From contig NZ_LAJB01000007.1 in NCBI RefSeq assembly GCF_000970685.1, forward strand, positions 1 to 64,000: DNA of 64,000 nucleotides, read 5' to 3'. The position numbers were made by a program, and so were the translations under genes. Within the stretch, counting starts at the first letter, position 1. Every line of letters starts with the position of its first letter. The stretch comes from Domibacillus indicus (GTDB lineage Bacteria; Bacillota; Bacilli; Bacillales; Domibacillaceae). Under the pieces are notes generated by a model. The model ran no database searches. It saw only the letters and a program-made list of their open reading frames with translations, and was not told the DNA's origin. Positions 1 through 64,000 of the stretch are shown one piece after another.

Positions 1-5
1 ATTTT

Positions 6-605
6 TTATTGTTCTTTTTTTGTATATATATCTACATAATACAAAATGTCTGCTACATACTGATCACTTTTATTGTAGGCAAAGATAGCACGTTCAATAT
101 CTCCGTCTGCTGCCCCATTTTCACTTAAATAGTAGGCGGCACTGTAAATGGCATCTTCCGCGTTAAAAGGGTCTGCCTTTCCATCCCCATTTGCATCTAC
201 TCCGTACCCCCCGTACTTTGCGATAACAGCCGGGTCTGTTTTTTCTTCTTCTGAAATGTTTCCTTCTCCAAGACCACTGCAGGTCGGATGCTCCCAGCCG
301 ACAAAAGTGCAGGGCATAAACTGCATTGGACCTTCGGCGCCGGCCGGTGAAACCATTGGATCCATCGTTGAAAACTTTGTTTCAACACGGTGATGGGCTG
401 CAAGCAGCTCCCATTGAATTCCGTATTCTTTTGCGGCAGCTTTATAAATAGGAATGTACTCTTCCGGAATCGCTTTAGACTGCAGGAATTTTGGTGTTTG
501 ATCTGTTATCGAAAAAACAACCAAAATTAAAACAGCCGCCGCCAGAAATGGAATTGCTAAACAGCCATACGCCCTTTTTTTCAGCTTTCTTCTTTTCTTA
601 GCCAT
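6..605 (-). CDS. Membrane-anchored lytic transglycosylase (SLT/lysozyme-like)
   Basis: The 199-residue protein has a basic N-terminus, one membrane span (about residues 16-34) and an extracellular lysozyme-like domain. Seen: a probable catalytic Glu in HRVET, the substrate-cleft motif GPMQFMP, then an Asn/Asp/Gly-rich loop (DANGDGKADP) and the closing AIFAYNKSDQYV segment typical of transglycosylase SLT folds in Firmicutes (CwlT N-domain, YddH-like). Such enzymes cleave the MurNAc-GlcNAc bond of peptidoglycan. The start is ATG with GGAG placed somewhat far upstream. It is a single gene; the adjoining BCCT gene lies on the same strand but a hairpin separates them. Family assignment is confident, physiological role is not. 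Confidence 0.8.
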   Translation of the reverse strand: MAKKRRKLKKRAYGCLAIPFLAAAVLILVVFSITDQTPKFLQSKAIPEEYIPIYKAAAKEYGIQWELLAAHHRVETKFSTMDPMVSPAGAEGPMQFMPCTFVGWEHPTCSGLGEGNISEEEKTDPAVIAKYGGYGVDANGDGKADPFNAEDAIYSAAYYLSENGAADGDIERAIFAYNKSDQYVADILYYVDIYTKKEQ

Positions 606-671
606 AATATAAATTGAACTCCTTTATTGCACTTGCTTAACTCATCATAGAAAAGACAGACCAAAAGTTCA

Positions 672-704
672 AGCAAAATAAACAACCTGCCAGATGATGG
701 CAGG
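672..704 (-). terminator. Probable terminator of BCCT gene
   Basis: A 7-bp hairpin (CCTGCCA/TGGCAGG) lies just past the BCCT stop codon and is followed on the minus strand by a T-rich stretch. Confidence 0.55.
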
Positions 705-717
705 GTGTTTAAGATTA

Positions 718-2229
718 TTATGTAAGCGGACGGCGTCCACTTACTTTTCTCATTTCTTTTCTTTCAACCGCGAACGCTTTATAAAGAGAAACCATCATTA
801 AAATCATAATAATGGAAAATGGAAAAGCTGCGGCAATCGCTGCATTTTGAAGAGCCTGCAAGCCGCCGCTGTATAACAGCACGACTGCTATCAGGGATTG
901 AAAAATCCCCCATGTAACTTTTACGTTGTTCGGCGGTGTCAAAGAACCATATGTGGTTTGCATGCCAAGAACAAACGTAGCAGAGTCAGCGGACGTAATG
1001 AAAAAGGTTGATACAAGCAAAATCGCCACAACAGACAGCACTTGTGACCATGGGAGTTCATTGAAAACAGCGAACAGCACTTCTTCTGTAGCAAATTGTG
1101 TTAAGTCGGCTGCGCCTTCCATTTGAAGATTCATTGCTGAAGCCCCGAATACGGCAAACCAGAAAAAGCTCACCACGGATGGAGCCAGCAGCACACCGAT
1201 CAAAAATTCTCTTACTGTGCGGCCTCGTGAAACCCGGGCAATAAACACGCCAACAAATGGCGCCCAGGAAATCCACCATGCCCAGTAGAAGATTGTCCAG
1301 CCATTGATCCAGGTATTATGTTCCTCATCTAATGGTGCAATTTGAAAGCTCATTCGCGCGATATTTTGTAAATACGCCCCGATTGTGTCTGTAAACAAAT
1401 TTAAAATAAACATAGTCGGCCCTAAAATTAACATTAGAACAAGCAGGGCAATCGCTAACACCATATTGGTATTACTTAAAATCTTAATTCCTTTTCCAAG
1501 GCCTGATAGGGCGGAAATGATAAACAGTACAGTAACCACAGCAATAATACCGAGCTGTACAGTAAATGAAACAGGTACCCCGAACAAATACGAAAGACCT
1601 CCATTGATTTGCGCCGCGCCAAATCCAAGCGTCGTCGCTACCCCCACAACTGTAGCAAAAACCGCAATAACATCAATGACTGTGCCAACCCATCCTTCTG
1701 CATACTTCCCGAGTACCGGCTTCAGCGTTCTGCTGATCAATCCCGGCTCTCCTTTTCTAAATTGTGAATACGCAAGCGCTAAAGCTACAACAGCATAAAT
1801 AGCCCACGCATGGAGACCCCAGTGAAAAAATGAATATCTCATTGATTCACGAAGCGCTTCATTTGTTCCCGGCTCTGAAAGCGGGCTTGAGATTGCATAA
1901 TGGCTGAGCGGTTCAGCCGCACCCCAGAAAACAAGACCGATTCCCATTCCGGCGCTAAACAGCATAGCGAACCACGTAGCTGTAGAATACTCCGGTTTCT
2001 CCCCCGGCTGCCCGAGCCGTATTTGTCCGATCGGACTAAAAACAAGCACGAGGCAAAACAATACAACAACAGAAACTAAAATTAAATAATACCACCCAAA
2101 CGAGGAGGTAATAAAACTTTGAATATTTGCAGTCATAGCGCCGAACGACTCAGGAACAGCCGCACCGAACACTGTGGCAGCCAGGACTAATGCCGCAGTC
2201 CACCAAAAAACACTTGACATCTTCTTCAT
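718..2229 (-). CDS. BCCT-family glycine betaine/choline transporter
   Basis: A 503-residue, 12-span secondary transporter of the betaine-carnitine-choline family (OpuD-like). Seen: alternating hydrophobic segments, the family block around [17 protein letters not shown] (the conserved Trp-rich substrate-binding region) and [14 protein letters not shown] near TM3. Family members import osmoprotectants with sodium. The start at 2229 (MKKMSSVF) is preferred over the upstream ATG because GGAAGGGG sits just before it. Monocistronic. The exact substrate cannot be told from sequence. Confidence 0.9.
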
Positions 2230-2323
2230 ACATTTCCCCTTCCAAATTGTGCATCCAAGCAAAATAAAATTAGTTATAATGCCACACTTTTCTTTTACGA
2301 CACCTTTAATACCGTATCAAAAG

Positions 2324-2355
2324 AAAGAAGCCCTATCAAGCGATAGGGCTTCTTT
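2324..2355 (-). terminator. Intrinsic terminator of the coiled-coil gene
   Basis: A perfect 14-bp stem (AAAGAAGCCCTATC and its complement) with a 4-nt loop overlaps the stop codon of the upstream minus-strand gene; T-rich sequence follows. Confidence 0.8.
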
Positions 2356-3838
2356 CAATGGCTTCTCCTGTTCCAATCTGTTTTAATCCCGGTGTTTTGG
2401 AAGCGGATTCCGCCGCTTTCTCACGCAGTTTCAGTTCTTCACTTCTTATTTCGGATAAAGATTTTGCCGTTTCTGCATCTTTTTTCCGGAGCCTGCTGCA
2501 TTCGGACTCCCACTCATTTGCATTTGCACGGGCGGTTACTAATTCTGATATCAGATCTGCTTCATAGTAAGGGTACTTTTCCATCACTTCATCGGCCATT
2601 TTCTCATAAGATGACTGAAGTTTTTTCTCTAATGTGTTTTTTTCCGCCTGCAGATAAACATTTGAAAGCCAGGCACTGGTTGCTTTTAATACACCTGTCC
2701 TGGACTTATTGGATTCCATTTTTCCTGTCACCCGCAAAAATTTTTCTCTTAACCGTGTATTTGTTACACTAATGTCTCCAAGATACGGGCGGGCAGGGTC
2801 CGTTTTTAGCAGTACAATCAGCCGTTCCCGCAAGCTATGATAAACAGCACGCGCACGTTCTTCGGCGCTTTCTGCTGAAGCAAGCTCTTTTTTAATCTGT
2901 GCAATCTGTTTTTCTTCTTGCTGCTGCTCTACTTTCAACTCATTTATTTGCCTGAGCAAAAGAAGGTACGCAGACTCCCTTGCCATCCACTCAGAGGCTA
3001 AAATTGATTCGTCAGCCTTTTGAACGCTTTCATCGGGTGCATATAAAAGCAGCATGGCCGCAGGCAGCGACCAGTTCCCCAAAAATAATGTCTTGATTGC
3101 TTCATCCGGTGTAAACACAGCATTCGGATGTAGAATCCATAACTCTTTTGGCAGACCTTTTGGGATATCCTCCTGAATAGAAGGAAATATATTCCTATAC
3201 ATAGCAAGGCCTGAGCGCGTGCCCATTTCAAATAGAAGCGCAGCGGTGCCTGCTTCAGCAACAAGTTCCTCGAATGTAGCCTCACGGCTGATTTTTAAAT
3301 GTTCAAAAATCTGTACCTTCCGATACGCCGGCAGCTGTTCCCAATAGTGGCGAATGCTTTCTTGAAGCGGTTCTTTTTCTTTATCAACTTTTTCATTTTT
3401 TAAAAAACGTTCCAGCAGCTGTACATACTCATAATGCAGCATAAATTCTAACTTGTTTGTCAGCAAAGATGCTTCAAAGCGCTCCTCGATCGATTTATCT
3501 TTTTTTGCTTTTCTATCAAACCACTTATTGCCGATTTCCTCTGCACGTGCCGTCACTTTTTCTTTTTCATTCAGGCGCGCAGCCGGCAGTTTCAATAATT
3601 TGGACAAAGCAATAAATACATCAAGCTGCAATGCCTGCTCTGAACTTTCATTTCTTTTTTTTGCTTCCTCGGCAATGGACTTAAAATAAGAATTGCCCTC
3701 TTCCTTTAACAAATGGCTTTTTGCTTTTAATGCAAGCAGCTCCTTTGCTTGAATGGAATAAAGAATCGCATGAACAATTTGAAGTCTCATACCTGTTAAA
3801 TTGGCTGCAGCCAGCCCGACTGGTTTTATATCTGTCAT
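2336..3838 (-). CDS. Unknown 500-residue protein with C-terminal coiled coil
   Basis: I do not recognise this family. The N-terminal half (about 1-270) is mixed helical and soluble. From about residue 285 to the end there are long Glu/Lys/Gln-rich heptad-like stretches (for example around KVEQQQEEKQIAQIKK and RLRKKDAETAKSL), indicating coiled coils. No signal peptide or membrane span is visible. The start is set at 3838 because GGAGCGG precedes that ATG, while the ATG 15 nt upstream has no ribosome binding site. Its terminator overlaps the stop codon. Monocistronic. Confidence 0.7.
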   Translation of the reverse strand: MTDIKPVGLAAANLTGMRLQIVHAILYSIQAKELLALKAKSHLLKEEGNSYFKSIAEEAKKRNESSEQALQLDVFIALSKLLKLPAARLNEKEKVTARAEEIGNKWFDRKAKKDKSIEERFEASLLTNKLEFMLHYEYVQLLERFLKNEKVDKEKEPLQESIRHYWEQLPAYRKVQIFEHLKISREATFEELVAEAGTAALLFEMGTRSGLAMYRNIFPSIQEDIPKGLPKELWILHPNAVFTPDEAIKTLFLGNWSLPAAMLLLYAPDESVQKADESILASEWMARESAYLLLLRQINELKVEQQQEEKQIAQIKKELASAESAEERARAVYHSLRERLIVLLKTDPARPYLGDISVTNTRLREKFLRVTGKMESNKSRTGVLKATSAWLSNVYLQAEKNTLEKKLQSSYEKMADEVMEKYPYYEADLISELVTARANANEWESECSRLRKKDAETAKSLSEIRSEELKLREKAAESASKTPGLKQIGTGEAIERSPIA

Positions 3839-3966
3839 GTTGATCCGCTCCATTTGCTGTCTTTTATATGATTGTACACGAAAAGGAATGGAAAGAAAAT
3901 GAAGAGCTATTTTTCTGACTGACTAGTCTTTTTTACTTAAAATGTTCACTTTTTTGACAAAAATAG

Positions 3967-3995
3967 TTGCACAAATTCCACTATTTTTTTAGAAT
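3967..3995 (+). promoter_or_regulatory. Sigma-A promoter of DUF485-symporter operon
   Basis: TTGCAC (3967-3972), a 17-nt spacer and TAGAAT (3990-3995). A start near 4002 puts the cre box at about +12 to +25. Confidence 0.7.
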
Positions 3996-4013
3996 AAAGA
4001 TACAATTCTGAAT

Positions 4014-4027
4014 TGTAAGCGATTACA
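4014..4027. promoter_or_regulatory. Perfect cre box (CcpA operator)
   Basis: TGTAAGCGATTACA matches every position of the known CcpA consensus TGWAANCGNTNWCA. It sits between the promoter and the ribosome binding site, so repression by glucose, through a roadblock, is the expected effect (inference). Confidence 0.85.
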
Positions 4028-4057
4028 GAATTGAATACAGCCTGGGGGAGGGCTACT

Positions 4058-4411
4058 ATGGAGCAGAAAGTAGAACGTATGGGGCAGCCGCAAAAAAAGC
4101 ACGACTATGAAACAATTGCGGATAGTCCGGAGTTCAAGTCACTGGTTAAAAGAAAAAACAAGTTTTTGCTTCCTGTTACGGTATTTTTCTTATTATTTTA
4201 TTTTTCACTGCCGGTTTTAACTTCTTTTTCTACTGTATTAAATAAGCCGGCTATCGGCGATATCACCTGGGTGTGGATACTTGCCCTGGCTCAATTTGTT
4301 ATGACGTGGACGCTTTGCATGATTTATGTAAAAAAAGCAAATGGATTCGACTCAGAGGCGGATGAAGTTCTACGCCGCCATAACAAGCTGGAGGGGCGTG
4401 AACGCACATGA
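4058..4411 (+). CDS. DUF485 membrane protein, symporter partner
   Basis: A 117-residue protein with a charged N-terminus and two membrane spans (about 42-65 and 78-100 of the product), as in DUF485 proteins (YwcB/YjcH) encoded next to acetate symporters. The start at 4058 follows a strong GGGGGAGG; the longer upstream frame lacks one. Its last codons overlap the ATG of the symporter (ATGA), so the pair is translationally coupled. The role is presumed accessory to the symporter. Confidence 0.85.
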   Translation: MEQKVERMGQPQKKHDYETIADSPEFKSLVKRKNKFLLPVTVFFLLFYFSLPVLTSFSTVLNKPAIGDITWVWILALAQFVMTWTLCMIYVKKANGFDSEADEVLRRHNKLEGRERT

Positions 4412-5931
4412 GTGTTATTGGACTTTTATTTTTTGTTGCTATTGTTGGCCTGACTTTATTTGTTACATATTTGGCCTCAAAGCGGACAAATTCAGCCAGT
4501 GAGTTTTATACAGCCGGCGGCGGGCTGACTGGCTGGCAAAATGGAATCGCCATCGCAGGCGATTATTTATCTGCTGCTTCTTTCCTGGGAATTGCCGGGG
4601 CTATTGCACTAAATGGATTTGATGGCTTTTTCTACAGCATTGGCTATCTTGTTGCTTACCTCGTTGTGTTATATATCGTTGCAGAGCCGCTTCGAAATTT
4701 AGGAAAATACACGCTTGCTGATATGATTACCGCACGATTCAACCAGCAAAAAGTTCGTGGAGCAGCAGCGGTCAGCACATTAACAATTGTGTTATTTTAC
4801 ATGATTGCCCAGCTTGTCGGGGCTGGAGCACTTATTCAGCTTTTACTCGGCATTGATTACTGGATTGCCGTTTTGCTGGTGGGAATTATGATGACTACTT
4901 ATGTTTTATGGGGCGGAATGGCTGCAACAAGCTGGGTTCAAATTATTAAAGCTATTTTATTAATGATTGGAACCATTCTTATTTCCTTCCTTGTTTTGTT
5001 GAAGTTTGATTTTAGTATTTTTAAAATGTTCAGCGACATGAAAACAGTCACTCCTGCGGGGGAAGCATTTTTAAATCCCGGCGTTAAGTATACCAATGGA
5101 ATTGATACAATTTCTATGATGATCGCGCTTGTTTTTGGAACAGCCGGTCTCCCGCATATCTTAATGCGCTTTTTCACTGTAAAAGATGCCAAAACAGCAC
5201 GAAGCTCTGTCGTGTACGCCACCTGGATTGTCGGAATCTTTTATATATTAACCATTTTCCTTGGTTTTGGCGCAGCTGCTTTTGTCGGGTCAGATGAAAT
5301 AATTGCTGCAAATGCAGCTGGAAACATGGCTGCTCCGCTTCTTGCCCAGGCTCTCGGCGGCGATCTGCTTATGTCTTTTGTATCAGCTGTTGCTTTCGCT
5401 ACAATCTTAGCCGTTGTAGCCGGCCTTGTTTTATCAGGAGCTTCTGCTTTTGCTCATGATATTTACGGACAAATTATAAAAAAAGGGAACATAACAGAAC
5501 AGGAACAAATGAAAGCTGCTCGATTTGCCTCGATCGGCGTATCTGTTATCTCAATTATTCTGGCCCTGGGCGCACAGTCAATGAATGTCGCTTTCCTTGT
5601 ATCGCTTGCATTTTGTATTGCGGCAAGCGCCAACCTGCCAGTGATTATTTACACAATATACTGGAAACGATTTAACACAACCGGCGCATTGTCTGCCATG
5701 ATTACGGGTCTTGTTACAGCTCTTATTCTTGTGGCAGTAAGCCCAAATATCTGGAGTCCTGAAGGTACGGCTATTTTAACGGGAACAGCGCTGTTCCCAT
5801 TAACCAACCCTGCCATCATTTCAGTTCCAGCCGGCTTCATTGCAGGTTATATCGGATCGGTCCTTTCAGAAAAAGCAGACGCACGCAAATATGCAGAGGT
5901 GGCAGTAAAAGCCAATACCGGGTTAAAATAA
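4408..5931 (+). CDS. Cation/acetate symporter (SSS family, ActP/YwcA-like)
   Basis: A 507-residue sodium:solute symporter with about 13 spans. Seen: the SSS N-terminal FYTAGGGLTGWQNGIAIAGDY segment and the SASSFAHDIYG-type motif at ASAFAHDIYG. Together with the DUF485 partner this points to acetate or another short carboxylate such as pyruvate. Co-transcribed from the promoter at 3967 and predicted to be CcpA-repressed through the cre box, which fits uptake of overflow acetate after glucose is gone. Confidence 0.85.
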   Translation: MSVIGLLFFVAIVGLTLFVTYLASKRTNSASEFYTAGGGLTGWQNGIAIAGDYLSAASFLGIAGAIALNGFDGFFYSIGYLVAYLVVLYIVAEPLRNLGKYTLADMITARFNQQKVRGAAAVSTLTIVLFYMIAQLVGAGALIQLLLGIDYWIAVLLVGIMMTTYVLWGGMAATSWVQIIKAILLMIGTILISFLVLLKFDFSIFKMFSDMKTVTPAGEAFLNPGVKYTNGIDTISMMIALVFGTAGLPHILMRFFTVKDAKTARSSVVYATWIVGIFYILTIFLGFGAAAFVGSDEIIAANAAGNMAAPLLAQALGGDLLMSFVSAVAFATILAVVAGLVLSGASAFAHDIYGQIIKKGNITEQEQMKAARFASIGVSVISIILALGAQSMNVAFLVSLAFCIAASANLPVIIYTIYWKRFNTTGALSAMITGLVTALILVAVSPNIWSPEGTAILTGTALFPLTNPAIISVPAGFIAGYIGSVLSEKADARKYAEVAVKANTGLK

Positions 5932-5939
5932 TACAAGGA

Positions 5940-5967
5940 GCAGACGGAATGGTCCGTCTGCTTTTTT
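5940..5967 (+). terminator. Intrinsic terminator of symporter operon
   Basis: Stem GCAGACGGA / TCCGTCTGC followed by six T. Confidence 0.9.
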
Positions 5968-5991
5968 AATGAGAAAAAAGGAGGTTTTCCT

Positions 5992-6702
5992 ATGCGAAAA
6001 GTTCTAGCAGCGGGTTTATGCTTTCTTTTGGCGGCTGCCGCTGTTTTACCGGCTTCCTCTGAAGCAGCAAGAGATCCCTATACGGCTGCACTTTTACATG
6101 TTAAGGACAGCAGGCAGGTAATTATCGCTGAAGGAAGCACAAAGTCTACCAAAGCCGTCATGCGCCTTTATGAAAAAAGCGGAAACAGCTGGAAGTTAAA
6201 AAGCACCTATCCCGCCGTAACCGGCAAAAGCGGTCTTTCCTTCCACAAGAAAGAAGGCGACGGCGCGACACCGACAGGTAGATATGCTCTTGGACGAATG
6301 TTTGGCTATGCTCAAAAGCCATCTGGTGTCAAAACGGATTATACAATTACAAACCGGTTTCATTACTGGGTTGATGATCCTTCTTCGGTTGACTACAACA
6401 AATGGATTTACTACCGCGGCAACCCGTCATTGCGCTGGAAATCGTTTGAACGCCTGAATCATGAATTATACAAACACGCCATTGTCATCCGCTACAATGA
6501 AAATCCAATTGTAAAAAAAGCCGGGAGCGCTATTTTTATTCATCGCTGGCGCAAAAGCACTACCCCGACAGCCGGCTGCCTTGCATTGAACGAGTCTAAT
6601 TTAATTTCTCTGATGAAATGGATTGATCCTGCCAAATCCCCTAAAATTATTATTGGCACACCCAGCTCGATCCAATCTGATTTAAGTAAGCCAGGACGCT
6701 GA
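5992..6702 (+). CDS. Secreted L,D-transpeptidase-like protein (YkuD domain)
   Basis: A 236-residue protein with a cleavable signal peptide (cleavage near SSEAA, about residue 26). The YkuD-type catalytic segment is seen as FIHRW followed 12 residues later by PTAGCLALNE, giving the His and the nucleophilic Cys of L,D-transpeptidases; the usual HGC is AGC here. Family members cross-link or remodel peptidoglycan outside the membrane. The start follows AAAGGAGG. Divergence from the canonical SHGC(I/V)R motif leaves activity uncertain. Confidence 0.75.
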   Translation: MRKVLAAGLCFLLAAAAVLPASSEAARDPYTAALLHVKDSRQVIIAEGSTKSTKAVMRLYEKSGNSWKLKSTYPAVTGKSGLSFHKKEGDGATPTGRYALGRMFGYAQKPSGVKTDYTITNRFHYWVDDPSSVDYNKWIYYRGNPSLRWKSFERLNHELYKHAIVIRYNENPIVKKAGSAIFIHRWRKSTTPTAGCLALNESNLISLMKWIDPAKSPKIIIGTPSSIQSDLSKPGR

Positions 6703-6713
6703 TCAGCTATTTC

Positions 6714-7940
6714 TTATAAAAGAGAATGATCCATATGCCGGATTAACAAATCGATATACAAAATGGTTTTTTCATTCATATCTTTGCTGTTAAACCCGGT
6801 AATTTCACTGATGCGCTTAAGCCTGTATGAAAGCGTATTTGGGTGCACATGCATGACACGTGCTGCTTCATTTATATTTCCGTCATAAGCTAAAAACATA
6901 TAAAGCGACTCCAGCATATTGGCATTATGCGCCTGATCATATTCGGCAAGTGTGTCAATAACGGCATTTCTTTTTCCCAGCCGAATCGTGCGAAATTGTT
7001 CAATCGATTGAAAAATCCCAAGTTTATCGAAGCAATGCGGCAGCGTAATCGTTGTAAATAACTGCTTCATTCTAAAAACACGGACCGCTTCCTGATAACT
7101 GTCTTGTACGTGCAAGGGGTTTTGAATAGCAGCCCCTGCCGCTCCTGCTGGTGAGATTCCAAGCCGTTCTGCGGATTTAGCGATAAAATTGTCAATGTAA
7201 CTGCTGACTGCATCCAGGTTATTTTCTTCTTTTAAACGAATCAGCATAACGAGCTGGCCATCATCATAGGTGCGGGCAATACAAGACAGCTGTTGAAGTG
7301 TTTCAACTAAATAGTCAATTTGCCGTTCAAGCGTTCGATTAATCGGCTGGCCAAAATCAAAAAGAATCACCAGTAAGCTTCCGGTCAATGACAGGCCATA
7401 CGTTTTATTCGCCTGCTCGATTTCATTCCGGCTCGTAAAATGGCCGGTTAACAATTTCCAGAAAAACTCTTGATGACTTTCTTCAGCAGCACGTTTTCTT
7501 TTTTCATGCTGAAGCAGCTGATTTTTCACTGCTTCTGCTGCCTCTTTTAAAATATCCATCTGTTTTTTTGAAAAATGGCCGCCTGACTGCGCCCAAATAA
7601 ACCCGATTACCTTGTCCTGTTTTCGAACGGAAATCGCTACACGCTCGCCAAGAGCTACTTGATCAATGGCCGGAATCGTTACCGGCTCATCTGTTTCAAA
7701 AAGAGTCGGAATCGCACCGCTTTTCCATAAGCTGTTGATGACGTGTTCCGGAACGCGCCTTCTCATAATAGTGGCAATTCGGACCGGGTCAATTTCTCCT
7801 TCATGGCGGCTGTAAGCTATAATTTGATGATTGGCATCTTCAATTGTAATCGGGCAAAGAAGAGCTTCGCTAATTCGGTCTGCCAGCATTTCAATTGATT
7901 CATATTCATGGGCAAAATAGTGGGTTTTATCATTTGACAT
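6714..7940 (-). CDS. PucR/CdaR-family transcriptional regulator
   Basis: A 408-residue soluble regulator. The N-terminal about 150 residues resemble a sensor domain, the middle a CdaR GGDEF-like domain, and the C-terminus is the PucR helix-turn-helix: FLAYDGNINEAARVMHV then HPNTLSYRLKRISEITG. Family members control purine, sugar-diacid or amino-acid catabolic genes. The start at 7940 is chosen because GGAGG precedes it at good spacing. No target gene lies adjacent, so the ligand and regulon are unknown. Confidence 0.85.
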   Translation of the reverse strand: MSNDKTHYFAHEYESIEMLADRISEALLCPITIEDANHQIIAYSRHEGEIDPVRIATIMRRRVPEHVINSLWKSGAIPTLFETDEPVTIPAIDQVALGERVAISVRKQDKVIGFIWAQSGGHFSKKQMDILKEAAEAVKNQLLQHEKRKRAAEESHQEFFWKLLTGHFTSRNEIEQANKTYGLSLTGSLLVILFDFGQPINRTLERQIDYLVETLQQLSCIARTYDDGQLVMLIRLKEENNLDAVSSYIDNFIAKSAERLGISPAGAAGAAIQNPLHVQDSYQEAVRVFRMKQLFTTITLPHCFDKLGIFQSIEQFRTIRLGKRNAVIDTLAEYDQAHNANMLESLYMFLAYDGNINEAARVMHVHPNTLSYRLKRISEITGFNSKDMNEKTILYIDLLIRHMDHSLL

Positions 7941-8008
7941 AGTGTTCCTCCGGTGCAATAGGCTATACTTATTATAATCGCCGGCTGGCTGGTTGTAAAA
8001 AAAATTAG

Positions 8009-8043
8009 GAAAAGCGGGCTCCATTATAAGGAACCCGCTTTTT
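8009..8043. terminator. Bidirectional hairpin terminator
   Basis: A 13-bp stem of AAAAGCGGG..CC with its complement and T/A tracts on both sides, between the PucR gene and the zinc-ribbon gene. Confidence 0.75.
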
Positions 8044-8129
8044 TACTGCGGCACTTGGCTTTTAAAGATGAAGGGACATTTCGAAAGAAAGATCAAATAG
8101 AAGGGTTACTCATTAAGGTTGAGGATGTA

Positions 8130-8309
8130 TTAATATTTTCTTGAACCGCATTCAGGGCAAATATAGACGTCTTCTGCATCAAAAATGGATCCGCACTTCG
8201 TTTGTTCCAGAACAATCATGGCGCTTCGGAGTTCCGCCCGTTGCCCTTCCCATCCGCACTCACATTTAACACGGCTTGTTGAACCATACTTATACAATCC
8301 ATAATTCAC
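8130..8309 (-). CDS. Small zinc-ribbon-like protein
   Basis: A 59-residue protein starting at a GTG at 8309, preceded by a six-G ribosome binding site; the longer upstream frame has none. It has two Cys pairs, CEC near residue 17 and CPEC near residue 53, spaced like a zinc ribbon. Function unknown. Confidence 0.65.
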   Translation of the reverse strand: MNYGLYKYGSTSRVKCECGWEGQRAELRSAMIVLEQTKCGSIFDAEDVYICPECGSRKY

Positions 8310-8441
8310 GTTTATTCCCCCCTTTAAATAAAAGTACGCAGATATATACATCTGTATGATTATTTTACACATTAAACCATTATTTTGCAATAAAAATAAT
8401 ATAATTATTCATAAATTTCTGATAAATAAATGTTTTTTTAA

Positions 8442-8475
8442 AAAAAGACTCCGGTTTTCCGGCCGGAGTCTTTTT
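8442..8475. terminator. Terminator downstream of sco gene
   Basis: Stem AAAAAGACTCCGG/CCGGAGTCTTTTT with an 8-nt loop; T tract on both strands. It ends the minus-strand sco gene. Confidence 0.85.
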
Positions 8476-8478
8476 AGT

Positions 8479-9060
8479 TTATTGTTTTGATAATTGTTTT
8501 ACATCTTGAACAATTTCATCATACGGGACATCCCCATTTCCTGAATAGCTTTTGACAACGGTCCCTTCTTGATTAATTAAGTAAAAATAGGTTCCATGTA
8601 CAAACTGGTCTGTATTTGGTTCAGCTACAGCTACTGCCTGGAAGCTTTCTTCTGCAAAAGTACGAATATACTCTTCTGTATAGCCTGTTAACAGCTGCCA
8701 GTTCGTTTCGTCTGCTTCATAGTGGGAGATATATTGCTTCAATGCTTCAGGGGTATCGCGTGAGGGATCGATGCTAAACGAAACAATTTCATAGTTTTCC
8801 ACTCCCTCTTCATTTAACAGATCCTGCACCTCGCTCATGTTTCGGGTCATGGGCGGACAAACGGTTGTACAATTTGTAAAGATAAAGTCCGCAAGCCACA
8901 CTTTTCCTTTCAGGTCAGCCAGGCCGACTTTTTCGCCGTTTTGATTTGTATTCGTAAAGTCCTGCACTTTTACATCCATATTTCCTTCAAAGTCACTGCT
9001 GCACGCGGATAACAAGAAAAGGGCAGCGACCGCAATGGTCAAAGCTCGTAATAGTCTCAA
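8479..9060 (-). CDS. SCO1/SenC copper chaperone lipoprotein
   Basis: A 193-residue lipoprotein: signal peptide with lipobox LSAC, then a thioredoxin-like SCO domain. The copper-binding CxxxC is seen in NCTTVCPP and the conserved His in FVHGTYFY. Family role: delivery of copper to the CuA site of cytochrome c oxidase on the outer membrane face (B. subtilis YpmQ). The true start is a TTG at 9060 with GGAGGG 8 nt upstream; the longer frame would put 42 residues before the signal peptide. It lies 103 nt downstream of sbcC on the same strand. Confidence 0.88.
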   Translation of the reverse strand: MRLLRALTIAVAALFLLSACSSDFEGNMDVKVQDFTNTNQNGEKVGLADLKGKVWLADFIFTNCTTVCPPMTRNMSEVQDLLNEEGVENYEIVSFSIDPSRDTPEALKQYISHYEADETNWQLLTGYTEEYIRTFAEESFQAVAVAEPNTDQFVHGTYFYLINQEGTVVKSYSGNGDVPYDEIVQDVKQLSKQ

Positions 9061-9163
9061 AAAAAATTCCCTCCAAACAGCTTTTATATCTTTTATGGTA
9101 GAGGAAACGCTCCTGCTTCTCAATGCTCTTCTTTCATCTATCTTGAATAATTTATGAACGTTT

Positions 9164-12100
9164 TCATCCTTCCCCTGTAAAAACAAATTTCGCTTTGCTT
9201 CCGGTATCAGACTGTCCTACTTCAAGGCGGGCATCAATTCTTTCTTTCAGCTCCGGCACATGTGAAATAATTCCAACCAGACGGCCATCTGCTTGAATAT
9301 CCATCAGTGTTTCAACCGCCTGGTCAAGCGACTCTGGATCAAGCGTACCGAAGCCTTCATCTACAAACATCGTTTCCAGAGAGACACCTCCTGCATAGTT
9401 TTGAACCACTTCTGCGAGTCCAAGCGCTAATGCCAGAGCAGCTTTAAAGGTCTCTCCCCCCGACAGCGTTTTTACATGCCGGCTGGCGCCTGTATATTGA
9501 TCAAAAGCCAGCAGATCCAGTCCACTTTGTGCATTTCCTTTCGATCGTTCCTTCAGGCGCTGAAGCTGAAACCGCCCATTTGTCATTCGTGTCAGCCTTG
9601 TATTAGCTGAAGCAAGAATATCTTCCAGAAAAGAAGCGAGCACATAGCGTTCAAATGTTACTTTCAATTCATTTTTCCCATGTGTTACTTCATATAAATG
9701 ACCGGCCAGGCGGTATGCTTCTTCAGCTTCTGCTATTTGGCCCGCTATTTTTTTAATTGACTCCTGAATTCGGATCGAGTCTTTTATTTGTGCCGTAATA
9801 GAAGCAGACTGGGCCGTCAAATGGGCAAGCGTTGGATTCAATAACTCAATGTCTTCTTCAAATTTCACAATATCTGCACGGACAGATCCTTTTAAAGCGT
9901 CTTTAAGCTCTGTTATCAGCAGGAAAAGCTCCCGCTGGCTTTGTTCATATTGCTTTACTTCTCCTTTTAGATCAGCAAGCGACTGAGCCAGCTGCCTGGC
10001 GGTTTGGTAGCATTCCATTGACTCAAACCCGGCTTCTTTACATGCTTGAAGAAATACAGCATTTGCTTCCTGCCAGGCAGCTTCCGCTTCTTTTTGTGAC
10101 TGCTGGCGCTCTTTGAAAACCGACTGGGCTTCCTTCCAGGAGATAGTTGATTTTTGGGCTTTTTCCGCTGCCTGCTCGAACTGCTTCTGCATAAGCTCTG
10201 TTTCTTTTTTCAGCCGACTGAGCTCTGCTTGAAAATAGCTGTGCTCCCGCATCGGTTCGGGTACAGCCTGCTCGAGCTGATGCAGCAAACTTTTCTTCTC
10301 GATTAGATTTGTATTTTCACTTATTTCAGCTGTTTTATTTTCTTCCAGCTTTTCTGCCGACTGTTTTCTCAGCTGTTTAACCCGGAGAAGCTCCTGTTCC
10401 AGCTTCGCCTTTCTCTCCATGTCCTGCTTTGCCTTCTGATAGTTACGGTCAGCCTGCTTTAAACGAGCTTCTGTTTCCTCCACTTGAAAATCTTTCTGCA
10501 GTTTTTTTTCTGAATTCGCAACGTTTTCCTGTGTGTTTTTCATTGCAAAACGGACTTCCATCCAGTTCTGCTCTGCCTGTTTATTTTCTTCATTATAACG
10601 GCCGGCCTGTTTTTCCGCTTCTTCCAATTCCCGTTCTGATACATAAGAAGCCTCTGCTGCAGCGGGATTTGGATGGTGAAGAGCCCCACAGACAGAACAG
10701 GCTTCTCCTTCTTTCAGCTGGCCGGCTAGCACCGCAGCCTGCCCTCTGCTCCATTCATCCCGAAGGCGCTGCAACTGTTTTCGTGAATTAGCAGCATATT
10801 CAGCTGTTTTTTCGGCTTGAAGCCGGGCCGCTTTTTCTTTTTCCTCCTGCTCTTTCAATACACGCCGGGCTGCAGAAAGCTCTTGAAATTGGTCCAGCAA
10901 TGCTTTTAATTTTTCAATCAAGTAGCCCGCTTCTAAATACTTTTCTCTGGAAGTCTGCAGAGAAATCAGTGCCTGCTCTACTTCCTGTTCACTATTCAGC
11001 GATTCTTGATCTTTTTTGAGCAGGACCAGGCCTTCCTGCTTTATTTTTGTGAGTCGCTCTTCCGCTGCTTTTACTTCATCCGCTGTTTTTTGATAAATCT
11101 TCACGGATTCTTCCATTGATTGCAGCTTTTGCAGCTGCTTTGCTGATTCATTACGAACTGGCTGTAAATCCTGCTGTTTTTTAAACTGGCTTTCTGCTTT
11201 TTCGTGAATCCGGGCGGCTTCCTGCATTGCTTTTTCTGCTTCATCCTTACGTTCTATAGCAGTATGGGCTGTTTGGCCGGCATTCTTTTCAAGCATTTCA
11301 TATGAAACGATCTTTTCCGCTTTTACAGCCCAGTTTATCTGCGACTCTTTTCTTTCTATCTCTTCTTTTCGTTCATCAAGCTGATTTTTATTTCGAATAG
11401 CGTTTTCCAGGCGGTCAAATTGAGCATTTCTTGCTATGCCTCGTTCCCGCTCACCGAGCAGGAAATCTCGGCGGCGGCTCGTCTCATCTATCTCCTGCTG
11501 AAGAGCTTTGTGCTGTTTATTCATTTCCAAAAGATCAAGATCAAGCTGCTTGAAAATGGCTTCCTTTTGAACCTCTTCCTCCTCAAGCAGCTGCCGCATT
11601 TCTAACGAATACGCCGGCAGGCTTTTTAAAAGTGCGGCCTGCTGGCCTGCCGCTTTTCCTGCTTTTTTCTTCAGCGCATCAGCTCTTTCCTTTAACACGT
11701 CTTCCACTCGTTTATAAAAGGAGGTTTGAAACAGCTTTTGTAAAATCTTTTCTTTTTCCTGGCTTCCGGAGATTAACAGTTTTTGAAATTCCCCCTGCGG
11801 AATCATTAAAATTTGCCTGAATTGATTCGCTTCGAGCCCAATCAACTCGTTCACTTTTTCATCGGTATCCCGGACATTTGCCGCAAGCAGCTCGTCGCTG
11901 CCATCCGCTTTTTTTTCATACAGCTCCGCTGCCGCTCCTACTGTCGTCATGCCGCCGCCTCTTGCTTTGGGCTTTTCCTGCTGAGGCGACCGCCGAATAA
12001 AAAACGTCCGCCCTTTCAGCTGGAATAAAAGAGAAACTTCTGTAGGCTGTTTTGGATCGGCAAACTGGCTTCTCATTTCCGAAGCGCTCCGCTGGTCTCC

Positions 12101-12271
12101 GCTTGGTTTTCCGTACATTGCAAAACTAAGGGCATCAAAAATTGTTGTTTTTCCCGCTCCCGTTTTGCCTGAAATAACAAACATTTTTCGATTTTCAAGC
12201 TGTGAAAAGTCAATCACCTGTCGGCCCGCATATGGACCAAAGGCTGTTATGGTTAAAGTAATCGGCTTCAT
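9164..12271 (-). CDS. sbcC: Nuclease SbcCD subunit C (SMC-like ATPase)
   Basis: A 1035-residue ATPase of the Rad50/SbcC class. Seen: N-terminal Walker A SGKTGAGKTT, about 700 residues of coiled coil broken by the zinc hook CSVCGALHHP near the middle, a C-terminal signature LSGGETF and Walker B MFVDEGFGTLD. With SbcD it opens hairpins and trims DNA ends in repair and replication. Its ATG overlaps the sbcD stop by 4 nt, so the two are coupled. Full length for the family. Confidence 0.95.
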   Translation of the reverse strand: MKPITLTITAFGPYAGRQVIDFSQLENRKMFVISGKTGAGKTTIFDALSFAMYGKPSGDQRSASEMRSQFADPKQPTEVSLLFQLKGRTFFIRRSPQQEKPKARGGGMTTVGAAAELYEKKADGSDELLAANVRDTDEKVNELIGLEANQFRQILMIPQGEFQKLLISGSQEKEKILQKLFQTSFYKRVEDVLKERADALKKKAGKAAGQQAALLKSLPAYSLEMRQLLEEEEVQKEAIFKQLDLDLLEMNKQHKALQQEIDETSRRRDFLLGERERGIARNAQFDRLENAIRNKNQLDERKEEIERKESQINWAVKAEKIVSYEMLEKNAGQTAHTAIERKDEAEKAMQEAARIHEKAESQFKKQQDLQPVRNESAKQLQKLQSMEESVKIYQKTADEVKAAEERLTKIKQEGLVLLKKDQESLNSEQEVEQALISLQTSREKYLEAGYLIEKLKALLDQFQELSAARRVLKEQEEKEKAARLQAEKTAEYAANSRKQLQRLRDEWSRGQAAVLAGQLKEGEACSVCGALHHPNPAAAEASYVSERELEEAEKQAGRYNEENKQAEQNWMEVRFAMKNTQENVANSEKKLQKDFQVEETEARLKQADRNYQKAKQDMERKAKLEQELLRVKQLRKQSAEKLEENKTAEISENTNLIEKKSLLHQLEQAVPEPMREHSYFQAELSRLKKETELMQKQFEQAAEKAQKSTISWKEAQSVFKERQQSQKEAEAAWQEANAVFLQACKEAGFESMECYQTARQLAQSLADLKGEVKQYEQSQRELFLLITELKDALKGSVRADIVKFEEDIELLNPTLAHLTAQSASITAQIKDSIRIQESIKKIAGQIAEAEEAYRLAGHLYEVTHGKNELKVTFERYVLASFLEDILASANTRLTRMTNGRFQLQRLKERSKGNAQSGLDLLAFDQYTGASRHVKTLSGGETFKAALALALGLAEVVQNYAGGVSLETMFVDEGFGTLDPESLDQAVETLMDIQADGRLVGIISHVPELKERIDARLEVGQSDTGSKAKFVFTGEG

Positions 12272-13386
12272 GATCGCTCCTCCCTTTTTGCTTCTTCTAA
12301 AACAGATGCTATATAGGCTTTTTTTTCTTCTGAAAAAGCAAGCCCGGTCATGGCCTCATAAAACTCCTTGAAAAGCTCCAGGTTATTTTGCTTTTTTTTT
12401 GTTGAAGAAGCAAATTCAAAAGAAGAAGGAGCAGCTGTCAATTTCTCAAGGTGAAGGATATTGGGAAATTTCCGTCTAAGCTTTGCCATCGGATCGATCA
12501 AGGCACCCTCATCTTTTAAAAGCACTTTTATATAATCCTCAGAGGCTTCAGCTTCCATCAACTCATCAAAAAAGCCAGTCATCACCTTCATATCCCGTAC
12601 AGGCTTTAATGCTTTATTCGTAACGGATACGCATTTATTTTCATCAATCTCCACGATTGCCACACTTTTTGTATGCGCAGCTTCTGAAAATGAATATTTA
12701 AGAAGAGACCCTGCGTATTTAACAGAAGCATGCTGAATGGCCCTGGGATTGTGCAAATGCCCGAGAGCTGTATAGTGAAACGGAGAAAACAGTTCAGCTC
12801 CCACATTTCCTGTTCCCCCAACCGATAAAACTCGTTCCGAGTCACTTGTCTGGCCTCCTGCCACAAACGCGTGCCCGACCGCAACATGGACCGCATCCGG
12901 GTCCATCTTTTCACTCAGCCGGCTTATAACAGCTTTCATGGCATCATGATGCGTATTCACCGAGTCATCTTTAAACAAATGCCGGATTACTCCGGGTTCT
13001 GCATAAGGAAGGCAGTGGAAATGAACACCCTCGATAACCGGACAGAACATTTCCTGTTCCATTTTTCCGGCAAGATAAAAACGGTTTTGGCGAAACCAGG
13101 TTGCACCAAATGCCAGGCGGTCCGCGCTGTCATGATTGCCTGAAATAGCTACAACCGGAACATTCAGCTCCACGTTGATTTTAAAAAGCGTTTCATTAAG
13201 CAGGTTTACAGCTGAAGCAGGCGGAACCGAACGGTCGTATAAGTCACCAGCTATAACCAGTGCATCTGGCTGTTCCACCTCAATTAACTGAACCAGCTCC
13301 TGCAAAATAAAACGCTGGTCGTCAATCATTGAAATCCCATGAACGATCTTGCCGAGATGCCAGTCAGCCGTATGGATAAATTTCAT
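12268..13386 (-). CDS. sbcD: Nuclease SbcCD subunit D (Mre11-like exonuclease)
   Basis: A 372-residue metallophosphoesterase. Seen: the phosphoesterase motifs HTADWHLG, GDLYDR, SGNHDS and GHLHNP that bind two metals. Partner of SbcC. First gene of the sbcD-sbcC(-sco) run; ribosome binding site GGGAGG upstream. I see no clear LexA box in front of it, only a single GAAC half-site. Confidence 0.95.
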   Translation of the reverse strand: MKFIHTADWHLGKIVHGISMIDDQRFILQELVQLIEVEQPDALVIAGDLYDRSVPPASAVNLLNETLFKINVELNVPVVAISGNHDSADRLAFGATWFRQNRFYLAGKMEQEMFCPVIEGVHFHCLPYAEPGVIRHLFKDDSVNTHHDAMKAVISRLSEKMDPDAVHVAVGHAFVAGGQTSDSERVLSVGGTGNVGAELFSPFHYTALGHLHNPRAIQHASVKYAGSLLKYSFSEAAHTKSVAIVEIDENKCVSVTNKALKPVRDMKVMTGFFDELMEAEASEDYIKVLLKDEGALIDPMAKLRRKFPNILHLEKLTAAPSSFEFASSTKKKQNNLELFKEFYEAMTGLAFSEEKKAYIASVLEEAKREERS

Positions 13387-13515
13387 TTTACTTTCCTCCC
13401 AATACGTATGTATGTTCCGATCATATCAGATGAATCAAATCTTGAAAAGAATCAACAAGAGGTTTACAGTTTGCTATAATAAAAAGATAGAAGAAATCAT
13501 AACGGAGGTTTCAGC

Positions 13516-13941
13516 ATGCTTGAAGGCTGGTTTTCTTATTTTATCGTTGCCTGGACATTTATTCTTGTGGGCCTGTTTGCAATTGGCGGTTTTTTTATGT
13601 TCCGGAAGTTTTTAAAAAAAATGCCCAAACAAGACGGCCGTTCTGATATGGATTGGGAAGAATATTATGTAAATCAAACAAGAAAGCTATGGGGATCTGA
13701 AGAAAAAGAGATGTTAGAAGAATTGGTGAGCCCGGTTCCAGAATTGTTTCGTGATGTGGCCCGCCAGAAAATCGCCGGCAAAATCGGCGAGCTGGCTCTG
13801 CAGGAAAAAGCCCGCTTTATTTCTACTGATCTCATTATCCGCGGCTATATTATCGCAACGCCTAAGAGAGACCATAAATTTTTACGAAAAAAACTTGATG
13901 AAATGAAGATTGATGTGACACCTTATCTTCACTTATTTTAA
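13516..13941 (+). CDS. yneK: DUF2621 protein YneK
   Basis: A 141-residue protein with one N-terminal membrane span (about 8-30) and a charged cytoplasmic part, matching the DUF2621 family whose B. subtilis member YneK lies next to the ccd genes. Strong GGAGG. Convergent with ccdC and sharing a terminator with it. Function unknown. Confidence 0.8.
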   Translation: MLEGWFSYFIVAWTFILVGLFAIGGFFMFRKFLKKMPKQDGRSDMDWEEYYVNQTRKLWGSEEKEMLEELVSPVPELFRDVARQKIAGKIGELALQEKARFISTDLIIRGYIIATPKRDHKFLRKKLDEMKIDVTPYLHLF

Positions 13942-13947
13942 TGCAGA

Positions 13948-13980
13948 AAAAAACAGCCTTCATTTAAAAGGCTGTTTTTT
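13948..13980. terminator. Bidirectional terminator between yneK and ccdC
   Basis: Stem AAAAAACAGCC/GGCTGTTTTTT; the ccdC stop codon lies inside the loop. Confidence 0.85.
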
Positions 13981-14467
13981 CAGTTATAGCAATCGAACGG
14001 CCCGAAAGCTGGCGTTTCAGCAAGATATATTTTTTATACATGGCGATACGCCATGGAAGAATCATCGAAAAAGCGAGAATAAAAAACATGCCGCCAAGCT
14101 CTCCTATATCAATCGCCGTAGCTAAAACAAGCTTTCCGACGATTCGGACAACAAGCAGCGTCATCAAAATAACCGGAAACGCTTTTGATCTTTTTAAATA
14201 AATATCCTGTCCACGTATCTCAAAGTTTGACGTTTTAATAAGCAAAATGGAAAACACACACCCTACGGCCGCTGCTTCCAGTAATTCAAGACCGGTTACC
14301 CGAAACATTGGAAATAAAAACATAAGCGCCCCTGTGCTCATAAAAAGCGGCGGCATAATAATTTTTTTAGCAGAAGCCGGTTTTTTGGCAGCTCTCATCC
14401 GAATAAATAAAGCGCCAATCCCCATCATAACAGCTGCAAGTGATGATGCCGCAACCATCCAATCCAT
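13964..14467 (-). CDS. ccdC: CcdC-family membrane protein
   Basis: A 167-residue protein with about five membrane spans, matching B. subtilis CcdC (YneJ), which is encoded beside ccdA. Start at 14467 with AAAGGA 9 nt upstream; the ATG at 14476 abuts that site and is unlikely. It follows ccdA by about 20 nt, so the two form an operon. The CheY-like yneI that lies between these genes in B. subtilis is absent here. Confidence 0.8.
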   Translation of the reverse strand: MDWMVAASSLAAVMMGIGALFIRMRAAKKPASAKKIIMPPLFMSTGALMFLFPMFRVTGLELLEAAAVGCVFSILLIKTSNFEIRGQDIYLKRSKAFPVILMTLLVVRIVGKLVLATAIDIGELGGMFFILAFSMILPWRIAMYKKYILLKRQLSGRSIAITEKTAF

Positions 14468-14490
14468 ATCGATCATTCCTTTAGTGCAGA

Positions 14491-15207
14491 TTAAAAACCT
14501 GTAAACCCGCCGAATAGCGGTGTTAAAATCATGATGATTTTGGTCATCCAGTCGAAAAATAAGATAATGCCCATTCCTATCATAACATACCCGCCGATAT
14601 TTACAATCCTGGCACTATGCGTCCGAATCCATTTCATCCGCCCAATAAAGAAGGACAGCACAAAAAACGGAACCGCGAAGCCAAGTACATACGCCATCAT
14701 GTAAAGCATGGCAGAATCGGGATTTGTGCCAGCCATGTAAATCACCGCAAGCAAAATAGGTCCCGTACATGGCGTCCATCCAGCACCGAACGCCAGCCCG
14801 ATCAATACGGACCCGGCGTACCCAACCGGCCGGTTTTTAAATTCAACCCGCTTTTCAGACATCATAAATTTTGGCTGCAAAATACCTGTCACGATCAGTC
14901 CGAAAAAGATAATAAAAATTGCGCCGAGCTGGCGAATGAGATCATCCCATTCCTTTAAAAGCTGGCCAATAAACGATGATCCAAAACCAAGTAAAAGAAA
15001 GACGAGTGAAAAGCCAAGAAGAAAGAAAAAAGTATGCAGCATACTGCGTTTTTGCAGCATGGCATTATCATTTTTCAGCTCGTTTACACTCATGCCTGTT
15101 ATATATGATAAAAAAGCAGGATACAAAGGCAGGCAGCAGGGCGAAATAAAGCTCAAAAACCCAGCACCAAATGCCAGAAAAATATTTAAATCGGTTAAAC
15201 CAGCCAT
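14491..15207 (-). CDS. ccdA: Cytochrome c biogenesis protein CcdA
   Basis: A 238-residue six-span DsbD-type thiol electron carrier. Seen: [18 protein letters not shown] with the first redox Cys near Pro, and [10 protein letters not shown] with the second. Family role: passes reducing power across the membrane to keep apocytochrome c and spore thiols reduced. Start has AAAGGA upstream. Confidence 0.92.
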
Positions 15208-15306
15208 GACTTCAACATCCTTTCCCTCTTATTGTAACAGAAACCAATCACTTTGGATGTTTACATATGTGTGAACAGAAAAAAGGAAAAGAAACGACAA
15301 ATTTTT

Positions 15307-15335
15307 TTGAAAATAAGTAAATGATTGGGTATACT
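15307..15335 (+). promoter_or_regulatory. Sigma-A promoter of ynzD-like gene
   Basis: TTGAAA (15307-15312), 17-nt spacer, TATACT (15330-15335); about 45 nt upstream of the GTG start. Confidence 0.75.
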
Positions 15336-15379
15336 AGATAGTGTAAAACTTTACTAATCAATGGAAAGGATGGTCCTCC

Positions 15380-15559
15380 GTGAACAAAGAGTCGCTGCTT
15401 GACAAAATTGAAGTGAAGCGGACTGAATTACTTAACGTTGCTTTTAAAAACGGGCTCACATCCTCTCTTGCAATTGAGCACAGCCAGGAGCTTGACCGGC
15501 TGTTAAATTTATATGATGAACTCCACATTCAAAACTTAAAAGAAGTACATATAAAATAA
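15380..15559 (+). CDS. ynzD: Spo0E-family aspartyl-phosphate phosphatase (YnzD-like)
   Basis: A 59-residue protein starting with GTG and preceded by GGAAAGGA. It has the family signature SQELD at residues 35-39 between two short helices. Spo0E-type proteins dephosphorylate Spo0A~P. Its place between ccdA and the yneF-tkt block is that of ynzD in B. subtilis. It has its own sigma-A promoter and terminator. Confidence 0.85.
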   Translation: MNKESLLDKIEVKRTELLNVAFKNGLTSSLAIEHSQELDRLLNLYDELHIQNLKEVHIK

Positions 15560-15587
15560 AAAAGCTGTCCGTTTGGACAGCTTTTTT
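15558..15587. terminator. Bidirectional terminator
   Basis: Stem AAAAAAGCTGTCC/GGACAGCTTTTTT with a 4-nt loop, shared by ynzD (+) and the secreted-protein gene (-). Confidence 0.9.
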
Positions 15588-16110
15588 ATTTATTCTTATA
15601 AACGCCGATCAGCCCATTTTCAATAAACATCTGGTCAAATTCAGCTGTTACTTTATCACCAGGAAGAAGTTCATCTCCATATACATTATCACTCGTAAAT
15701 ATAATATCCCCTGACTTGGAACTTGTTCCTGATATATACATTTGGCCGTGCTCATACCAAACGCGTTTTACAGTATAGCCCACTTTTTCCGGCTTTACAT
15801 ATTCAGCAATATTGAAACCGCCATCCTCCCAGTATGTACGGATGCGGTCACCTACTGATAGTTCAATTTCTACATCCGCCGATGTAAATCGAATGGTTTC
15901 TCCATTACTGGCTGTAGCTTGATAATATCCATTTTCAATTTGTTTAGATTTATATGTAACAATATAATGCTTTAAAGAAATACCTTCTTTTTCTAGCATT
16001 TCGTATGGCGTGCCTGTTAACTCCTCTTCTGTTTCAATTGCCGATGCTGGTAAGCCTGCGCCTGCTAACATGAGTGGAATAATTAATAAAGACAATAACT
16101 GTTTTTTCAT
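15586..16110 (-). CDS. Secreted protein of unknown function
   Basis: A 174-residue protein with a signal peptide (MKKQ start, cleavage near LPASA). The mature part is beta-rich with two similar halves, each with a GD(R/K) turn (LSVGDRIR, LLPGDKVT), suggesting a repeated OB- or barwin-like beta fold; I do not recognise a named family. The start at 16110 is chosen because a GGGGG site precedes it. Confidence 0.65.
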   Translation of the reverse strand: MKKQLLSLLIIPLMLAGAGLPASAIETEEELTGTPYEMLEKEGISLKHYIVTYKSKQIENGYYQATASNGETIRFTSADVEIELSVGDRIRTYWEDGGFNIAEYVKPEKVGYTVKRVWYEHGQMYISGTSSKSGDIIFTSDNVYGDELLPGDKVTAEFDQMFIENGLIGVYKNK

Positions 16111-16439
16111 GCTGCTTGTCCCCCTTTTTGTCTTATAGTTATATGTACCCCAATCTTCATCAATTACTCTTAAAAAAATAAAAAAAACCGTTTTCAAAAG
16201 AAAAACGATTCATGACTTTTTGTTTAGCTTTTCACTTACTTTTTTCTTTTACGGATGAACACCGTTCGCACACTGTAATTATTAGGAAATTGGCAATGAA
16301 TTACTTATCCGTTTCCACAAACAGATTACATTGACTAGGACTTTTGAATCAAAAAAATATCACTTTTGTAATAATTTTGGATAATTTATTAAAATAAAGT
16401 AATGAATAGAGGATATATTCCAAAGAGTAGATATCTTTG

Positions 16440-16857
16440 ATGAAAAAAATTGTAGTTTCTTGTTAGTTTGCTGTTTCTTCTTTTTCACCTCCAGTTTTGC
16501 TTTTGCCTCATTTAATGATGTTTCCAAATCACACTGGGCAAAGGATGAAATTACATATTTATTCGGCCAAAAAATTATTAATGGCTTTGCAAACGGTATC
16601 CGTATCGTTCCTGCTTTAAAATGGGATTACCATAAAGAGTCCCTTGCAATTTGGTGAAAAAACACGGCAGCTACTATTACTGCTATCAAAATCTAGCCGG
16701 ACATCCTTATAAACCAGATTATCGGGAAACTGCTGAAGCAAAAGCATATGGCCGGCTGCATGACAGACTTGAAAAGTCCAATCTTTCTATTCAGCCAAAT
16801 CAAAAAATAGACTCACTTAAACCCGCTGTTGAAATGCCCGGCGGGTTTTTAAATTAA
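16440..16857 (+). pseudogene. Frameshifted SLH-domain secreted protein remnant
   Basis: Reading across frames: ATGAAAAAAATTG opens a signal peptide that hits TAG after eight codons; the rest of the signal peptide and a single S-layer homology repeat (FNDVSKSHWAKDEITYL then GFANG) continue two frames off. A second shift near 16655 leads into a tail with HGSYYYCYQNLAGHPYKP. Two frameshifts and no intact start mean the gene is dead. The tail's original domain is not recognised. Confidence 0.6.
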
Positions 16858-16859
16858 AA

Positions 16860-17100
16860 GCACCGGGAGTATAGCTCAAGGGGACCGAAAGCGTGCGTTT
16901 GTCAACCGCTTGAGCACCGTTTCATATAGAACTCTATATTTCCTTTACAGATTTCATTCAAACAATAATGGGCACATTTATATTTTCGGACGGAACATGA
17001 TCATTTTCTTTAAGAGCAGCTTCTAAAAACACAAAAACCACCCTTTCCGTTAAGCTTACACGGAAAAATGGTGGTTGAAGTGGTCTGTATGATAAATTAA
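16860..17100. other. Gene-free stretch with two hairpins
   Basis: No convincing ORF. Seen: a long-looped inverted repeat GCTCAAG/CTTGAGC (about 16876-16914) and a terminator-like stem AACCACC..TTCCG / CGGAA..GGTGGTT (about 17036-17079). Neither follows an intact gene. Confidence 0.4.
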
Positions 17101-17207
17101 TCATTATCTTTCAATAAAATAAGATGGATTAATTATTTCCTTTTCATCGCATTATCAATGCATAGATGAGTCCTGGAAATCTGGCCATACCTTTGATACA
17201 AGCAGTT

Positions 17208-17423
17208 TTACTTCTTATCCATTTTATTCATTTGAGCCATCATTTGATTAATTTTCTTCTGCGACGGCTTCATGCCCATTTGCATCATCATCATGCGCAG
17301 CATTTGCTCGTTAATCGGCGGATTTTTCTTTAGATAATCCATCATGTAACGGCGTGCGATGAAAAAACCAATAGCGATACCGGCAGCGAGTGCCAGGACA
17401 GCCGTAAGCACATACCAAAACAT
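17208..17423 (-). CDS. yneF: UPF0154 membrane protein YneF
   Basis: A 71-residue protein with one N-terminal span and a Met-rich cytoplasmic tail ([17 protein letters not shown]), exactly the YneF/UPF0154 pattern. Conserved position next to tkt. AAGGAGGAA upstream. Function unknown. Confidence 0.9.
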
Positions 17424-17517
17424 AAACGTGTTCCTCCTTCAAGTCATCTATTCAAAGTGTACTAAACCATTGGCGATTATACAATAAGCGGCTGTAAATT
17501 TTTGCGGAGCTATGGCG

Positions 17518-17546
17518 AAAAAAAGTCCGGAACCGAGGTTCCGGAC
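17518..17546 (-). terminator. Terminator of tkt
   Basis: A 10-bp stem GTCCGGAACC/GGTTCCGGAC followed on the minus strand by seven T. Confidence 0.9.
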
Positions 17547-17556
17547 CGGCCTTTTA

Positions 17557-19578
17557 TTATCTTTCTAAAAGTGCTTTAACGCGTGCTACCACATTTTCGA
17601 CTGTAAAGCCGTATTCTTTCATAACAATATCACCAGGGGCAGAGGCACCAAATTGATCAATTGCCAAAATGTCTCCTTCATCTCCTGTATATTTATGCCA
17701 GCCGAATGAAGAGCCGACTTCGATGCCAAGACGTTTTTTCACTGATTTCGGGATAACTGACTCTTTGTAAGCTGCATCCTGCTGTTCAAAACGGTCAAAA
17801 GACGGCATGCTGATAACATTTGCATGAATGCCTTCCCCCTGAAGAACTTTTTGCGCTTCTACGGCAAGGCCTACCTCTGAACCTGTTGCCAGAAGAAGAA
17901 CATCCGGTGTTTTTTCTGCTTTTACTACCGTATAAGCACCTTTTTCTACACCTTCATGCGCTTTTTCTTTTGATCCTGGAAGAACCGGCAAGTTTTGACG
18001 AGTCAAAACAAGGGCAGTCGGTGTCGACTTGCTTGTGAGCGCCAATTTCCAGGCTGCTGCTGTTTCATTTCCGTCAGCCGGACGGATCACAGATAGGTTC
18101 GGCATGCCACGAAACGCGGAAAGCTGTTCTACCGGCTCATGTGTTGGTCCATCTTCTCCTACAGCAATACTGTCATGCGTAAACACATACGTAACCGGAA
18201 GACCCATTAATGCAGCCAGACGAATCGCCGGACGCAGGTAATCAGAGAATACAAAGAACGTTCCGCCAAATACCTGCAGCCCACCATGCAGTGCCATTCC
18301 ATTCATAGCAGCGCCCATTGCAAATTCGCGGACACCAAACCAGATGTTACGGCCTTCATAGCTGTTAGGAGAGCCGTAGCCCGCCGGCATAAAATCTCCG
18401 GAATCCTTAATAGTGGTTTTGTTTGAGCCTGCTAAATCTGCAGATCCGCCAATAAATGTCGGCACTGCTTTAGCAATGGCATTTAATGCTTCACCGGATG
18501 TGTTGCGTGTCGCATTGGATGTTCCTTCTTCATAAACTGGAAGTGATTTTTCCCACTCATCCGGCAACTCACCGTTAATTGCTTTTTGAAGCTGATCTGC
18601 CAGTTCGGGATAATTTTCTTGATAAGAAGCAAATAATTTGTCCCACTCTGCCTGTGCTTCAGCCCCGCGGTTCACTGCAGCTTCTTCAAAACGGCTGTAT
18701 ACCTCGTCTGGCACATGGAAGTCCTGCTCAAATGTCCATTTGTAATACTCTTTTGTCAGTTTCATTTCATCTTCACCAAGCGGTGCACCGTGGGAAGCAG
18801 ATTTACCTGACTTATTTGGAGAGCCGTATCCAATTACCGTTTTTACTTCGATAATAGTTGGAGCATCTTCGTGCTGCTTAGCAGACTCAAGCGCTTTTAC
18901 TACTTCATCCAGGTCATTGCCGTCTTCTACACGAATATAGTTCCAGCCGTATGCTTTAAAGCGGCCTTCTACACTTTCAGAAAACGATTTATCAAGTTCT
19001 CCATCCAACGAAATGTCATTGGAATCGTAAAGAACAACGAGACGGTTTAATTTCAAGTGTGCTGCAAGCGATGCTGCTTCGGATGCTACACCTTCCATTA
19101 AATCGCCATCACCGCATAATGCGTATGTATGATGGCCAACGACCTCATGTCCATCTTTGTTGTAAACGGCTGCCAGGTGACGCTCTGCCATTGCCATTCC
19201 AACGGCCATTGCAATTCCCTGGCCAAGCGGACCCGTTGTTGCTTCTACGCCATCTGTATGCTTGTATTCTGGATGGCCTGGTGTTTTGCTTCCCCATTGG
19301 CGGAAGTTTTTAATTTCATCAAGCGAAAGATCATAGCCGGCAAGATGAAGCAGGCTGTATAAAAGCATGGAACCGTGACCGGCTGAAAGTACGAATCGAT
19401 CCCGGTTAAACCATTGCGGATTTTTCGGATTGTGATTCATTACTTTTGTCCAGAGTGCATACGCCATTGGAGCAGCACCCATTGGCAAACCCGGATGGCC
19501 GGAATTCGCTTTTTCAATTGCATCGATGGATAGCGTGCGGATTGTCGTTACCGCAAGCTGGTCTGTTTTGTCAAACAT
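17557..19578 (-). CDS. tkt: Transketolase
   Basis: A 673-residue thiamine-diphosphate enzyme of the pentose phosphate pathway. Seen: the ThDP motif GDGDLMEG..., substrate loop residues in [19 protein letters not shown], and the pyrimidine-domain [12 protein letters not shown]. It moves two-carbon units between sugar phosphates. The start at 19578 has AAAGGA 8 nt upstream; the ATG 9 nt before it does not. Monocistronic, with its own terminator. Confidence 0.96.
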
Positions 19579-19662
19579 GAGATTCATCCTTTCAAAAGGG
19601 GATTTACCCCTCTATATTAAAGGTCTTTGGCAGAATATACAACAAAAATACTGAACAATATG

Positions 19663-19692
19663 AAAAAAGAGACAGCTTTAGCTGTCTCTTTT
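19663..19692 (-). terminator. Terminator of yneA-yneB-ynzC operon
   Basis: Stem AAGAGACAGC/GCTGTCTCTT with a TTTA loop and T tract on the minus strand. Confidence 0.85.
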
Positions 19693-19698
19693 AAATCA

Positions 19699-19932
19699 TT
19701 AATTCATCTTTCTGCGCTTTTGGATATCTCGTACCTTTTTCGGTGTTACTTCCTTTCCATTCGGATCAAACACACGGACATGTTCAACAGTGTCACGCAT
19801 TGAAGCGCGAAATACGCTTAAATATTCCTGGCGAAGTGCCGTCTGCTCTTGCAATTCCTCATCCGATAATGAGGACTGCTTTGCTTTTTTTGCCAGCTCA
19901 TTTATCCTGGCAATTTTTTCAGATGATAACAT
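19699..19932 (-). CDS. ynzC: DUF896 protein YnzC
   Basis: A 77-residue DUF896 protein: two N-terminal helices (KIARINELAKK.. and LSDEELQEQ) and a basic tail. The start at 19932 follows GGAAAGGAG. Last gene of the SOS operon yneA-yneB-ynzC in Bacillus; same order here. Function unknown. Confidence 0.88.
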   Translation of the reverse strand: MLSSEKIARINELAKKAKQSSLSDEELQEQTALRQEYLSVFRASMRDTVEHVRVFDPNGKEVTPKKVRDIQKRRKMN

Positions 19933-20003
19933 ACCTGCCGCTCCTTTCCCGACTCCGTTATCGCTATCGTACAAAAATGACGCGAAACTGACAAGAAAAA
20001 AGC

Positions 20004-20663
<660 letters not shown>

Positions 20664-20666
20664 TCA

Positions 20667-20978
20667 TCATTTCCCATCTGCCAGTTGAAGCTCGTTTTTA
20701 AAGTTTCCCGCGGGTACTGGAATAGTTAATTCCTCACCCGGCACAATTTTTGTTGTAATCAATCCATTTTCTTCTTGAACCCATTTTATAAAGTCAATTT
20801 GATCCATTTTGTGCATTTCCCGGTATTCCTCCGCTAAACTCCATAGTGAATCGCCTTTCCCTACTTTTATAGACTGATAAACAGTCTCGCTTGGGCCTGA
20901 AAAACTAAAATACAAAGCAGCAGATGCCATCATTGCCGCCAGTAGTAACATAAATGAATAGTTTTTTGCTTTCTTCAC
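20667..20978 (-). CDS. yneA: SOS cell-division suppressor YneA
   Basis: A 103-residue membrane protein: one N-terminal span and an extracellular LysM domain (GKGDSLWSLAEEY to VPGEELTIP). In Bacillus YneA blocks septation during DNA damage. The start is a GTG at 20978, preceded by GAGGAAAGGG; the ATG at 21050 would add 24 residues and lies in the operator region. Divergent from lexA with LexA boxes between. Confidence 0.88.
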   Translation of the reverse strand: MKKAKNYSFMLLLAAMMASAALYFSFSGPSETVYQSIKVGKGDSLWSLAEEYREMHKMDQIDFIKWVQEENGLITTKIVPGEELTIPVPAGNFKNELQLADGK

Positions 20979-20995
20979 TAAGAACACCCTTTCCT

Positions 20996-21044
20996 CGAAT
21001 ACTCGTTCGTGATATAATTTCATTGTAAGGCGAACGATTGTTTC
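20996..21044. promoter_or_regulatory. Two LexA boxes in front of yneA
   Basis: CGAATACTCGTTCG (20996-21009) and CGAACGATTGTTTC (21031-21044) are near matches to the Bacillus LexA consensus CGAACRNRYGTTYC; both lie in the yneA promoter/leader. Confidence 0.75.
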
Positions 21045-21059
21045 AGTCAAGAGAAAATT

Positions 21060-21099
21060 CGAACTTACGTTTGTTAAATATTAGAACACATGTTATACT
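21060..21099 (+). promoter_or_regulatory. lexA promoter with overlapping LexA boxes
   Basis: TTGTTA (21071-21076), 17-nt spacer, TATACT (21094-21099). CGAACTTACGTTTG (21060-21073) covers the -35 region and AGAACACATGTTAT (21083-21096) the spacer and -10, a typical autoregulated layout. Confidence 0.8.
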
Positions 21100-21134
21100 G
21101 TACGTAAATATTAACTAAGAGAGGTGTAAAAACA

Positions 21135-21752
21135 TTGACTAAGTTATCAAAGCGCCAGCAGGACATTCTCGATTTCATCAAGGATGAAGTTCGCCGTAAA
21201 GGCTATCCCCCATCTGTACGGGAAATTGGCGAAGCAGTCGGCCTCGCTTCAAGCTCAACGGTCCATGGCCACCTTGCCCGTCTTGAAGCAAAAAATTATA
21301 TCCGCCGGGATCCCACCAAGCCGCGCGCCATTGAAATTTTAGATACCGACAGCTCCGTGCCGAAACAGCATCCTGTCAACGTACCGGTCGTTGGGAAAGT
21401 AACCGCCGGCCTGCCGATTACAGCTATTGAAAATGTGGAAGAATATTTCCCTTTGCCTGAGCGGCTTGTCCCGCCTGACGAACATGTATTTATGCTTGAG
21501 ATTGTTGGAGAAAGCATGCGCGAAGCGGGTATCTTAAACGGTGACTATGTTGTTGTAAAACAGCAGCAAACAGCCAAAAACGGTGACATTGTTGTTGCGA
21601 TGACAGAAGACGATGAAGCAACGGTAAAAAGGTTTTATAAAGAAGCCGATCACATCCGCCTTCAGCCTGAAAACTCTTCTATGGAGCCGATCTTGCTTCC
21701 TACCGTAACCATTCTGGGAAAAGTCATTGGAGTATACCGGGAAGTTCACTAA
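21135..21752 (+). CDS. lexA: SOS repressor LexA
   Basis: A 205-residue repressor: N-terminal winged helix ([17 protein letters not shown]), cleavage-site Ala-Gly (KVTAGLP), catalytic Ser in GESMREAG and Lys in ATVKRFYKE. It starts with TTG after GAGAGGTG. Cleaved on RecA filaments to induce SOS genes, here including yneA-yneB-ynzC across the divergent promoter. Confidence 0.96.
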
Positions 21753-21787
21753 GCTTGTTCATCCTATGTAAGCAATCTGTGCAACAT

Positions 21788-21863
21788 GAAAAAAATCCCC
21801 TAATTTTATTAGGGGATTTTTTCGATAATATAAAAAACACCCTGCCTTGAGGCAGGGTGTTTC
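21788..21863. terminator. Two back-to-back terminators after lexA
   Basis: The stem AAAAAATCCCCTAA/TTAGGGGATTTTTT ends lexA on the plus strand. Next, AACACCCTGCC/GGCAGGGTGTTTTTT is oriented for the minus strand, although no intact minus-strand gene precedes it. From 21865 to 22092 I see no convincing gene. Confidence 0.75.
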
Positions 21864-22092
21864 TCGAAATTTGCGGCGTTCAAGCCATGCTCCACAACAT
21901 GTTTCTTAAAAAGAAGTGCCTGATCGTCTTACGCAAACGAGCTCATCGCATAAATTAAATAATACACTTTTCTTTAATAACTGTCAACCTTATTTTCTCT
22001 GCTTTAAAACTGTAAAGATAAGTCCTCTCTGCTTTGCAAAATTCTCCCTGATCTTTTATTGTTATAGTATCCGAAATAAGGAGCTGAGAAAA

Positions 22093-22854
22093 ATGAGCAG
22101 GACTGTTTTAATTACCGGGGCCTCAAGCGGGCTGGGTCTTGAATTTTCAAAAATTTTCGCCGAAGCTGAATATAACCTTGTTATTACAGCCCGCAGTGAA
22201 AACAAATTAGAAGCTTTTGCGGATTTATATCCAAATACCGAAATTAAAATAATCAAAAAAGATTTAAGCAAACCTGGAGCGGCAAAAGAGCTGGCAGAAG
22301 AAGTGAAGCGGGCCGGCATTCAAATAGATGTTCTGATCAATAACGCAGGCTTCGGGCTGTCTGGGTCATTTGCGGATTTAAGCCTGGAAAAGCAGACAGA
22401 AATGATGTAGCTGAACATAATGGCTTTAACAGAACTAACACATCTTTTCCTTCCCGGCATGCTTGAGCGGAATTCCGGCCGGATTTTAAATGTCGCAAGC
22501 ACAGCGGCTTTTCAGCCTGGCCCGATGATGGCTGTTTATTTTGCGTCAAAGGCTTTCGTTCTTTCGTTTTCTGAAGCACTGGCAGAAGAGCTGGCAACTA
22601 CCAATGTTACAGTAACGGCTCTCTGTCCGGGAGCGACCAAAACAAATTTCGGCACAGTTGCCAGTGTTGAAAAAACCAAAATGTTCAGCCAGGCTATGCC
22701 GGCAGCACAAGTTGCACAGGAAGCAATCGATGGACTGTTGCAAGGAAAGCGTGTTATTATCACCGGCAGCAAAAACAAAGCAGGTGCACTGGCTGCAAAA
22801 CTGCTGCCGCGAAGTACGGTGGCAAAAGCCGTAAAGTCGATCACTCAATCATAA
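22093..22854 (+). pseudogene. SDR dehydrogenase (YqjQ-like) with in-frame TAG
   Basis: A 253-codon short-chain dehydrogenase frame starts after AAGGAG. Seen: the nucleotide-binding TGASSGLG, the NNAG motif, and the catalytic Ser and YxxxK in AVYFASKAF. A single TAG at 22408-22410 interrupts the frame at the point where relatives read ..M(Q/D/E)LN..; the same frame continues intact on both sides. One nonsense mutation (for example CAG to TAG) explains it. Its neighbours dsdA and DNA polymerase IV fit a yqj-type cluster. Confidence 0.85.
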
Positions 22855-22856
22855 AT

Positions 22857-22888
22857 AAAAAGCCAGTTCGAAAACGAACTGGCTTGAA
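22857..22888 (+). terminator. Hairpin after SDR pseudogene
   Basis: An 11-bp stem AAGCCAGTTCG/CGAACTGGCTT with an AAAA loop; the T tract is poor. Confidence 0.55.
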
Positions 22889-22934
22889 AGTGTAAACAAA
22901 TTTAGAAAGCAGACGGATTGAAAACGTTTATTCT

Positions 22935-23032
22935 TCCAGGAACGCGGCCGGCTGGGAAGCGGTGGAGTGACCTTTCGGGGTTCTGGAGCATTCCCAGCCG
23001 GCAAGTGACGCCAAAGGCAAGCGTTTGTCACC
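22935..23032. other. GC-rich structured intergenic element
   Basis: A 12-bp perfect stem GCCGGCTGGGAA/TTCCCAGCCGGC encloses about 32 nt; directly after it GTGAC..GTCAC forms a second hairpin around GCC-AAA-GGC. It lies between converging transcription units. Could be a structured RNA or a REP-like element; no family recognised. Confidence 0.45.
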
Positions 23033-23070
23033 AGCCTGAAGACAGTGCGAAAGTGTACTGGATTTTTATG

Positions 23071-23856
23071 TTAATTGCCGGCTCCCCGGTATTTGGTGAC
23101 GCCTGCATTCCACATAAAGATAGAAAACAGAAAAAAAACGAGGCCGATAACCGGCGTTAAAAAAGCATATAAATACCAGTTTTCACGGCCTAGAAAATAC
23201 GCAGCCGGATAAACACCAACAAATGCAAAGGGCAGAATCCACGTAAGTAGAAAGCGGATAATACTATTATATATATTAACGGGATAACGGCCGTAGTTCC
23301 CTATGTTATACATCATCGGCATAATACTGGTCGGGCTGTCCGACCAAAAACTGATACTGGCAATTAAAATAAATATGGAAGCATAAACGAGTGTGCCGCC
23401 CAGCACAAGAAGCACAAAAACAAATGGATCATACCAGGCTATTGTCAAATCAAGACGGCTTCCTGCATAAAACATAACGGCAATCCCCGTTATGACACCA
23501 AAAAGTGACTCGAGCTCCATCCGTTCCAGCACAATTTGAAAAAGGCTGTGGATTGGACGGGTCAAAATCCGGTCCATTTCTCCTTTGACAATGTAGCGCT
23601 CATTAAAATCCCAAATGTTAAAAAAAGCACCAAATATGGCAAATGGCACAAGAAAAAATCCATAAATAAAAATAATTTCCTCACGTGACCAGCCGCTGAT
23701 CATTGATGTATGGCCAAAGACCAGCAAAATAAAAATAAAATTAACGGCCTGTGACAGTAAATCGGATACGATTTCCACCACCATATCGGTTCGGTAGGTG
23801 AGCCGTGTTTTCATATATTGTGCCGCATATTGGAAAAAAAGCTGTGTATATTTCAT
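23071..23856 (-). CDS. ABC-2 type transporter permease (DUF990-like)
   Basis: A 261-residue six-span protein, third gene of an exporter operon. The segment FNIWDFNERYIVKGEMDRILTRP, with its conserved GEMDR..LTRP loop, is typical of the ABC-2 permeases paired with a similar second permease and an ATPase. The start follows GGGAGG, 4 nt after the upstream permease stop. Substrate unknown. Confidence 0.85.
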   Translation of the reverse strand: MKYTQLFFQYAAQYMKTRLTYRTDMVVEIVSDLLSQAVNFIFILLVFGHTSMISGWSREEIIFIYGFFLVPFAIFGAFFNIWDFNERYIVKGEMDRILTRPIHSLFQIVLERMELESLFGVITGIAVMFYAGSRLDLTIAWYDPFVFVLLVLGGTLVYASIFILIASISFWSDSPTSIMPMMYNIGNYGRYPVNIYNSIIRFLLTWILPFAFVGVYPAAYFLGRENWYLYAFLTPVIGLVFFLFSIFMWNAGVTKYRGAGN

Positions 23857-23859
23857 GGT

Positions 23860-24651
23860 TTATCCTCCCTGCACAACCAGCTGTTTTCTGGCGATCAGCC
23901 ATAGAGTTTGAATTGGGAGAACTAAAATGAACACCCAGACAATTTGCAGCAATACGGCATGGATCACTTCAGAGCCACTGAAGCTTTCTGTAAAAATCAT
24001 GCTTGGCACATAGCTGATCCCCTGAAAAGGCAAGAAATTCATAATTTGCTGTGCCCAGCCTGGAAAGAAGCTAATCGGAAGCAGCAGCCCGGAAAACAAA
24101 TCAATAATAACCCGTTTTGCCCGGATCAGGCCTGTATTGTTATAGAAGAAAAATGTTAAAATGCCCGTCAATAAATTTATCTGCATGTTAATTAAAAAGC
24201 TGAATACAAGCGCAACAGCAAATAGCAGCCAGGTAACCGGATCAGCTGAAAAAGCAATCGGAAAAATAAGCGCCACAATTACCATGCCGGGAAACGAAAA
24301 GAAAGAAAGGCGGAAAATCCCTTCACCAAGCCCCTGCATTGTTTTCATAAGCAAATAGTTGTAAGGGCGGATCAGTTCTACCGCTACTTTTCCTTCCTTA
24401 ATTTCCTGTGCGATTTCCCGGTCGATATTATTAAAGTAAAATGCCCGGGCCATCCATGCGATCGCAATGTAAGAGGTCATTTGCAGAGCGCTCATGCCTT
24501 CAATCGATCCTTTATCCCCATAAATCGCATTCCAAAGAAAATAATAGGCTCCAATATTAATGCTGTAAATTAAAATACCGCTATAATAATTTGTTCGGTA
24601 CGCCAGCATCATTAAAAAACGGATTCGAATCATTTCAATATACTTACCCAT
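23860..24651 (-). CDS. ABC-2 type transporter permease
   Basis: A 263-residue six-span permease, partner of the next gene. Seen: EIAQEIKEGKVAVELIRPYNY, the same loop type (G-K/E..LIRP) as its partner. It overlaps the ATPase gene by 8 nt, so the three are one operon, ordered ATPase-permease-permease. Confidence 0.85.
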   Translation of the reverse strand: MGKYIEMIRIRFLMMLAYRTNYYSGILIYSINIGAYYFLWNAIYGDKGSIEGMSALQMTSYIAIAWMARAFYFNNIDREIAQEIKEGKVAVELIRPYNYLLMKTMQGLGEGIFRLSFFSFPGMVIVALIFPIAFSADPVTWLLFAVALVFSFLINMQINLLTGILTFFFYNNTGLIRAKRVIIDLFSGLLLPISFFPGWAQQIMNFLPFQGISYVPSMIFTESFSGSEVIHAVLLQIVWVFILVLPIQTLWLIARKQLVVQGG

Positions 24652-25660
24652 TTTTCACGCCTTCTTCATAAATATTACGAATAATATCTTCAATGGAAAT
24701 TTCGTGGACTTTTAAATCCGTGATTTTATGCGCAGCCACAACCCGGCCAATCACTTCTGAAATTACCTGTTCTTCATTCAGTACATTGGCAATCCAGACG
24801 TTTGGGCGGCCGCCAGGTGTCCAGGCAGCTTCCATTTCTGCCAGCAGCGGCTGAAGCGTTTCTTTCGTTACAGCGGTGTCAGCAAACTGAAATTCAATCT
24901 GCTTGCCTTCTCCCCAATTTGACCGCAGGCTTGAAAGCCCGCCATCATAAATGATTTTCCCTTCATCCAGCATTACAACCCGCTCACAAAGCGCTTCAAT
25001 ATCGCTTAAATCATGCGTGGTAAGCAAAATGGTTGTGTTGTATCTGGCGTTCATTTCCTTTAAAAATTCCCGGATTTTCAATTTTACAAGCACATCCAGC
25101 CCAATAGTCGGCTCATCTAAAAACAAAAGCGGCGGATTATGCAGCAGCGCTGCTGCAAGCTCACACCGCATCCGCTGGCCCAGTGACAGCTTACGAACAG
25201 GCTTATCAAGCAGCGGACCGATATCAAGTGAGTCAATCACATGGCTCATATGATCATGGTAAACTTCATCCGGTACATTATAGACTTTCTTCAGAAGGCG
25301 AAAGGATTCCTGAACAGCGATGTCCCACCAGAGCTGTGAACGCTGGCCAAATACAACTCCAATGGACCGGACAAACTGCTCGCGCTCTTTATGGGGATCC
25401 ATCCCATTCACACGGACAGCTCCGGATGTAGGTGTTAAAATACCTGTAAGCATTTTAATACTCGTTGACTTTCCGGCTCCATTCTCTCCGATATAGCCAA
25501 CCATTTCCCCTCGTTTTACTGAAAAAGAAATATCGTTTACAGCCGGAATTACTTTGTAGTTGCGCGTTAGCAAATCACGGAATGCACCTTTCAATCCCGA
25601 GCGGCTTGAATGTGATTTAAATTCTTTTCGCAATTCTTTTACTTCAATTATCTTTTCCAA
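24644..25660 (-). CDS. ABC transporter ATP-binding protein (ABC-2 exporter)
   Basis: A 338-residue ATPase: Walker A GENGAGKS, Q-loop in VFGQRSQLWWD, signature LSLGQRM, Walker B LLFLDEPTIGLD, H-loop TTHD. The C-terminal about 90 residues form the extra domain seen in NatA/DUF990-type exporters. TTG start with GAGGAG upstream at long spacing. First gene of the operon. Confidence 0.88.
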   Translation of the reverse strand: MEKIIEVKELRKEFKSHSSRSGLKGAFRDLLTRNYKVIPAVNDISFSVKRGEMVGYIGENGAGKSTSIKMLTGILTPTSGAVRVNGMDPHKEREQFVRSIGVVFGQRSQLWWDIAVQESFRLLKKVYNVPDEVYHDHMSHVIDSLDIGPLLDKPVRKLSLGQRMRCELAAALLHNPPLLFLDEPTIGLDVLVKLKIREFLKEMNARYNTTILLTTHDLSDIEALCERVVMLDEGKIIYDGGLSSLRSNWGEGKQIEFQFADTAVTKETLQPLLAEMEAAWTPGGRPNVWIANVLNEEQVISEVIGRVVAAHKITDLKVHEISIEDIIRNIYEEGVKNG

Positions 25661-25776
25661 AACAATACACGTCTCCTCTTTCTTTTCACCTTCAATAGTT
25701 TACCGAAGAGCATGCAGGGACACAAATTATTTTTCCTGGCTGCTGCATTCAAACTGTTTTGGCTAATAAAAACCAC

Positions 25777-27087
25777 TTATATATTCATCTTAAAGCTTTC
25801 TTCCGAAACGCTGCGTCCTTTTCGAATGTACTGCTCCATGATGCTGTCCGGTACCATGCTTCCTCCGGTTGCCCAGACAAGATGCAGTGGATGGCCTTTC
25901 ACTTTCTTATGATGGGAAAGGACTAGCGGGCCGGCCATTCCTGCCAGGGCGGATGGTTCAAGCCTGATTTTTTCTGTTTCCGCCAGCCCGGCAAGCATGC
26001 CGAACAATTGCTCATCTTTAACCGTATAGCTGCCAGCTATAAAAGAGGCTGCTAGTTTTCCAACAAAGCCGGAAGGGCGCCCGACCGCGAGACCGTCTGC
26101 CTCTGTTTGATTGGAAAGGCCAATTTCCTGTACAGAAATTTGATCATGAAGGCCTGTTGCAAGACCAAGAAGCATACAGGGACTTTCCGTCGGCTCTGCA
26201 AAAAAACAATGAACATGCGGACCAAATACGAGCTGAAGGCCAAACGCAACGCCGCCCGGCCCGCCGCCAATGCCGCAGGGTAAATATACGTAAAGAGGAT
26301 GATGCCTGTCCACTGTAAGCCCGGCACGAGCAAACTGCTTTTTCAGCCTCAGCCCTGCAGCTGCATACCCTAAGAACAAAAGGTGGGAATGCTCGTCATC
26401 AACAAAGTATGCATTCGGGGACTGTTCTGCTTCTTTCCGCCCCCGGGCGACCGCTTTTTCATAATCAGCTCTATGTTCTACAACAATCGCTCCCCTGTCA
26501 CGCAGCAATGCTTTTTTCCACTCTTTTGCGTCTGCTGACATATGGACTGTTACATTAAAGCCCATTTTAGCGCTCATAATTCCAATGCTAAGACCTAAAT
26601 TCCCGGTTGATCCAACAATAATGTGGTGCGAGGAAAAAAGCTGCTTAAACGCCGGCTGCTTAAACGCTGAATAGCTGTCTTTTTCTGTTATCAAGCCTTT
26701 TTCCAGAGCAAGGTTTTCAGCATAGGTTAAAACTTCATATATCCCTCCCCGTGCTTTAATTGAACCGGATACGGGAAGAGCATGATCCGCTTTCAGCCAT
26801 AAATCACCGTCAATTTTTCCGCCGGCTTTTTGCTCAAGCCATTTTTTCATGTGAGGAATAGCCACAATCGGGGACTCAATCAATCCATTCGTTTGCTCGA
26901 GCTCCGGAAATGCTTTTTCAAGATAGGGAGCAAACCGCTGCAGCCGGCTTTCCGCTTCTTCCACGTCTTTTATCGTAAACCGGGAAAAATCCTCTCTCTT
27001 CCGGCTGTTATTCATCCATAAAGTGTTCTGCTTCTCCCTTAATTCCTGAATGATCGGGTGCTGCCGTGAAAGTGCATTAAGATCCAA
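25777..27087 (-). CDS. dsdA: D-serine ammonia-lyase
   Basis: A 436-residue PLP enzyme. Seen: the PLP lysine in [16 protein letters not shown], the phosphate-binding [11 protein letters not shown], and the glycine loop [13 protein letters not shown]. It deaminates D-serine to pyruvate and ammonia. TTG start after GGGGGAGG. Near-full length for DsdA. Confidence 0.93.
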
Positions 27088-27117
27088 TCCTCTCTTCCTC
27101 CCCCGGTAATTGCTCCA

Positions 27118-28305
27118 TTATTGGAGCCCTTTTTTTATAATACTTTCGCCGAATTTTTGCTTTAAAGCTTCAACAGCCGTATAAAGCGGTTCTAATTTGT
27201 CCGCTTCTTCTTGAAAAGAAAACAGGTCCATCTGTGTGGTCTCGGTTCGCTTATCAACGGCATTTTGTGCGGTAACGCCAAGCAGCCTGACCGGTTCGCC
27301 ATTCCAATGTTTAAAAAAGAGCGATTCGGCGGCAGCCAGAAGCTGCTCCTCATCCTGTATATCTTGCTTGAATGTCCTGCTCCTTGTGACCGTTGTAAAA
27401 TCATCGTAACGAATCGTTACCTGGATCGTCCTCGAGACGGCGTTTTTCTGCTTCATCCTACCGCTCACGGATTGAGATAGCCCGCGCAATTTAGCGCGAA
27501 TGGCGGCCGGTTCCGTAAGGTTTTGAGGGAATGTAGCAGAATTGCCAATGCTTTTGTAAGATGTATTCGCTTCTGGATCAACCGGGCGGTCGTCTATGCC
27601 GTTAACCCTGTCGCGCATCCTCACCCCTCTTATGCCCATTATTGCACGAATTTTGGCAGTATCTGCTCTTGCCAGATCGCCTATGGTAATTATCCCCTGC
27701 TCCCGCAGTTTCGCAGCTGTTTTCTCCCCTATTCCGTGTGCTTCTAATACGGGCTTATCCCAAAGTACATGCTTTACATCCCTTTTTCTTAACACCGTAA
27801 GCCCGAGCGGCTTTTTCATATCACTCGCCATCTTGGCTAAAAATTTATTCGGGGCAATTCCAATAGAAATAGGAATATGAAACCGGTCCGCAATCTCCTG
27901 CTGAATCTGCACGGCAATATCAATTGGAGAGCCAAGATGGGAGCACTTTGTAATGTCAAGGTAAGCTTCATCAATAGACGCATACTCAATAACAGGGGAA
28001 ATTTCGGCCAGGCAGGCAAATATTTTTTGAGAGTATTCTTTATAAACAGCGTGATTCGGTTTAATGACAACTGCTTCCGGTACAAGCTTTAACGCTTCCT
28101 TCAGGGCCATTGTTGTGTAGACACCTTTTTCCTTGCATAAATAATTAGCCGCTACTACGATTCCTTTTCGCTCTTCCGGGTTCCCGGCAATGATGACCGG
28201 CTTATTTTTCAGTGCTGGATTTTCCGCTATTTCCACACTGGCAAAGAATGCGTTCGCATCAATGTGGAGAATTACCCGGCCATTTTTCGGATAAAATTCC
28301 GCCAT
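27118..28305 (-). CDS. dinB: DNA polymerase IV (Y family)
   Basis: A 395-residue translesion polymerase. Seen: HIDANAFFASVE with the first catalytic Asp, YASIDEAYLD with the Asp-Glu pair, helix-hairpin-helix motifs at HGIGEKTAAKLREQGI, and a C-terminal QMDLFSF, which matches a beta-clamp binding motif (QxxLF). The start at 28305 follows GGGGGTG. No LexA box was seen upstream. Confidence 0.92.
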   Translation of the reverse strand: MAEFYPKNGRVILHIDANAFFASVEIAENPALKNKPVIIAGNPEERKGIVVAANYLCKEKGVYTTMALKEALKLVPEAVVIKPNHAVYKEYSQKIFACLAEISPVIEYASIDEAYLDITKCSHLGSPIDIAVQIQQEIADRFHIPISIGIAPNKFLAKMASDMKKPLGLTVLRKRDVKHVLWDKPVLEAHGIGEKTAAKLREQGIITIGDLARADTAKIRAIMGIRGVRMRDRVNGIDDRPVDPEANTSYKSIGNSATFPQNLTEPAAIRAKLRGLSQSVSGRMKQKNAVSRTIQVTIRYDDFTTVTRSRTFKQDIQDEEQLLAAAESLFFKHWNGEPVRLLGVTAQNAVDKRTETTQMDLFSFQEEADKLEPLYTAVEALKQKFGESIIKKGLQ

Positions 28306-28386
28306 CTTCTCACCCCCTGGGAAAACCACTTTAAATTATTTTACCATTTTGCAAACATTTATATTATAAATAGACAGCGGGCGCGA

Positions 28387-28416
28387 TTAACCCCATGGCA
28401 GCTGCCATGGGGTTAA
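28387..28416. repeat. 30-bp perfect palindrome
   Basis: TTAACCCCATGGCAG joined directly to its reverse complement, without a loop or T tract, about 80 nt upstream of the DNA polymerase IV start. Confidence 0.7.
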
Positions 28417-28487
28417 CATTAAGCCGTTATAGTTTTTAGCAGAAAATAACTTCAAAAAACCCCTCGAACAATCAAGGAATGAAAGCC

Positions 28488-28781
28488 TTAGATTTCAATA
28501 TCAACAACAATGCTGTCAAGCCGGCCCACTTCACGAATAAAAGCAGCTACTGCCTGATGCTCAGGATGAGGCCCGTAGGCGTCAAGTGCCGCCTTATTTT
28601 CAAAGCGAGTCGTTAATACAACTTGATAGCCTTGATTTTTTTCAGAAAAATTAATACCTGCCTGAATATCGATAACACCTTCAAGGTGCTGTTCAAGAGC
28701 TTTAAAACGCTTTGTTACTTCTTTAAGCTGCTCGGGAGTCGTTGTTTCCGCAAATTTCACAAGTACAATATGATCAATCAT
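28488..28781 (-). CDS. Dabb-family stress-responsive A/B barrel protein
   Basis: A 97-residue Dabb domain: begins IDHIVLVKF, with the GVIDIQAGINFS strand and HPEHQAV loop typical of the dimeric barrel. Start at 28781 with AGAGGA upstream. Members respond to stress; substrate unknown. Confidence 0.88.
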   Translation of the reverse strand: MIDHIVLVKFAETTTPEQLKEVTKRFKALEQHLEGVIDIQAGINFSEKNQGYQVVLTTRFENKAALDAYGPHPEHQAVAAFIREVGRLDSIVVDIEI

Positions 28782-28853
28782 GGTAAGTCCTCTTTTCAAA
28801 AATTACTTTCATTGACTATAGCATTTTTTTACCCGTCGGTAAATAATTCCCTT

Positions 28854-28970
28854 CTATCCCGGCTTTCTTTTGGATAATTGACGGAACCATTGTTCATCAT
28901 CTGTCATAATGGCAAGTGCTGACACAATGAAAAGCAGGTATGTTTGTAAAACGATTACTCCTAAAGACAT
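28854..28970 (-). CDS. Possible 38-residue single-span membrane peptide
   Basis: One membrane span (IVLQTYLLFIVSALAIM) followed by a charged tail DDEQWFRQLSKRKPG. The amphipathic layout looks coding, but the ATG at 28970 lacks a ribosome binding site, and an AGGAG lies just inside the frame. Confidence 0.4.
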   Translation of the reverse strand: MSLGVIVLQTYLLFIVSALAIMTDDEQWFRQLSKRKPG

Positions 28971-29108
28971 GTAACCATTTATACAAATAAACAAATTGAT
29001 TCGAACACATTGAAACTAGTTATTTTCTTTTATTAAGTGGTAGAATCTCGATATTAAATTAAAAATTATATAGGCTTTTATCACACATATAGAGGAGATT
29101 GTCAGCCA

Positions 29109-29177
29109 ATGCCTGGTCAAGAGGAAAAAGAAGGTCTTTATACGTTTGGGTCCCTCTCAATCATGATTTTCTGTTAA
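29109..29177 (+). CDS. Possible 22-residue peptide or gene remnant
   Basis: ATG preceded by AGAGGAG at about 12 nt, 22 codons and then TAA. No similarity recognised; it may be the first codons of a lost gene. Confidence 0.25.
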   Translation: MPGQEEKEGLYTFGSLSIMIFC

Positions 29178-29272
29178 TAGATCATAAGGAAATTGCGTAT
29201 CCTTCCGTATTTAGATAAGCCCTGGCTGAAACCAAGGCTTTCGGGCAGCTCGCCCTTCCAAATTGAATGTAT

Positions 29273-29551
29273 TCATTTCTTATCTACAATGATAATCTGC
29301 ATATCCATGGCATCCAATATACTGATGATTGTTTTTAAAGTCGGGTTTACCCTCATTGTTTCCAGTCTCGCAATGGCCGCTTGATCCGACCCTATTTTTT
29401 TGGCAATATCTCTTTGTGTAAATCCGCTTTTCTTTCTTTCATAAACTAAGTTTTCTATAAATTTCTTTTCTTTCTTTGAAAGCACTTGCCCCGGAACCCG
29501 TTTATCGTCTTTTAATGGGATCGTTTTTTTTATTTCCGCTCTTATTCCCAT
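29273..29551 (-). CDS. XRE-family HTH protein, HigA-like antitoxin
   Basis: A 92-residue protein with a Cro/C1 helix-turn-helix (KSGFTQRDIAKKIGSDQAAIARLE) and a C-terminal ILDAMDMQIIIV strand, as in antitoxins of HigBA-type pairs. It overlaps the short frame upstream on the same strand, which is where a toxin gene would be; that frame is too short to be a whole toxin. Acts as repressor and antitoxin if the pair is intact. Confidence 0.75.
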   Translation of the reverse strand: MGIRAEIKKTIPLKDDKRVPGQVLSKKEKKFIENLVYERKKSGFTQRDIAKKIGSDQAAIARLETMRVNPTLKTIISILDAMDMQIIIVDKK

Positions 29552-29670
29552 TCCCGTATTTCCTTCCCCGTCTTATTAAAAAAGATCCTATCTTTATTCA
29601 TCTTCTTTAAAAACCCGGTTCTAGTCCACTTTACTAACATTAAACTTTCTTTCATGGTGTATAGCGGCAT
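29542..29670 (-). CDS. Small ORF upstream of antitoxin, possible toxin remnant
   Basis: 42 codons, start with AAAGGGAG upstream, stop overlapping the antitoxin start. The end KTGKEIREWE recalls the C-terminus of RelE/HigB toxins, but the core is missing. It is the first ORF after the c-di-GMP riboswitch at 29691-29798. Confidence 0.4.
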   Translation of the reverse strand: MPLYTMKESLMLVKWTRTGFLKKMNKDRIFFNKTGKEIREWE

Positions 29671-29690
29671 AAAATGTTCTCCCTTTTTAA

Positions 29691-29798
29691 AATTGTACGT
29701 AAACCGTATTCGATAACTGGCTGGCATAGTGTTTTTTTCACCTTAGCCCCTTTAGCTTTGCGTCACTATTTTTTAATAGTTTTGCCCGTTCGTACAAT
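29691..29798 (-). promoter_or_regulatory. c-di-GMP-I (GEMM) riboswitch candidate 1
   Basis: Read on the minus strand: ACGGGCAAAAC, a small hairpin, TGACGCAAAGCTAAAGG, GGCTAAGG, a second hairpin (GGTG-A7-CACT), then ATGCCAGCCAGTTATCGAA. This is the known GEMM-I order, with GACGCAAAGC and TGCCAGCC hallmarks. Outer bases TTGTACG and CGTACAA can close it. It controls the small ORF and antitoxin downstream. Confidence 0.75.
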
Positions 29799-30034
29799 AG
29801 TTGGATGCACTTTATATATCGGCCTATATACCTATTTTGTTAAGCTTAAACTTATGGCAAATTGCTGCTTTCAACTCCTTTTAAATCATATCTGTTTTAT
29901 ATTATCTTTTTCTATTCTTTTTAATATAATAAAAAGCAAACAGGAGGAGTATCCCGTTTGCTTTGTTTTGATGCTTAAATAAGCGCTCTATCCTCTTATA
30001 ATATTATTAATAGTGCTTTTCCGATTGGCACCTG

Positions 30035-30358
30035 TTACTTTTCATTTTTATTTTCAAAAATGGCCTGAAGTTTATTTTCCGCCTCTTGGATATTCATAGA
30101 GAGGCCAGTTAAAAAAGCCAGCATGTTATCTTTTTCCGATAGCTTTTTCATCGTTTGAAAAACAACAGGTTTATGTTCTTTCAGCAAAGTCATTATTTCA
30201 ATAGCCGGCAATACATCTTTTTGGGTATTTCCTCTTAAAAAAGAGCGCAAAAATCTTACATAAATAAAAGTTGAATCTACGCTGTCTGGATAGTTTTTTA
30301 ACAAAATAAAAAATTTCTCAATATGTGACCTTACTTCATTCATTTCCTTCCGCATCAC
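30035..30358 (-). CDS. Unknown protein under c-di-GMP riboswitch
   Basis: A 107-residue, all-helical, soluble protein (ends IQEAENKLQAIFENK). No family recognised. GTG at 30358 or ATG at 30355, after AAAGGCGG. It is the only gene between a GEMM-I aptamer and the next riboswitch unit, so its expression is expected to depend on c-di-GMP and, through the promoter, perhaps on Spo0A. Confidence 0.65.
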   Translation of the reverse strand: MMRKEMNEVRSHIEKFFILLKNYPDSVDSTFIYVRFLRSFLRGNTQKDVLPAIEIMTLLKEHKPVVFQTMKKLSEKDNMLAFLTGLSMNIQEAENKLQAIFENKNEK

Positions 30359-30402
30359 TGTCCGCCTTTCATCATTCTTAGACCAAATACGGAGGTACTT
30401 CC

Positions 30403-30495
30403 CTATTTGGCAGCCCGGCTGCCGTAACTCAATAAATAAATGAATGTTAGGCCCGTGGCTTTGCGTCCTTCCCTTTCGGATAAGTTTGCCTTTAT
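30403..30495 (-). promoter_or_regulatory. c-di-GMP-I (GEMM) riboswitch candidate 2
   Basis: Minus strand: AAGGCAAACTTATCC-GAAA-GGGAAGGACGCAAAGCCACGGGCCTAA, a long P3 hairpin loop, then CGGCAGCCGGGCTGCCAAA. All GEMM-I hallmarks are present, including the GAAA tetraloop. A hairpin CCAAATA..TATTTGG immediately follows and may be the expression platform. Confidence 0.9.
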
Positions 30496-30505
30496 CATTG
30501 TATTT

Positions 30506-30534
30506 ATTAAATCATGTCGAATCGTGTCGGTCAA
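30506..30534 (-). promoter_or_regulatory. Promoter with tandem Spo0A boxes
   Basis: On the minus strand TTGACC, 17 nt, TTTAAT; a start near 30499 puts the GEMM aptamer at the 5' end of the RNA. Within the spacer the plus strand reads TGTCGAA (30515-30521) and TGTCGGT (30525-30531), two Spo0A-box-like repeats 10 bp apart. Spo0A~P binding there would be expected to repress. Confidence 0.6.
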
Positions 30535-30693
30535 TGAAAAATTACTTACTCTCAGTTTTAAAAATCAGACCATTATTCCTATTGATCATAACAAGCGAAT
30601 GCGTTTTTTAATTCAAAATAACTAAACATCTTTAGAGAATATGAGAAAAAGCTGCTCCTGTCCTTTTTCTATGAAATCATTAATGCTTCAGCA

Positions 30694-30719
30694 GCCGGAT
30701 AATTTCTTCCGGCTTTTTT
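30694..30719 (+). terminator. Orphan terminator with CTCCT-containing upstream RNA
   Basis: Stem GCCGGA/TCCGGC followed by six T. No gene precedes it; about 45 nt upstream is GCTGCTCCTGTCC. No clear promoter of the shared class was seen for this unit. Confidence 0.5.
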
Positions 30720-30753
30720 GCATACATCATTTTTTGCAGCATATACCTTTATT

Positions 30754-30811
30754 GGTGGTAAGTGTGAAAAGGGATCTGCCAATGGACAGCCAGGACAGCC
30801 TGGCTTTTTTT
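30754..30811 (+). ncRNA. Candidate small RNA unit D
   Basis: Short gene-free unit: GCATA (30720-30724), 14 nt, GCATATACCT as putative promoter, about 60 nt of sequence and a terminator AGCCAGG/CCTGGCT plus T7. Promoter match is weaker than in the sister units. Confidence 0.4.
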
Positions 30812-30852
30812 ATTTCTTGTTTAAAATTTTATTAAGCGGAGATACTGGTAGT

Positions 30853-30922
30853 GTGAGTTTAATACTCAACTCCTTACAGTCGAAGTCTTCTTTCAGCCAG
30901 AGTCTCCTCTGGCTGTTTTTTT
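30853..30922 (+). ncRNA. Candidate small RNA unit A (CUCCU type)
   Basis: Promoter-like GTTTA (30819-30823), 14 nt, GGAGATACTG (30838-30847). The expected RNA starts with hairpin GAGT-TTAAT-ACTC, then ACTCCTTACAGTCGAAGTC, then terminator CAGCCAGAG..CTCTGGCTG plus T7. Closely similar to unit B at 59975 and, in the core, to unit E at 39394. ACTCCT could pair with Shine-Dalgarno sequences. Confidence 0.55.
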
Positions 30923-30969
30923 ATGCTTGCATTTCTTCATTGCAGCTTCCAGCCGAAAATTCTTTTATT

Positions 30970-31539
30970 TCAGCCAGTTCTCTTTCGGAACCCAGCCCAG
31001 CAAGCGACAACTAGTCCTCCTGCTGTACCCGTCAGCAAATCCGTCATCGTATCCTTGTTTTTGTCTTCTACCATAAAGCCTGTAACAGCCCCGATAAATT
31101 CAGCGCTTTCCCATAATATGTTAATAGTCATTGCAAATGAAAAAACGAATAAAAAAATCATCCATCGTGAAATTCCTTTTTCCAGGGCATTTGGCAGAAG
31201 AATATTATAAATAGCTATGCCAATAAAGGCCGTATAAGCACTGCCGAAAAAATGAAGCACTGTATCCCACCAGCGGAAACGATTATAAAAGCCGAGAATG
31301 GCACCCAGAATGAATGTACAAAATAAGAAAAGGTAGTAACCGATGATCAAAGAAAGGCTGAACCGAATTTTTCTAAGAAATAAAAGAAAAACAGGCAGTA
31401 CACTGAACAAAATTCTGCCCAGTGCATCCGGCCAGGTGGCAGAAAAGTCTCCCTTTGTGATGTCTTGGATAAAAACGGCGGCCATTACGACTACAAACGT
31501 TATGCTTAAAAATAAAATCATTTTCTTTTTCAAATGCAT
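30970..31539 (-). CDS. DUF2238/VanZ-like membrane protein
   Basis: A 189-residue protein with six spans. Seen: RWWDTVLHFFGSAYTAF in a loop and ILWESAEF with an acidic residue in a late span, as in the YjdF/DUF2238 inner-membrane family. The start is taken as the ATG at 31539, which overlaps the stop of a leader ORF (TGATG); it has no ribosome binding site of its own. Function unknown. Confidence 0.65.
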   Translation of the reverse strand: MHLKKKMILFLSITFVVVMAAVFIQDITKGDFSATWPDALGRILFSVLPVFLLFLRKIRFSLSLIIGYYLFLFCTFILGAILGFYNRFRWWDTVLHFFGSAYTAFIGIAIYNILLPNALEKGISRWMIFLFVFSFAMTINILWESAEFIGAVTGFMVEDKNKDTMTDLLTGTAGGLVVACWAGFRKRTG

Positions 31540-31601
31540 CACCATCTAAAACAGTTTTTTATTAGCATATCCAATAAAAACTGTTTCAACTCAATAATCA
31601 A
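31539..31601 (-). CDS. Possible leader peptide coupled to DUF2238 gene
   Basis: TTG start 4 nt after AAAGGAGG, 20 codons, stop overlapping the next ATG. The RNA also holds an inverted repeat of AAACAGTTTTT(T)ATT (31550-31588). Looks like translational coupling or a leader-controlled gene. Confidence 0.4.
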   Translation of the reverse strand: MIIELKQFLLDMLIKNCFRW

Positions 31602-31646
31602 AGTGCCTCCTTTCTCTTTATTCCCCTTTGAATGTATAAAGAAAGA

Positions 31647-31805
31647 TCAAGAAGGTTCATCTCTGCGTTTGCGAGGCGCTATCTCATAGCTGGTGATTAC
31701 GACCCTGGTGCCCGTATGGCGAGACAGAATTTCTTCCATAACTGCCTTCACTTTTTCTGCTTTCTCCGGCGTGAAATCAACAGGCTCGAGGATAGGCTTC
31801 TTCAT
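31647..31805 (-). CDS. Small unknown protein
   Basis: A 52-residue protein: MKKPILEPVDFTPEKAEKVK then a basic tail PRKRRDEPS. ATG at 31805 with AAAGGCGG upstream. No family recognised. Confidence 0.5.
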   Translation of the reverse strand: MKKPILEPVDFTPEKAEKVKAVMEEILSRHTGTRVVITSYEIAPRKRRDEPS

Positions 31806-32056
31806 TACATGACCGCCTTTCATAGCTGTAATGCTTATAACTATGCCTCTCTTTATGCCGGTATGGCTGGACAAACATTTTAAATTGAATTAGTCCTTTT
31901 TCGCCAGATTACCTTATAAAATAAAAGGAGGTCTATCTTGATAAGAAATTCCTGACAGCGCATGTATGTTCACTGCCTGTTAATTGACGCAACTGTATTA
32001 CTCGCTTTCTTGAATTGCGCTTGAAAGCAATTAACTCTTGATACCGAGGTGAAAAA

Positions 32057-33526
32057 ATGAAAGCTGCTCTTTATATACGTGTATCAACGGAGGAACAGGC
32101 GCAGCATGGCTATTCACTCGCTGCCCAGGAAGAAAAGCTGAGTGCCTATGCACTCTCCCAGGACTGGGAAATTGTCCAGGTTTATCGGGATGAAGGCCGC
32201 TCAGCGAAGGATTTAAAACGCGAACAACTGCAGCGGATGCTGACGGATTTAAAAGACGGACTGTTTGACGTCGTTCTTGTCTATCGTCTCGATCGTCTCA
32301 CCCGCTCCGTTCTGGATCTGTACGAGCTGCTTAATATTTTTGATCAGTATGGCGTGAAATTCAAGTCTGCCACAGAGGTTTATGACACCACTACAGCGAT
32401 CGGGCGCTTGTTTATCACACTTGTAGCCGCCCTGGCACAATGGGAACGCGAGAACCTCGCTGAGCGTGTTAAATTCGGTATGCTGAAGAAAGCCAGCCTG
32501 GGTGAATGGATGGGCGGAATTGTTCCGTATGGATATACGTTAGAGGGCAGCTCTTTTCGCATCATTAAGCATGAAGCAGATATTGTCAAAAAAATTTTTA
32601 AAATGGCAAAATCAAAAGGTATGGATGCCATTTCCAAATCACTTAATGCAGAGAACTGCCGCACGAGAAAAGGCTTTAATTGGAGCGGATTCACTGTACA
32701 CTATATTTTAAGGAATCCAGTCTACACAGGGCGCTTCCGCTATAATGAAGGCAGCGGAAAAACGGACCGGCCGCTGGAGGATCAGCGTATTTTTGAAAGT
32801 GAGCTGATTGATCCTATTGTCACGGAAAACGAATTCTGGGAGGTACAAAAAATATTGGACGCGCGAAAAAGTAAGAAAGGAAAAGCATTGACCGGCAAAT
32901 ATTATTTCACCTCTGTTCTCCTATGTGGAAAGTGCGGCGCCTCTATGACTGGAACTGCTTATAAGTATAAAGAAAAAAATGGAGAGACAAGGGTTACGAA
33001 GTATTATCGGTGTTCCAATAAAATAAAGTCCGGGGACTGCGCCATGCCCCAGATACAAGAAAGCCGGTTAGCAGAAGAAATAATACGGACTTTCAACGAT
33101 TTAACCGAAAACTGGTTTTCAAAACCGCAGGCCAAACAAATTGCGGATTCAAACGCTGACAGAAAAGCTGCTGCCAGGGAACTTGATAACGTGAAAAAAA
33201 CGATCAATAAATACAAATTAATGTTCATCAATGATTTGATTGACATGGAAGAGTTAAATAATCAGCTGGCTGCTTTGAAAATAAAGCAGAAAAATCTGGA
33301 AGAAGGATGGAGCAGGGTGCCTGATCAGGACGATACAGCCAAACTATCTCCTGGGGAATTAGAAAACATGATTTATCATTTTAAAGCTGTCTGGGATATT
33401 GCAGATGATGAAGAACGAAAAAAATTAATCACGTCCATTTTTTCGGAAATTGTCATTGATGCCAGAGTGAAATCTCCCTGTGGACCGGGCACATCCAAGC
33501 ATTTTTGGATCGTTAGTGCGAAATAG
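32057..33526 (+). CDS. Large serine recombinase
   Basis: A 489-residue site-specific recombinase: N-terminal resolvase domain (YIRVSTEEQ with Ser nucleophile, YRLDRLTRS), recombinase domain (YTLEGSSFRI.. and the NWSGFTVHYILRNPVYTGRF segment), zinc ribbon CGKCGASM..CSNK..C, and a C-terminal coiled coil. This type integrates phages and mobile elements. No other phage gene adjoins it. Its 3' end abuts a truncated IDEAL-domain gene, marking one edge of the inserted DNA. Confidence 0.92.
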   Translation: MKAALYIRVSTEEQAQHGYSLAAQEEKLSAYALSQDWEIVQVYRDEGRSAKDLKREQLQRMLTDLKDGLFDVVLVYRLDRLTRSVLDLYELLNIFDQYGVKFKSATEVYDTTTAIGRLFITLVAALAQWERENLAERVKFGMLKKASLGEWMGGIVPYGYTLEGSSFRIIKHEADIVKKIFKMAKSKGMDAISKSLNAENCRTRKGFNWSGFTVHYILRNPVYTGRFRYNEGSGKTDRPLEDQRIFESELIDPIVTENEFWEVQKILDARKSKKGKALTGKYYFTSVLLCGKCGASMTGTAYKYKEKNGETRVTKYYRCSNKIKSGDCAMPQIQESRLAEEIIRTFNDLTENWFSKPQAKQIADSNADRKAAARELDNVKKTINKYKLMFINDLIDMEELNNQLAALKIKQKNLEEGWSRVPDQDDTAKLSPGELENMIYHFKAVWDIADDEERKKLITSIFSEIVIDARVKSPCGPGTSKHFWIVSAK

Positions 33527-33796
33527 CTGAATCAGCAGGGTATACCTGCTTTTACCCCTGATAGGGAGGTCAATCATGGCGTCCCAATCTTCTTTGGCCA
33601 GGGTCAGTCCCACCGCCATTACTTTTTTTGTTTCTACAACCTCTAGAACTGGTTTAATGGCTGTTATCCGTTTGTCCAAATACTTAGACACTTGTACAAT
33701 GTACACTTCATTCCGCAGTCTGGAAAAGTCGCGGATAAATCCAATAATCCGTTCCTGCCCATTTGCAATAATAACCCAGTCACCGGGTTTGAGCAT
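33425..33796 (-). pseudogene. IDEAL-domain gene truncated by recombinase element
   Basis: The first about 80 residues are clearly a real protein (KPGDWVIIANGQERIIGF; ..KEDWDAMIDL, the start of an IDEAL motif), with GGGGGG upstream of ATG 33796. At about 33560 the IDEAL motif breaks off and the frame runs on antisense into the recombinase gene. The complete relative at 38746-39063 shows the missing end (IDLALATRDKQWFEQL). The natural C-terminus was not found to the left. Confidence 0.65.
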
Positions 33797-33916
33797 ATGT
33801 CCCCCCTCCTCGCCGCTACTGCTATTAATATTAGATGCAATTAGCCGGCTGAATGCGCTTCTTTTTAACAGTAATTTTGCTTCTTCTGCTTGAATTTCTT
33901 TATTGATTCCTTATAA

Positions 33917-33958
33917 AAAATACTATCTCCACCAGGGACTTCTCAGCGGAGACAGCAT
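33917..33958 (-). terminator. Imperfect terminator of YjcQ-like gene
   Basis: Imperfect stem GCTGTCTCC/GGAGATAGT followed on the minus strand by six T. Confidence 0.55.
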
Positions 33959-33987
33959 TTTTCCAATAAAAAGAGTATGGTGTTTGA

Positions 33988-34242
33988 TTATTCTTCTGGC
34001 CCGGTATTTTTTTCAAGAAACTCATAACCGGATACTGTAACTGAACATTCATCCTCAATTGTATAGCCAGTCACTTCTTTTGTTTCGTCTGCACGGTTTA
34101 CAGTAATTCCTGTAGCAAGATTATTGGAATCAAGAAAGTGAAGAGCTTCTCCAAACAATTCAAGGCTGTCATTTCCCTGTTCAGGCTTGCTGCCATTTTT
34201 GATTTCAGTCAATACTTGTAATGCCCGTTTTTCTATTTGCAT
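33988..34242 (-). CDS. YjcQ-like winged-helix protein
   Basis: An 84-residue protein with the YjcQ pattern: an N-terminal helix ending ..VLTEIKNGSKP, a helix EALHFLDSNNLATGI and a C-terminal VTVSGYEFLEKN resembling (T/S)xxGxxYLEEN. Function unknown. Start follows a weak GGAAG site. Confidence 0.5.
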   Translation of the reverse strand: MQIEKRALQVLTEIKNGSKPEQGNDSLELFGEALHFLDSNNLATGITVNRADETKEVTGYTIEDECSVTVSGYEFLEKNTGPEE

Positions 34243-34463
34243 AACTGGTCACTTCCTTTTTCTTTTTCAGTATCATCCTTTTCCCTTTTTGCTGTAATGT
34301 ATGCTTTTTTTTATAAATTTTGAATTTTACATATAGTGTTTTAATTCAAATAAATTTTTGCTTATTAAGCATCACTGTTTTAAAAAGAGTGTTTAATAAG
34401 TGACGAAATGGCAGAATTTGCGGTATTTACTTACAGAGCAAATATACTCCTGGCTGCTTTACG

Positions 34464-35054
34464 TCAGGCTGCCAGTTCAAACATCGGATAAACACTGGAA
34501 TCAGCTGCAATATGCTCAGGGTAAATAAAACCTCCTTCATCACGAGGAAACGAGATGCCTATTTGCTGGAAGCACTGGTCGACAAATTCTGAACAAATAT
34601 ATTGGTCGTTATCCTCGTGCCGGCCAATCCCAAGCTTAATCCGGGTCAAAATTTTAATTAATTCCGCCTGGTTATAATCCTGATTGAGCAAGTCGATTGC
34701 TTTGCCCATCATATTTTTTAAAAGGGACCGGTCAAAAGAAGAAGATATCAGCTGTTCATGACGGGCAATATAAAGCGAGCCTTTATACTTTTTTCCGGTG
34801 TTTTCGTAATTTGATACGTATTGCAGAAGCGGAATAATCCGGACACCGGTACCTTCCACGCTCTCGAATACAAGAGTCCGGTTATGCCATTTAAACAAAA
34901 AAGCAACATGGCTTATAAAAGAATTAGAGGCTTTTTTAATGAATTCACTGATTAAATACGTACCGCTGCAAAGTAAAAGATCCCCTGTTTGAATACTTTT
35001 CACTGCCTGTTCATAATGAACGGGATTAATTTCCTGGAATTTTTTTGTCCCCAT
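34464..35054 (-). CDS. YiiX/NlpC-P60-like cysteine hydrolase
   Basis: A 196-residue protein of the permuted papain type: TGDLLLCSG near the start, ISHVAFLFKW carrying the catalytic His, and QYICSEFVDQCF carrying the catalytic Cys. Such enzymes hydrolyse peptide, amide or lipid substrates at the cell envelope. Start at 35054 follows a run of eight G. No signal peptide, so it is cytoplasmic or spore-associated. Confidence 0.75.
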   Translation of the reverse strand: MGTKKFQEINPVHYEQAVKSIQTGDLLLCSGTYLISEFIKKASNSFISHVAFLFKWHNRTLVFESVEGTGVRIIPLLQYVSNYENTGKKYKGSLYIARHEQLISSSFDRSLLKNMMGKAIDLLNQDYNQAELIKILTRIKLGIGRHEDNDQYICSEFVDQCFQQIGISFPRDEGGFIYPEHIAADSSVYPMFELAA

Positions 35055-35288
35055 TTCTCTTCCCCCCCCTGAACACCTCATTACACAATATGCTTTCTTT
35101 GCTGAGTCGTTATTAACAAAGCCTGCCTGTCCAGGAAGTGGTTTTTTTCTCAGCATACTCTGGCATACAGAAGACGGGAAAGCGAATTCAAGCGCAGAAG
35201 AAAGTGCCGGGGATATGGGCAGGGTCTTTTCTTATTGCATTTTTTATTCTCTTATCATTATTGGAACAGTCATTGATTTTAGTTCTCA

Positions 35289-35321
35289 TTAAAAAAACCA
35301 GAGCGGGAATGCTCTGGTTTT
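35289..35321 (-). terminator. Terminator of cotJABC
   Basis: Stem AACCAGAGC/GCTCTGGTT with T7 on the minus strand, directly after cotJC. Confidence 0.85.
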
Positions 35322-35326
35322 GTTCA

Positions 35327-35896
35327 TTAAAAAACTTTTTTCCGGTTCTGATCCTCTTTTAACATCTCCACTGCTTCACGAAAGCGCTGTGAATGAACAA
35401 CTTCCCGTTCTCTTAAAAAACGAAGTGAATCGTTTAAATCCGGGTCGTCTGACAGGTCAATAATCCATTGATAAGTCGCTCTTGCTTTTTCTTCCGCTGC
35501 AATATCTTCATATAAATCAGCAATTGGATCTCCTTTGGCCTGTATATAAGCAGCTGTAAATGGCACCCCTGCTGCATTATTATAAAAAAGGGCACTGTCA
35601 TGGCTGACATAATGCTCGGCCAATCCCGCATCGCGGAGCTGCTGGGGAGTCGCGTCTTTTGTCAGCTTATAAATCATCGTTGCAATCATTTCCAGATGGG
35701 CAAATTCTTCTGTGGCAATATCGTTTAAAAGCCCAATTACCTTATCCGGAATGGTGTACCGCTGATTCATATACCGAAGAGCCGCCGCCAGCTCTCCGTC
35801 TGCCCCTCCGTACTGCTCCATTAAATACTTTGCCAGCGTTGGATTACACGTACTGACTTTGACTGGATATTGCAGTTTTTTCTCGTAGATCCACAT
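35327..35896 (-). CDS. cotJC: Spore coat protein CotJC, manganese-catalase-like
   Basis: A 189-residue ferritin-like protein. Metal ligands are visible in GELAAALRY, EEFAHLEMIATM and the later EEKARATYQW and EREVVHSQRF helices. CotJC is a coat component related to Mn catalase. Third gene of cotJABC, 24 nt after cotJB. Confidence 0.93.
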   Translation of the reverse strand: MWIYEKKLQYPVKVSTCNPTLAKYLMEQYGGADGELAAALRYMNQRYTIPDKVIGLLNDIATEEFAHLEMIATMIYKLTKDATPQQLRDAGLAEHYVSHDSALFYNNAAGVPFTAAYIQAKGDPIADLYEDIAAEEKARATYQWIIDLSDDPDLNDSLRFLREREVVHSQRFREAVEMLKEDQNRKKVF

Positions 35897-35920
35897 TCCA
35901 TTTCCACCTTTTCTGCTTTT

Positions 35921-36184
35921 TTAGACCTGCCAGGGCCACGGAGACTCGCCCCATGTCCAAACAGTCTGCGAAGGGTTTGGGCTCCCGTGCTGCAATGGAC
36001 CAAATTGAACTTCAAATGCCTGCTTTAACTGCCTGCTGTGACGGGCAAATTGATTGTGTTGTTCAATTGCCTGCCGGTCAGTCGGGTGTGTGTTTAAGTA
36101 CAGTACTAATTCTAATGCAACGAAATCAGCTGCCTGAATTTCTTCCAGCCTCGTGTAGTACTCCTTAGGAAGAGGTTTAACCAT
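35921..36184 (-). CDS. cotJB: Spore coat protein CotJB
   Basis: An 87-residue protein with the CotJB block YYTRLEEIQAADFVALELVLYLNTHP (given in parts: YYTRLEEIQAADF, ELVLYLNTHP) and the C-terminal WTWGESPWPW. Start at 36184 after AAAGGAGCGGGG; overlaps the end of cotJA by 8 nt. Confidence 0.93.
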   Translation of the reverse strand: MVKPLPKEYYTRLEEIQAADFVALELVLYLNTHPTDRQAIEQHNQFARHSRQLKQAFEVQFGPLQHGSPNPSQTVWTWGESPWPWQV

Positions 36185-36425
36185 GAGTTTTCCCCGCTCC
36201 TTTACGGTAAGGATTATCATAATAATCATAAAGTACTTTCCAGAGTGTCCCTTTCCTTAAAGCATCAGCAGGAGAAAACTGCGGCAGACCCGGCGGCTGG
36301 AAGCCTAAATATAAATTAGGCGGTGTACTGTAATATTTCGTTCCGATAGGTGGACATGGATCAAAAGGGCTGCGAGGCGGGACATACGACTTAACATGAC
36401 TAAAAATCTGCATCTGGCTATTCAC
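36177..36425 (-). CDS. cotJA: Spore coat protein CotJA
   Basis: An 82-residue Pro/Tyr-rich coat protein with YVPPRSPFDPCPPIG and the ALRKGTLW..YDYYDNPY end typical of CotJA. GTG start after GGAGGGG. First gene of the mother-cell coat operon cotJABC. Confidence 0.92.
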   Translation of the reverse strand: MNSQMQIFSHVKSYVPPRSPFDPCPPIGTKYYSTPPNLYLGFQPPGLPQFSPADALRKGTLWKVLYDYYDNPYRKGAGKTHG

Positions 36426-36453
36426 ATTTTCCCCTCCTATCCATCATCCATTT

Positions 36454-36482
36454 TATATATGTTTTGCTGCTGAATATTATGA
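36454..36482 (-). promoter_or_regulatory. Sigma-E-like promoter of cotJ operon
   Basis: Minus strand TCATAAT, 14 nt, CATATATA; resembles the mother-cell sigma-E consensus (KATATT..CATACAHT). In B. subtilis cotJ is sigma-E controlled. Confidence 0.55.
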
Positions 36483-36567
36483 ACCGGGTCCCGGGCTGTT
36501 TAATACGAAAAATAGGTTTTTTCAAGCCGGTTTTGTGGGTATGGCATGCAATAAAGGAGCGATTTTT

Positions 36568-36798
36568 ATGAATATTGATTATCAGCGTCTTTATGAAGAC
36601 TATTTGCTTTCAAAAGAAGAAAAAACCAGACAGCTTGAAATTGATGAATTTGAAGATGAAAAGCAGCACATGGCCAACTGGCTGCAAAAAGTCCGGGGAA
36701 TGACCGTAGAACAGGCCGAAGCCGTAATCGAGCATTCTCCTATCAGAAGCCAGATTGAGCAAGAATACAAAAAAAGAAGCGACTCATCAAGCCGTTAA
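36568..36798 (+). CDS. Small acidic helical protein, unknown
   Basis: A 76-residue, strongly charged helical protein (ILE/Glu/Lys-rich, LSKEEKTRQLEIDEFEDE). ATG at 36568 with AAAGGAG. A GTTTT..GGGTAT pair about 30 nt upstream resembles sigma-B promoters but with long spacing. No family recognised. Confidence 0.6.
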   Translation: MNIDYQRLYEDYLLSKEEKTRQLEIDEFEDEKQHMANWLQKVRGMTVEQAEAVIEHSPIRSQIEQEYKKRSDSSSR

Positions 36799-36905
36799 AA
36801 GAAAAACAGCGATAAGCTGAAACAACCGCCATAAATGTTGATACAAATTGCGGATTCCTTCATTTTCTGTTTCGCTTAACCACTGTCTTTGTTTTCTCAG
36901 CAGCT

Positions 36906-36937
36906 AAAAAAGGAGCCTTTTAAAAGGCTCCTTTTTT
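36906..36937. terminator. Bidirectional terminator
   Basis: Stem AAAAAAGGAGCC/GGCTCCTTTTTT between converging genes. Confidence 0.9.
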
Positions 36938-36960
36938 AGCTGCTTTGTCAGTTGTCTGGA

Positions 36961-37815
36961 TTATTTATCTTTGAGTAAACGGATATCCTCAAATGCCTGA
37001 TGTAAGTTTGCTTTTACGTTTAAATTTTCAACGCTTAAACCAAGCGTGATCATTGTCTGTGCGACTTCAGGGCGTATCCCAGTAATGATTGTCTCCACAC
37101 CGAGAAGCGATAAAGCGTCAATGACTTTAAAAAGCTGGTCTGCTACCATAGTGTCTACAATCTGCACACCGGATACATCAAAGATAAGATGAGTCAGTTT
37201 TAAATTTGTAGCTTGCTGCAAGGTTTTTTCCATCAGCAAACGCGACCGTTCTGTATCAATGTTTCCGATCAGCGGAAGAACCCCGACTCCTTTCAACAGT
37301 GGAACGACAGGCACCGACAGTTCCAGGAAAGCATTTCTTGCATTTTCCAGCGTTTTTTGATGCATTCGAACATATTCCAAACTAAAGTAATAAACTGCGT
37401 GATCTAATAATGGGTCAAATACCGAAATAAGTTTGAAGATAGAAGCGGCAGACAGATTTCTTGCAATAGCCTCTTTCTCCATAGCCTTCCAAATATATGT
37501 ACGGTAATATCTTGTTTCTTTTAAGGCTTCATCCAAAGGGGCACCAAGATCATAAAAATAAGCCCCTGTCTCTTTCCCCCATTCCTCTATTTCGGGGAAT
37601 ATCTTTTGCGAGCCGGATTGTTCCGTTATCCCTGCCCCAAGCAGCTCAATAAATTGAATGCGCATGTCCATTATAGTGGGTTCCAGCCTTTGAAGTTCCT
37701 TTTTTTGCTGTTCGGTTAACATCACGCCAGACATTCTTTTCTCATGAATTAATTGGGCAATTTCCCGTTTCTTTTCAATGATTATATCACCTAATAGCTG
37801 CAATTCATTGACCAT
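36961..37815 (-). CDS. RsbR-type stressosome protein 1 (STAS domain)
   Basis: A 284-residue protein: a helical non-heme-globin-like N-domain (1-150), linker helix, and a C-terminal STAS domain. The segments LPLIGNIDTERSR and DVSGVQIVDTMVADQ contain Thr residues at the positions that RsbT phosphorylates in RsbR paralogs; GIRPEVAQTMITLGL closes the domain. RsbR proteins build the stressosome that controls sigma-B. rsbS, rsbT and sigB are not in this window. Start after GGAGGAGG. Confidence 0.88.
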   Translation of the reverse strand: MVNELQLLGDIIIEKKREIAQLIHEKRMSGVMLTEQQKKELQRLEPTIMDMRIQFIELLGAGITEQSGSQKIFPEIEEWGKETGAYFYDLGAPLDEALKETRYYRTYIWKAMEKEAIARNLSAASIFKLISVFDPLLDHAVYYFSLEYVRMHQKTLENARNAFLELSVPVVPLLKGVGVLPLIGNIDTERSRLLMEKTLQQATNLKLTHLIFDVSGVQIVDTMVADQLFKVIDALSLLGVETIITGIRPEVAQTMITLGLSVENLNVKANLHQAFEDIRLLKDK

Positions 37816-38196
37816 TTCTTTTCCTCCTCCATGCGCCTGCCGGCTGAATCATTACCGGCAGAAAAAACAGCTGTATCCAATTTTTCTTTCAGTCATTGTT
37901 ACTTAAAGGCATGGGGAGCATTTTTGAAATAAGAATCCTTCTCTTTAAATCCGAGAATGTCTTTTTATTTCCTTTCCTGCTCCTTCCGCACTCTGTTTTA
38001 AGCTTTTTTTATTATAGGTTATCCAATCAATGTCGTATAGCCTTTTTATATTATTGAGTTCTATCCGACAGTATATACGAAGACGTTTTTCTACCTGTAT
38101 TTCATTTAAAAACAGAACCATTAAACGTTCCTTTTATCTTTTTGTTGTGCCGAGTATATTTACTGGCGGATAAGTGAAAACCAAACACAAAAAGAA
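37816..38196. other. AT-rich gene-free stretch
   Basis: No ORF with a ribosome binding site. Only a short TGCCGG/CCGGCA inverted repeat (37839-37862) next to the RsbR start was seen. Confidence 0.4.
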
Positions 38197-38237
38197 ACGG
38201 CAAGAGCTCCTGATTAACGGAGGCTTTTGCCGTTTCC
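38197..38237 (-). terminator. Terminator of WYL gene
   Basis: Stem AAACGGCAA..CTCC / GGAG..TTGCCGTTT with T-rich minus-strand flank. Confidence 0.75.
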
Positions 38238-38278
38238 GAAAAAGCAGCTGTTCGCTGCTTCACTATTATTCTATCTTT

Positions 38279-38515
38279 TTAGATTGCTGTCTCAAACCGT
38301 CCATGCTTCTTTTTTTGAAACGGTTTTGAAGCCGCTAAAATATTTTCCCGCTTAAACGTCCGCAGTCCTCTCCGCTTAAAGCAGTAGGCCTGAATATAGT
38401 CAGGATGGATTTTTCTTACAATAATGTTACGATCGGTAATCACCCTGTCTTCTGTCATATACATAATTAAAACAGGCTTTTTTTCTTCAAGGGACATTTG
38501 AAACAAACCATTCAT
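38279..38515 (-). CDS. Stand-alone WYL-like domain protein
   Basis: A 78-residue protein: VLIMYMTEDRVITDRNIIVRK then YIQAYCFKRRGLRTFKRENILA in outline, the beta-strand pattern with the QAYCFxRR..RTF(R/K) hallmark of WYL domains, here without any helix-turn-helix. Possible small-ligand sensor. Start at 38515 after GGGAGGA. Confidence 0.75.
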   Translation of the reverse strand: MNGLFQMSLEEKKPVLIMYMTEDRVITDRNIIVRKIHPDYIQAYCFKRRGLRTFKRENILAASKPFQKKKHGRFETAI

Positions 38516-38745
38516 TTTACATCCTCCCTTTCCTGTTCCTATTATACCGAACAAACGTTCAAAATTCAACTGAGAAACGAACATATTTTCGTTATAGAAC
38601 CCTGCCGGTCAAACAGCCCGGCCCATCGCCTCATATGTTCAATGAAAAAATTACATGTTCTTAAATACAAAAAAGCGCCTCTGAGGACGCATCCCGGCAT
38701 TTACCGCCTCTATATTTAAAGAAAGGAAATACAGATTCTTTTTTT

Positions 38746-39063
38746 CTAATCTGTTTCTTCGCAGCCTGGACGTTTTTGTGTCAGCTGTTCAAACCACTGT
38801 TTATCTCTTGTGGCAAGCGCTAAATCAATCAAAATGGTTTTATCCTGATACTGGTCCAGCAGCCTGACAGCGGAGCGGAGACGATTTGATTCGTAAATGC
38901 CCTGTGTCGGCCTGCGCCATTCGATGATTCCACCAATTATCCAGCCTACTTTTGTAAATTCAACGCAATCTCCAGGACAGCTATAATTATTAATATTGCT
39001 TATATAGCCAATAGCTGTGGCATCACCAATTTTAATGGTTTTCCATTCGCCCATTTTCAGCAT
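38746..39063 (-). CDS. IDEAL-domain protein
   Basis: A 105-residue protein: an SH3-like N-domain (GEWKTIKIGDATAIGYI) and a C-terminal IDEAL motif (IDLALATRDKQWFEQL). IDEAL motifs occur in small Firmicutes proteins and mediate binding, for example in ComK-degradation adaptors. It resembles the truncated gene at 33425-33796. Start after GGAAGG. Confidence 0.75.
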   Translation of the reverse strand: MLKMGEWKTIKIGDATAIGYISNINNYSCPGDCVEFTKVGWIIGGIIEWRRPTQGIYESNRLRSAVRLLDQYQDKTILIDLALATRDKQWFEQLTQKRPGCEETD

Positions 39064-39393
39064 ACTAACCTTCCTTTCTGCTTAATTTTTTTGAACTGGC
39101 CAACACTTCTTATCCCAAAAACAAAAATTGTTTATGAGTCTTTTACTATGCCTGAAAAGAACCTGGCTTAATTTTTATAAAAGCGTTCTAGTTCCATCTT
39201 TCGAAAATTTCTGCTTGTTTCAGTGTATGTTATAAAAGACTGTAATAGACGTTTCTTTCTATTCCGTTTATATTCGAATTTTACATATTTTATATTATTC
39301 ACTTATTATTCTTTCTTTTATTTTAGAATTGCGTTTTTAAAATGCCTGGTTCTTTTTTGGTATATTTTTTTACATACAGGTTAAGCTGATAGA

Positions 39394-39463
39394 GTCGGGA
39401 TATCTATTCCCTCTACTCCTATTTCAGCCAGTCTTTTAAACCGGGGAAAATTCCCGGTTTTTT
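39394..39463 (+). ncRNA. Candidate small RNA unit E (CUCCU type)
   Basis: GTATA (39360-39364), 14 nt, GGTTAAGCTG (39379-39388) as promoter candidate; RNA with CTCTACTCCTATTTCAGCCAG core like units A and B; terminator ACCGGG/CCCGGT plus T6. Lies 20-90 nt ahead of the promoter of the next small gene. Confidence 0.5.
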
Positions 39464-39484
39464 ATTTTTCTTTCAGCACAGTAT

Positions 39485-39509
39485 GTTTACCTTTTATGAA
39501 AAAGGGTAA
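39485..39509 (+). promoter_or_regulatory. Sigma-B/F-type promoter of small membrane peptide 1
   Basis: GTTTAC (39485-39490), 13 nt, GGGTAA (39504-39509), a strong match to the sigma-B consensus GTTTAA-N13/14-GGGTAT. Confidence 0.7.
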
Positions 39510-39552
39510 AGAAATAATTCAATATTCCATGAGCAAGGAGGTTTTCTGTATC

Positions 39553-39723
39553 ATGGCACCAATTGAAATAGTTGGGTGGTTTTTATCTGCTTTTTTAACC
39601 ATCTGTTTTATTAGTTCCGTTCTTTTTATATTAAAAAAACCAAAATTATTTTCTGAATCTGATTCCAGCTTTCTGCAGAAAAATTACGAAAAAGCAAAAT
39701 CAAAAAGCAACAGGCTCTTTTAA
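39553..39723 (+). CDS. 56-residue single-span membrane peptide, paralog 1
   Basis: Short polar N-terminus, one span (about 7-27) and a basic tail starting KKPKLFSESDSS. ATG at 39553 follows AAGGAGG. One of four similar peptides (also at 40967, 43643, 45976) sharing length, topology and the K-K-x-x-L-F-S-x-S-(D/E) junction. About 50 nt before the DUF2188 gene, probably co-transcribed. Function unknown. Confidence 0.75.
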   Translation: MAPIEIVGWFLSAFLTICFISSVLFILKKPKLFSESDSSFLQKNYEKAKSKSNRLF

Positions 39724-39772
39724 CAATTTTTTCTTATTATTTCAAAAGATTTCTTATAGGAGGCGGCTGTGA

Positions 39773-39994
39773 GTGGGCAAAGACCAGCATATTTTAAAAC
39801 ATGAACAAGGATGGCAGGTAAAAGGTTCCGGCAACACGAAAGCAACCAAATTGTTTGAAACTCAGCAAGAAGCAAAGCAGTTTGCAAAAGAAAAAGCGAA
39901 AAACCAACATTCGGAAGTAGTGATCCATGGCCGCGATGGACGAATTCGTACAAAAGACAGCTACGGAAACGACCCATTTCCACCAAAGGGATAA
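39773..39994 (+). CDS. DUF2188 protein
   Basis: A 73-residue protein with the DUF2188 pattern: W.VKGSGNTKATKLFETQQEA, AKEKAKNQHSEVVIHG, then DGRIRTKDSYGNDPFPP in outline. GTG start after AGGAGG. Second gene behind peptide 1; likely in the same stress- or sporulation-type transcription unit. Function unknown. Confidence 0.85.
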   Translation: MGKDQHILKHEQGWQVKGSGNTKATKLFETQQEAKQFAKEKAKNQHSEVVIHGRDGRIRTKDSYGNDPFPPKG

Positions 39995-40035
39995 AGCAAA
40001 AAGCCTTTCAGTTTTCTGAAAGGCTTTTTGCTTTC
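39995..40035. terminator. Bidirectional terminator
   Basis: An 18-bp stem AAGCAAAAAGCCTTTCAG and complement with TTTT loop. Confidence 0.9.
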
Positions 40036-40059
40036 GAATTGCATTTTCTCTTTTTTCGT

Positions 40060-40758
40060 TTACTTAAACAGCCTGTGAATGATTTGAACAGCCTGGGAAG
40101 CTGCTTCCTTTAACAAAAAAGCTGGTTTTTCATCTTTTCTGCTTTTATTGTTAATCGCCTTTGTTTTTTCTCCAGCAGCTTTAGTTGGAAGATCGCCAAG
40201 AAACCATTCTAATGTTTTGCTTCCATTTAACCGGTTAAGGTCAACATTCCCGGTAATACCGGCTACTTTTCCTTGATCGGTGTACTGCCAGAGATCACAG
40301 GGAAATGCCGGTTTATTGCTGCTATAGCGGGGAATCCATTTAAAGTCAGCTTTAACATCTGCTGCTTCAAAAGCCGCATACCTGTGATGAGCTGCATACA
40401 AGCCTGCTTTTTTGGCTCCCAAATGGTACAGTTCATCAATAAACGCTTGAGTGCCGGCACGCATATCCTCCATTGTTTTGATTTCTACATCCGCTACCCA
40501 AAAGAAAGCGTCCTGATCTCCTCGTTCCCAAAAATCACGGGCTTCTTTCCTGGCATCCTCTATTGAAACAAACCGGCAAAAAGCGTAGTTTCCAAATGGT
40601 ATGTGATTTTTTTTACATCCAGCTGCATTTGCCGCATACTGCCTGTCAGGCGTAGTGCTGCCATCCTGTACACGTAAAATAGCAAGTTCTACCTGTTCCC
40701 TGGCTGTAGACCAGTCAATTACTCCCTGATGATGCGACACATCAATAATCCTCTTCAT
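40060..40758 (-). CDS. Glycoside hydrolase family 25 lysozyme
   Basis: A 232-residue GH25 muramidase: [13 protein letters not shown] with the first catalytic Asp, the FFWVADVEI strand with the Asp-Glu acidic pair, [10 protein letters not shown] and NVDLNRL. No signal peptide, so export is by lysis or it acts on the spore. A basic C-terminal tail of about 50 residues follows the domain. The start at 40758 is used because the first ATG is itself the ribosome binding site (ATGAGGAGG). Confidence 0.88.
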
Positions 40759-40966
40759 TTTCCTCCTCATTTCCGTATAAAGTGTGTCCGCGGACTTTTG
40801 TATAGAATTCGTTACTACCTAGCCGTTCCCTCTTTACAGAGCTGCAAACGCGGCAGCCGTTGCTTTCTTTTGTTAAAAATGCTAAACCCATTATTTCTTT
40901 CATATCTTATTAGTAGAAAGGTCTTTTTTTGTTCCTTTTTAAAAACTTAATACAGGAGGTGTTCGG

Positions 40967-41140
40967 ATGGATTCTGTTGAGGTTTTCGGCTGGATTGTCT
41001 GTACGCTATTGGCGGTAAGTTTTATTGTCTCTCTTGTTTTTCTGCCAAAACAGCAGGAGCAAGAAGTAAAACATGATAATAGAAGCAGATTTCAAAAAAA
41101 CAAGCTGCCAAAAACAAAAAGAAAACACCGTTCCTCCTAA
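40967..41140 (+). CDS. 57-residue single-span membrane peptide, paralog 2
   Basis: Span at about 5-26 (VFGWIVCTLLAVSFIVSLVF in outline), then a strongly basic tail ending KTKRKHRSS. ATG six nt after AGGAGGT. Same design as the peptides at 39553, 43643 and 45976; no clear sigma-B-type promoter in front of this one. Function unknown. Confidence 0.7.
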   Translation: MDSVEVFGWIVCTLLAVSFIVSLVFLPKQQEQEVKHDNRSRFQKNKLPKTKRKHRSS

Positions 41141-41160
41141 AGCGCTTAAGGCGCTTTTTG
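41139..41160 (+). terminator. Terminator of membrane peptide 2
   Basis: Stem AAAGCGC/GCGCTTT with T5. Confidence 0.75.
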
Positions 41161-41528
41161 CTGCGGAAGTAAAAGGCGCGCGAAAATTGGAATCATCGCA
41201 AAAGATGATGCGGTAACGGATAGGAAAATAAAAATAACCAGGCTCCTTTTTCATTCCGGCCCCCCCCAAGATAAATCACTCGGAGCGAAAAGAAGCGATC
41301 AAATACAATTCAGCACTTCAAATTGCCACAATACTGAAGATTCTTTAATTAATGAATACAGCCATATGCGGATCAAAATACTCTGCACTTTTACAATTAA
41401 AACCATATTTTTATAAATAAAGATAAAAATGGTACAATTTATAAATCCAGCCCTGAATCAGAACGAAAAATCCCCCGGCAGCTGTTTTTCACTTATTCAT
41501 TACTTGTATAACAAGGAGGTACAGGAAA
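41161..41528. other. Gene-free stretch before acetyltransferase
   Basis: I see no ORF with coding character here; a minus-strand frame starting near 41255 is mostly antisense to the peptide gene. Confidence 0.4.
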
Positions 41529-42059
41529 ATGAAGGATTTTTTACATACCGAAAGATTGTATTTAAGAAAAATAACAGAAGCTGATTCCCGCCGCTTATTT
41601 GAAATCTGGTCTGATCCAGAAGTTACTAGATTTATGAATATAACAAACTTCACCAAAGAGGAGCAAGCAAAGGAAATGATCCTGCTGCTGAATAAACTTG
41701 CTGCGGAAAACAGGGCAATCCGCTTCACCATTATTGAAAAAAAATCAAATCTGATAATTGGTTCCTGCGGTTTTAATGTTCTTGACCGCGAAAACGCCAG
41801 AGCGGAAATCGGGTATGATCTTGCCAGAAACTTCTGGGGAAAAGCTTATGCTTCTGAAGCTGTTTCCATTCTGGAAGATTATGCTTTTAAAGAGCTGGGT
41901 TTGGTTCGAATTGAAGCAAAAGTAGAACCTGAAAACTTCAATTCTATTAAAGTATTAGAAAAATCAGGGTTTTATTTTGAAGGAACATTGAGAAAAAGCG
42001 AAAAAGTAAAGGGCCGTTTTGTTGATCTTAATATGTATTCAAAGCTGAGCACAGATTAA
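41529..42059 (+). CDS. RimJ/RimL-type GNAT acetyltransferase
   Basis: A 176-residue GNAT: TERLYLRKITEADSRRLFEIW, the acetyl-CoA region GYDLARNFWGKAYASEA and NFNSIKVLEKSGF. Members acetylate protein N-termini or small molecules. Strong AAGGAGG. Target unknown. Confidence 0.88.
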   Translation: MKDFLHTERLYLRKITEADSRRLFEIWSDPEVTRFMNITNFTKEEQAKEMILLLNKLAAENRAIRFTIIEKKSNLIIGSCGFNVLDRENARAEIGYDLARNFWGKAYASEAVSILEDYAFKELGLVRIEAKVEPENFNSIKVLEKSGFYFEGTLRKSEKVKGRFVDLNMYSKLSTD

Positions 42060-42303
42060 TTTGTTTTCGACCCATTTATAATGTAAAAAAAATGATATTA
42101 CAAATCCTTTTATTTTGGCGTTATAAAACGCTTGTTTTCTGATGCAATTCGCCGGCCGTATGAAAATCACTTTTTTACAAATGCTATACCTGCAGCAAAA
42201 TCGGGAACCGGCATCAAAGAGGCAAGCCTATTCTCAAGGTGGACCGTAATGATTATTTTTGCCATATTGTGAGTTAAAAATACACCTGTGTATTTCTTCC
42301 CGG

Positions 42304-42327
42304 ATTTAAAACACATACTCTGGGAAT
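42304..42327 (+). promoter_or_regulatory. Possible sigma-B-type promoter of YteA/YocK-like gene
   Basis: ATTTAA, 12 nt, GGGAAT. A 16-bp inverted repeat AATACACCTGTGTATT lies just upstream (about 42278-42293). The rest of the 42060-42402 gap shows nothing firm. Confidence 0.45.
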
Positions 42328-42402
42328 CCTACTTAGAAAGCTCCTGCTCATTGTAAGCAGCAATGCAGTAAACCTAAAAACGGAATGCAAAGGACTGAAC
42401 TT

Positions 42403-43152
42403 ATGCTGAATAAAACCCAATTAGCCAATTTTCAAACCGAGCTGACCAACAGAAAAAAGGAATTGACAGCCCGCTTTGAGGATAATGATAAGTTTCAAAC
42501 AGAGAGGGGCCTGCCCGATTCTACGGGAGAATTATCACTGTATGATAACCACCCGGGTGATACAGCAACAGAGGAATTTGAGCGGGGCAAGGATATTGCG
42601 TTAAATGAACACGCTAAACTTGAACTGCTGGAAATCAACAGAGCCCTGGAAGCCATTCAAAATGGTACTTACGGTATTTGCAAGGTTTGCAAAAAAGAAA
42701 TTCCATTTGAGCGCCTGGAAGCTATTCCAACCACCCTGTTCTGTACAGAGGACTCTAAGGATCAAAACATTTCGAATGACCGGTCGATTGAAGAACGGTT
42801 TTTGGCTCCTGCCTTTAAAAAATTTGATATGGATGTGAAAGATGAGAACGTTGCTTTTGACTCAGAAGACTCCTGGCAGGAAGTTGCACGCTATGGAACA
42901 TCCGAATCTCCATCTGATTTTGCAGATCCGCCCGAGGATTACGAAGATATGTATGTGGAATCTCAAGAAAACGTCGGTTATGTAGAGGACTACGAAAATT
43001 TTGCAGCTGTTGACATTAACGGCAGAAGAATAGATGTGTACCCTTCAAAAGAACATGAAAATTACGAGGATTCCCTGGACGAAGAGGACCTTATGACGCC
43101 TATTGGAGACCTGCCTGCGTTTGAGCACGAGCCTTATACTGATAAAGATTAA
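42403..43152 (+). CDS. TraR/DksA-type zinc-finger protein (YteA/YocK-like)
   Basis: A 249-residue protein: N-terminal coiled coil (LANFQTELTNRKKELTARF), a DNHPGDTATEEFERG segment, a zinc finger with CKVCKK and a later CTED, and a long acidic C-terminal half. The YteA/YocK family is DksA-like; YocK belongs to the B. subtilis general stress regulon. ATG at 42403 follows AAAGGA. The C-terminal SWQEVARYGTSESPSDF block is family-typical. Confidence 0.85.
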   Translation: MLNKTQLANFQTELTNRKKELTARFEDNDKFQTERGLPDSTGELSLYDNHPGDTATEEFERGKDIALNEHAKLELLEINRALEAIQNGTYGICKVCKKEIPFERLEAIPTTLFCTEDSKDQNISNDRSIEERFLAPAFKKFDMDVKDENVAFDSEDSWQEVARYGTSESPSDFADPPEDYEDMYVESQENVGYVEDYENFAAVDINGRRIDVYPSKEHENYEDSLDEEDLMTPIGDLPAFEHEPYTDKD

Positions 43153-43159
43153 ATAAGTA

Positions 43160-43196
43160 AAACCAGCTGAAGCAGTAAAGGGGCAGCTGGTTTTAT
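43160..43196 (+). terminator. Terminator of YteA/YocK-like gene
   Basis: Stem AAAACCAGCTG/CAGCTGGTTTT; short T/A-rich tail. Confidence 0.7.
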
Positions 43197-43251
43197 ATTT
43201 CTCTGCTCCAAAGTACGTTAAAACTTCCATAGCTTCTCTCCTTCAATATTC

Positions 43252-43428
43252 TTAGGAGCCCGACGGCCTCATATTTCTGGTATTTCTTGAGCGAGAGGAA
43301 AATCGCTCTCCTACTGTCTGCTCTGCTTTTCTCAAATATGCCGGCCGTTTCTGTTCGAATTTTTGGAAATACATATCCATTTCTTCCCTCGTCCAATGCT
43401 GTGCCACGACCGTTCTCCGATATGCCAT
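43252..43428 (-). CDS. Small basic protein, unknown
   Basis: A 58-residue protein starting at ATG 43428, with GGAGGG 8 nt upstream. Content is amphipathic and basic (WTREEMDMYFQKFEQKRP) and ends in a Ser/Arg/Asn-rich tail. A second, longer frame covers the same DNA (43193-43444), but its TTG start coincides with the ribosome binding site, so I prefer this frame. Confidence 0.5.
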   Translation of the reverse strand: MAYRRTVVAQHWTREEMDMYFQKFEQKRPAYLRKAEQTVGERFSSRSRNTRNMRPSGS

Positions 43429-43568
43429 TTATTTTTCCCTCCAATAAATGCGGCTTTTACTTTTACAGCCGCTCCGATTTGACTATATTTTCCCCTTGAT
43501 TCGCTCTCCTCATTCGTATTGATTACAGAGTTCTTTTTTTGTTTTCCTGCTTCTTTTCCCGAACGGAC

Positions 43569-43593
43569 GTTTAAACTTCTTTAAGCAGGGAAT
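43569..43593 (+). promoter_or_regulatory. Sigma-B/F-type promoter of membrane peptide 3
   Basis: GTTTAA (43569-43574), 13 nt, GGGAAT (43588-43593), about 50 nt before the ATG. Confidence 0.7.
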
Positions 43594-43642
43594 ACCTATC
43601 TTAATTACCTGGCAAAGTTAATTAATGAGGAGGTCCGTTTTA

Positions 43643-43813
43643 ATGCTTACAATTGACTTTTTTGCATCCGTACTGCTGGCTCTTATTTTTATCGGCCTGA
43701 TCGGGTCATTAATGTTTATTACAGAAAAGCCAAAGCTTTTATCAAGAACGGAATACAGCAATCCATCTAAAAATAATCCGCCTGTTTATAAAAAAGGAAA
43801 ACAGCTGAATTAA
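43643..43813 (+). CDS. 56-residue single-span membrane peptide, paralog 3
   Basis: Span at about 4-27 (FFASVLLALIFIGLIGSLMF), then EKPKLLSRTEYSNPSKN and a basic tail. ATG after GAGGAGGT. Closest in its junction to paralogs 1 and 4. Own promoter and terminator. Function unknown. Confidence 0.75.
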   Translation: MLTIDFFASVLLALIFIGLIGSLMFITEKPKLLSRTEYSNPSKNNPPVYKKGKQLN

Positions 43814-43905
43814 AATATTTCTTCTTTTTGCTGTTGGGAAACAGCATCGGCTTGCTGGAATTAATTTCAGTCATTTTTTTAAAAATTGTTTAGTGATTCA
43901 AATTC

Positions 43906-43939
43906 AAAAAATCAGCCAGTTTGTTTCTGGCTGATTTTT
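43906..43939 (+). terminator. Terminator of membrane peptide 3
   Basis: Stem AAAAATCAGCCAG/CTGGCTGATTTTT with a 7-nt loop; the stretch from here to 44192 shows no gene. Confidence 0.85.
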
Positions 43940-44192
43940 CATTTTATCGTTTTTTGGAATGATATTCCTCATGGCTTATTATGCAGTGATTTTCAATCCT
44001 TATTTTTCCTTAATAAAAAATATTTTTAAAATCATATATTTTTTTAAATTCATGTTATGATTTTTACGAAGTGAATTTTTATTAAAAAGCTAAAGTAATA
44101 AAGCTTTTAATAGCAGCCAGATTTTCAAAAAATTTATATTCGGAAATCTCTTTTCGTTTTTTCCTCATTTTAACTGAAAAAGGTGAACACTT

Positions 44193-44546
44193 TTGAAGAC
44201 TGTTTTAATTGCAGATGATTCTCGATTTATGAGAAAGTGGCTTTCCGATATACTAGTCTCAGCAAATTATTTAGTTATTGAAGAAGCTGAAAATGGCCAG
44301 GAGGCAGTATCAAAATTTAAATCTGCAAAACCTGATATTGTGTTAATGGATGTTACGATGCCTCTTAAAAACGGGGTTGCCGCCCTTTCTGAAATAATAG
44401 AAATATGTCCCGAAGCAAATGTAGTCATGTGTTCCTCAATGGGCCAAAAAAGCTTGATCCTCGAGTGTTTGCAATTGGGAGCAAAAGATTTTATTGTTAA
44501 GCCTTATTTTACTAATCTTATCCCCATTCTCCGTAATCTTGATTAA
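44193..44546 (+). CDS. CheY-like single-domain response regulator
   Basis: A 117-residue receiver domain: acidic pocket DD after VLIA, phospho-acceptor Asp in IVLMDVTMP, Thr/Ser switch in VVMCSSMGQ, Lys in DFIVKPY. No output domain. TTG start after AAAAAGGTG. No chemotaxis genes adjoin; the MCP-like gene at 50714 is the only possible partner in the window. Confidence 0.88.
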   Translation: MKTVLIADDSRFMRKWLSDILVSANYLVIEEAENGQEAVSKFKSAKPDIVLMDVTMPLKNGVAALSEIIEICPEANVVMCSSMGQKSLILECLQLGAKDFIVKPYFTNLIPILRNLD

Positions 44547-44656
44547 AAGGCTGTCCCAAAACTTTCCGGCCGCTCTTTTGCTTTGCTCCCTTAATTCTTT
44601 CTTCCTTTTTAGCATGCTTTGAATAAGATAAAGTAAAGCAAAAAAGGGGGATTACT

Positions 44657-45151
44657 TTGATTCACATCGTTAAGCGCGGAGAAACCCTTTCCTCAATTGC
44701 CGGCGATTACCGGGTCTCAGCTGGTTTACTGATTGCCGCTAATCCGGGAATTAATCCAAATTTGATCTATGCAGGACAGCAGATTGTTGTCCCGGGCTTT
44801 CCTGATCCGTCCGCAGTCCCCTTTTCGATTTATGTTTCCCTGACAAACAGGACTTTAACACTGCGGCATCACGGGCAAACGAGAAAAGTATATTCGGTGG
44901 GAGTTGGCAGAATGCTGCATGAAACCCCGACAGGGAATTTTATTATCATTAACAAAGCTCCCAACCCGGGCGGACCCTATGGAACTATGTGGATGAGTTT
45001 ATCTAAAAAAGGCTATGGAATACACGGCACTAATGACCCTTCCTCCATCGGAAAGTATGTATCAAGAGGCTGCATCCGCATGTATAACCGGGATGTAGAA
45101 GAACTTGCCAGAACCGTGCCGATTGGGACGCCTGTTTCTATCAGTTCATAA
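44657..45151 (+). CDS. ykuD: L,D-transpeptidase YkuD with LysM domain
   Basis: A 164-residue protein, the same length as B. subtilis YkuD. N-terminal LysM ([16 protein letters not shown]), then the catalytic domain with [12 protein letters not shown] and the [10 protein letters not shown] motif carrying the nucleophilic Cys. It makes L,D cross-links in peptidoglycan; YkuD is a spore-associated protein in B. subtilis. TTG start after a GGGGG site. Confidence 0.92.
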
Positions 45152-45232
45152 TTCGGTCTTAAAGCTTCACTCACGGTAAACGGCCCGGTGTTTAACAAGC
45201 TCCGGGCTTTCCGTTGATTTCTTGGCCACGGC

Positions 45233-45679
45233 TCATTTTTTCGGCGGTCCAGCCAGGCTTTTCTCAATCACAATGGCATTAAGAGCAGGCGTCCCGTCAT
45301 CCGCTTTCTCCACAGCGGCCACTCCATAAACGGTAACCATACTTCCTTCTTTCGGTTCTACTTTTGTTGAATTTATAATCGTAAATATTCCGTCATCCGC
45401 CTGAAGAGTGAATGTACCCATAATGCCTGGTTCTATAACTTGCAGAACTCTGCCCAATACTTTAACTTTTTTGCTCTCTGGCAGGCTGCCGTTATCAAGA
45501 TCCGCGAATCGGGCAGGCTCAGCTTCTTTTTTCATTAACTCGGCCAGTTCTTCTTCCGTCGGCTCTTCTATCATTGAAGGAGCTTCTTCACTAAACATTT
45601 TCTGCACCAGCTTTTCCTCATCCGCTGAACAGCCGCTTATTATCCCTGAAAGACTAATTGCTAGAAGCCAATTTTTCAT
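45233..45679 (-). CDS. Lipoprotein of unknown function (OB-like)
   Basis: A 148-residue protein with lipobox ISGC, an acidic linker (PTEEELAELMKKE) and a beta-rich domain (KVKVLGRVLQVIEP..GTFTLQADDGIFTI) that looks like an OB fold. Start after AAAGGCGG. No family name recognised. Confidence 0.7.
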   Translation of the reverse strand: MKNWLLAISLSGIISGCSADEEKLVQKMFSEEAPSMIEEPTEEELAELMKKEAEPARFADLDNGSLPESKKVKVLGRVLQVIEPGIMGTFTLQADDGIFTIINSTKVEPKEGSMVTVYGVAAVEKADDGTPALNAIVIEKSLAGPPKK

Positions 45680-45908
45680 TCCATTACCGCCTTTTTAATC
45701 TGCTTGTCCCGTATAAAAATGTATATTAAACAAATCCCTTGTAAGACCATCTTTAAGTAAACAGCAGAAATTATACAGGCGAAGATTTGACTTATCTCAA
45801 AAAAAACAAAAGATAGTCTTGAGCAATAGAAATAAAAGTGCTCATAGTATCTTTCATTAATCAGCTTAAAAAGTTTTTAAAAAATAGAGCTGCTTTTTTA
45901 TTTTTTAG

Positions 45909-45933
45909 GTTTCATTTTTTTAAAACAGGGTAA
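45909..45933 (+). promoter_or_regulatory. Sigma-B/F-type promoter of membrane peptide 4
   Basis: GTTTCA (45909-45914), 13 nt, GGGTAA (45928-45933). Confidence 0.65.
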
Positions 45934-45975
45934 TAAAAATTTGGTTAAGCTGATTATTCTGGAGGATGCTTCCCT

Positions 45976-46146
45976 ATGTTATCCATTCATTTTTTTGTTT
46001 ATATCTTTTTAATATTATTAGAAATGAGCCTGCTCATTTTGCTGGGCACTATTTTAAAAAAATTCAGCTTGTTTTCCAAATCTGAGTATAAGCCTGCAAA
46101 AAAGACCAATCGGTCTGTTTACTGGAGAGATAAACTGTCTTCTTAA
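45976..46146 (+). CDS. 56-residue single-span membrane peptide, paralog 4
   Basis: Span at about 4-27, then KKFSLFSKSEYKPAKKT and a basic end. ATG about 10 nt after GGAGG. Same 171-bp length as paralogs 1 and 3. Function unknown. Confidence 0.7.
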   Translation: MLSIHFFVYIFLILLEMSLLILLGTILKKFSLFSKSEYKPAKKTNRSVYWRDKLSS

Positions 46147-46444
46147 ACTAAATTATGCGCTTTTTATTTTAGTCTTTTAAACACTATTTTTTGCTTGCCC
46201 ATACCTACGTATGCAGCATTTTCTTTCCTCACTTTGGATCTAAAGGATAGTCAACCCGATAAAAGAGCTGACTATTCTTTAGTACCGCCTCGAAAATCTG
46301 CGAATATCCGCGAACGCCTCGCGAGCCAGCAGATACCTTCTAGCCATATCTTTCATACCTGGCTTTTCAACAGGAAAACAGCAGGTTTTGCCCGCCTAAA
46401 AATGAGTTGAAAATTCCATCTAGATTTATGGTATTATTATATAT

Positions 46445-46458
46445 TGTAAGCGCTATCC
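46445..46458. promoter_or_regulatory. cre-like site upstream of oxygenase gene
   Basis: TGTAAGCGCTATCC matches the cre consensus at all but the last base. It lies 55 nt before the TTG start; a TATTAT -10-like element lies directly upstream. Confidence 0.45.
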
Positions 46459-46512
46459 TAAATGAAGAAATAAAACACTTTGAAATTTTACTTTTTAAGG
46501 GGCTGACGAACG

Positions 46513-47169
46513 TTGAAAATAGAGAGTAAGCAATCAACCATTAAAGAACAAACGATTTTTAATCACACAGGATCTACTATCAAAACTGAAGATAGAGAAA
46601 TTCATATTATTGCCCGCTTAGAAGAGCCGCTTGTAGCCGTTTTGGGAAATGTTTTGAGTGACGATGAATGTGACGAACTTATTACATTATCAAAGAACAG
46701 AATGCAGCGTTCAAAAATTGGCGCTTCACATCAAGTAAATGAGATGAGAACAAGCAGCGGTATGTTTTTCGATGATAATGAAAACGATATCATTACTAAA
46801 ATTGAAAAAAGGCTTTCATCAATTATGAATATACCTGTTGAACATGGGGATGGTATTCAAATTCTTAAGTATTCAGCCGGAGAGGAGTATAAACCGCACT
46901 ATGATTTCTTTTCGCCAGAAATCGGCGCTTCAAGAAATAACCGAATCAGCACACTCGTCATGTATTTAAATGATGTAGATCAAGGCGGAGAAACATTTTT
47001 TCCACAGCTGAATTTTTCTGTCTTACCAAAAAAAGGAACGGCCGTGTATTTCGAATATTTCTATACCGATATGAATTTAAACGAACGGACCTTGCATGGC
47101 GGCGCGCCTGTTATTACCGGTGAAAAATGGATTGCAACACAATGGATGAGAAAACAAAAATTCAGATAA
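46513..47169 (+). CDS. 2OG-Fe(II) oxygenase, prolyl-4-hydroxylase-like
   Basis: A 218-residue dioxygenase: Fe ligands in HYDFF (His-x-Asp) and the distal His in RTLHGGAPV, with the 2-oxoglutarate Lys in GEKWIATQW. DecDELITLSKNRMQRS (in outline) is the P4H N-terminal helix. Such bacterial enzymes hydroxylate proline in proteins or free amino acids. TTG start after AAGGGG. Monocistronic with a strong terminator. Confidence 0.9.
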   Translation: MKIESKQSTIKEQTIFNHTGSTIKTEDREIHIIARLEEPLVAVLGNVLSDDECDELITLSKNRMQRSKIGASHQVNEMRTSSGMFFDDNENDIITKIEKRLSSIMNIPVEHGDGIQILKYSAGEEYKPHYDFFSPEIGASRNNRISTLVMYLNDVDQGGETFFPQLNFSVLPKKGTAVYFEYFYTDMNLNERTLHGGAPVITGEKWIATQWMRKQKFR

Positions 47170-47183
47170 ACACAAAAATTCTA

Positions 47184-47219
47184 TAATAAAAATCACTCAA
47201 AAAAAGAGTGATTTTTATT
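47184..47219 (+). terminator. Terminator of oxygenase gene
   Basis: Stem AATAAAAATCACTC/GAGTGATTTTTATT with A7 loop. Confidence 0.9.
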
Positions 47220-47433
47220 GCTGCCGGCTTAATAGATAATTCAATTCCCCTTGCAACAATGATCCCTGCATAAATTCGCAAACCTTCATTCTAAAATCCT
47301 TCAATCCCGGATTCTATTCAACAGCAAGTAACAGCCGTGAAAAAAAACAATCTACTTCTTTGACAAAAAAGTATCAAAAAACACGAAATTTGCGCATGTT
47401 TTTTTGAAAAAAGGGTAATAATATACACGGCTC

Positions 47434-47676
47434 TTGATTTTTTACTTTCGTTTTCAAGGAAAATACCTCAAGTCTTATGGATCGAACATATATACAGCTA
47501 AATTACACGAAAAAGGAGCGTTTACTCTGGAAGATGTGACTATGATATTGTCCGCTGAATTGAGCCGCCTTATAGATGACTATTACAGATGTAACGATTC
47601 ATCCCTCAAAGCACAAATTCAACTCGATATTCAACTTTTACGCGAAGCGCTAAAAGAATGTGAACAGCCGATATAG
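47434..47676 (+). CDS. Small helical protein, start uncertain
   Basis: The conserved-looking part is LSAELSRLIDDYYRCND..IQLDIQLLREALKE, an amphipathic helical hairpin. The 5' TTG at 47434 has no ribosome binding site. AAAGGAGCG at 47511-47519 points instead to a CTG at 47527 or a GTG at 47536. A promoter-like GCATG-14 nt-GGGTAA pair lies at 47394-47418. Function unknown. Confidence 0.5.
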   Translation: MIFYFRFQGKYLKSYGSNIYTAKLHEKGAFTLEDVTMILSAELSRLIDDYYRCNDSSLKAQIQLDIQLLREALKECEQPI

Positions 47677-47933
47677 AAATATGTTGGTTTTTTTTATTTA
47701 TAATTTTGAATTTTGTACAGTGATCTTTTTTACAAGAATGTATATTTGCCCCTCATTTCCTTATTAATCTATTCCTTTTTTTCCATTTCTCTCTTTTATC
47801 TGTAAATTACCAGTTACAAAAGCCTTCTTTTCATTTCAAAAAAGAGAGGATTTTCATTTCTCATTCGGGTTACGAGTAGCTTTTTACCTATTATTTTTGA
47901 TATAATTTCCATAAACGAGAAGGGAGTGACATT

Positions 47934-48140
47934 TTGAAATTATTACAGTATGTCTCTGACCGGTCTTTCTATCGACTGCTTGACGAAAAGAAAAACCGGA
48001 TAAGTCTGCCATTTGACAAAAATGGTACTATTCTTGAGCAAAGCAACCAGCAAGAAACCTGGGTAGATGCATTGTCGGTTGATATGGCAAAGTGGGAAAC
48101 AAAAAACGCATACACACAAGCAGTTAAGAAAGACCGGTAA
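47934..48140 (+). CDS. Small unknown soluble protein
   Basis: 68 residues, TTG start after AGGGAGTG. Sequence LLQYVSDRSFYRLLDEKKNR then acidic and polar; no family recognised. Confidence 0.55.
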   Translation: MKLLQYVSDRSFYRLLDEKKNRISLPFDKNGTILEQSNQQETWVDALSVDMAKWETKNAYTQAVKKDR

Positions 48141-48158
48141 CATACCGGTCTTAACAAA

Positions 48159-48187
48159 AAAGAACCGCGGACTGTACCGCAATTCTT
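48159..48187 (-). terminator. Terminator of second RsbR gene
   Basis: GCGG/CCGC stem flanked by AAAGAA..TTCTTTTTT on the minus strand. Confidence 0.6.
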
Positions 48188-48194
48188 TATATAA

Positions 48195-49037
48195 TCAAAG
48201 AGTTTCCGGATTATAGTTCAAAGCTCTTGATAGTGTGGAAGTAACCGGAATATTATCAAAAGAAAGACCAAGCTGAATGGCAGTTTGCGCAATTTCGGGA
48301 CGAATTCCTGAGAGGGTTGTTTTTACTCCTATTAAACTTAGCGCATCATGCAGCTGAAAAATTTGCTGTGCTACCATTGTATCGATTGCCACGACTCCTG
48401 ATAAATCAACATACAGGCAATTAAGCTTTTTATCGGCACATTGTGTTAATGTGTTTTCAAGGATAAGTTTAGCACGCGCAGTATCAATGTCTCCGACAAG
48501 CGGAAGCAATCCAGTGGTCTCATTCAGCTTAATAACCGGTGAGCTTAGTTCATAAATCAGCTCCTGATGATCCTGCAGTCTTTTCTTTAAGTATTTACTA
48601 TGTTCTTCTATAAACCAAACTGTGACTTTATCCATTGTGTCAATAATCATCTTATTCCACAAATCGATATCTTCCTGTGTATACTGGCCTTTTTGGAGTG
48701 ATACAAACTCTCTTACAAGTTCTATGTACTGGTCACGAGTTCGATAATACTCATTTAAAATTGAATGTGAAGGAGTCGCAAGGTGATTCGGGTCGCTCGC
48801 AACGTTCACAATCCACTCTTCAAATTGTTTTATACAGCTTGCTTCTTCTTTAGTGAATACTTGAAAAAATTGTTTATGAAATTCCTGGTTTTGTTTTTTA
48901 ACAAGCTTGATGTCTTCCTCGCTTGAAGAAGCATAAACTCCTGACGAATTACTTTTTTCTAACGTTTGGTACCATTCTTCTGTTAATCGTTCTGTTTGAT
49001 CCATTAAATAGCTGTAAAGCTCCTTATTCTTTTCCAC
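48195..49037 (-). CDS. RsbR-type stressosome protein 2 (STAS domain)
   Basis: A 280-residue paralog of the protein at 36961: helical N-domain, then STAS with LPLVGDIDTARAK and DLSGVVAIDTMVAQQ carrying the RsbT-target Thr positions, and GIRPEIAQTAIQLGL. GTG start at 49037 after AGGAGGAAAG. Different N-domains on the two paralogs suggest different stress inputs to one stressosome. Confidence 0.88.
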   Translation of the reverse strand: MEKNKELYSYLMDQTERLTEEWYQTLEKSNSSGVYASSSEEDIKLVKKQNQEFHKQFFQVFTKEEASCIKQFEEWIVNVASDPNHLATPSHSILNEYYRTRDQYIELVREFVSLQKGQYTQEDIDLWNKMIIDTMDKVTVWFIEEHSKYLKKRLQDHQELIYELSSPVIKLNETTGLLPLVGDIDTARAKLILENTLTQCADKKLNCLYVDLSGVVAIDTMVAQQIFQLHDALSLIGVKTTLSGIRPEIAQTAIQLGLSFDNIPVTSTLSRALNYNPETL

Positions 49038-49224
49038 TAATCTTTCCTCCTGATTAATCCGAAAAAATGAATGTTTTATAATCATTTTAACGCAATAAAA
49101 GAATGGAAGCTATTTATTCAATTTTCAGCTTCTGTTTTTGCTTCTTTTTGAATCCTTCAAAAACAAATAAAACGGCTCCTGGCAAGTTTGTTTTTCAACA
49201 CTTTGCTCAATAGCCGCTTTTCAT

Positions 49225-49482
49225 TCATTTAAATTCTTTTGTAAAATCATCATTTATCTTCAATTCTACGGATTGGTAAATCTTTTTGGCTTCTTCTGCG
49301 GAAATATTGAATTCACGGCCGACAAGGGCAGTGATTTGCGGATCATAAATCTCATCTTCATACGTATTTCCGTTTTTTATTGACTGATTGTATTGTTCTT
49401 TCATAAAACGATAGATATCTTGTTCTTCCTGCCCGGGCTCCTCCATGTCTGTTTTCGCCTCATACTTTTGTTCAAATACCAA
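49225..49482 (-). CDS. Small acidic unknown protein
   Basis: 85 residues, Glu/Asp-rich N-terminus (MEEPGQEEQDIYRFMKEQ) and a helical end SAEEAKKIYQSVELKI. TTG start after AAAGGAG. No family recognised. Confidence 0.6.
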   Translation of the reverse strand: MVFEQKYEAKTDMEEPGQEEQDIYRFMKEQYNQSIKNGNTYEDEIYDPQITALVGREFNISAEEAKKIYQSVELKINDDFTKEFK

Positions 49483-49711
49483 TTGATTCAGACTCCTTTC
49501 TTCTTTAGTTATTATGCTTCCCCTAAAAATATCATTTAATCACTTCTCTGAACGCTGCCTTTATCCTGTTTACATTCCGTTCATAAACCTCCTTTGAAGC
49601 AGCTTTTTTTAAAGGGTAATACAAACGGATGGAAAAAGTCTGATACTGAATTAAGGGGCTTTTTCTGTTCTTCAACTTGCCACTCATGCCGGCCGCTTCG
49701 TTTTGCTTTGC

Positions 49712-49737
49712 GTTTTCCAGCGAAAGAAAAGGGGTAA
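49712..49737 (+). promoter_or_regulatory. Sigma-B/F-type promoter of small lipoprotein
   Basis: GTTTTC, 14 nt, GGGTAA; about 110 nt before the TTG start. Confidence 0.5.
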
Positions 49738-49845
49738 ATATTTACTGGATTTGCTTTCCAGATAAACCGGCCAGACAGCTTGCAGCGAATAATTTTGCTG
49801 CCTGGACAAATACTGCCAATAACTTTATTGAGAGGAGTAAAATCA

Positions 49846-50001
49846 TTGCGCAAATACCTGTTGTTTTTCATATCAAGCCTTTTGTCTGCTGTTATACTCT
49901 CCGGATGCAATAACACCGATACTAAAACGGATACGTATACGCCTGACGGTACCGATGAACACGAGTCGCACGAGGAACAGGAGGCAAAAGAAGACCAGTA
50001 A
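49846..50001 (+). CDS. Small lipoprotein, 51 residues
   Basis: Signal peptide with lipobox LSGC after residue 18, then a short acidic, Asp/Thr/Glu-rich mature peptide. TTG start at 49846 after GAGAGGAG. The longer frame from 49780 and the overlapping minus-strand frame (49581-50078) lack ribosome binding sites. Confidence 0.7.
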   Translation: MRKYLLFFISSLLSAVILSGCNNTDTKTDTYTPDGTDEHESHEEQEAKEDQ

Positions 50002-50342
50002 GCTTCCCGGGAGCACTGCTTTACGCAGGGCGCAGTGTTCGCCCTGCCGGAAAGTGCATCCGCCAGCCCGCATCCCATTATGCTGCTTTTTTATGTGATC
50101 GGAAACGGCGGAAGCAAAGCTTATTTCACTTCTATTGTTCAGAGAATGGAAGTACTTTTATTACATCATTTCGATTAACAATTTCTTTTCTCAACCGCAT
50201 GATAGATTTTTTAATTCATCCCTTAAAATAAAAAAGCAAATAGAGGCAGTCCGCCAATTCTTTATTTTAATTGCTTTTTGTCTTGAATTCTTTTCATAAT
50301 TGCAGCGTATATATAGTTAACCTGGCGAAGGGAGGAGACAGA
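50002..50342. other. Gene-free stretch
   Basis: No convincing gene; a CGCAGTG-type inverted repeat (GGGAGCACTGC..GCAGTGTTCGCC, about 50009-50043) follows the lipoprotein stop and could act as a weak terminator. Confidence 0.35.
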
Positions 50343-50429
50343 ATGGATACTGCTGCATGGGTGGCAATATGCATTGCTGTTTTTTCAGGTATTATGGCTG
50401 CGAACAATGGAAGCAAAAAAAAGAAATAA
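50343..50429 (+). CDS. 28-residue hydrophobic peptide
   Basis: MDTAAWVAICIAVFSGIM followed by AANNGSKKKK: one membrane span and a basic tail. ATG preceded by GGGAGGAG. Too short for family assignment; resembles small membrane peptides in topology. Confidence 0.55.
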   Translation: MDTAAWVAICIAVFSGIMAANNGSKKKK

Positions 50430-50607
50430 AAGGAACAGTTTAAGAGTGTGTTTTTCTTCATCGGGCATCATACATTGGATTCTATGAAGTGGTTTCCAAT
50501 TTCAATACTAATTAAAGAAGCGGCCGCAGCAGACAGAAAATGTTGAAAAATATCGATTTTTTTCGAATTTTTTGTTTACAGCGCGCTAAAACGGGTACTT
50601 AATTTGT

Positions 50608-50667
50608 AGTTCACTTACCTAATAACCCTTTTTTCTTTTTGCCGAGGCTTCACTTCGGCATTTTTTT
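50608..50667 (+). ncRNA. Candidate small RNA unit F
   Basis: GTTTA (50574-50578), 14 nt, GGGTACTTAA (50593-50602); about 60 nt later a terminator TGCCGA..TCGGCA plus T7. No ORF inside. Confidence 0.5.
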
Positions 50668-50713
50668 ATTGAACAGACCGTTTTTTTTAATGATAATTTT
50701 TATTTTTCAGCTA

Positions 50714-51643
50714 TTATAGAATATCTTTAAACACCTGTGCCTGCTCCTCAAGACGGCGCGCCGCCTCATCTATCTCTGTAAATGCTTCTGATGCCTGTTT
50801 TATCAGCATTTGGCTGTTTATAATGCTGCCTTGTGAATGCTCCGTTGTGCTGCTAACCTTGTTTACTTCAATGGTAATTCCTTTTATATGGGCATTTACT
50901 TCCTGGATCGAGTCCTGTACACGCCCAGCAAGCTTTCTTACTTCACTTGCTACAACATTAAACCCTTTCCCATGCTCCCCGGCACGGGCCGCTTCAATAG
51001 AAGCATTTAATGCCAATAAATTGGTCTGGGCAGCTATTTCCCTTATTGTTTTAACGATTCCCTCAATAGAACCTGCCTGGTTTTTTAATGACTTTAAAGC
51101 CTCCAGATTTTCATTTGACTCTAAAACAAGTTTTTCGGAGGCTTCTGCAATCTCTTCACTTCTCTCCATTCCTTGATCAGCGCGGTAACGCAATTCTGTA
51201 GCCATTCCTTGAAGTACAGAAGCCACTTTTACTGTTTTCTTTTCGCGCTCATTAATATTAGTGGCTATTTTTACAATTCCCGCTACTTTCCCATCTACAT
51301 CGTACACAGGTGTATAAGTTGCTTCAAGCCAAACAAGAGAGCCATCTTTTGTAACCCGCTGAATTTTTTGCTGCATTCCCTGCCCGCTTCGTAAATCGCT
51401 CCATAGCTTTGAATACCCGGGACTCCTGACAAAATCCTCTGTGCAAAACTGCTTGTGGGAAAGCCCTGGCATTTCTGCAACGCTGTATCGCATTGTTCTG
51501 GCAAAGTTACTGTTTGCCCAAAGAACTTCTCCCTGCGGATTAAATTCAATCATGGCAAGCGAGCCCTCAATTGCCGCTAATACAGCTTCTTTATCAAACT
51601 TTTGTGTGCTGACAGCTATTTTTTCTGTTTGCTGAATCTTCAT
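50714..51643 (-). CDS. Soluble PAS-containing methyl-accepting chemotaxis-like protein
   Basis: A 309-residue protein without membrane spans. PAS domain at about 20-130 ([16 protein letters not shown]; a PAC-like EATYTPVYD), then a short MCP signalling domain with the hairpin tip [22 protein letters not shown] in outline. Similar architecture to soluble receptors such as YfmS or CheY-linked energy sensors. Start after CGGGAGG. Confidence 0.85.
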
Positions 51644-52022
51644 ATAAAGCCTCCCGTTGTCATATTTAAACCTGTGAAACTCATGACCTTTTTCCTATCC
51701 AAATTCAACGGTAGCAGTATATAATTTTAAAAGCAAATCTGAATGTTTTACTTCCCTGGCATTTTTCTTTGATCGATTAACAGCTCAGTATAAAGAAAAA
51801 ACACCCACATCATGTGAGTGCTTTTCCATCTTTTATATGCATACTATTACGATTTTTTTGTGGCTTACCAAACCATATAAAGTGTATACCCTGTACACCT
51901 GATTTTAAACTTTGGCCTGTTCACTGCGGCAGAGGTTGTTTAGCTTTATGGCTGCTTTATATACTTCAGGAAAAAGTATGCATTGAAATTCCAGGACGAA
52001 TTTCAGTATAGAGAAACCGCTT

Positions 52023-52274
52023 ATGCCTAATTATGACGTTCTTTTTTCTTTTTTCCCGTTTTTAGCAATTGGTTTGTTTAAAAATATCCGGAAGGTATTA
52101 AAAGCGAAAGGTCATGAAGATTTTAAAAAATTAATTAGCTTCATTATGGGTGACGGCGAACGTTTTATCCTTTGTGGCTCTGCCTTTTTTACTTTGTTTA
52201 ATATCTGGTGGAGATTATTCTTCTGGCCTTCCCCTGCTTTGAACGATTGGAGGATATGCCGCTCCTTACATTGA
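52023..52274 (+). CDS. Possible small membrane protein
   Basis: 83 codons with two hydrophobic stretches (VLFSFFPFLAIGLF; FILCGSAFFTLFNIWW). The ATG has only a weak GAGA upstream. May be a real gene or a fragment. Confidence 0.3.
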   Translation: MPNYDVLFSFFPFLAIGLFKNIRKVLKAKGHEDFKKLISFIMGDGERFILCGSAFFTLFNIWWRLFFWPSPALNDWRICRSLH

Positions 52275-52279
52275 CTTTT

Positions 52280-52666
52280 TTATTGAATAAAACCTAATGG
52301 AGTTTTAGGCTCTTTGGGGTTGGGCCGGGGCATCGCCATCAACAAAAAATTAAGCTGCGATACATGTTGAACCAACTGCACTTCTAATCCGCTCTCCGTA
52401 ACGCCCGCAAACGTGATTAAACTGGGGTCGCAGTAGCCCAGTGCCTTGACCTGGAAGGTAATGGACTGCCCCGAGGGAATAAGCCTGATTCCCACCCCCT
52501 GGCTGCCATCCAGTTTATTATCGAAATCTTCAGCTCTTTTTTTTAAATGCTTATAAAATTCACTTGCCAGGGTTTGTTGTCCCTCTGCATTTGCTGGCAG
52601 AGGCAATTCATTGCAAATTTCGTTGCCGCCTGGTGGTTGTTTTGATGGTTCTTCCTTGGATTCCAC
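52280..52666 (-). CDS. DUF6173-like protein
   Basis: A 128-residue soluble protein; the block GVGIRLIPSGQSITFQV, GYCDPSLITF and ELNFLLMAMPRP-like end fits a conserved family I associate with DUF6173, at moderate confidence. GTG start after AAGGAGATG. Function unknown. Confidence 0.6.
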   Translation of the reverse strand: MESKEEPSKQPPGGNEICNELPLPANAEGQQTLASEFYKHLKKRAEDFDNKLDGSQGVGIRLIPSGQSITFQVKALGYCDPSLITFAGVTESGLEVQLVQHVSQLNFLLMAMPRPNPKEPKTPLGFIQ

Positions 52667-52867
52667 TTTGTCATCTCCTTCGCCAGCCGGTTAAAGCTGC
52701 CCTGAATTCTGCTTTATTATCTCCTTTTTCGTCACCTTATTATGCTTCACACTAAGCCAAAAGCTCCTGTTCTTCTCCAGCTTTTATACGAAACCATTTT
52801 AAGCCGGGCATTTTCTTCCGCTTTATTTCTTTTGTATAAACTCTTCTGCTGCGGGTAATATATTAGT

Positions 52868-52941
52868 GGTGAGGTGGTCTTTTCCTCCCAAGCTTGTATT
52901 CCCATTACCCAGTGCAGCCAGGACCCCTCTGGCTGTTTTTT
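52868..52941 (+). ncRNA. Candidate small RNA unit C
   Basis: GTATA (52834-52838), 14 nt, GGGTAATATA (52853-52862). RNA contains GGTGAGGTGG/ CCTCCCAAGC and ATTCCCATTACCC, ending in CAGCCAGG..CTCTGGCTG plus T6, the same terminator sequence as units A and B. No ORF. Confidence 0.5.
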
Positions 52942-53162
52942 GCTTTATAAATCCCTTCTTTGCCCTTTTGCAGCTGCCTGAAATATCGATTTGTGATTTA
53001 AAATATCATATTCGTTACGGACAGGTTATCTATTTCAGCAGCAAATAGAGCAATGCTGAAATTTGGCATTGGTATGTTTTTAAGTTTCAGCTTCTCGCGC
53101 TGCTTATTTTTATTCTCGGCAAAAAAAACAGCACCCATAGATGCTTGTTATCTTTTTTTGCA

Positions 53163-53390
53163 TTATATGTTTTTCGGTTCATTTTTAATGCCGGCCGGGC
53201 TTATAAATGAGATTTTTGTAACTAACTCTAAATTAAACGCCTGGTTATTTTCATCAATAAGCCATTTTTCTTCATGGTCGGTAAACATTCTCAAAACTAC
53301 CTCCTCCTTGCCAGGCGGACCTTTAACTTCAATGATTTCACTATTTTCTTTATCAAATTGAAGTTTGACTTTATAGATGATTTTATCCAT
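53163..53390 (-). CDS. Small unknown beta-rich protein
   Basis: 75 residues: KIIYKVKLQFDKENSEIIEV strand pattern, likely a single beta-sheet domain. ATG after AAAGGAGGAG. No family recognised. Confidence 0.6.
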   Translation of the reverse strand: MDKIIYKVKLQFDKENSEIIEVKGPPGKEEVVLRMFTDHEEKWLIDENNQAFNLELVTKISFISPAGIKNEPKNI

Positions 53391-53527
53391 TAAGCACTCC
53401 TCCTTTTATCTTGCATTTCGACAAAAGGATTTGTTTTCCTTCCCCTCACTCACCTTTAAAATCTCTTTCCTGTCCAATAGGCTGAAAAGGCTTTTCAACC
53501 CACTAAAAAAAGCATCACTGTGGATGC

Positions 53528-53674
53528 TTACTCAATTACTGTTTTGCATTTTGGACAGTAATGCTCCCAATAAGAATCGGATCCGTTTTCTGCTGCCCTC
53601 TCGTCCTTGTCTGTTTCCTCAAACTGGCCTTCCCATTTACAGCTCGGACATTTAAAAATTTCTAAATCAGCCAT
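53528..53674 (-). CDS. Zinc-ribbon mini protein
   Basis: 48 residues: FKCPSCKWEG near the N-terminus and HYCPKCKTVIE at the C-terminus, two CPxC knuckles of one zinc ribbon. ATG at 53674 after GGGGTGA. The longer frame upstream lacks a start signal. Confidence 0.7.
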   Translation of the reverse strand: MADLEIFKCPSCKWEGQFEETDKDERAAENGSDSYWEHYCPKCKTVIE

Positions 53675-53839
53675 GAGCTTCACCCCTGTGCTATTTATGT
53701 GCAAACAAGTAAGTTTAATTTTGTTTCTGTAAAGTTTATAAAAATTATACCCTTTCATAAATATCCTAAGCATGCCAGGAAAACATTTTTTGTTCTCCAA
53801 GGATTTGTGCTGCTATAGCAGCAATCATATATGCTTAAA

Positions 53840-54061
53840 TCAATGCCGTATCCCTTTTGTTGTATATTGCCGTTTCTGGCCATTTGCAAAACGGACATCC
53901 ACTGCGTTTTTTTGCGGGTTCGATGTTACTGCCACTACACTTCCAAGCCCGTATTGCCCGCGCTCTTCACCTTTGAGCAATCCAAGGTGTTTGTTATGTG
54001 CCAGGATAAATAACTCCCGTTCGGCATCGCTTAAATGTTCATAACCTTCAATAGGCTTCAT
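53840..54061 (-). CDS. Small unknown protein
   Basis: 73 residues. N-half helical (SDAERELFILAHNKHLGLL), C-half beta (GLGSVVAVTSNPQKNAVDV) like a small SH3/KOW fold. ATG at 54061 after GGAGGAGG. Confidence 0.6.
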   Translation of the reverse strand: MKPIEGYEHLSDAERELFILAHNKHLGLLKGEERGQYGLGSVVAVTSNPQKNAVDVRFANGQKRQYTTKGIRH

Positions 54062-54360
54062 GCTGTTTTCCTCCTCCTGCTCGTACATTTGTGTCAACTA
54101 GGCCGGCAGTTTTTTATACACTCCATAGCATTGGTTTTCCCAAAAGTAACGATTAATATAAGTGGTTTCACAGCAGTTTTATTTTGCACATAGTGTCTTT
54201 TTAATAAACTTTGCAAAGAAGCAGCAATGAATGGAGAATTTGTTTCTAAGCAAAGAAAACAGCACCTCCCGGGATGCTGTTTATAAAAAAGGAAAGCTGC
54301 TTTATTACATTTTATGAGTAAGAAGCTTATCATCGGTACTGTTAACTGAAGCATCCAGTG

Positions 54361-55002
54361 TTATCGGGGCTTTTCAATTTTCATTTCAAAATAGTGAATG
54401 TCTTTTAAAGCTTTGCCGATTAAGCACAGTACACTTTCTTTATGATCTTTGTTGTTCGCGAAATCCAGATGATTTACACCAAGCAGAACCTTTGGGGAAT
54501 GGTGATAATTTTCATACCAGGCATCATATCTCTCATTCAGCCGCTCCCAATAATTTATATCCACTTCAGATTCAAATCCTCGTCTGCGGCGGTCGATCCG
54601 CTCTTTTGCTGTTTCTGTATCACACTGAAGATAGATCAGCAGATCCGGTGCTTTTGTGGTTGCCACAATAGCTGCAAGAAGTTTTTTATATGTCCGATAC
54701 TCTTCCGGTGCCATGCTTCCATCTTCACTTAAAAGCTCTGCAAATATCTCGTCACCAAAAATAGACCGGTCGAGTATACCGTTTCTTTGTCCAGAAACTT
54801 GTTTAATCATTTCCCAGCGCTCTGTGGCAAAATGAATTTGCGTGGTAAAAGACCATCTTGAACGGTCTCGATAAAAACGATTCAGCAATTTTTCTGTATC
54901 TGGATTGCCCAGCTCTTCAAAAACTGGAATGCGAAAATGATCGCTGATTAAACTGGAGAGTGTTGATTTCCCTGCTCCTACCGTTCCCTCAATAAGTATC
55001 AT
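54361..55002 (-). CDS. Deoxynucleoside kinase (dGK/dCK family)
   Basis: A 213-residue kinase: P-loop EGTVGAGKST, the DRS motif in ILDRSIFGDEIF, and the Arg-rich LID in ERIDRRRRG. It phosphorylates deoxynucleosides for salvage; purine or pyrimidine preference cannot be read here. Start at 55002 after AAAGGAG. Stand-alone gene. Confidence 0.9.
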   Translation of the reverse strand: MILIEGTVGAGKSTLSSLISDHFRIPVFEELGNPDTEKLLNRFYRDRSRWSFTTQIHFATERWEMIKQVSGQRNGILDRSIFGDEIFAELLSEDGSMAPEEYRTYKKLLAAIVATTKAPDLLIYLQCDTETAKERIDRRRRGFESEVDINYWERLNERYDAWYENYHHSPKVLLGVNHLDFANNKDHKESVLCLIGKALKDIHYFEMKIEKPR

Positions 55003-55364
55003 GAGGTCTTCTCCTTTATATTTCTTTTTATTTCGGCAGTGTATACCAATCCTGGATAGCATCGCTTTTAGCGAGCTCTTCTAATTTGATTGTGAATCTT
55101 AACCCATCATTTTATACAAAAAAAGACTTCGCTTTTTTGCTTTTCCATTTTTCGGTCTCCCTTCTTCAATATGCCTGGAACAACTTAGTAAGAGACCCGG
55201 AAGCTTTCACGTGTAAACTTTCGTTATTTGTCATTGTAAATATACCCCTTTCCCGCTGTTTTAAATCTGCCGCCAGGTTATCGGGCACCCTTTTCACAGT
55301 TAAAAGCCTGAGATATAATTCCCCTTATTTTTTGTTTCACGATTCTATACTCCAGGCATAAACA
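55003..55364. other. Gene-free stretch
   Basis: Between divergent genes; no supported ORF or repeat seen apart from the promoter at its right end. Confidence 0.4.
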
Positions 55365-55393
55365 TTTCAATTTCAAGATAAATATTCTATAAT
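55365..55393 (+). promoter_or_regulatory. Promoter of Spo0E paralog 1
   Basis: TTTCAA, 17 nt, TATAAT; conserved almost base for base in front of the second paralog at 59595. Confidence 0.7.
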
Positions 55394-55430
55394 TACCCAT
55401 ATATGTTTATTGATATACAGGAGGAGTACT

Positions 55431-55598
55431 ATGATTTACGCCCAGGGAGCCTTTTGTGACTTACTTTCCCGCATTAATAACCTCAGGCATCTTATGGTTG
55501 CTGCTGGCTTACAGTATGGCCTTACCAGTCCTGAAACATTACGGTACAGCGAACAGCTGGATGAGCTTATTCTTCAATATCAATTTCAAAACAAATAA
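55431..55598 (+). CDS. Spo0E-family phosphatase, paralog 1
   Basis: 55 residues; helix 1 FCDLLSRINNLRHLM, helix 2 with the family motif YSEQLDELI. Spo0E-type proteins dephosphorylate Spo0A~P and delay sporulation. ATG after CAGGAGGAG. Lies 300 nt before a KinB-like kinase; its near-copy at 59661 lies on the other side. Confidence 0.82.
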   Translation: MIYAQGAFCDLLSRINNLRHLMVAAGLQYGLTSPETLRYSEQLDELILQYQFQNK

Positions 55599-55657
55599 AT
55601 ATTATGAAAATCAAACCTTTTTGTTTGTAATTTTGGAAAGCGGCTATTTGCTTTATG

Positions 55658-55715
55658 GTGTAAATCTCGAAACCAGGTCTTTTTTCCTTTGCCGGGTCTT
55701 CTCCCGGCTTTTTTA
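55658..55715 (+). ncRNA. Candidate small RNA unit H
   Basis: GTTTG (55624-55628), 14 nt, GGCTATTTGC; about 60 nt later terminator GCCGGG/CCCGGC plus T6. It could instead be read-through processing of the Spo0E transcript, whose stop is 60 nt upstream. Confidence 0.35.
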
Positions 55716-55898
55716 TTTGCTTGCTCAAATCATCCTTCCAGCAATAAAATGCAAAACAAAAATCTTATATATAAATTAAATTTATATACAAAATTTATAC
55801 AGTTATCGTTATTATATAAATTAAGATGCTTCCATCAGGAAACACATAGATGCTGAATTTTTAAAATTGAATAAAAGAATGAGACTGGAGCTGCTGCG

Positions 55899-57197
55899 GT
55901 GAATGTTTTATTTGATAATATCGAAACCACCCTGCTAAATATTCTTTTTATTTACTTTAGTTTGACTATGTATTACCAATTTCTTAAAAAGAAAACAAAT
56001 AGATTGGCAGATACTTTAGTCATTATTTTAGTGTGTGGACTTTCGATAATTTTTTTTCAGACCTTTCCTATTATAACTATAAAGGATATTCCCATTGACT
56101 TTCGCCAGATTCCTTTCATTGCGGGGGCATTGTACGGAGGGCGTCGGGTTGCTGTTATATTAACCGGGATTTTACTGGCCTATCGATTTTTTGCAGGCCC
56201 TGACTTTATTACAGCCCTCTGTGTTTATTCACTGCTGCTTCTTTTATTATGTATCGTTATTCCTTTTTACAAAAGTACAGTGAATCTGAGAAAAAAAGCA
56301 TGGATTTCTCTATGTATTTCTGTATTTTTTGTTTTACTTACCACAGCCTTGAATGCACTTTTTCTTCCGCTGGCCATTACCGGAGAAATTCTTCTGTATA
56401 CTTTTGCTTTTTCAACCATTCAAGCGGCAGGAGTGCTGTTTTGTATACTTTTTATTGAAAAAGCAAAAAAGGATTTTATTCTTTCTAACGAAATCGCAAA
56501 GCTGGAAAAGCTAAAAACGGTCAGTACAATAGCCGCGAGTATATCACATGAGATTCGCAATCCTTTAACAGTTACAAAGGGCTTTCTTCAGCTGTTACGT
56601 GACTCTGGCCTCTCAGAGCAGGATAAAGAACATTATATTGTGATTTCACTCGAAGCATTAGAAAAAGCAGAATCCATTATTACTGATTATCTAACCTTTG
56701 CCAAGCCTTCGCTGGAAAATGTGAAGATGCTTGATCTGTTCAAGGAACTAACCAGCATTAAAAATTTTCTGGAACCCTATGCCGCTCTCAATAATGTGAA
56801 AATTGAAATGAGCCTGGAGAAAAACCTGTATGCAGCCGGGGAAAAAGATAAATTTAATCAATGTTTTATAAATATCGCAAAAAATGGAATTGAAGCTATG
56901 CCACAAGGTGGAAATTTAAAAATTAAGCTGAAACGCCTGAAAGAAATTGCTGTAATAACTGTAGAGGATACTGGAATCGGCATGAATAAGGAACAGCTTG
57001 AACGGTTAGGCAGCCCATTTTTTACAACAAAGGATATTGGAACCGGGCTCGGTACAATGGTGGTCTACAGCGTGGTGAAATCTATGGGTGGAGAAATCCA
57101 TATTGAAAGCTGTCCGGGCAAAGGAACAAGCTTTGCCGTCTCTCTTCCAGCCGCTGAAGGAACAGCAGCAAACCACTCTTTCATTATGCGTCTTTAA
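55899..57197 (+). CDS. KinB-like sporulation sensor histidine kinase
   Basis: A 432-residue kinase: six hydrophobic segments of the 5TMR-LYT type (residues 1-200), then HisKA with the phospho-His in SISHEIRNPLT, N box NIAKNGIEAMPQGG, G1 EDTGIGM, F box PFFTTK and G2 GTGLGT. KinB and KinC-type kinases of this design feed the Spo0F-Spo0B-Spo0A phosphorelay. GTG start after CTGGAG. Flanked by two Spo0E genes that would act against it. Confidence 0.88.
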   Translation: MNVLFDNIETTLLNILFIYFSLTMYYQFLKKKTNRLADTLVIILVCGLSIIFFQTFPIITIKDIPIDFRQIPFIAGALYGGRRVAVILTGILLAYRFFAGPDFITALCVYSLLLLLLCIVIPFYKSTVNLRKKAWISLCISVFFVLLTTALNALFLPLAITGEILLYTFAFSTIQAAGVLFCILFIEKAKKDFILSNEIAKLEKLKTVSTIAASISHEIRNPLTVTKGFLQLLRDSGLSEQDKEHYIVISLEALEKAESIITDYLTFAKPSLENVKMLDLFKELTSIKNFLEPYAALNNVKIEMSLEKNLYAAGEKDKFNQCFINIAKNGIEAMPQGGNLKIKLKRLKEIAVITVEDTGIGMNKEQLERLGSPFFTTKDIGTGLGTMVVYSVVKSMGGEIHIESCPGKGTSFAVSLPAAEGTAANHSFIMRL

Positions 57198-57302
57198 AAA
57201 GATAAAAAAAGTTTTTGATATTTTCTTTCGAAAGTATAATTCGGACATATACGGCAAGGCATGTATTGTTTCAAAAAATTTAATGTTTGGAGATGAGTTT
57301 AT

Positions 57303-57818
57303 ATTCAAAAGATAAGTAAAGCTGTTATATATTTGTCTGTGGTGCTTCTTGGTGTCATCGCTTGCTTGTTACTTATCGTGAACCAGTTTGTAACAAACCA
57401 TTCTACAGACGAAGGTCAATCAGTTACAGCTGAACCATCGGAAACTGTACCGAATGAGGAAAAGCAGTCCGCTGCCGCAGAACCGAAAACGGCGGTATCC
57501 GATAAAGAAAACAGCCAGGACAGCCCAATGGAAATGGGAAATAAAAAGGACGTTGAAGAAAAAACGGAAATCGGGAACAATCAAGAAGGATATATGGCTG
57601 ATTGGTTTCAACAGACCAATTCACAAGAAAATGAGAAAACGGCTGCTTCTTCTAAAGGCGAGGTGACTGACCAGGAGAAATCAGATGAGTTGAACAGCGA
57701 AGATAAAGCGGCGGAAACAACTATGGAGCAATCAAATGAAGAAGCTGGTAAGCAGCAATCAATCATTTCGCCTGTTCCCCCAGTGGAACCAGAACAGCCT
57801 TCTTTTTCTGAAAAATAG
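57303..57818 (+). CDS. Single-span membrane protein with acidic extracellular tail
   Basis: One N-terminal span (VVLLGVIACLLLIVNQF in outline), then about 135 residues rich in Glu, Ser, Gln and Thr, of low complexity and probably disordered, ending in a Pro-rich VPPVEPEQP. Start problem: TTG at 57333 has no ribosome binding site; GGAGATGAG (57289-57297) points to an ATT codon at 57303, which also restores a basic N-terminus. Function unknown. Confidence 0.6.
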   Translation: MQKISKAVIYLSVVLLGVIACLLLIVNQFVTNHSTDEGQSVTAEPSETVPNEEKQSAAAEPKTAVSDKENSQDSPMEMGNKKDVEEKTEIGNNQEGYMADWFQQTNSQENEKTAASSKGEVTDQEKSDELNSEDKAAETTMEQSNEEAGKQQSIISPVPPVEPEQPSFSEK

Positions 57819-58069
57819 CTCCTGGTTGGCTAAAAATAAAAAAATACGGCAGAGCCATTCCTGCTGGCGATACAAATTGTGTAAATGGTAATTTTTACAA
57901 TGCATTTTATCAAGAAGCTAATGTTTTGCAAACTATTTTTGGGTAAATATTAATATAGTCTATCTTTTTAATAAAAAGTATCGCAGTGCATTTTTTCTTT
58001 ATCTGCTGTATCAACAACTTGATAATAAAGCGCTGCAGATTATATAAATTGCAGGAAGAAGGTGTTTTT

Positions 58070-58576
58070 ATGGGTTTTTGGAAAGGAGCTGCTTATATTG
58101 CCGGTGGAGCTGCCGCAGCTGCGGCAGCCCCCCTGGCTGCCAGTGCTATTGCGGCTTCCGCAGCGGGAATTGCTATTGCTGGGACTGCGGCGGCCGTGAC
58201 TAGTTCAGCAGCCGCGGCCGGAACCATTGCCGCTGCGGCGGCCACAGCGGCAGGTGCTGCCGCGGCCGGGATCACTACTGCTGCTGGAACAGCTATCGCG
58301 GGAGCAGCTACAGCGGCAGGTGCTGCTGGTGCAGCAGGTGCTGTCACTTCGGCTGCCGGGACCATATCGGGAGCTGCTGCTGCGGCAGGAACAGCAGCAG
58401 CGAGTGCAGCAGGCGTTCTGGGAACCGCTGCGGGTGCTGTTGGAGCTGATATGATTATGAGTACAATTTCTCCCAGAGGAATCAGAAAAAAAGGGTTCAA
58501 AACAGCAGCACGCGGCGTAAAAGAAATATACAAATCCCGGGAAAATACTCGAGTCGGTAATGAAAATCAAAGTTAA
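58070..58576 (+). CDS. Alanine/glycine-rich hydrophobic low-complexity protein
   Basis: 168 residues; residues about 12-135 consist almost wholly of Ala, Gly, Thr, Ser, Ile and Val in short A-rich runs with many small-xxx-small spacings, followed by a basic tail (RGIRKKGFKTAARGVKEIYKS). ATG 58070 after AGGAAGAAGG. Local GC is far above the flanks. Could be glycine-zipper-like membrane or assembly-prone spore protein; nothing recognised. Confidence 0.6.
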   Translation: MGFWKGAAYIAGGAAAAAAAPLAASAIAASAAGIAIAGTAAAVTSSAAAAGTIAAAAATAAGAAAAGITTAAGTAIAGAATAAGAAGAAGAVTSAAGTISGAAAAAGTAAASAAGVLGTAAGAVGADMIMSTISPRGIRKKGFKTAARGVKEIYKSRENTRVGNENQS

Positions 58577-58585
58577 GCAGAAAAG

Positions 58586-58622
58586 AAAAGCCGTGCCAGT
58601 ACATTAACTGATACGGCTTTTC
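58586..58622 (+). terminator. Terminator of Ala/Gly-rich gene
   Basis: Stem AAAAGCCGT/ACGGCTTTT with a 16-nt loop. Confidence 0.65.
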
Positions 58623-58707
58623 CATTGCTTAAGCTGCACTTTTATGAATCTGGATAAAGAGGTTTTTTCATCCATTGCATATCAGCAGTTATGCGCATTG
58701 CTGCTCG

Positions 58708-58953
58708 TTATCTTTCCTGTATAAACTTTACCACGTCATATCCGCACTTATTACAAACCATTAAATGAGGACAAATCTGGTCTTTTGCTGTATTGGGATA
58801 TCCATCACCCATCTTTACCGTTTCTTCATCATTATAATGGCCATAAGGATCTAAAAAATCCGACACCTTGCCCGAGTCGTCTAATCGAGAATTACATGCC
58901 GGACAATATATTTCTAATACTTTTAATGAATTGCATAAAGGACACATTGCCAT
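58708..58953 (-). CDS. Zinc-ribbon protein
   Basis: 81 residues with four CxxC knuckles: CPLC, CPAC, then a lone C-P-H and CNKC near the C-terminus (MVCNKCGYDVV). The start at 58953 has AAAGGAG. Function unknown. Confidence 0.7.
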   Translation of the reverse strand: MAMCPLCNSLKVLEIYCPACNSRLDDSGKVSDFLDPYGHYNDEETVKMGDGYPNTAKDQICPHLMVCNKCGYDVVKFIQER

Positions 58954-59324
58954 ACGTTTCACTCCTTTCAGCTTTAAAATTTATTATCTATTATTTTCTG
59001 GATACTATGTAACATCATAAAAAGTTAAATCGTTCTGTTTTTTATACAGTTCAAGTTGAGGAAAGAATCTAAGATCGAATGCTCCATGACAGATGCTTAG
59101 TCAAATACGGTAAAACTTTTCCCTCGACAATAAGCCACAGCAGTATAGGTCCTTTCTCTTCAGCGGCAGCAGCCGCCTGGCACATTATCTAAAATGCCTT
59201 CACGCTCAATAGCAGTTCGGCCCTTAAACCTTTTACTATATCCTTCTTCAGCTAAGCATTTTCTTTCTTTAAAATAAAATTGATAAAAGGACATCGTTTT
59301 CTGTTTTATTTCTTATAAAACAAA
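58954..59324. other. Gene-free stretch
   Basis: No supported ORF, repeat or promoter was seen. Confidence 0.35.
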
Positions 59325-59361
59325 AGTTTTAAAAGCTTGTCTATCGGGCATACTTTAAACA

Positions 59362-59433
59362 GGTGCATATTACGACTGCGGTACTTAACCAGATTTTCAA
59401 GACCTCATGGCACCTGTGAGGTCTTCCTTTTAA
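59362..59433 (+). ncRNA. Candidate small RNA unit G
   Basis: GTTTT (about 59325), 15 nt, GGGCATACTT as a promoter candidate, then a terminator AAGACCTCA/TGTGAGGTCTT. A second weak hairpin (CCCAGG/CCTGG plus T5) follows at about 59452-59477. Confidence 0.35.
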
Positions 59434-59594
59434 AATAGAGGTGTGAGAACCCAGGGTTGGTCCTGGCTTTTTAAATTTCTTTTTTCACCTAATCTAATTT
59501 AATCTCCGGTAATCCTTTAGCGTTTTTTCCCTGGACAGTGATTTGCTTCCTGCTCCTTTTTTTGTAAAAAAGCTGCAATTCCTCAAAAAAATCA

Positions 59595-59623
59595 TTTCAA
59601 TTTCGAGATAAACATTCTATAAT
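59595..59623 (+). promoter_or_regulatory. Promoter of Spo0E paralog 2
   Basis: TTTCAA, 17 nt, TATAAT, the same as at 55365. Confidence 0.7.
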
Positions 59624-59660
59624 TTGCCTAATATGTTTATTTGCATACAGGGGGAATACT

Positions 59661-59825
59661 ATGACTTATGCCCAGGATACTTTTTGTGATTTGCTTGATC
59701 GCATTGAGCAGATTCGACAACTTATGATTACTTCTGGCCTGCAGTATGGTCTTAGCAGTCCTGAAACAGTACGATATAGCGAGCAGTTAGATGAGCTGAT
59801 TCTTTGGTATCAGCTTCAGTGCTGA
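59661..59825 (+). CDS. Spo0E-family phosphatase, paralog 2
   Basis: 54 residues, near-identical to the protein at 55431 (shared YAQ..FCDLL, GLQYGL.SPET, RYSEQLDELIL). ATG after CAGGGGGAA. The promoter and leader are duplicated with it, which indicates a recent local duplication around the KinB-like kinase region. Confidence 0.8.
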   Translation: MTYAQDTFCDLLDRIEQIRQLMITSGLQYGLSSPETVRYSEQLDELILWYQLQC

Positions 59826-59974
59826 AGGAAGAGCAGCAAGTAAAAGTTACGTTCCTTTCAGCATTGATGTTTTTTCCGCCCTCTCAAGAAAAAGCCGTAA
59901 ACGTTGAATCTTTAGAAGAATAATGATTCAGTAATTTTTTGTATAAATTTTCATTAGCCGGAGCATACTGATAT

Positions 59975-60047
59975 TGTTAGTTTGAATACCCACTCCTACT
60001 TCAGTCGAAGTCATTCTTCAGCCAGATCCCCCTCTGGCTGTTTTTTT
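59975..60047 (+). ncRNA. Candidate small RNA unit B (CUCCU type)
   Basis: GTATA (59941-59945), 14 nt, GGAGCATACT (59960-59969); RNA core CACTCCTACTTCAGTCGAAGTC; terminator CAGCCAGA..TCTGGCTG plus T7. Similarity to unit A (30853) extends past the terminator (TTGCAGC.TCCAG). Confidence 0.55.
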
Positions 60048-60230
60048 ATAAAATCTCCGCATCGCTCATTCTTTGCAGCCTCCAGTTCTCATCAAAACTT
60101 TTCCCTTCTTTATTTAACTTTTTAAGCACATTAAATTTAAAATGCTAATTGTGAATTTCCGGGCTAACCGTTTATACATAAAAGTCCATATCCGAATACC
60201 TTAAAGTAACCCTTTAAAGGAGGCTTACGA

Positions 60231-60584
60231 GTGATTATGGATGAAACGTTGAAAGATCTTTTGGCCAAGGCTAACTTGTATGGCTTGCTGGCAAAAAAAT
60301 ATGAATATGTGGACCCGCAGAAGCACATGCATTTTTATCAAAAACACTTTCATCACGTAATGCGGGTTGAACAGCATTATATGATGCTTGAAGGACGCAG
60401 TCATGTTCCCACAAGGAATCCTAAAGGATGTGGATGCAATAGTGCTCCCCGGCTGATGCCTGAGGAACATAATAACGCTCCTCATATGATGCCCGAGGGC
60501 TATAACAATGCCCCTCACATGATGATGGCAGAGGGCTATAATAATGCTTCCCACATAATGCCCGGGCAGTTTCCAATGTATTAA
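60231..60584 (+). CDS. His/Met-rich repeat protein, possible coat protein
   Basis: 117 residues. N-half helical and His-rich (HMHFYQKHFHHVMRVEQHYM), a Cys pair CGC, then three copies of a unit N-N-A-(P/S)-H-(M/I)-M spaced 12-14 residues. GTG start 7 nt after AAAGGAGG. Composition recalls His/Tyr-rich spore coat or metal-binding proteins; no family recognised. Confidence 0.6.
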   Translation: MIMDETLKDLLAKANLYGLLAKKYEYVDPQKHMHFYQKHFHHVMRVEQHYMMLEGRSHVPTRNPKGCGCNSAPRLMPEEHNNAPHMMPEGYNNAPHMMMAEGYNNASHIMPGQFPMY

Positions 60585-60590
60585 TTCTTT

Positions 60591-60618
60591 TAAGAAGTCG
60601 TTTTTACGGCTTCTTTTT
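60591..60618 (+). terminator. Terminator of His/Met-rich gene
   Basis: Stem AAGAAGTCG/CGGCTTCTT with T5. Confidence 0.75.
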
Positions 60619-60799
60619 AGGTAACAAACGATTTTTGCTTTTTCTTCTTTGCGACTGTTCCAGTACTTTACAACCTTTCTCAGGAGCCGAAATCCTTGGA
60701 AATTTGGCTTCATCTTCAACCTTGATAATGACCGAATTCTGGAGCACCTGATAAAAAGATGAATTGAGTTTTACTTGACCATGTAATAATTTGATCCTT

Positions 60800-60832
60800 C
60801 AAACAATAGGATTAGGTTATAACAATTGTTTG
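60800..60832 (+). promoter_or_regulatory. Inverted repeat touching a ribosome binding site
   Basis: CAAACAAT/ATTGTTTG, 8 bp with a 17-nt loop, ending exactly where GGAGG begins. Could be an operator or an RNA hairpin that affects initiation. Confidence 0.4.
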
Positions 60833-60844
60833 GAGGTACACCAA

Positions 60845-61126
60845 ATGCTTACTGAAAAATTCGATCTAGAAACCCTTTATGAAGTAAGAAAAAAATTATA
60901 TGAAATTCAAGAATGGTCTTTTGATCAAAAAAACGATCATCAGGAGCTCTATCATATCATTGATGGCCTATGCCGGGTTGCAAACATGTACAATGACGTT
61001 GTAGTACAAGCCATCAGGGATAATGAAATTTTCACAGCAGATCCTCAGCGTTACATTGAGAATAAGCTGAAAGCGTCGTATCACGCGTATGAAAATAAAA
61101 AAACTAATCAAAAGTCCTTTTACTAA
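60845..61126 (+). CDS. Small unknown helical protein
   Basis: 93 residues, helical and soluble (FDLETLYEVRKKLYEIQEW; LCRVANMYNDVVVQAIRDN). ATG 60845 after TTTGGAGG. No family recognised. Confidence 0.6.
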   Translation: MLTEKFDLETLYEVRKKLYEIQEWSFDQKNDHQELYHIIDGLCRVANMYNDVVVQAIRDNEIFTADPQRYIENKLKASYHAYENKKTNQKSFY

Positions 61127-61137
61127 GGGCTTTTGTT
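61109..61137 (+). terminator. Terminator of helical protein gene
   Basis: Stem AAAAGTCC/GGGCTTTT overlapping the stop codon. Confidence 0.6.
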
Positions 61138-61177
61138 ATTATGTTTTTAATCTGCACAAATTCTATCTATTAAACAG

Positions 61178-61215
61178 AGAACCGTATCAGCTTTATAGCT
61201 GATACGGTTCCTTTA
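61178..61215 (-). terminator. Terminator of helicase gene
   Basis: A 13-bp stem GAACCGTATCAGC/GCTGATACGGTTC that includes the last codons of the helicase. Confidence 0.75.
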
Positions 61216-64000
61216 TGCTGCAATCTACTTTGATCTCATCAACGGCTTCTATGATAGATGAATAGTATGGTTTAGAAGAAAAACGTCTATAATCTCCGAT
61301 TATATAAAATTCTTTCTTGGCACGAGTAACAGCTACGTTTATTAAATTTGGCTTAGAACATGACCAATTAGCTGCTCCATCACTGTTTTCATCTGTGCCG
61401 GTTACAAAGTATACAATATCCGCTTCTTTTCCTTGAAACGTATGCACCGTTCCGACAGATTTTTTTAGCCAGTTATTGATTTCTTCTTTAGAAATTTGTG
61501 CCTCTTTGAGTCGGCTCCGTAGTATTTTTTTAATGCCTTCCTTTACTGCTGTAAAAGGGGAAATAATATATACGTTAGGCGGCCGATCCGCATTCTCCCA
61601 TAGCTTAGCAATGTGTTCGCCCACCAGTTCACCCTGTTCCTTTACAAATTGTCGATGTACTGCTGTGCCTTTACAATCATACCATGTACTTTTTCCTTTC
61701 TTTTTATCAGCCAATACCATTTTGTTATCATAAGCTATTTCATTTGCAATCATAAACATTGGATTTAAGCAGCGTCTGTGGACCCATAAAGGCGTTCCCA
61801 TCCACTGGCCATTGGCAGCAAGCATGCCGTATGGATTTGCTTGATCTGCTAACATTTGAACGGATGTACTCCCACCAATATATCGATTATCAATATTTGA
61901 GTGCTTCCTTATATCTTCTAATATAGTCTGGTCAATCGTTACCACAGGTTCGATTTGTATTGGGTCGCCTACTACTATTGCTTTTTTAGATCTCCACAAA
62001 GCACCTGCCGCTTGCTGAGGACTTGCCTGGCCCGCTTCATCTATAAACAGGTAATCGATAAAGTCAGATTCTATCCCACGGTACATAGTATTAAAGCTTG
62101 CAAATGTTGTACTCAGTACTGGCGTTATCAAATGAACTATTTTCCACATATTCTCCAAGTAAGACCTATGTTTACTATCATTGAGATTTAGTTTTTTACG
62201 GCTGTTTAACAAACGAATAGTCGACTTAACCGCTTTAAAATTAAAGGCTAACATCAATTTATGCAGCTTCATCGCTTTTAGAAATAAAAGTCCTCTTTCA
62301 AAATTCAACTCATCCGTAAACCAAATTGTATTTAAATGCCGATACTCATACGCCTCCTGCGAATCAGACCAGTATCCCTCTTCAGGTATAACCAATCCCT
62401 GCTTTTTATAATAATCGTGCTGTTTTATGTAGTCAGTTAACGTTTTTCTTAAAACCTGGATATCTCTGTTTTTCTCTTCTATTTCGTTTTTTTTCTGAAA
62501 GAGTTTGCTTCCTTTATCCTTCAAATTCAAAAGAATGCCATTTAATTCTTCCTGTAATATGTTTTTTTCTTTATTTTTTTTGCCTATTAACTTTAAAAGA
62601 AATGATGGTTTAGGTAAATTATATATTTGCTGTTCAGTAAGTTGCTTTTGTTGTTCTAGATGGTTAATTTCATGTTCTATATTCGATTGTTCTTCTTTAA
62701 GTTTGTGTACCTGCGGCTCGAGTTCTTCTAATTGGGAATTCAAAGCTTGTACGGTCTTAAACTGCTCAACAAAATGCTGCAGCTGATTTTTCTTTAATTG
62801 AATTGATTTGTAAAGTTCTTGAAACTCTTTTACAGCATCCTGCCAATCTTTTAGCTTAACTTGCTCGCTGTCTTTTGCTAATTGAGCTAGAAAACTATAT
62901 TGATCATCTTTTGCTCCTTGCAGCTTCCAACCAAAAGATGAAATGTTCTTTGATTTACCAAGAGCTCCTGAAAAGAGGCCCCAGGCATCCGTATCATTGC
63001 CTAGAAGATCTGCAGCTGCAGACGGGTACATAGATACTTCTTTCGCCTCTTTAGAATATAATTCTTCATAATTTTCAAATTTGCTTTTTCCCGCTGAACG
63101 TATAATTTGGTTTTCTTGAGGAAGCTCCTTTGAAATATTTTCAACTGCACCATTATTGCTTGAAGCAACAACCATTGAAAATTTACTCAAATTTGGATTC
63201 ATAAAAAAAATGGGGTAATAATGACCGTCTAGATTAAGAGTCCCTTCTTTCTGAAAAGCATCAGCAGGATTCTTAAATTCCAACATTTTTTTTGCTCTTT
63301 GGACTACCAGATCAGCAAAAACATCTTTTAATAATGTAGTTTTCCCTGTTCCAGGCGGGCCATTTACAGAGCTGATTTTTTGATCATTATTTAGAATTTG
63401 ATTGACAGCTACTTGTTGCATTAAGGACAAACGATGCTCGACAGGCGAAGGCCACCGGCCAGCAGGCATATACTTTGGCTGTAAGACCTCCTCAATATAT
63501 GCAGGATTATGATTCAAATTAATGCGTGTATCTATATCTGCTCCTTCAATAAAACAACGGATTGTTTTATTTTCTCCTTTAGAGATTATATTTTGTAAAT
63601 CATTAAGATAAAAGCTATTAAAATTTTGAGAGGTAAATTCCTTATCCTTCTCTTTGATTTCTATCTCCATATAATTCATTGTCGCATTATCAATTTTTTC
63701 AAAATAATGCCGGTATATTTTCTGAACCTCGTGTAAAGACTCCTTTGTCACTCCGTTGATAAATATATTACGTGCTTCTTCCTCAAACATTTTCAATTCG
63801 CCTTGAAAACGGTTCATAAGATCTTTATATTGAAAACTCCCGTTCTCGCTCATCAATTTTACTGCATACATAAGAAATGGAACGAATATAGAATCTTCCA
63901 GATAGTTCCCTTCACTGTCGACCGCGAAGGAAAAACTAAATAAAGTTGTTTTATCGTGATTAAAAATCTCTTCTTCAAATTTATAAATATCACGTATACG
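61193..64000 (-). CDS. SF1 helicase (AAA_11/AAA_12, Dna2/Upf1-like), 5'-partial
   Basis: The frame is open to the right edge of the window, so the true start lies outside; at least 935 codons are present. Seen: Walker A GPPGTGKTT (near 63345), a coiled-coil insert of about 130 residues (62460-62790), Walker B DEAGQAS (near 62035), motif VGDPIQIEPV, and a C-terminal helicase domain with GTVHTFQGKEADIVYF and NVAVTRAKKEFYIIGD. Family members unwind nucleic acids; stand-alone examples with long inserts occur among defence genes, but no such partner is visible here. Confidence 0.88.
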   Translation of the reverse strand, partial: RIRDIYKFEEEIFNHDKTTLFSFSFAVDSEGNYLEDSIFVPFLMYAVKLMSENGSFQYKDLMNRFQGELKMFEEEARNIFINGVTKESLHEVQKIYRHYFEKIDNATMNYMEIEIKEKDKEFTSQNFNSFYLNDLQNIISKGENKTIRCFIEGADIDTRINLNHNPAYIEEVLQPKYMPAGRWPSPVEHRLSLMQQVAVNQILNNDQKISSVNGPPGTGKTTLLKDVFADLVVQRAKKMLEFKNPADAFQKEGTLNLDGHYYPIFFMNPNLSKFSMVVASSNNGAVENISKELPQENQIIRSAGKSKFENYEELYSKEAKEVSMYPSAAADLLGNDTDAWGLFSGALGKSKNISSFGWKLQGAKDDQYSFLAQLAKDSEQVKLKDWQDAVKEFQELYKSIQLKKNQLQHFVEQFKTVQALNSQLEELEPQVHKLKEEQSNIEHEINHLEQQKQLTEQQIYNLPKPSFLLKLIGKKNKEKNILQEELNGILLNLKDKGSKLFQKKNEIEEKNRDIQVLRKTLTDYIKQHDYYKKQGLVIPEEGYWSDSQEAYEYRHLNTIWFTDELNFERGLLFLKAMKLHKLMLAFNFKAVKSTIRLLNSRKKLNLNDSKHRSYLENMWKIVHLITPVLSTTFASFNTMYRGIESDFIDYLFIDEAGQASPQQAAGALWRSKKAIVVGDPIQIEPVVTIDQTILEDIRKHSNIDNRYIGGSTSVQMLADQANPYGMLAANGQWMGTPLWVHRRCLNPMFMIANEIAYDNKMVLADKKKGKSTWYDCKGTAVHRQFVKEQGELVGEHIAKLWENADRPPNVYIISPFTAVKEGIKKILRSRLKEAQISKEEINNWLKKSVGTVHTFQGKEADIVYFVTGTDENSDGAANWSCSKPNLINVAVTRAKKEFYIIGDYRRFSSKPYYSSIIEAVDEIKVDCSIKEPYQL

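Follow-up and report, generated by a model that had tools for sequence, protein, structure and literature searches.

The window, the whole 64,000-nt stretch of the Domibacillus indicus genome analysed here, carries genes for Mn catalase, STAS, MCP and histidine kinase in the region of interest, and these do not support a prophage there. On the + strand, a promoter-like GTWTA followed after 14 nt by GG, then a core ACTCCT[T/A]...CAG and finally an intrinsic terminator, occur at 30819, 39360 and 59941. An earlier note had described three units of one plan (A, B and E), and this holds for promoter, core and terminator. A search of the window for promoter plus core returned these three places and no others, versus a mean of 0.03 and a maximum of 1 in 60 dinucleotide shuffles.

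Short gene-free units

A typical unit consists of a GTATA-N17/18-NATAMTR promoter, a G-poor body of about 17–50 nt and an intrinsic terminator (Table 1). An additional unit in the window, D, was absent from the earlier set.

Table 1. Units of the window and further copies in the same genome. R1 and R2 are the covariance models of types I and II.
Unit	Position	Strand	Promoter and body	Terminator	Model
A (type I)	30819..30923	+	GTTTA-N17-GATACTG promoter; core AACTCCTTACAGTC	CAGCCAGAG...CTCTGGCTG, then T-run	row of R1 alignment; 90.1 bits, E 7.9e-14
B (separate type)	39354..39472	+	promoter-like GTATA-N17-TAAGCTG, weak -10; small stem-loop; invariant ACTCCTATTTCAGC	ACCGGGGAAAATTCCCGGTTTTTT, unrelated	
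D (type II)	52834..52943	+	GTATA...TAATATA; short GAGG/CCTC hairpin with pyrimidine-rich loop	GCAGCCAGGA CCCC TCTGGCTG, then T-run	row of R2 alignment; 83.4 bits, E 6.4e-13
E (type I)	59941..60048	+	GTATA-N18-CATACTG promoter; core CCCACTCCTACTTCAGTC	CAGCCAGATCCCCCTCTGGCTG, then T-run	row of R1 alignment; 99 bits, E 1.4e-15
Further own-genome copies	besides D: C30:68103; C30:70548; C12:333511; C28:9676				

As the earlier note had stated, no ORF fits the units. None longer than three codons both starts and ends within A, B, D or E, and a coding reading was rejected on these grounds. One mechanical 98-aa TTG frame (30718–31014) crosses unit A; in the ORF check of the window, B, D and E were crossed by no frame reaching 80 aa. 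The orientation of the adjoining ORFs varies, which bears on a reading of the units as leaders of downstream genes. A family of short gene-free transcription units is strongly supported.

Copies, types and distribution

The covariance-model search proposed in the earlier note did yield more copies, both in the own genome and in most genomes of the genus. Model R1 represents type I (A and E are among its rows) and R2 type II (with D), and at most 150 candidates were scored per genome. R1 found units in 10 of 13 Domibacillus genomes, with 3–40 matches per positive genome, and R2 in 9 of 13; three Domibacillus genomes, one of them 77% complete, had no unit with R1. Some units stand in tandem arrays (for instance G005:C104:42860-45486). 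Independently, 1.69 Mb of own-genome sequence was scanned with a pattern, which gave eight places, four units and four unrelated. Outside the genus, none of 11 genomes of the same family contained units. The order-wide search gave 4 positive genomes among 299, all Domibacillus, and 16 of 17 named stretches were Domibacillus, the seventeenth being without a T run. In the collections searched, the family is confined to the genus Domibacillus. No copies of unit E were found in phage or plasmid sequences.

Units A and E are, by alignment, paralogues: they share 81% over 117 bp and are also similar to a further copy, F, just past the window. The similarity of A, E and F ends near the promoter and the terminator, and the flanks are otherwise unrelated. 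The earlier note had placed a likeness of about 120 bp between A and B; the long similarity is that of A with E, whereas A and B align only at the short core, and homology between them beyond this core was rejected. Unit B scores only 28.4 bits with R1. Its relatives are found in five other Domibacillus genomes (G004, G005, G008, G010 and G012); ACTCCTATTTCAGC is invariant across the six genomes, and the unit carries a 14-nt invariant stretch. When the locus is compared with those of G004 and G010, the similarity covers the unit and part of the adjoining sequence, but not the spacer upstream of B. The possibility, foreseen in the earlier note, that the units are decayed pieces of coding or mobile sequence is disfavoured, because their boundaries are sharp and they are conserved in several species.

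Promoters, terminators and the ACUCCUA core

Promoters and bodies were analysed in a set of 54 non-redundant units; a weak -10 score had excluded six model hits, unit B among them. A strict sigmaG-like promoter was present in 37 of the 54 (with a spacer of 18 in 30) and missing in 17. SASP genes are standard sigmaG genes, and their promoters in the own genome read GCATA-N17-CATACTA, GGATG-N17-CATACTG and, weaker, GCATG-N18-AATAGTA. The units share their boxes, GTATA and CATACTR, with these genes and with csfG in two of the four relatives examined. The spacer is mostly 18 nt in the units, versus 17 at csfG of those relatives and at the two clear SASP promoters. Judged by sequence, the unit promoters appear to be of the forespore sigmaF/sigmaG-like type, and because of this type we infer transcription in the forespore, which gives support to the hint of a forespore small RNA in the earlier note.

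U-rich tails follow the terminators, whose loop is often C-rich. In a terminator-first test, which is not independent because the stretches had been fetched for their model hits, 27 of 49 CAGYC-type terminators had a strict sigmaG-like promoter upstream, versus 11 of 281 others. Eight of these 11 were units with variant terminators; A and D were among the 22 CAGYC-type terminators without a strict promoter.

The sequence ACTCC occurs in 19 of 54 bodies versus 4.2 +- 1.9 in shuffles, an enrichment that in part reflects shared ancestry. Broad C-rich motifs were found in 34 of 54 bodies, not above shuffles (30.4 +- 2.9). In this analysis the motif was unpaired at 0.76 versus a body mean of 0.64. 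In a test of generic pairing with 96 own start sites, the duplex energies of 55 bodies were no better than those obtained after shuffling (mean z 0.10). A search of the 13 genomes for the 14-nt complement of the type-I core gave 10 occurrences, each within a unit, and among 1477 own start sites no perfect complement exceeds 9–10 nt. The complement of the B/E core stands before an ATG at 18 sites, five of which are B relatives on the other strand; the reversed control gave six. A duplex ranking of the 1477 start sites, made without shuffle control, placed the gene of an FtsH-like AAA/M41 protease (C30:372602) among several weak candidates. These searches established no target. For the earlier suggestion that ACTCCT blocks Shine-Dalgarno sequences, conservation of the core stands, whereas the C-rich motif and duplex-energy tests did no better than shuffles. 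The conservation of ACUCCUA within a G-poor body makes such blocking plausible, and we only infer regulation through its pairing with mRNA start sites.

A candidate family of forespore small RNAs

We consider it fairly probable that the units are genus-specific multicopy sRNA genes, transcribed in the forespore, whose products may pair via ACUCCUA with the ribosome-binding regions of chosen mRNAs. They may form an apparently undescribed set of small regulatory RNAs. RNA polymerase with sigmaF and/or sigmaG would start at GTATA-N17/18-NATAMTR, and transcription would end at the built-in terminator, its loop often C-rich. The predicted product of about 46–80 nt would be mainly a G-poor body, which in types I and B carries ACUCCUA; type II would instead have a hairpin whose loop is rich in pyrimidines. 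Duplication followed by divergence would have produced a set of paralogues made at one developmental stage, and therefore each genome would hold related RNAs of the same stage. In a less supported step, ACUCCUA would base-pair with ribosome-binding regions, silencing or reshaping translation in the forming spore, in a mode likened to that of LhrC-type multicopy sRNAs.

The negative pairing tests, together with the many copies with diverging bodies and the U-rich tails behind the terminators, would also fit forespore RNAs acting not on mRNAs but by protein binding (Hfq-, ProQ- or Csr-like) or as decoys. However, the kept ACUCCUA core and the 14-nt invariant stretch of B resemble a pairing seed, and GGAG, GGGA or GGGG is found in only 2 of 54 bodies, so that we regard this mode of action as unlikely. 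To non-functional MITE-like or promoter-terminator repeats, multiplied by duplication and carrying the promoter by chance, we give a slightly smaller chance. The copy number is indeed high and variable, units form tandem arrays, and phage-like genes adjoin two arrays of G005. In addition, of six unit sets compared in G005, G008 and G012, four show about equal conservation of unit and flanks, because these species are close; in the two others, T5 and T6, the unit is more conserved than the flanks. Against simple repeats, promoter, core and terminator persist while bodies diverge, unit positions are common to the three genomes, and unit B is conserved as an island.

The units resemble CsfG (RF00516, 'ylbH'), a sigmaF/sigmaG-controlled forespore sRNA of endospore formers, in being gene-free, in their GTATA/CATACTR boxes with GG upstream, in CU-rich stretches and in the intrinsic terminator. 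The earlier note had asked whether they belong to this family. Each of the 48 relatives sampled from other genera had one RF00516 match over the cut-off, versus none in the 13 Domibacillus genomes (searched with stricter filters) and none in a scan of the own genome. Run on A, B and E, the model did not match, nor was it listed in their low-threshold scans; the units, with 3–40 matches per positive genome, also stand at other loci, and membership was rejected. The own csfG site (C30:285527-287165, beside rsmD/ylbH and near ylbG) is occupied by an ORF of 467 aa, which contains one promoter-like match; in this one genome the site has no unit. No other Rfam family reached its gathering cut-off on the units of the window or of eight further loci; the low-threshold matches of A (ncS54 at E 0.0028, RyhB and others), B (ncS16, Hrs12, anti-hemB, SAM_alpha) and E (AgvB) were far under the cut-offs. 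A view of the units as CsfG genes that diverged extremely, moved and multiplied would account for the likeness of their promoter boxes to those of csfG in two of four relatives, the shared CU-rich stretches and the failure to detect CsfG in all 13 genomes. It is nevertheless improbable, given the absence of RF00516 from the scans, a length of 46–80 nt versus 122 model positions, the different loci, and CsfG-like hairpins not found by eye. Most improbable is that the promoters serve another sigma factor and the RNAs are not forespore-specific: their class was assigned from sequence, the -10 of B and D is weak and the spacer is mainly 18, not 17 as at two clear SASP promoters, but both boxes fit the own SASP promoters and csfG of two relatives.

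The proposed forespore sRNAs share with the LhrC-type class several paralogous copies per genome. However, LhrC1-5 of Listeria monocytogenes are induced by envelope stress via LisRK, whereas the units have forespore-type promoters, more copies, ACUCCUA as core and a putative pairing; no sequence relation is claimed. Bvs196/S547 of Bacillus velezensis is described, in PMC9147052, as a forespore-specific non-coding RNA under sigmaF/sigmaG; it has 294 nt, versus 46–80 nt, and is likened by description only. The same source says that no mRNA targets of CsfG had been identified. As described, CsfG and Bvs196 are single genes, whereas some Domibacillus species hold dozens of units. A literature search for Domibacillus and small RNA found no paper, and among the matches listed there was no large paralogous sRNA set with developmental timing. 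If expressed as predicted, the units would be such a set. Domibacillus, in some species of which the related forespore-type RNA genes number dozens and in which CsfG is undetectable, offers a comparison for seed-matching mRNAs and for effects on the spore of removing the set. It is possible, although doubtful, that Domibacillus lost CsfG and that most species instead amplified a forespore sRNA family to as many as 40 copies or more, many with an ACUCCUA seed, as a replacement; if so, the genus would be a natural system for finding the role of CsfG.

Types of units in the window

The units are very likely sRNA genes, judged by their sequence features: they are sharply bounded, multicopy, restricted to the genus and preceded by forespore-type promoters. 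Units A, B and E (Table) each displayed the order described in the earlier note, namely GTWTA, 14 nt, GG, ACTCCT(T/A)...CAG and a terminator. This promoter-core pattern was matched three times in the window, always on the + strand, whereas 60 dinucleotide shuffles averaged 0.03 matches. The same note had claimed a long similarity between A and B. Such similarity was absent from that pair and present between A and E, paralogues sharing 81% identity over 117 bp in local alignment; with 88% identity over 113 bp, E is even closer to a third copy, which lies 8 kb beyond it. Between paralogues, homology extends from the terminator back to roughly 7 bp upstream of the -35 box, or roughly 20 bp when A is compared with the third copy. 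The 500-bp flanks of A, E and the third copy are unrelated, except for one 24-bp match. No frame of at least 80 aa crosses unit E.

Type I, to which A, E and additional copies at other sites belong, consists of GTATA-N17/18-CATACTR, about 45 nt containing AACTCCTA, and CAGYCAG-loop-CTGGCTG with a T-run. Type II units have promoter and terminator in common with type I, and their body, the RNA between these two elements, contains a short hairpin whose loop is pyrimidine-rich. Even shorter units also exist in other species. Unit B, a separate type, has a terminator unrelated to that of the other units. Its relatives are present in five Domibacillus genomes (G004, G005, G008, G010 and G012), and all six aligned rows, the window included, share the same 14-nt ACTCCTATTTCAGC. 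In local alignments with G004 and G010, B and stretches of neighbouring sequence align, the spacer upstream of B does not; with G012, just 22 bp of B passes.

Coordinates of units and neighbouring features (bare numbers are window positions; L, stretches around unit arrays in other species; C, contig; G000, own genome)
Feature	Position	Strand	Remark
Unit A	30819-30923	+	type I
Unit B	39354-39472	+	separate type
Unit D	52834-52943	+	type II
Unit E	59941-60048	+	type I
Type II unit	C12:333511
Second CAGCCAGGACAGCCTGGCT hairpin, T-run	30788-30813		immediately upstream of A; possibly end of a decayed unit
Open frame, 98 aa, TTG start	30718-31014	+	spans A
CAGCCAG...CTGGCTG hairpin	43905-43984		terminator-like runs on both strands, without unit promoter
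IDEAL-domain gene	38746-39063		beside B
IDEAL-domain genes	L094:7670; L096:7921; L095:9580		near units; L095 below cut-off
c-di-GMP-I riboswitches	29709-29796; 30405-30499	-	upstream of A and close to it, separated by about 600 bp
c-di-GMP-I riboswitches	L095:5772-5861; L107:7973-8059		one each, near arrays
BsrF sRNA (RF01411)	21837-21949	-	69 bits
Array L094	G005:C104:30000-49999		eleven units; phage-like RusA, sigma-70 region 4, DUF5677
Array L095	G005:C169:48000-62000		about five units; phage-like HTH, sigma-like, IstB-like ATPase
csfG-homologous site	G000 C30:285.5-287.2 kb		467-aa ORF

Forespore-type promoters

SASP genes are a standard sigmaG set, and those of this genome carry GCATA-N17-CATACTA, GGATG-N17-CATACTG and GCATG-N18-AATAGTA. 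The strict promoter has the form GHATR-N17..19-HATNHTR. With terminators alone as starting point, it began 26-100 nt upstream of 27 of 49 CAGYC-type terminators versus 11 of 281 others, a test that is not independent because the stretches were fetched on model matches. Eight of these 11 belong to units with variant terminators, and the 22 CAGYC-type terminators lacking the strict form include those of A and D. From 78 listed units, six were dropped for a weak -10 box (B included) and the remainder clustered at 80%, leaving 54 non-redundant units. The strict promoter is present in 37 of these; its spacer measures 18 nt in 30, 17 in four and 20 in three. Since sigmaF and sigmaG boxes are alike in C. 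difficile and distinguished by flanking bases, according to PMC3789822, the two factors are indistinguishable for the units.

Distribution and relation to CsfG

Covariance models were built from type I (R1, 16 rows) and type II units (R2, 14 rows, one locus counted twice). R1 was positive in 10 of 13 genus genomes (E <= 0.01), with six matches in the own genome and 40, 28, 23, 20, 10, 6, 4, 4 and 3 in the others; these counts refer to 150 scored out of 1035-2309 candidates per genome, so they may be too low, and the weakest matches may be false. The remaining three gave no R1 match, one of them being 77% complete. R2 was positive in 9/13, in many places the same as R1. R1 matched none of the 11 genomes that belong to the family but not to the genus. 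Across the order, under stricter filters and, for the rows displayed, with 13 candidates per genome scored, only four of 299 genomes were positive, all Domibacillus. BLAST with E matched 7 of 61 relatives, all within the genus. A DNA pattern searched over named genomes retrieved 17 stretches: 16 from Domibacillus (indicus, sp. PGB-M46, robiginosus, tundrae, iocasae and epiphyticus) and one, without T run, from a Bacteroidetes bin.

RF00516 represents the csfG locus, its family name coming from the opposite strand (PMC3574147). Under stricter filters it exceeded the cut-off in 48/48 genomes sampled from other genera but in 0/13 Domibacillus genomes, and a separate scan of the own genome was also negative; identity of the units with CsfG was therefore rejected. 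The own csfG-homologous site lies between a ylbG-adjacent gene and rsmD; the ORF at the relatives' csfG position adjoins rsmD and coaD. CsfG could have been lost from the genus, or have diverged beyond the model's reach. A one-for-one replacement is not demonstrated, because three genus genomes have neither detectable CsfG nor R1 units. Of the four relatives read, two have a csfG promoter of the strict form, spaced by 17 nt, whereas that of the other two deviates.

Genomic setting and possible action

On G005 contig C104, eleven units lie on one strand within 36.8-45.5 kb, the smallest gap being 3 bp, in a prophage-like setting next to RusA and sigma-70-region-4 genes. Close to the second G005 array are also sigma-like, HTH and IstB-like ATPase genes. 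In both, units are on the strand opposite to most genes. For the arrays of L096, L102 and L107, no phage-like match was found among the few neighbours scanned. IDEAL-domain small-protein genes repeatedly adjoin units, and STAS-domain genes recur near them.

ACTCC occurs in 19/54 bodies versus 4.2 +/- 1.9 in 300 shuffles, an excess partly due to common ancestry; CTCC, TCCC or CCCC occurs in 34/54 versus 30.4 +/- 2.9. Mean unpaired probability is 0.76 for the motif versus 0.64 for the body. Bodies contain little G (13%, with 27% C), compared with 19% G and 22% C in the window. Shine-Dalgarno blocking, proposed in the earlier note, was not supported as a generic mechanism: pairing of 55 bodies with 96 own start sites was no better than that of shuffled bodies (mean z 0.10; five below -1, five above 1), and all 10 occurrences of the 14-nt complement of the type I core fell inside units, none outside. 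The longest perfect complement across 1477 own start sites was 9-10 nt. Possibly, the units have a few specific targets. As a working model, they would act like LhrC, the multicopy sRNAs of Listeria monocytogenes (PMC4132741), with this action transferred to the forespore.
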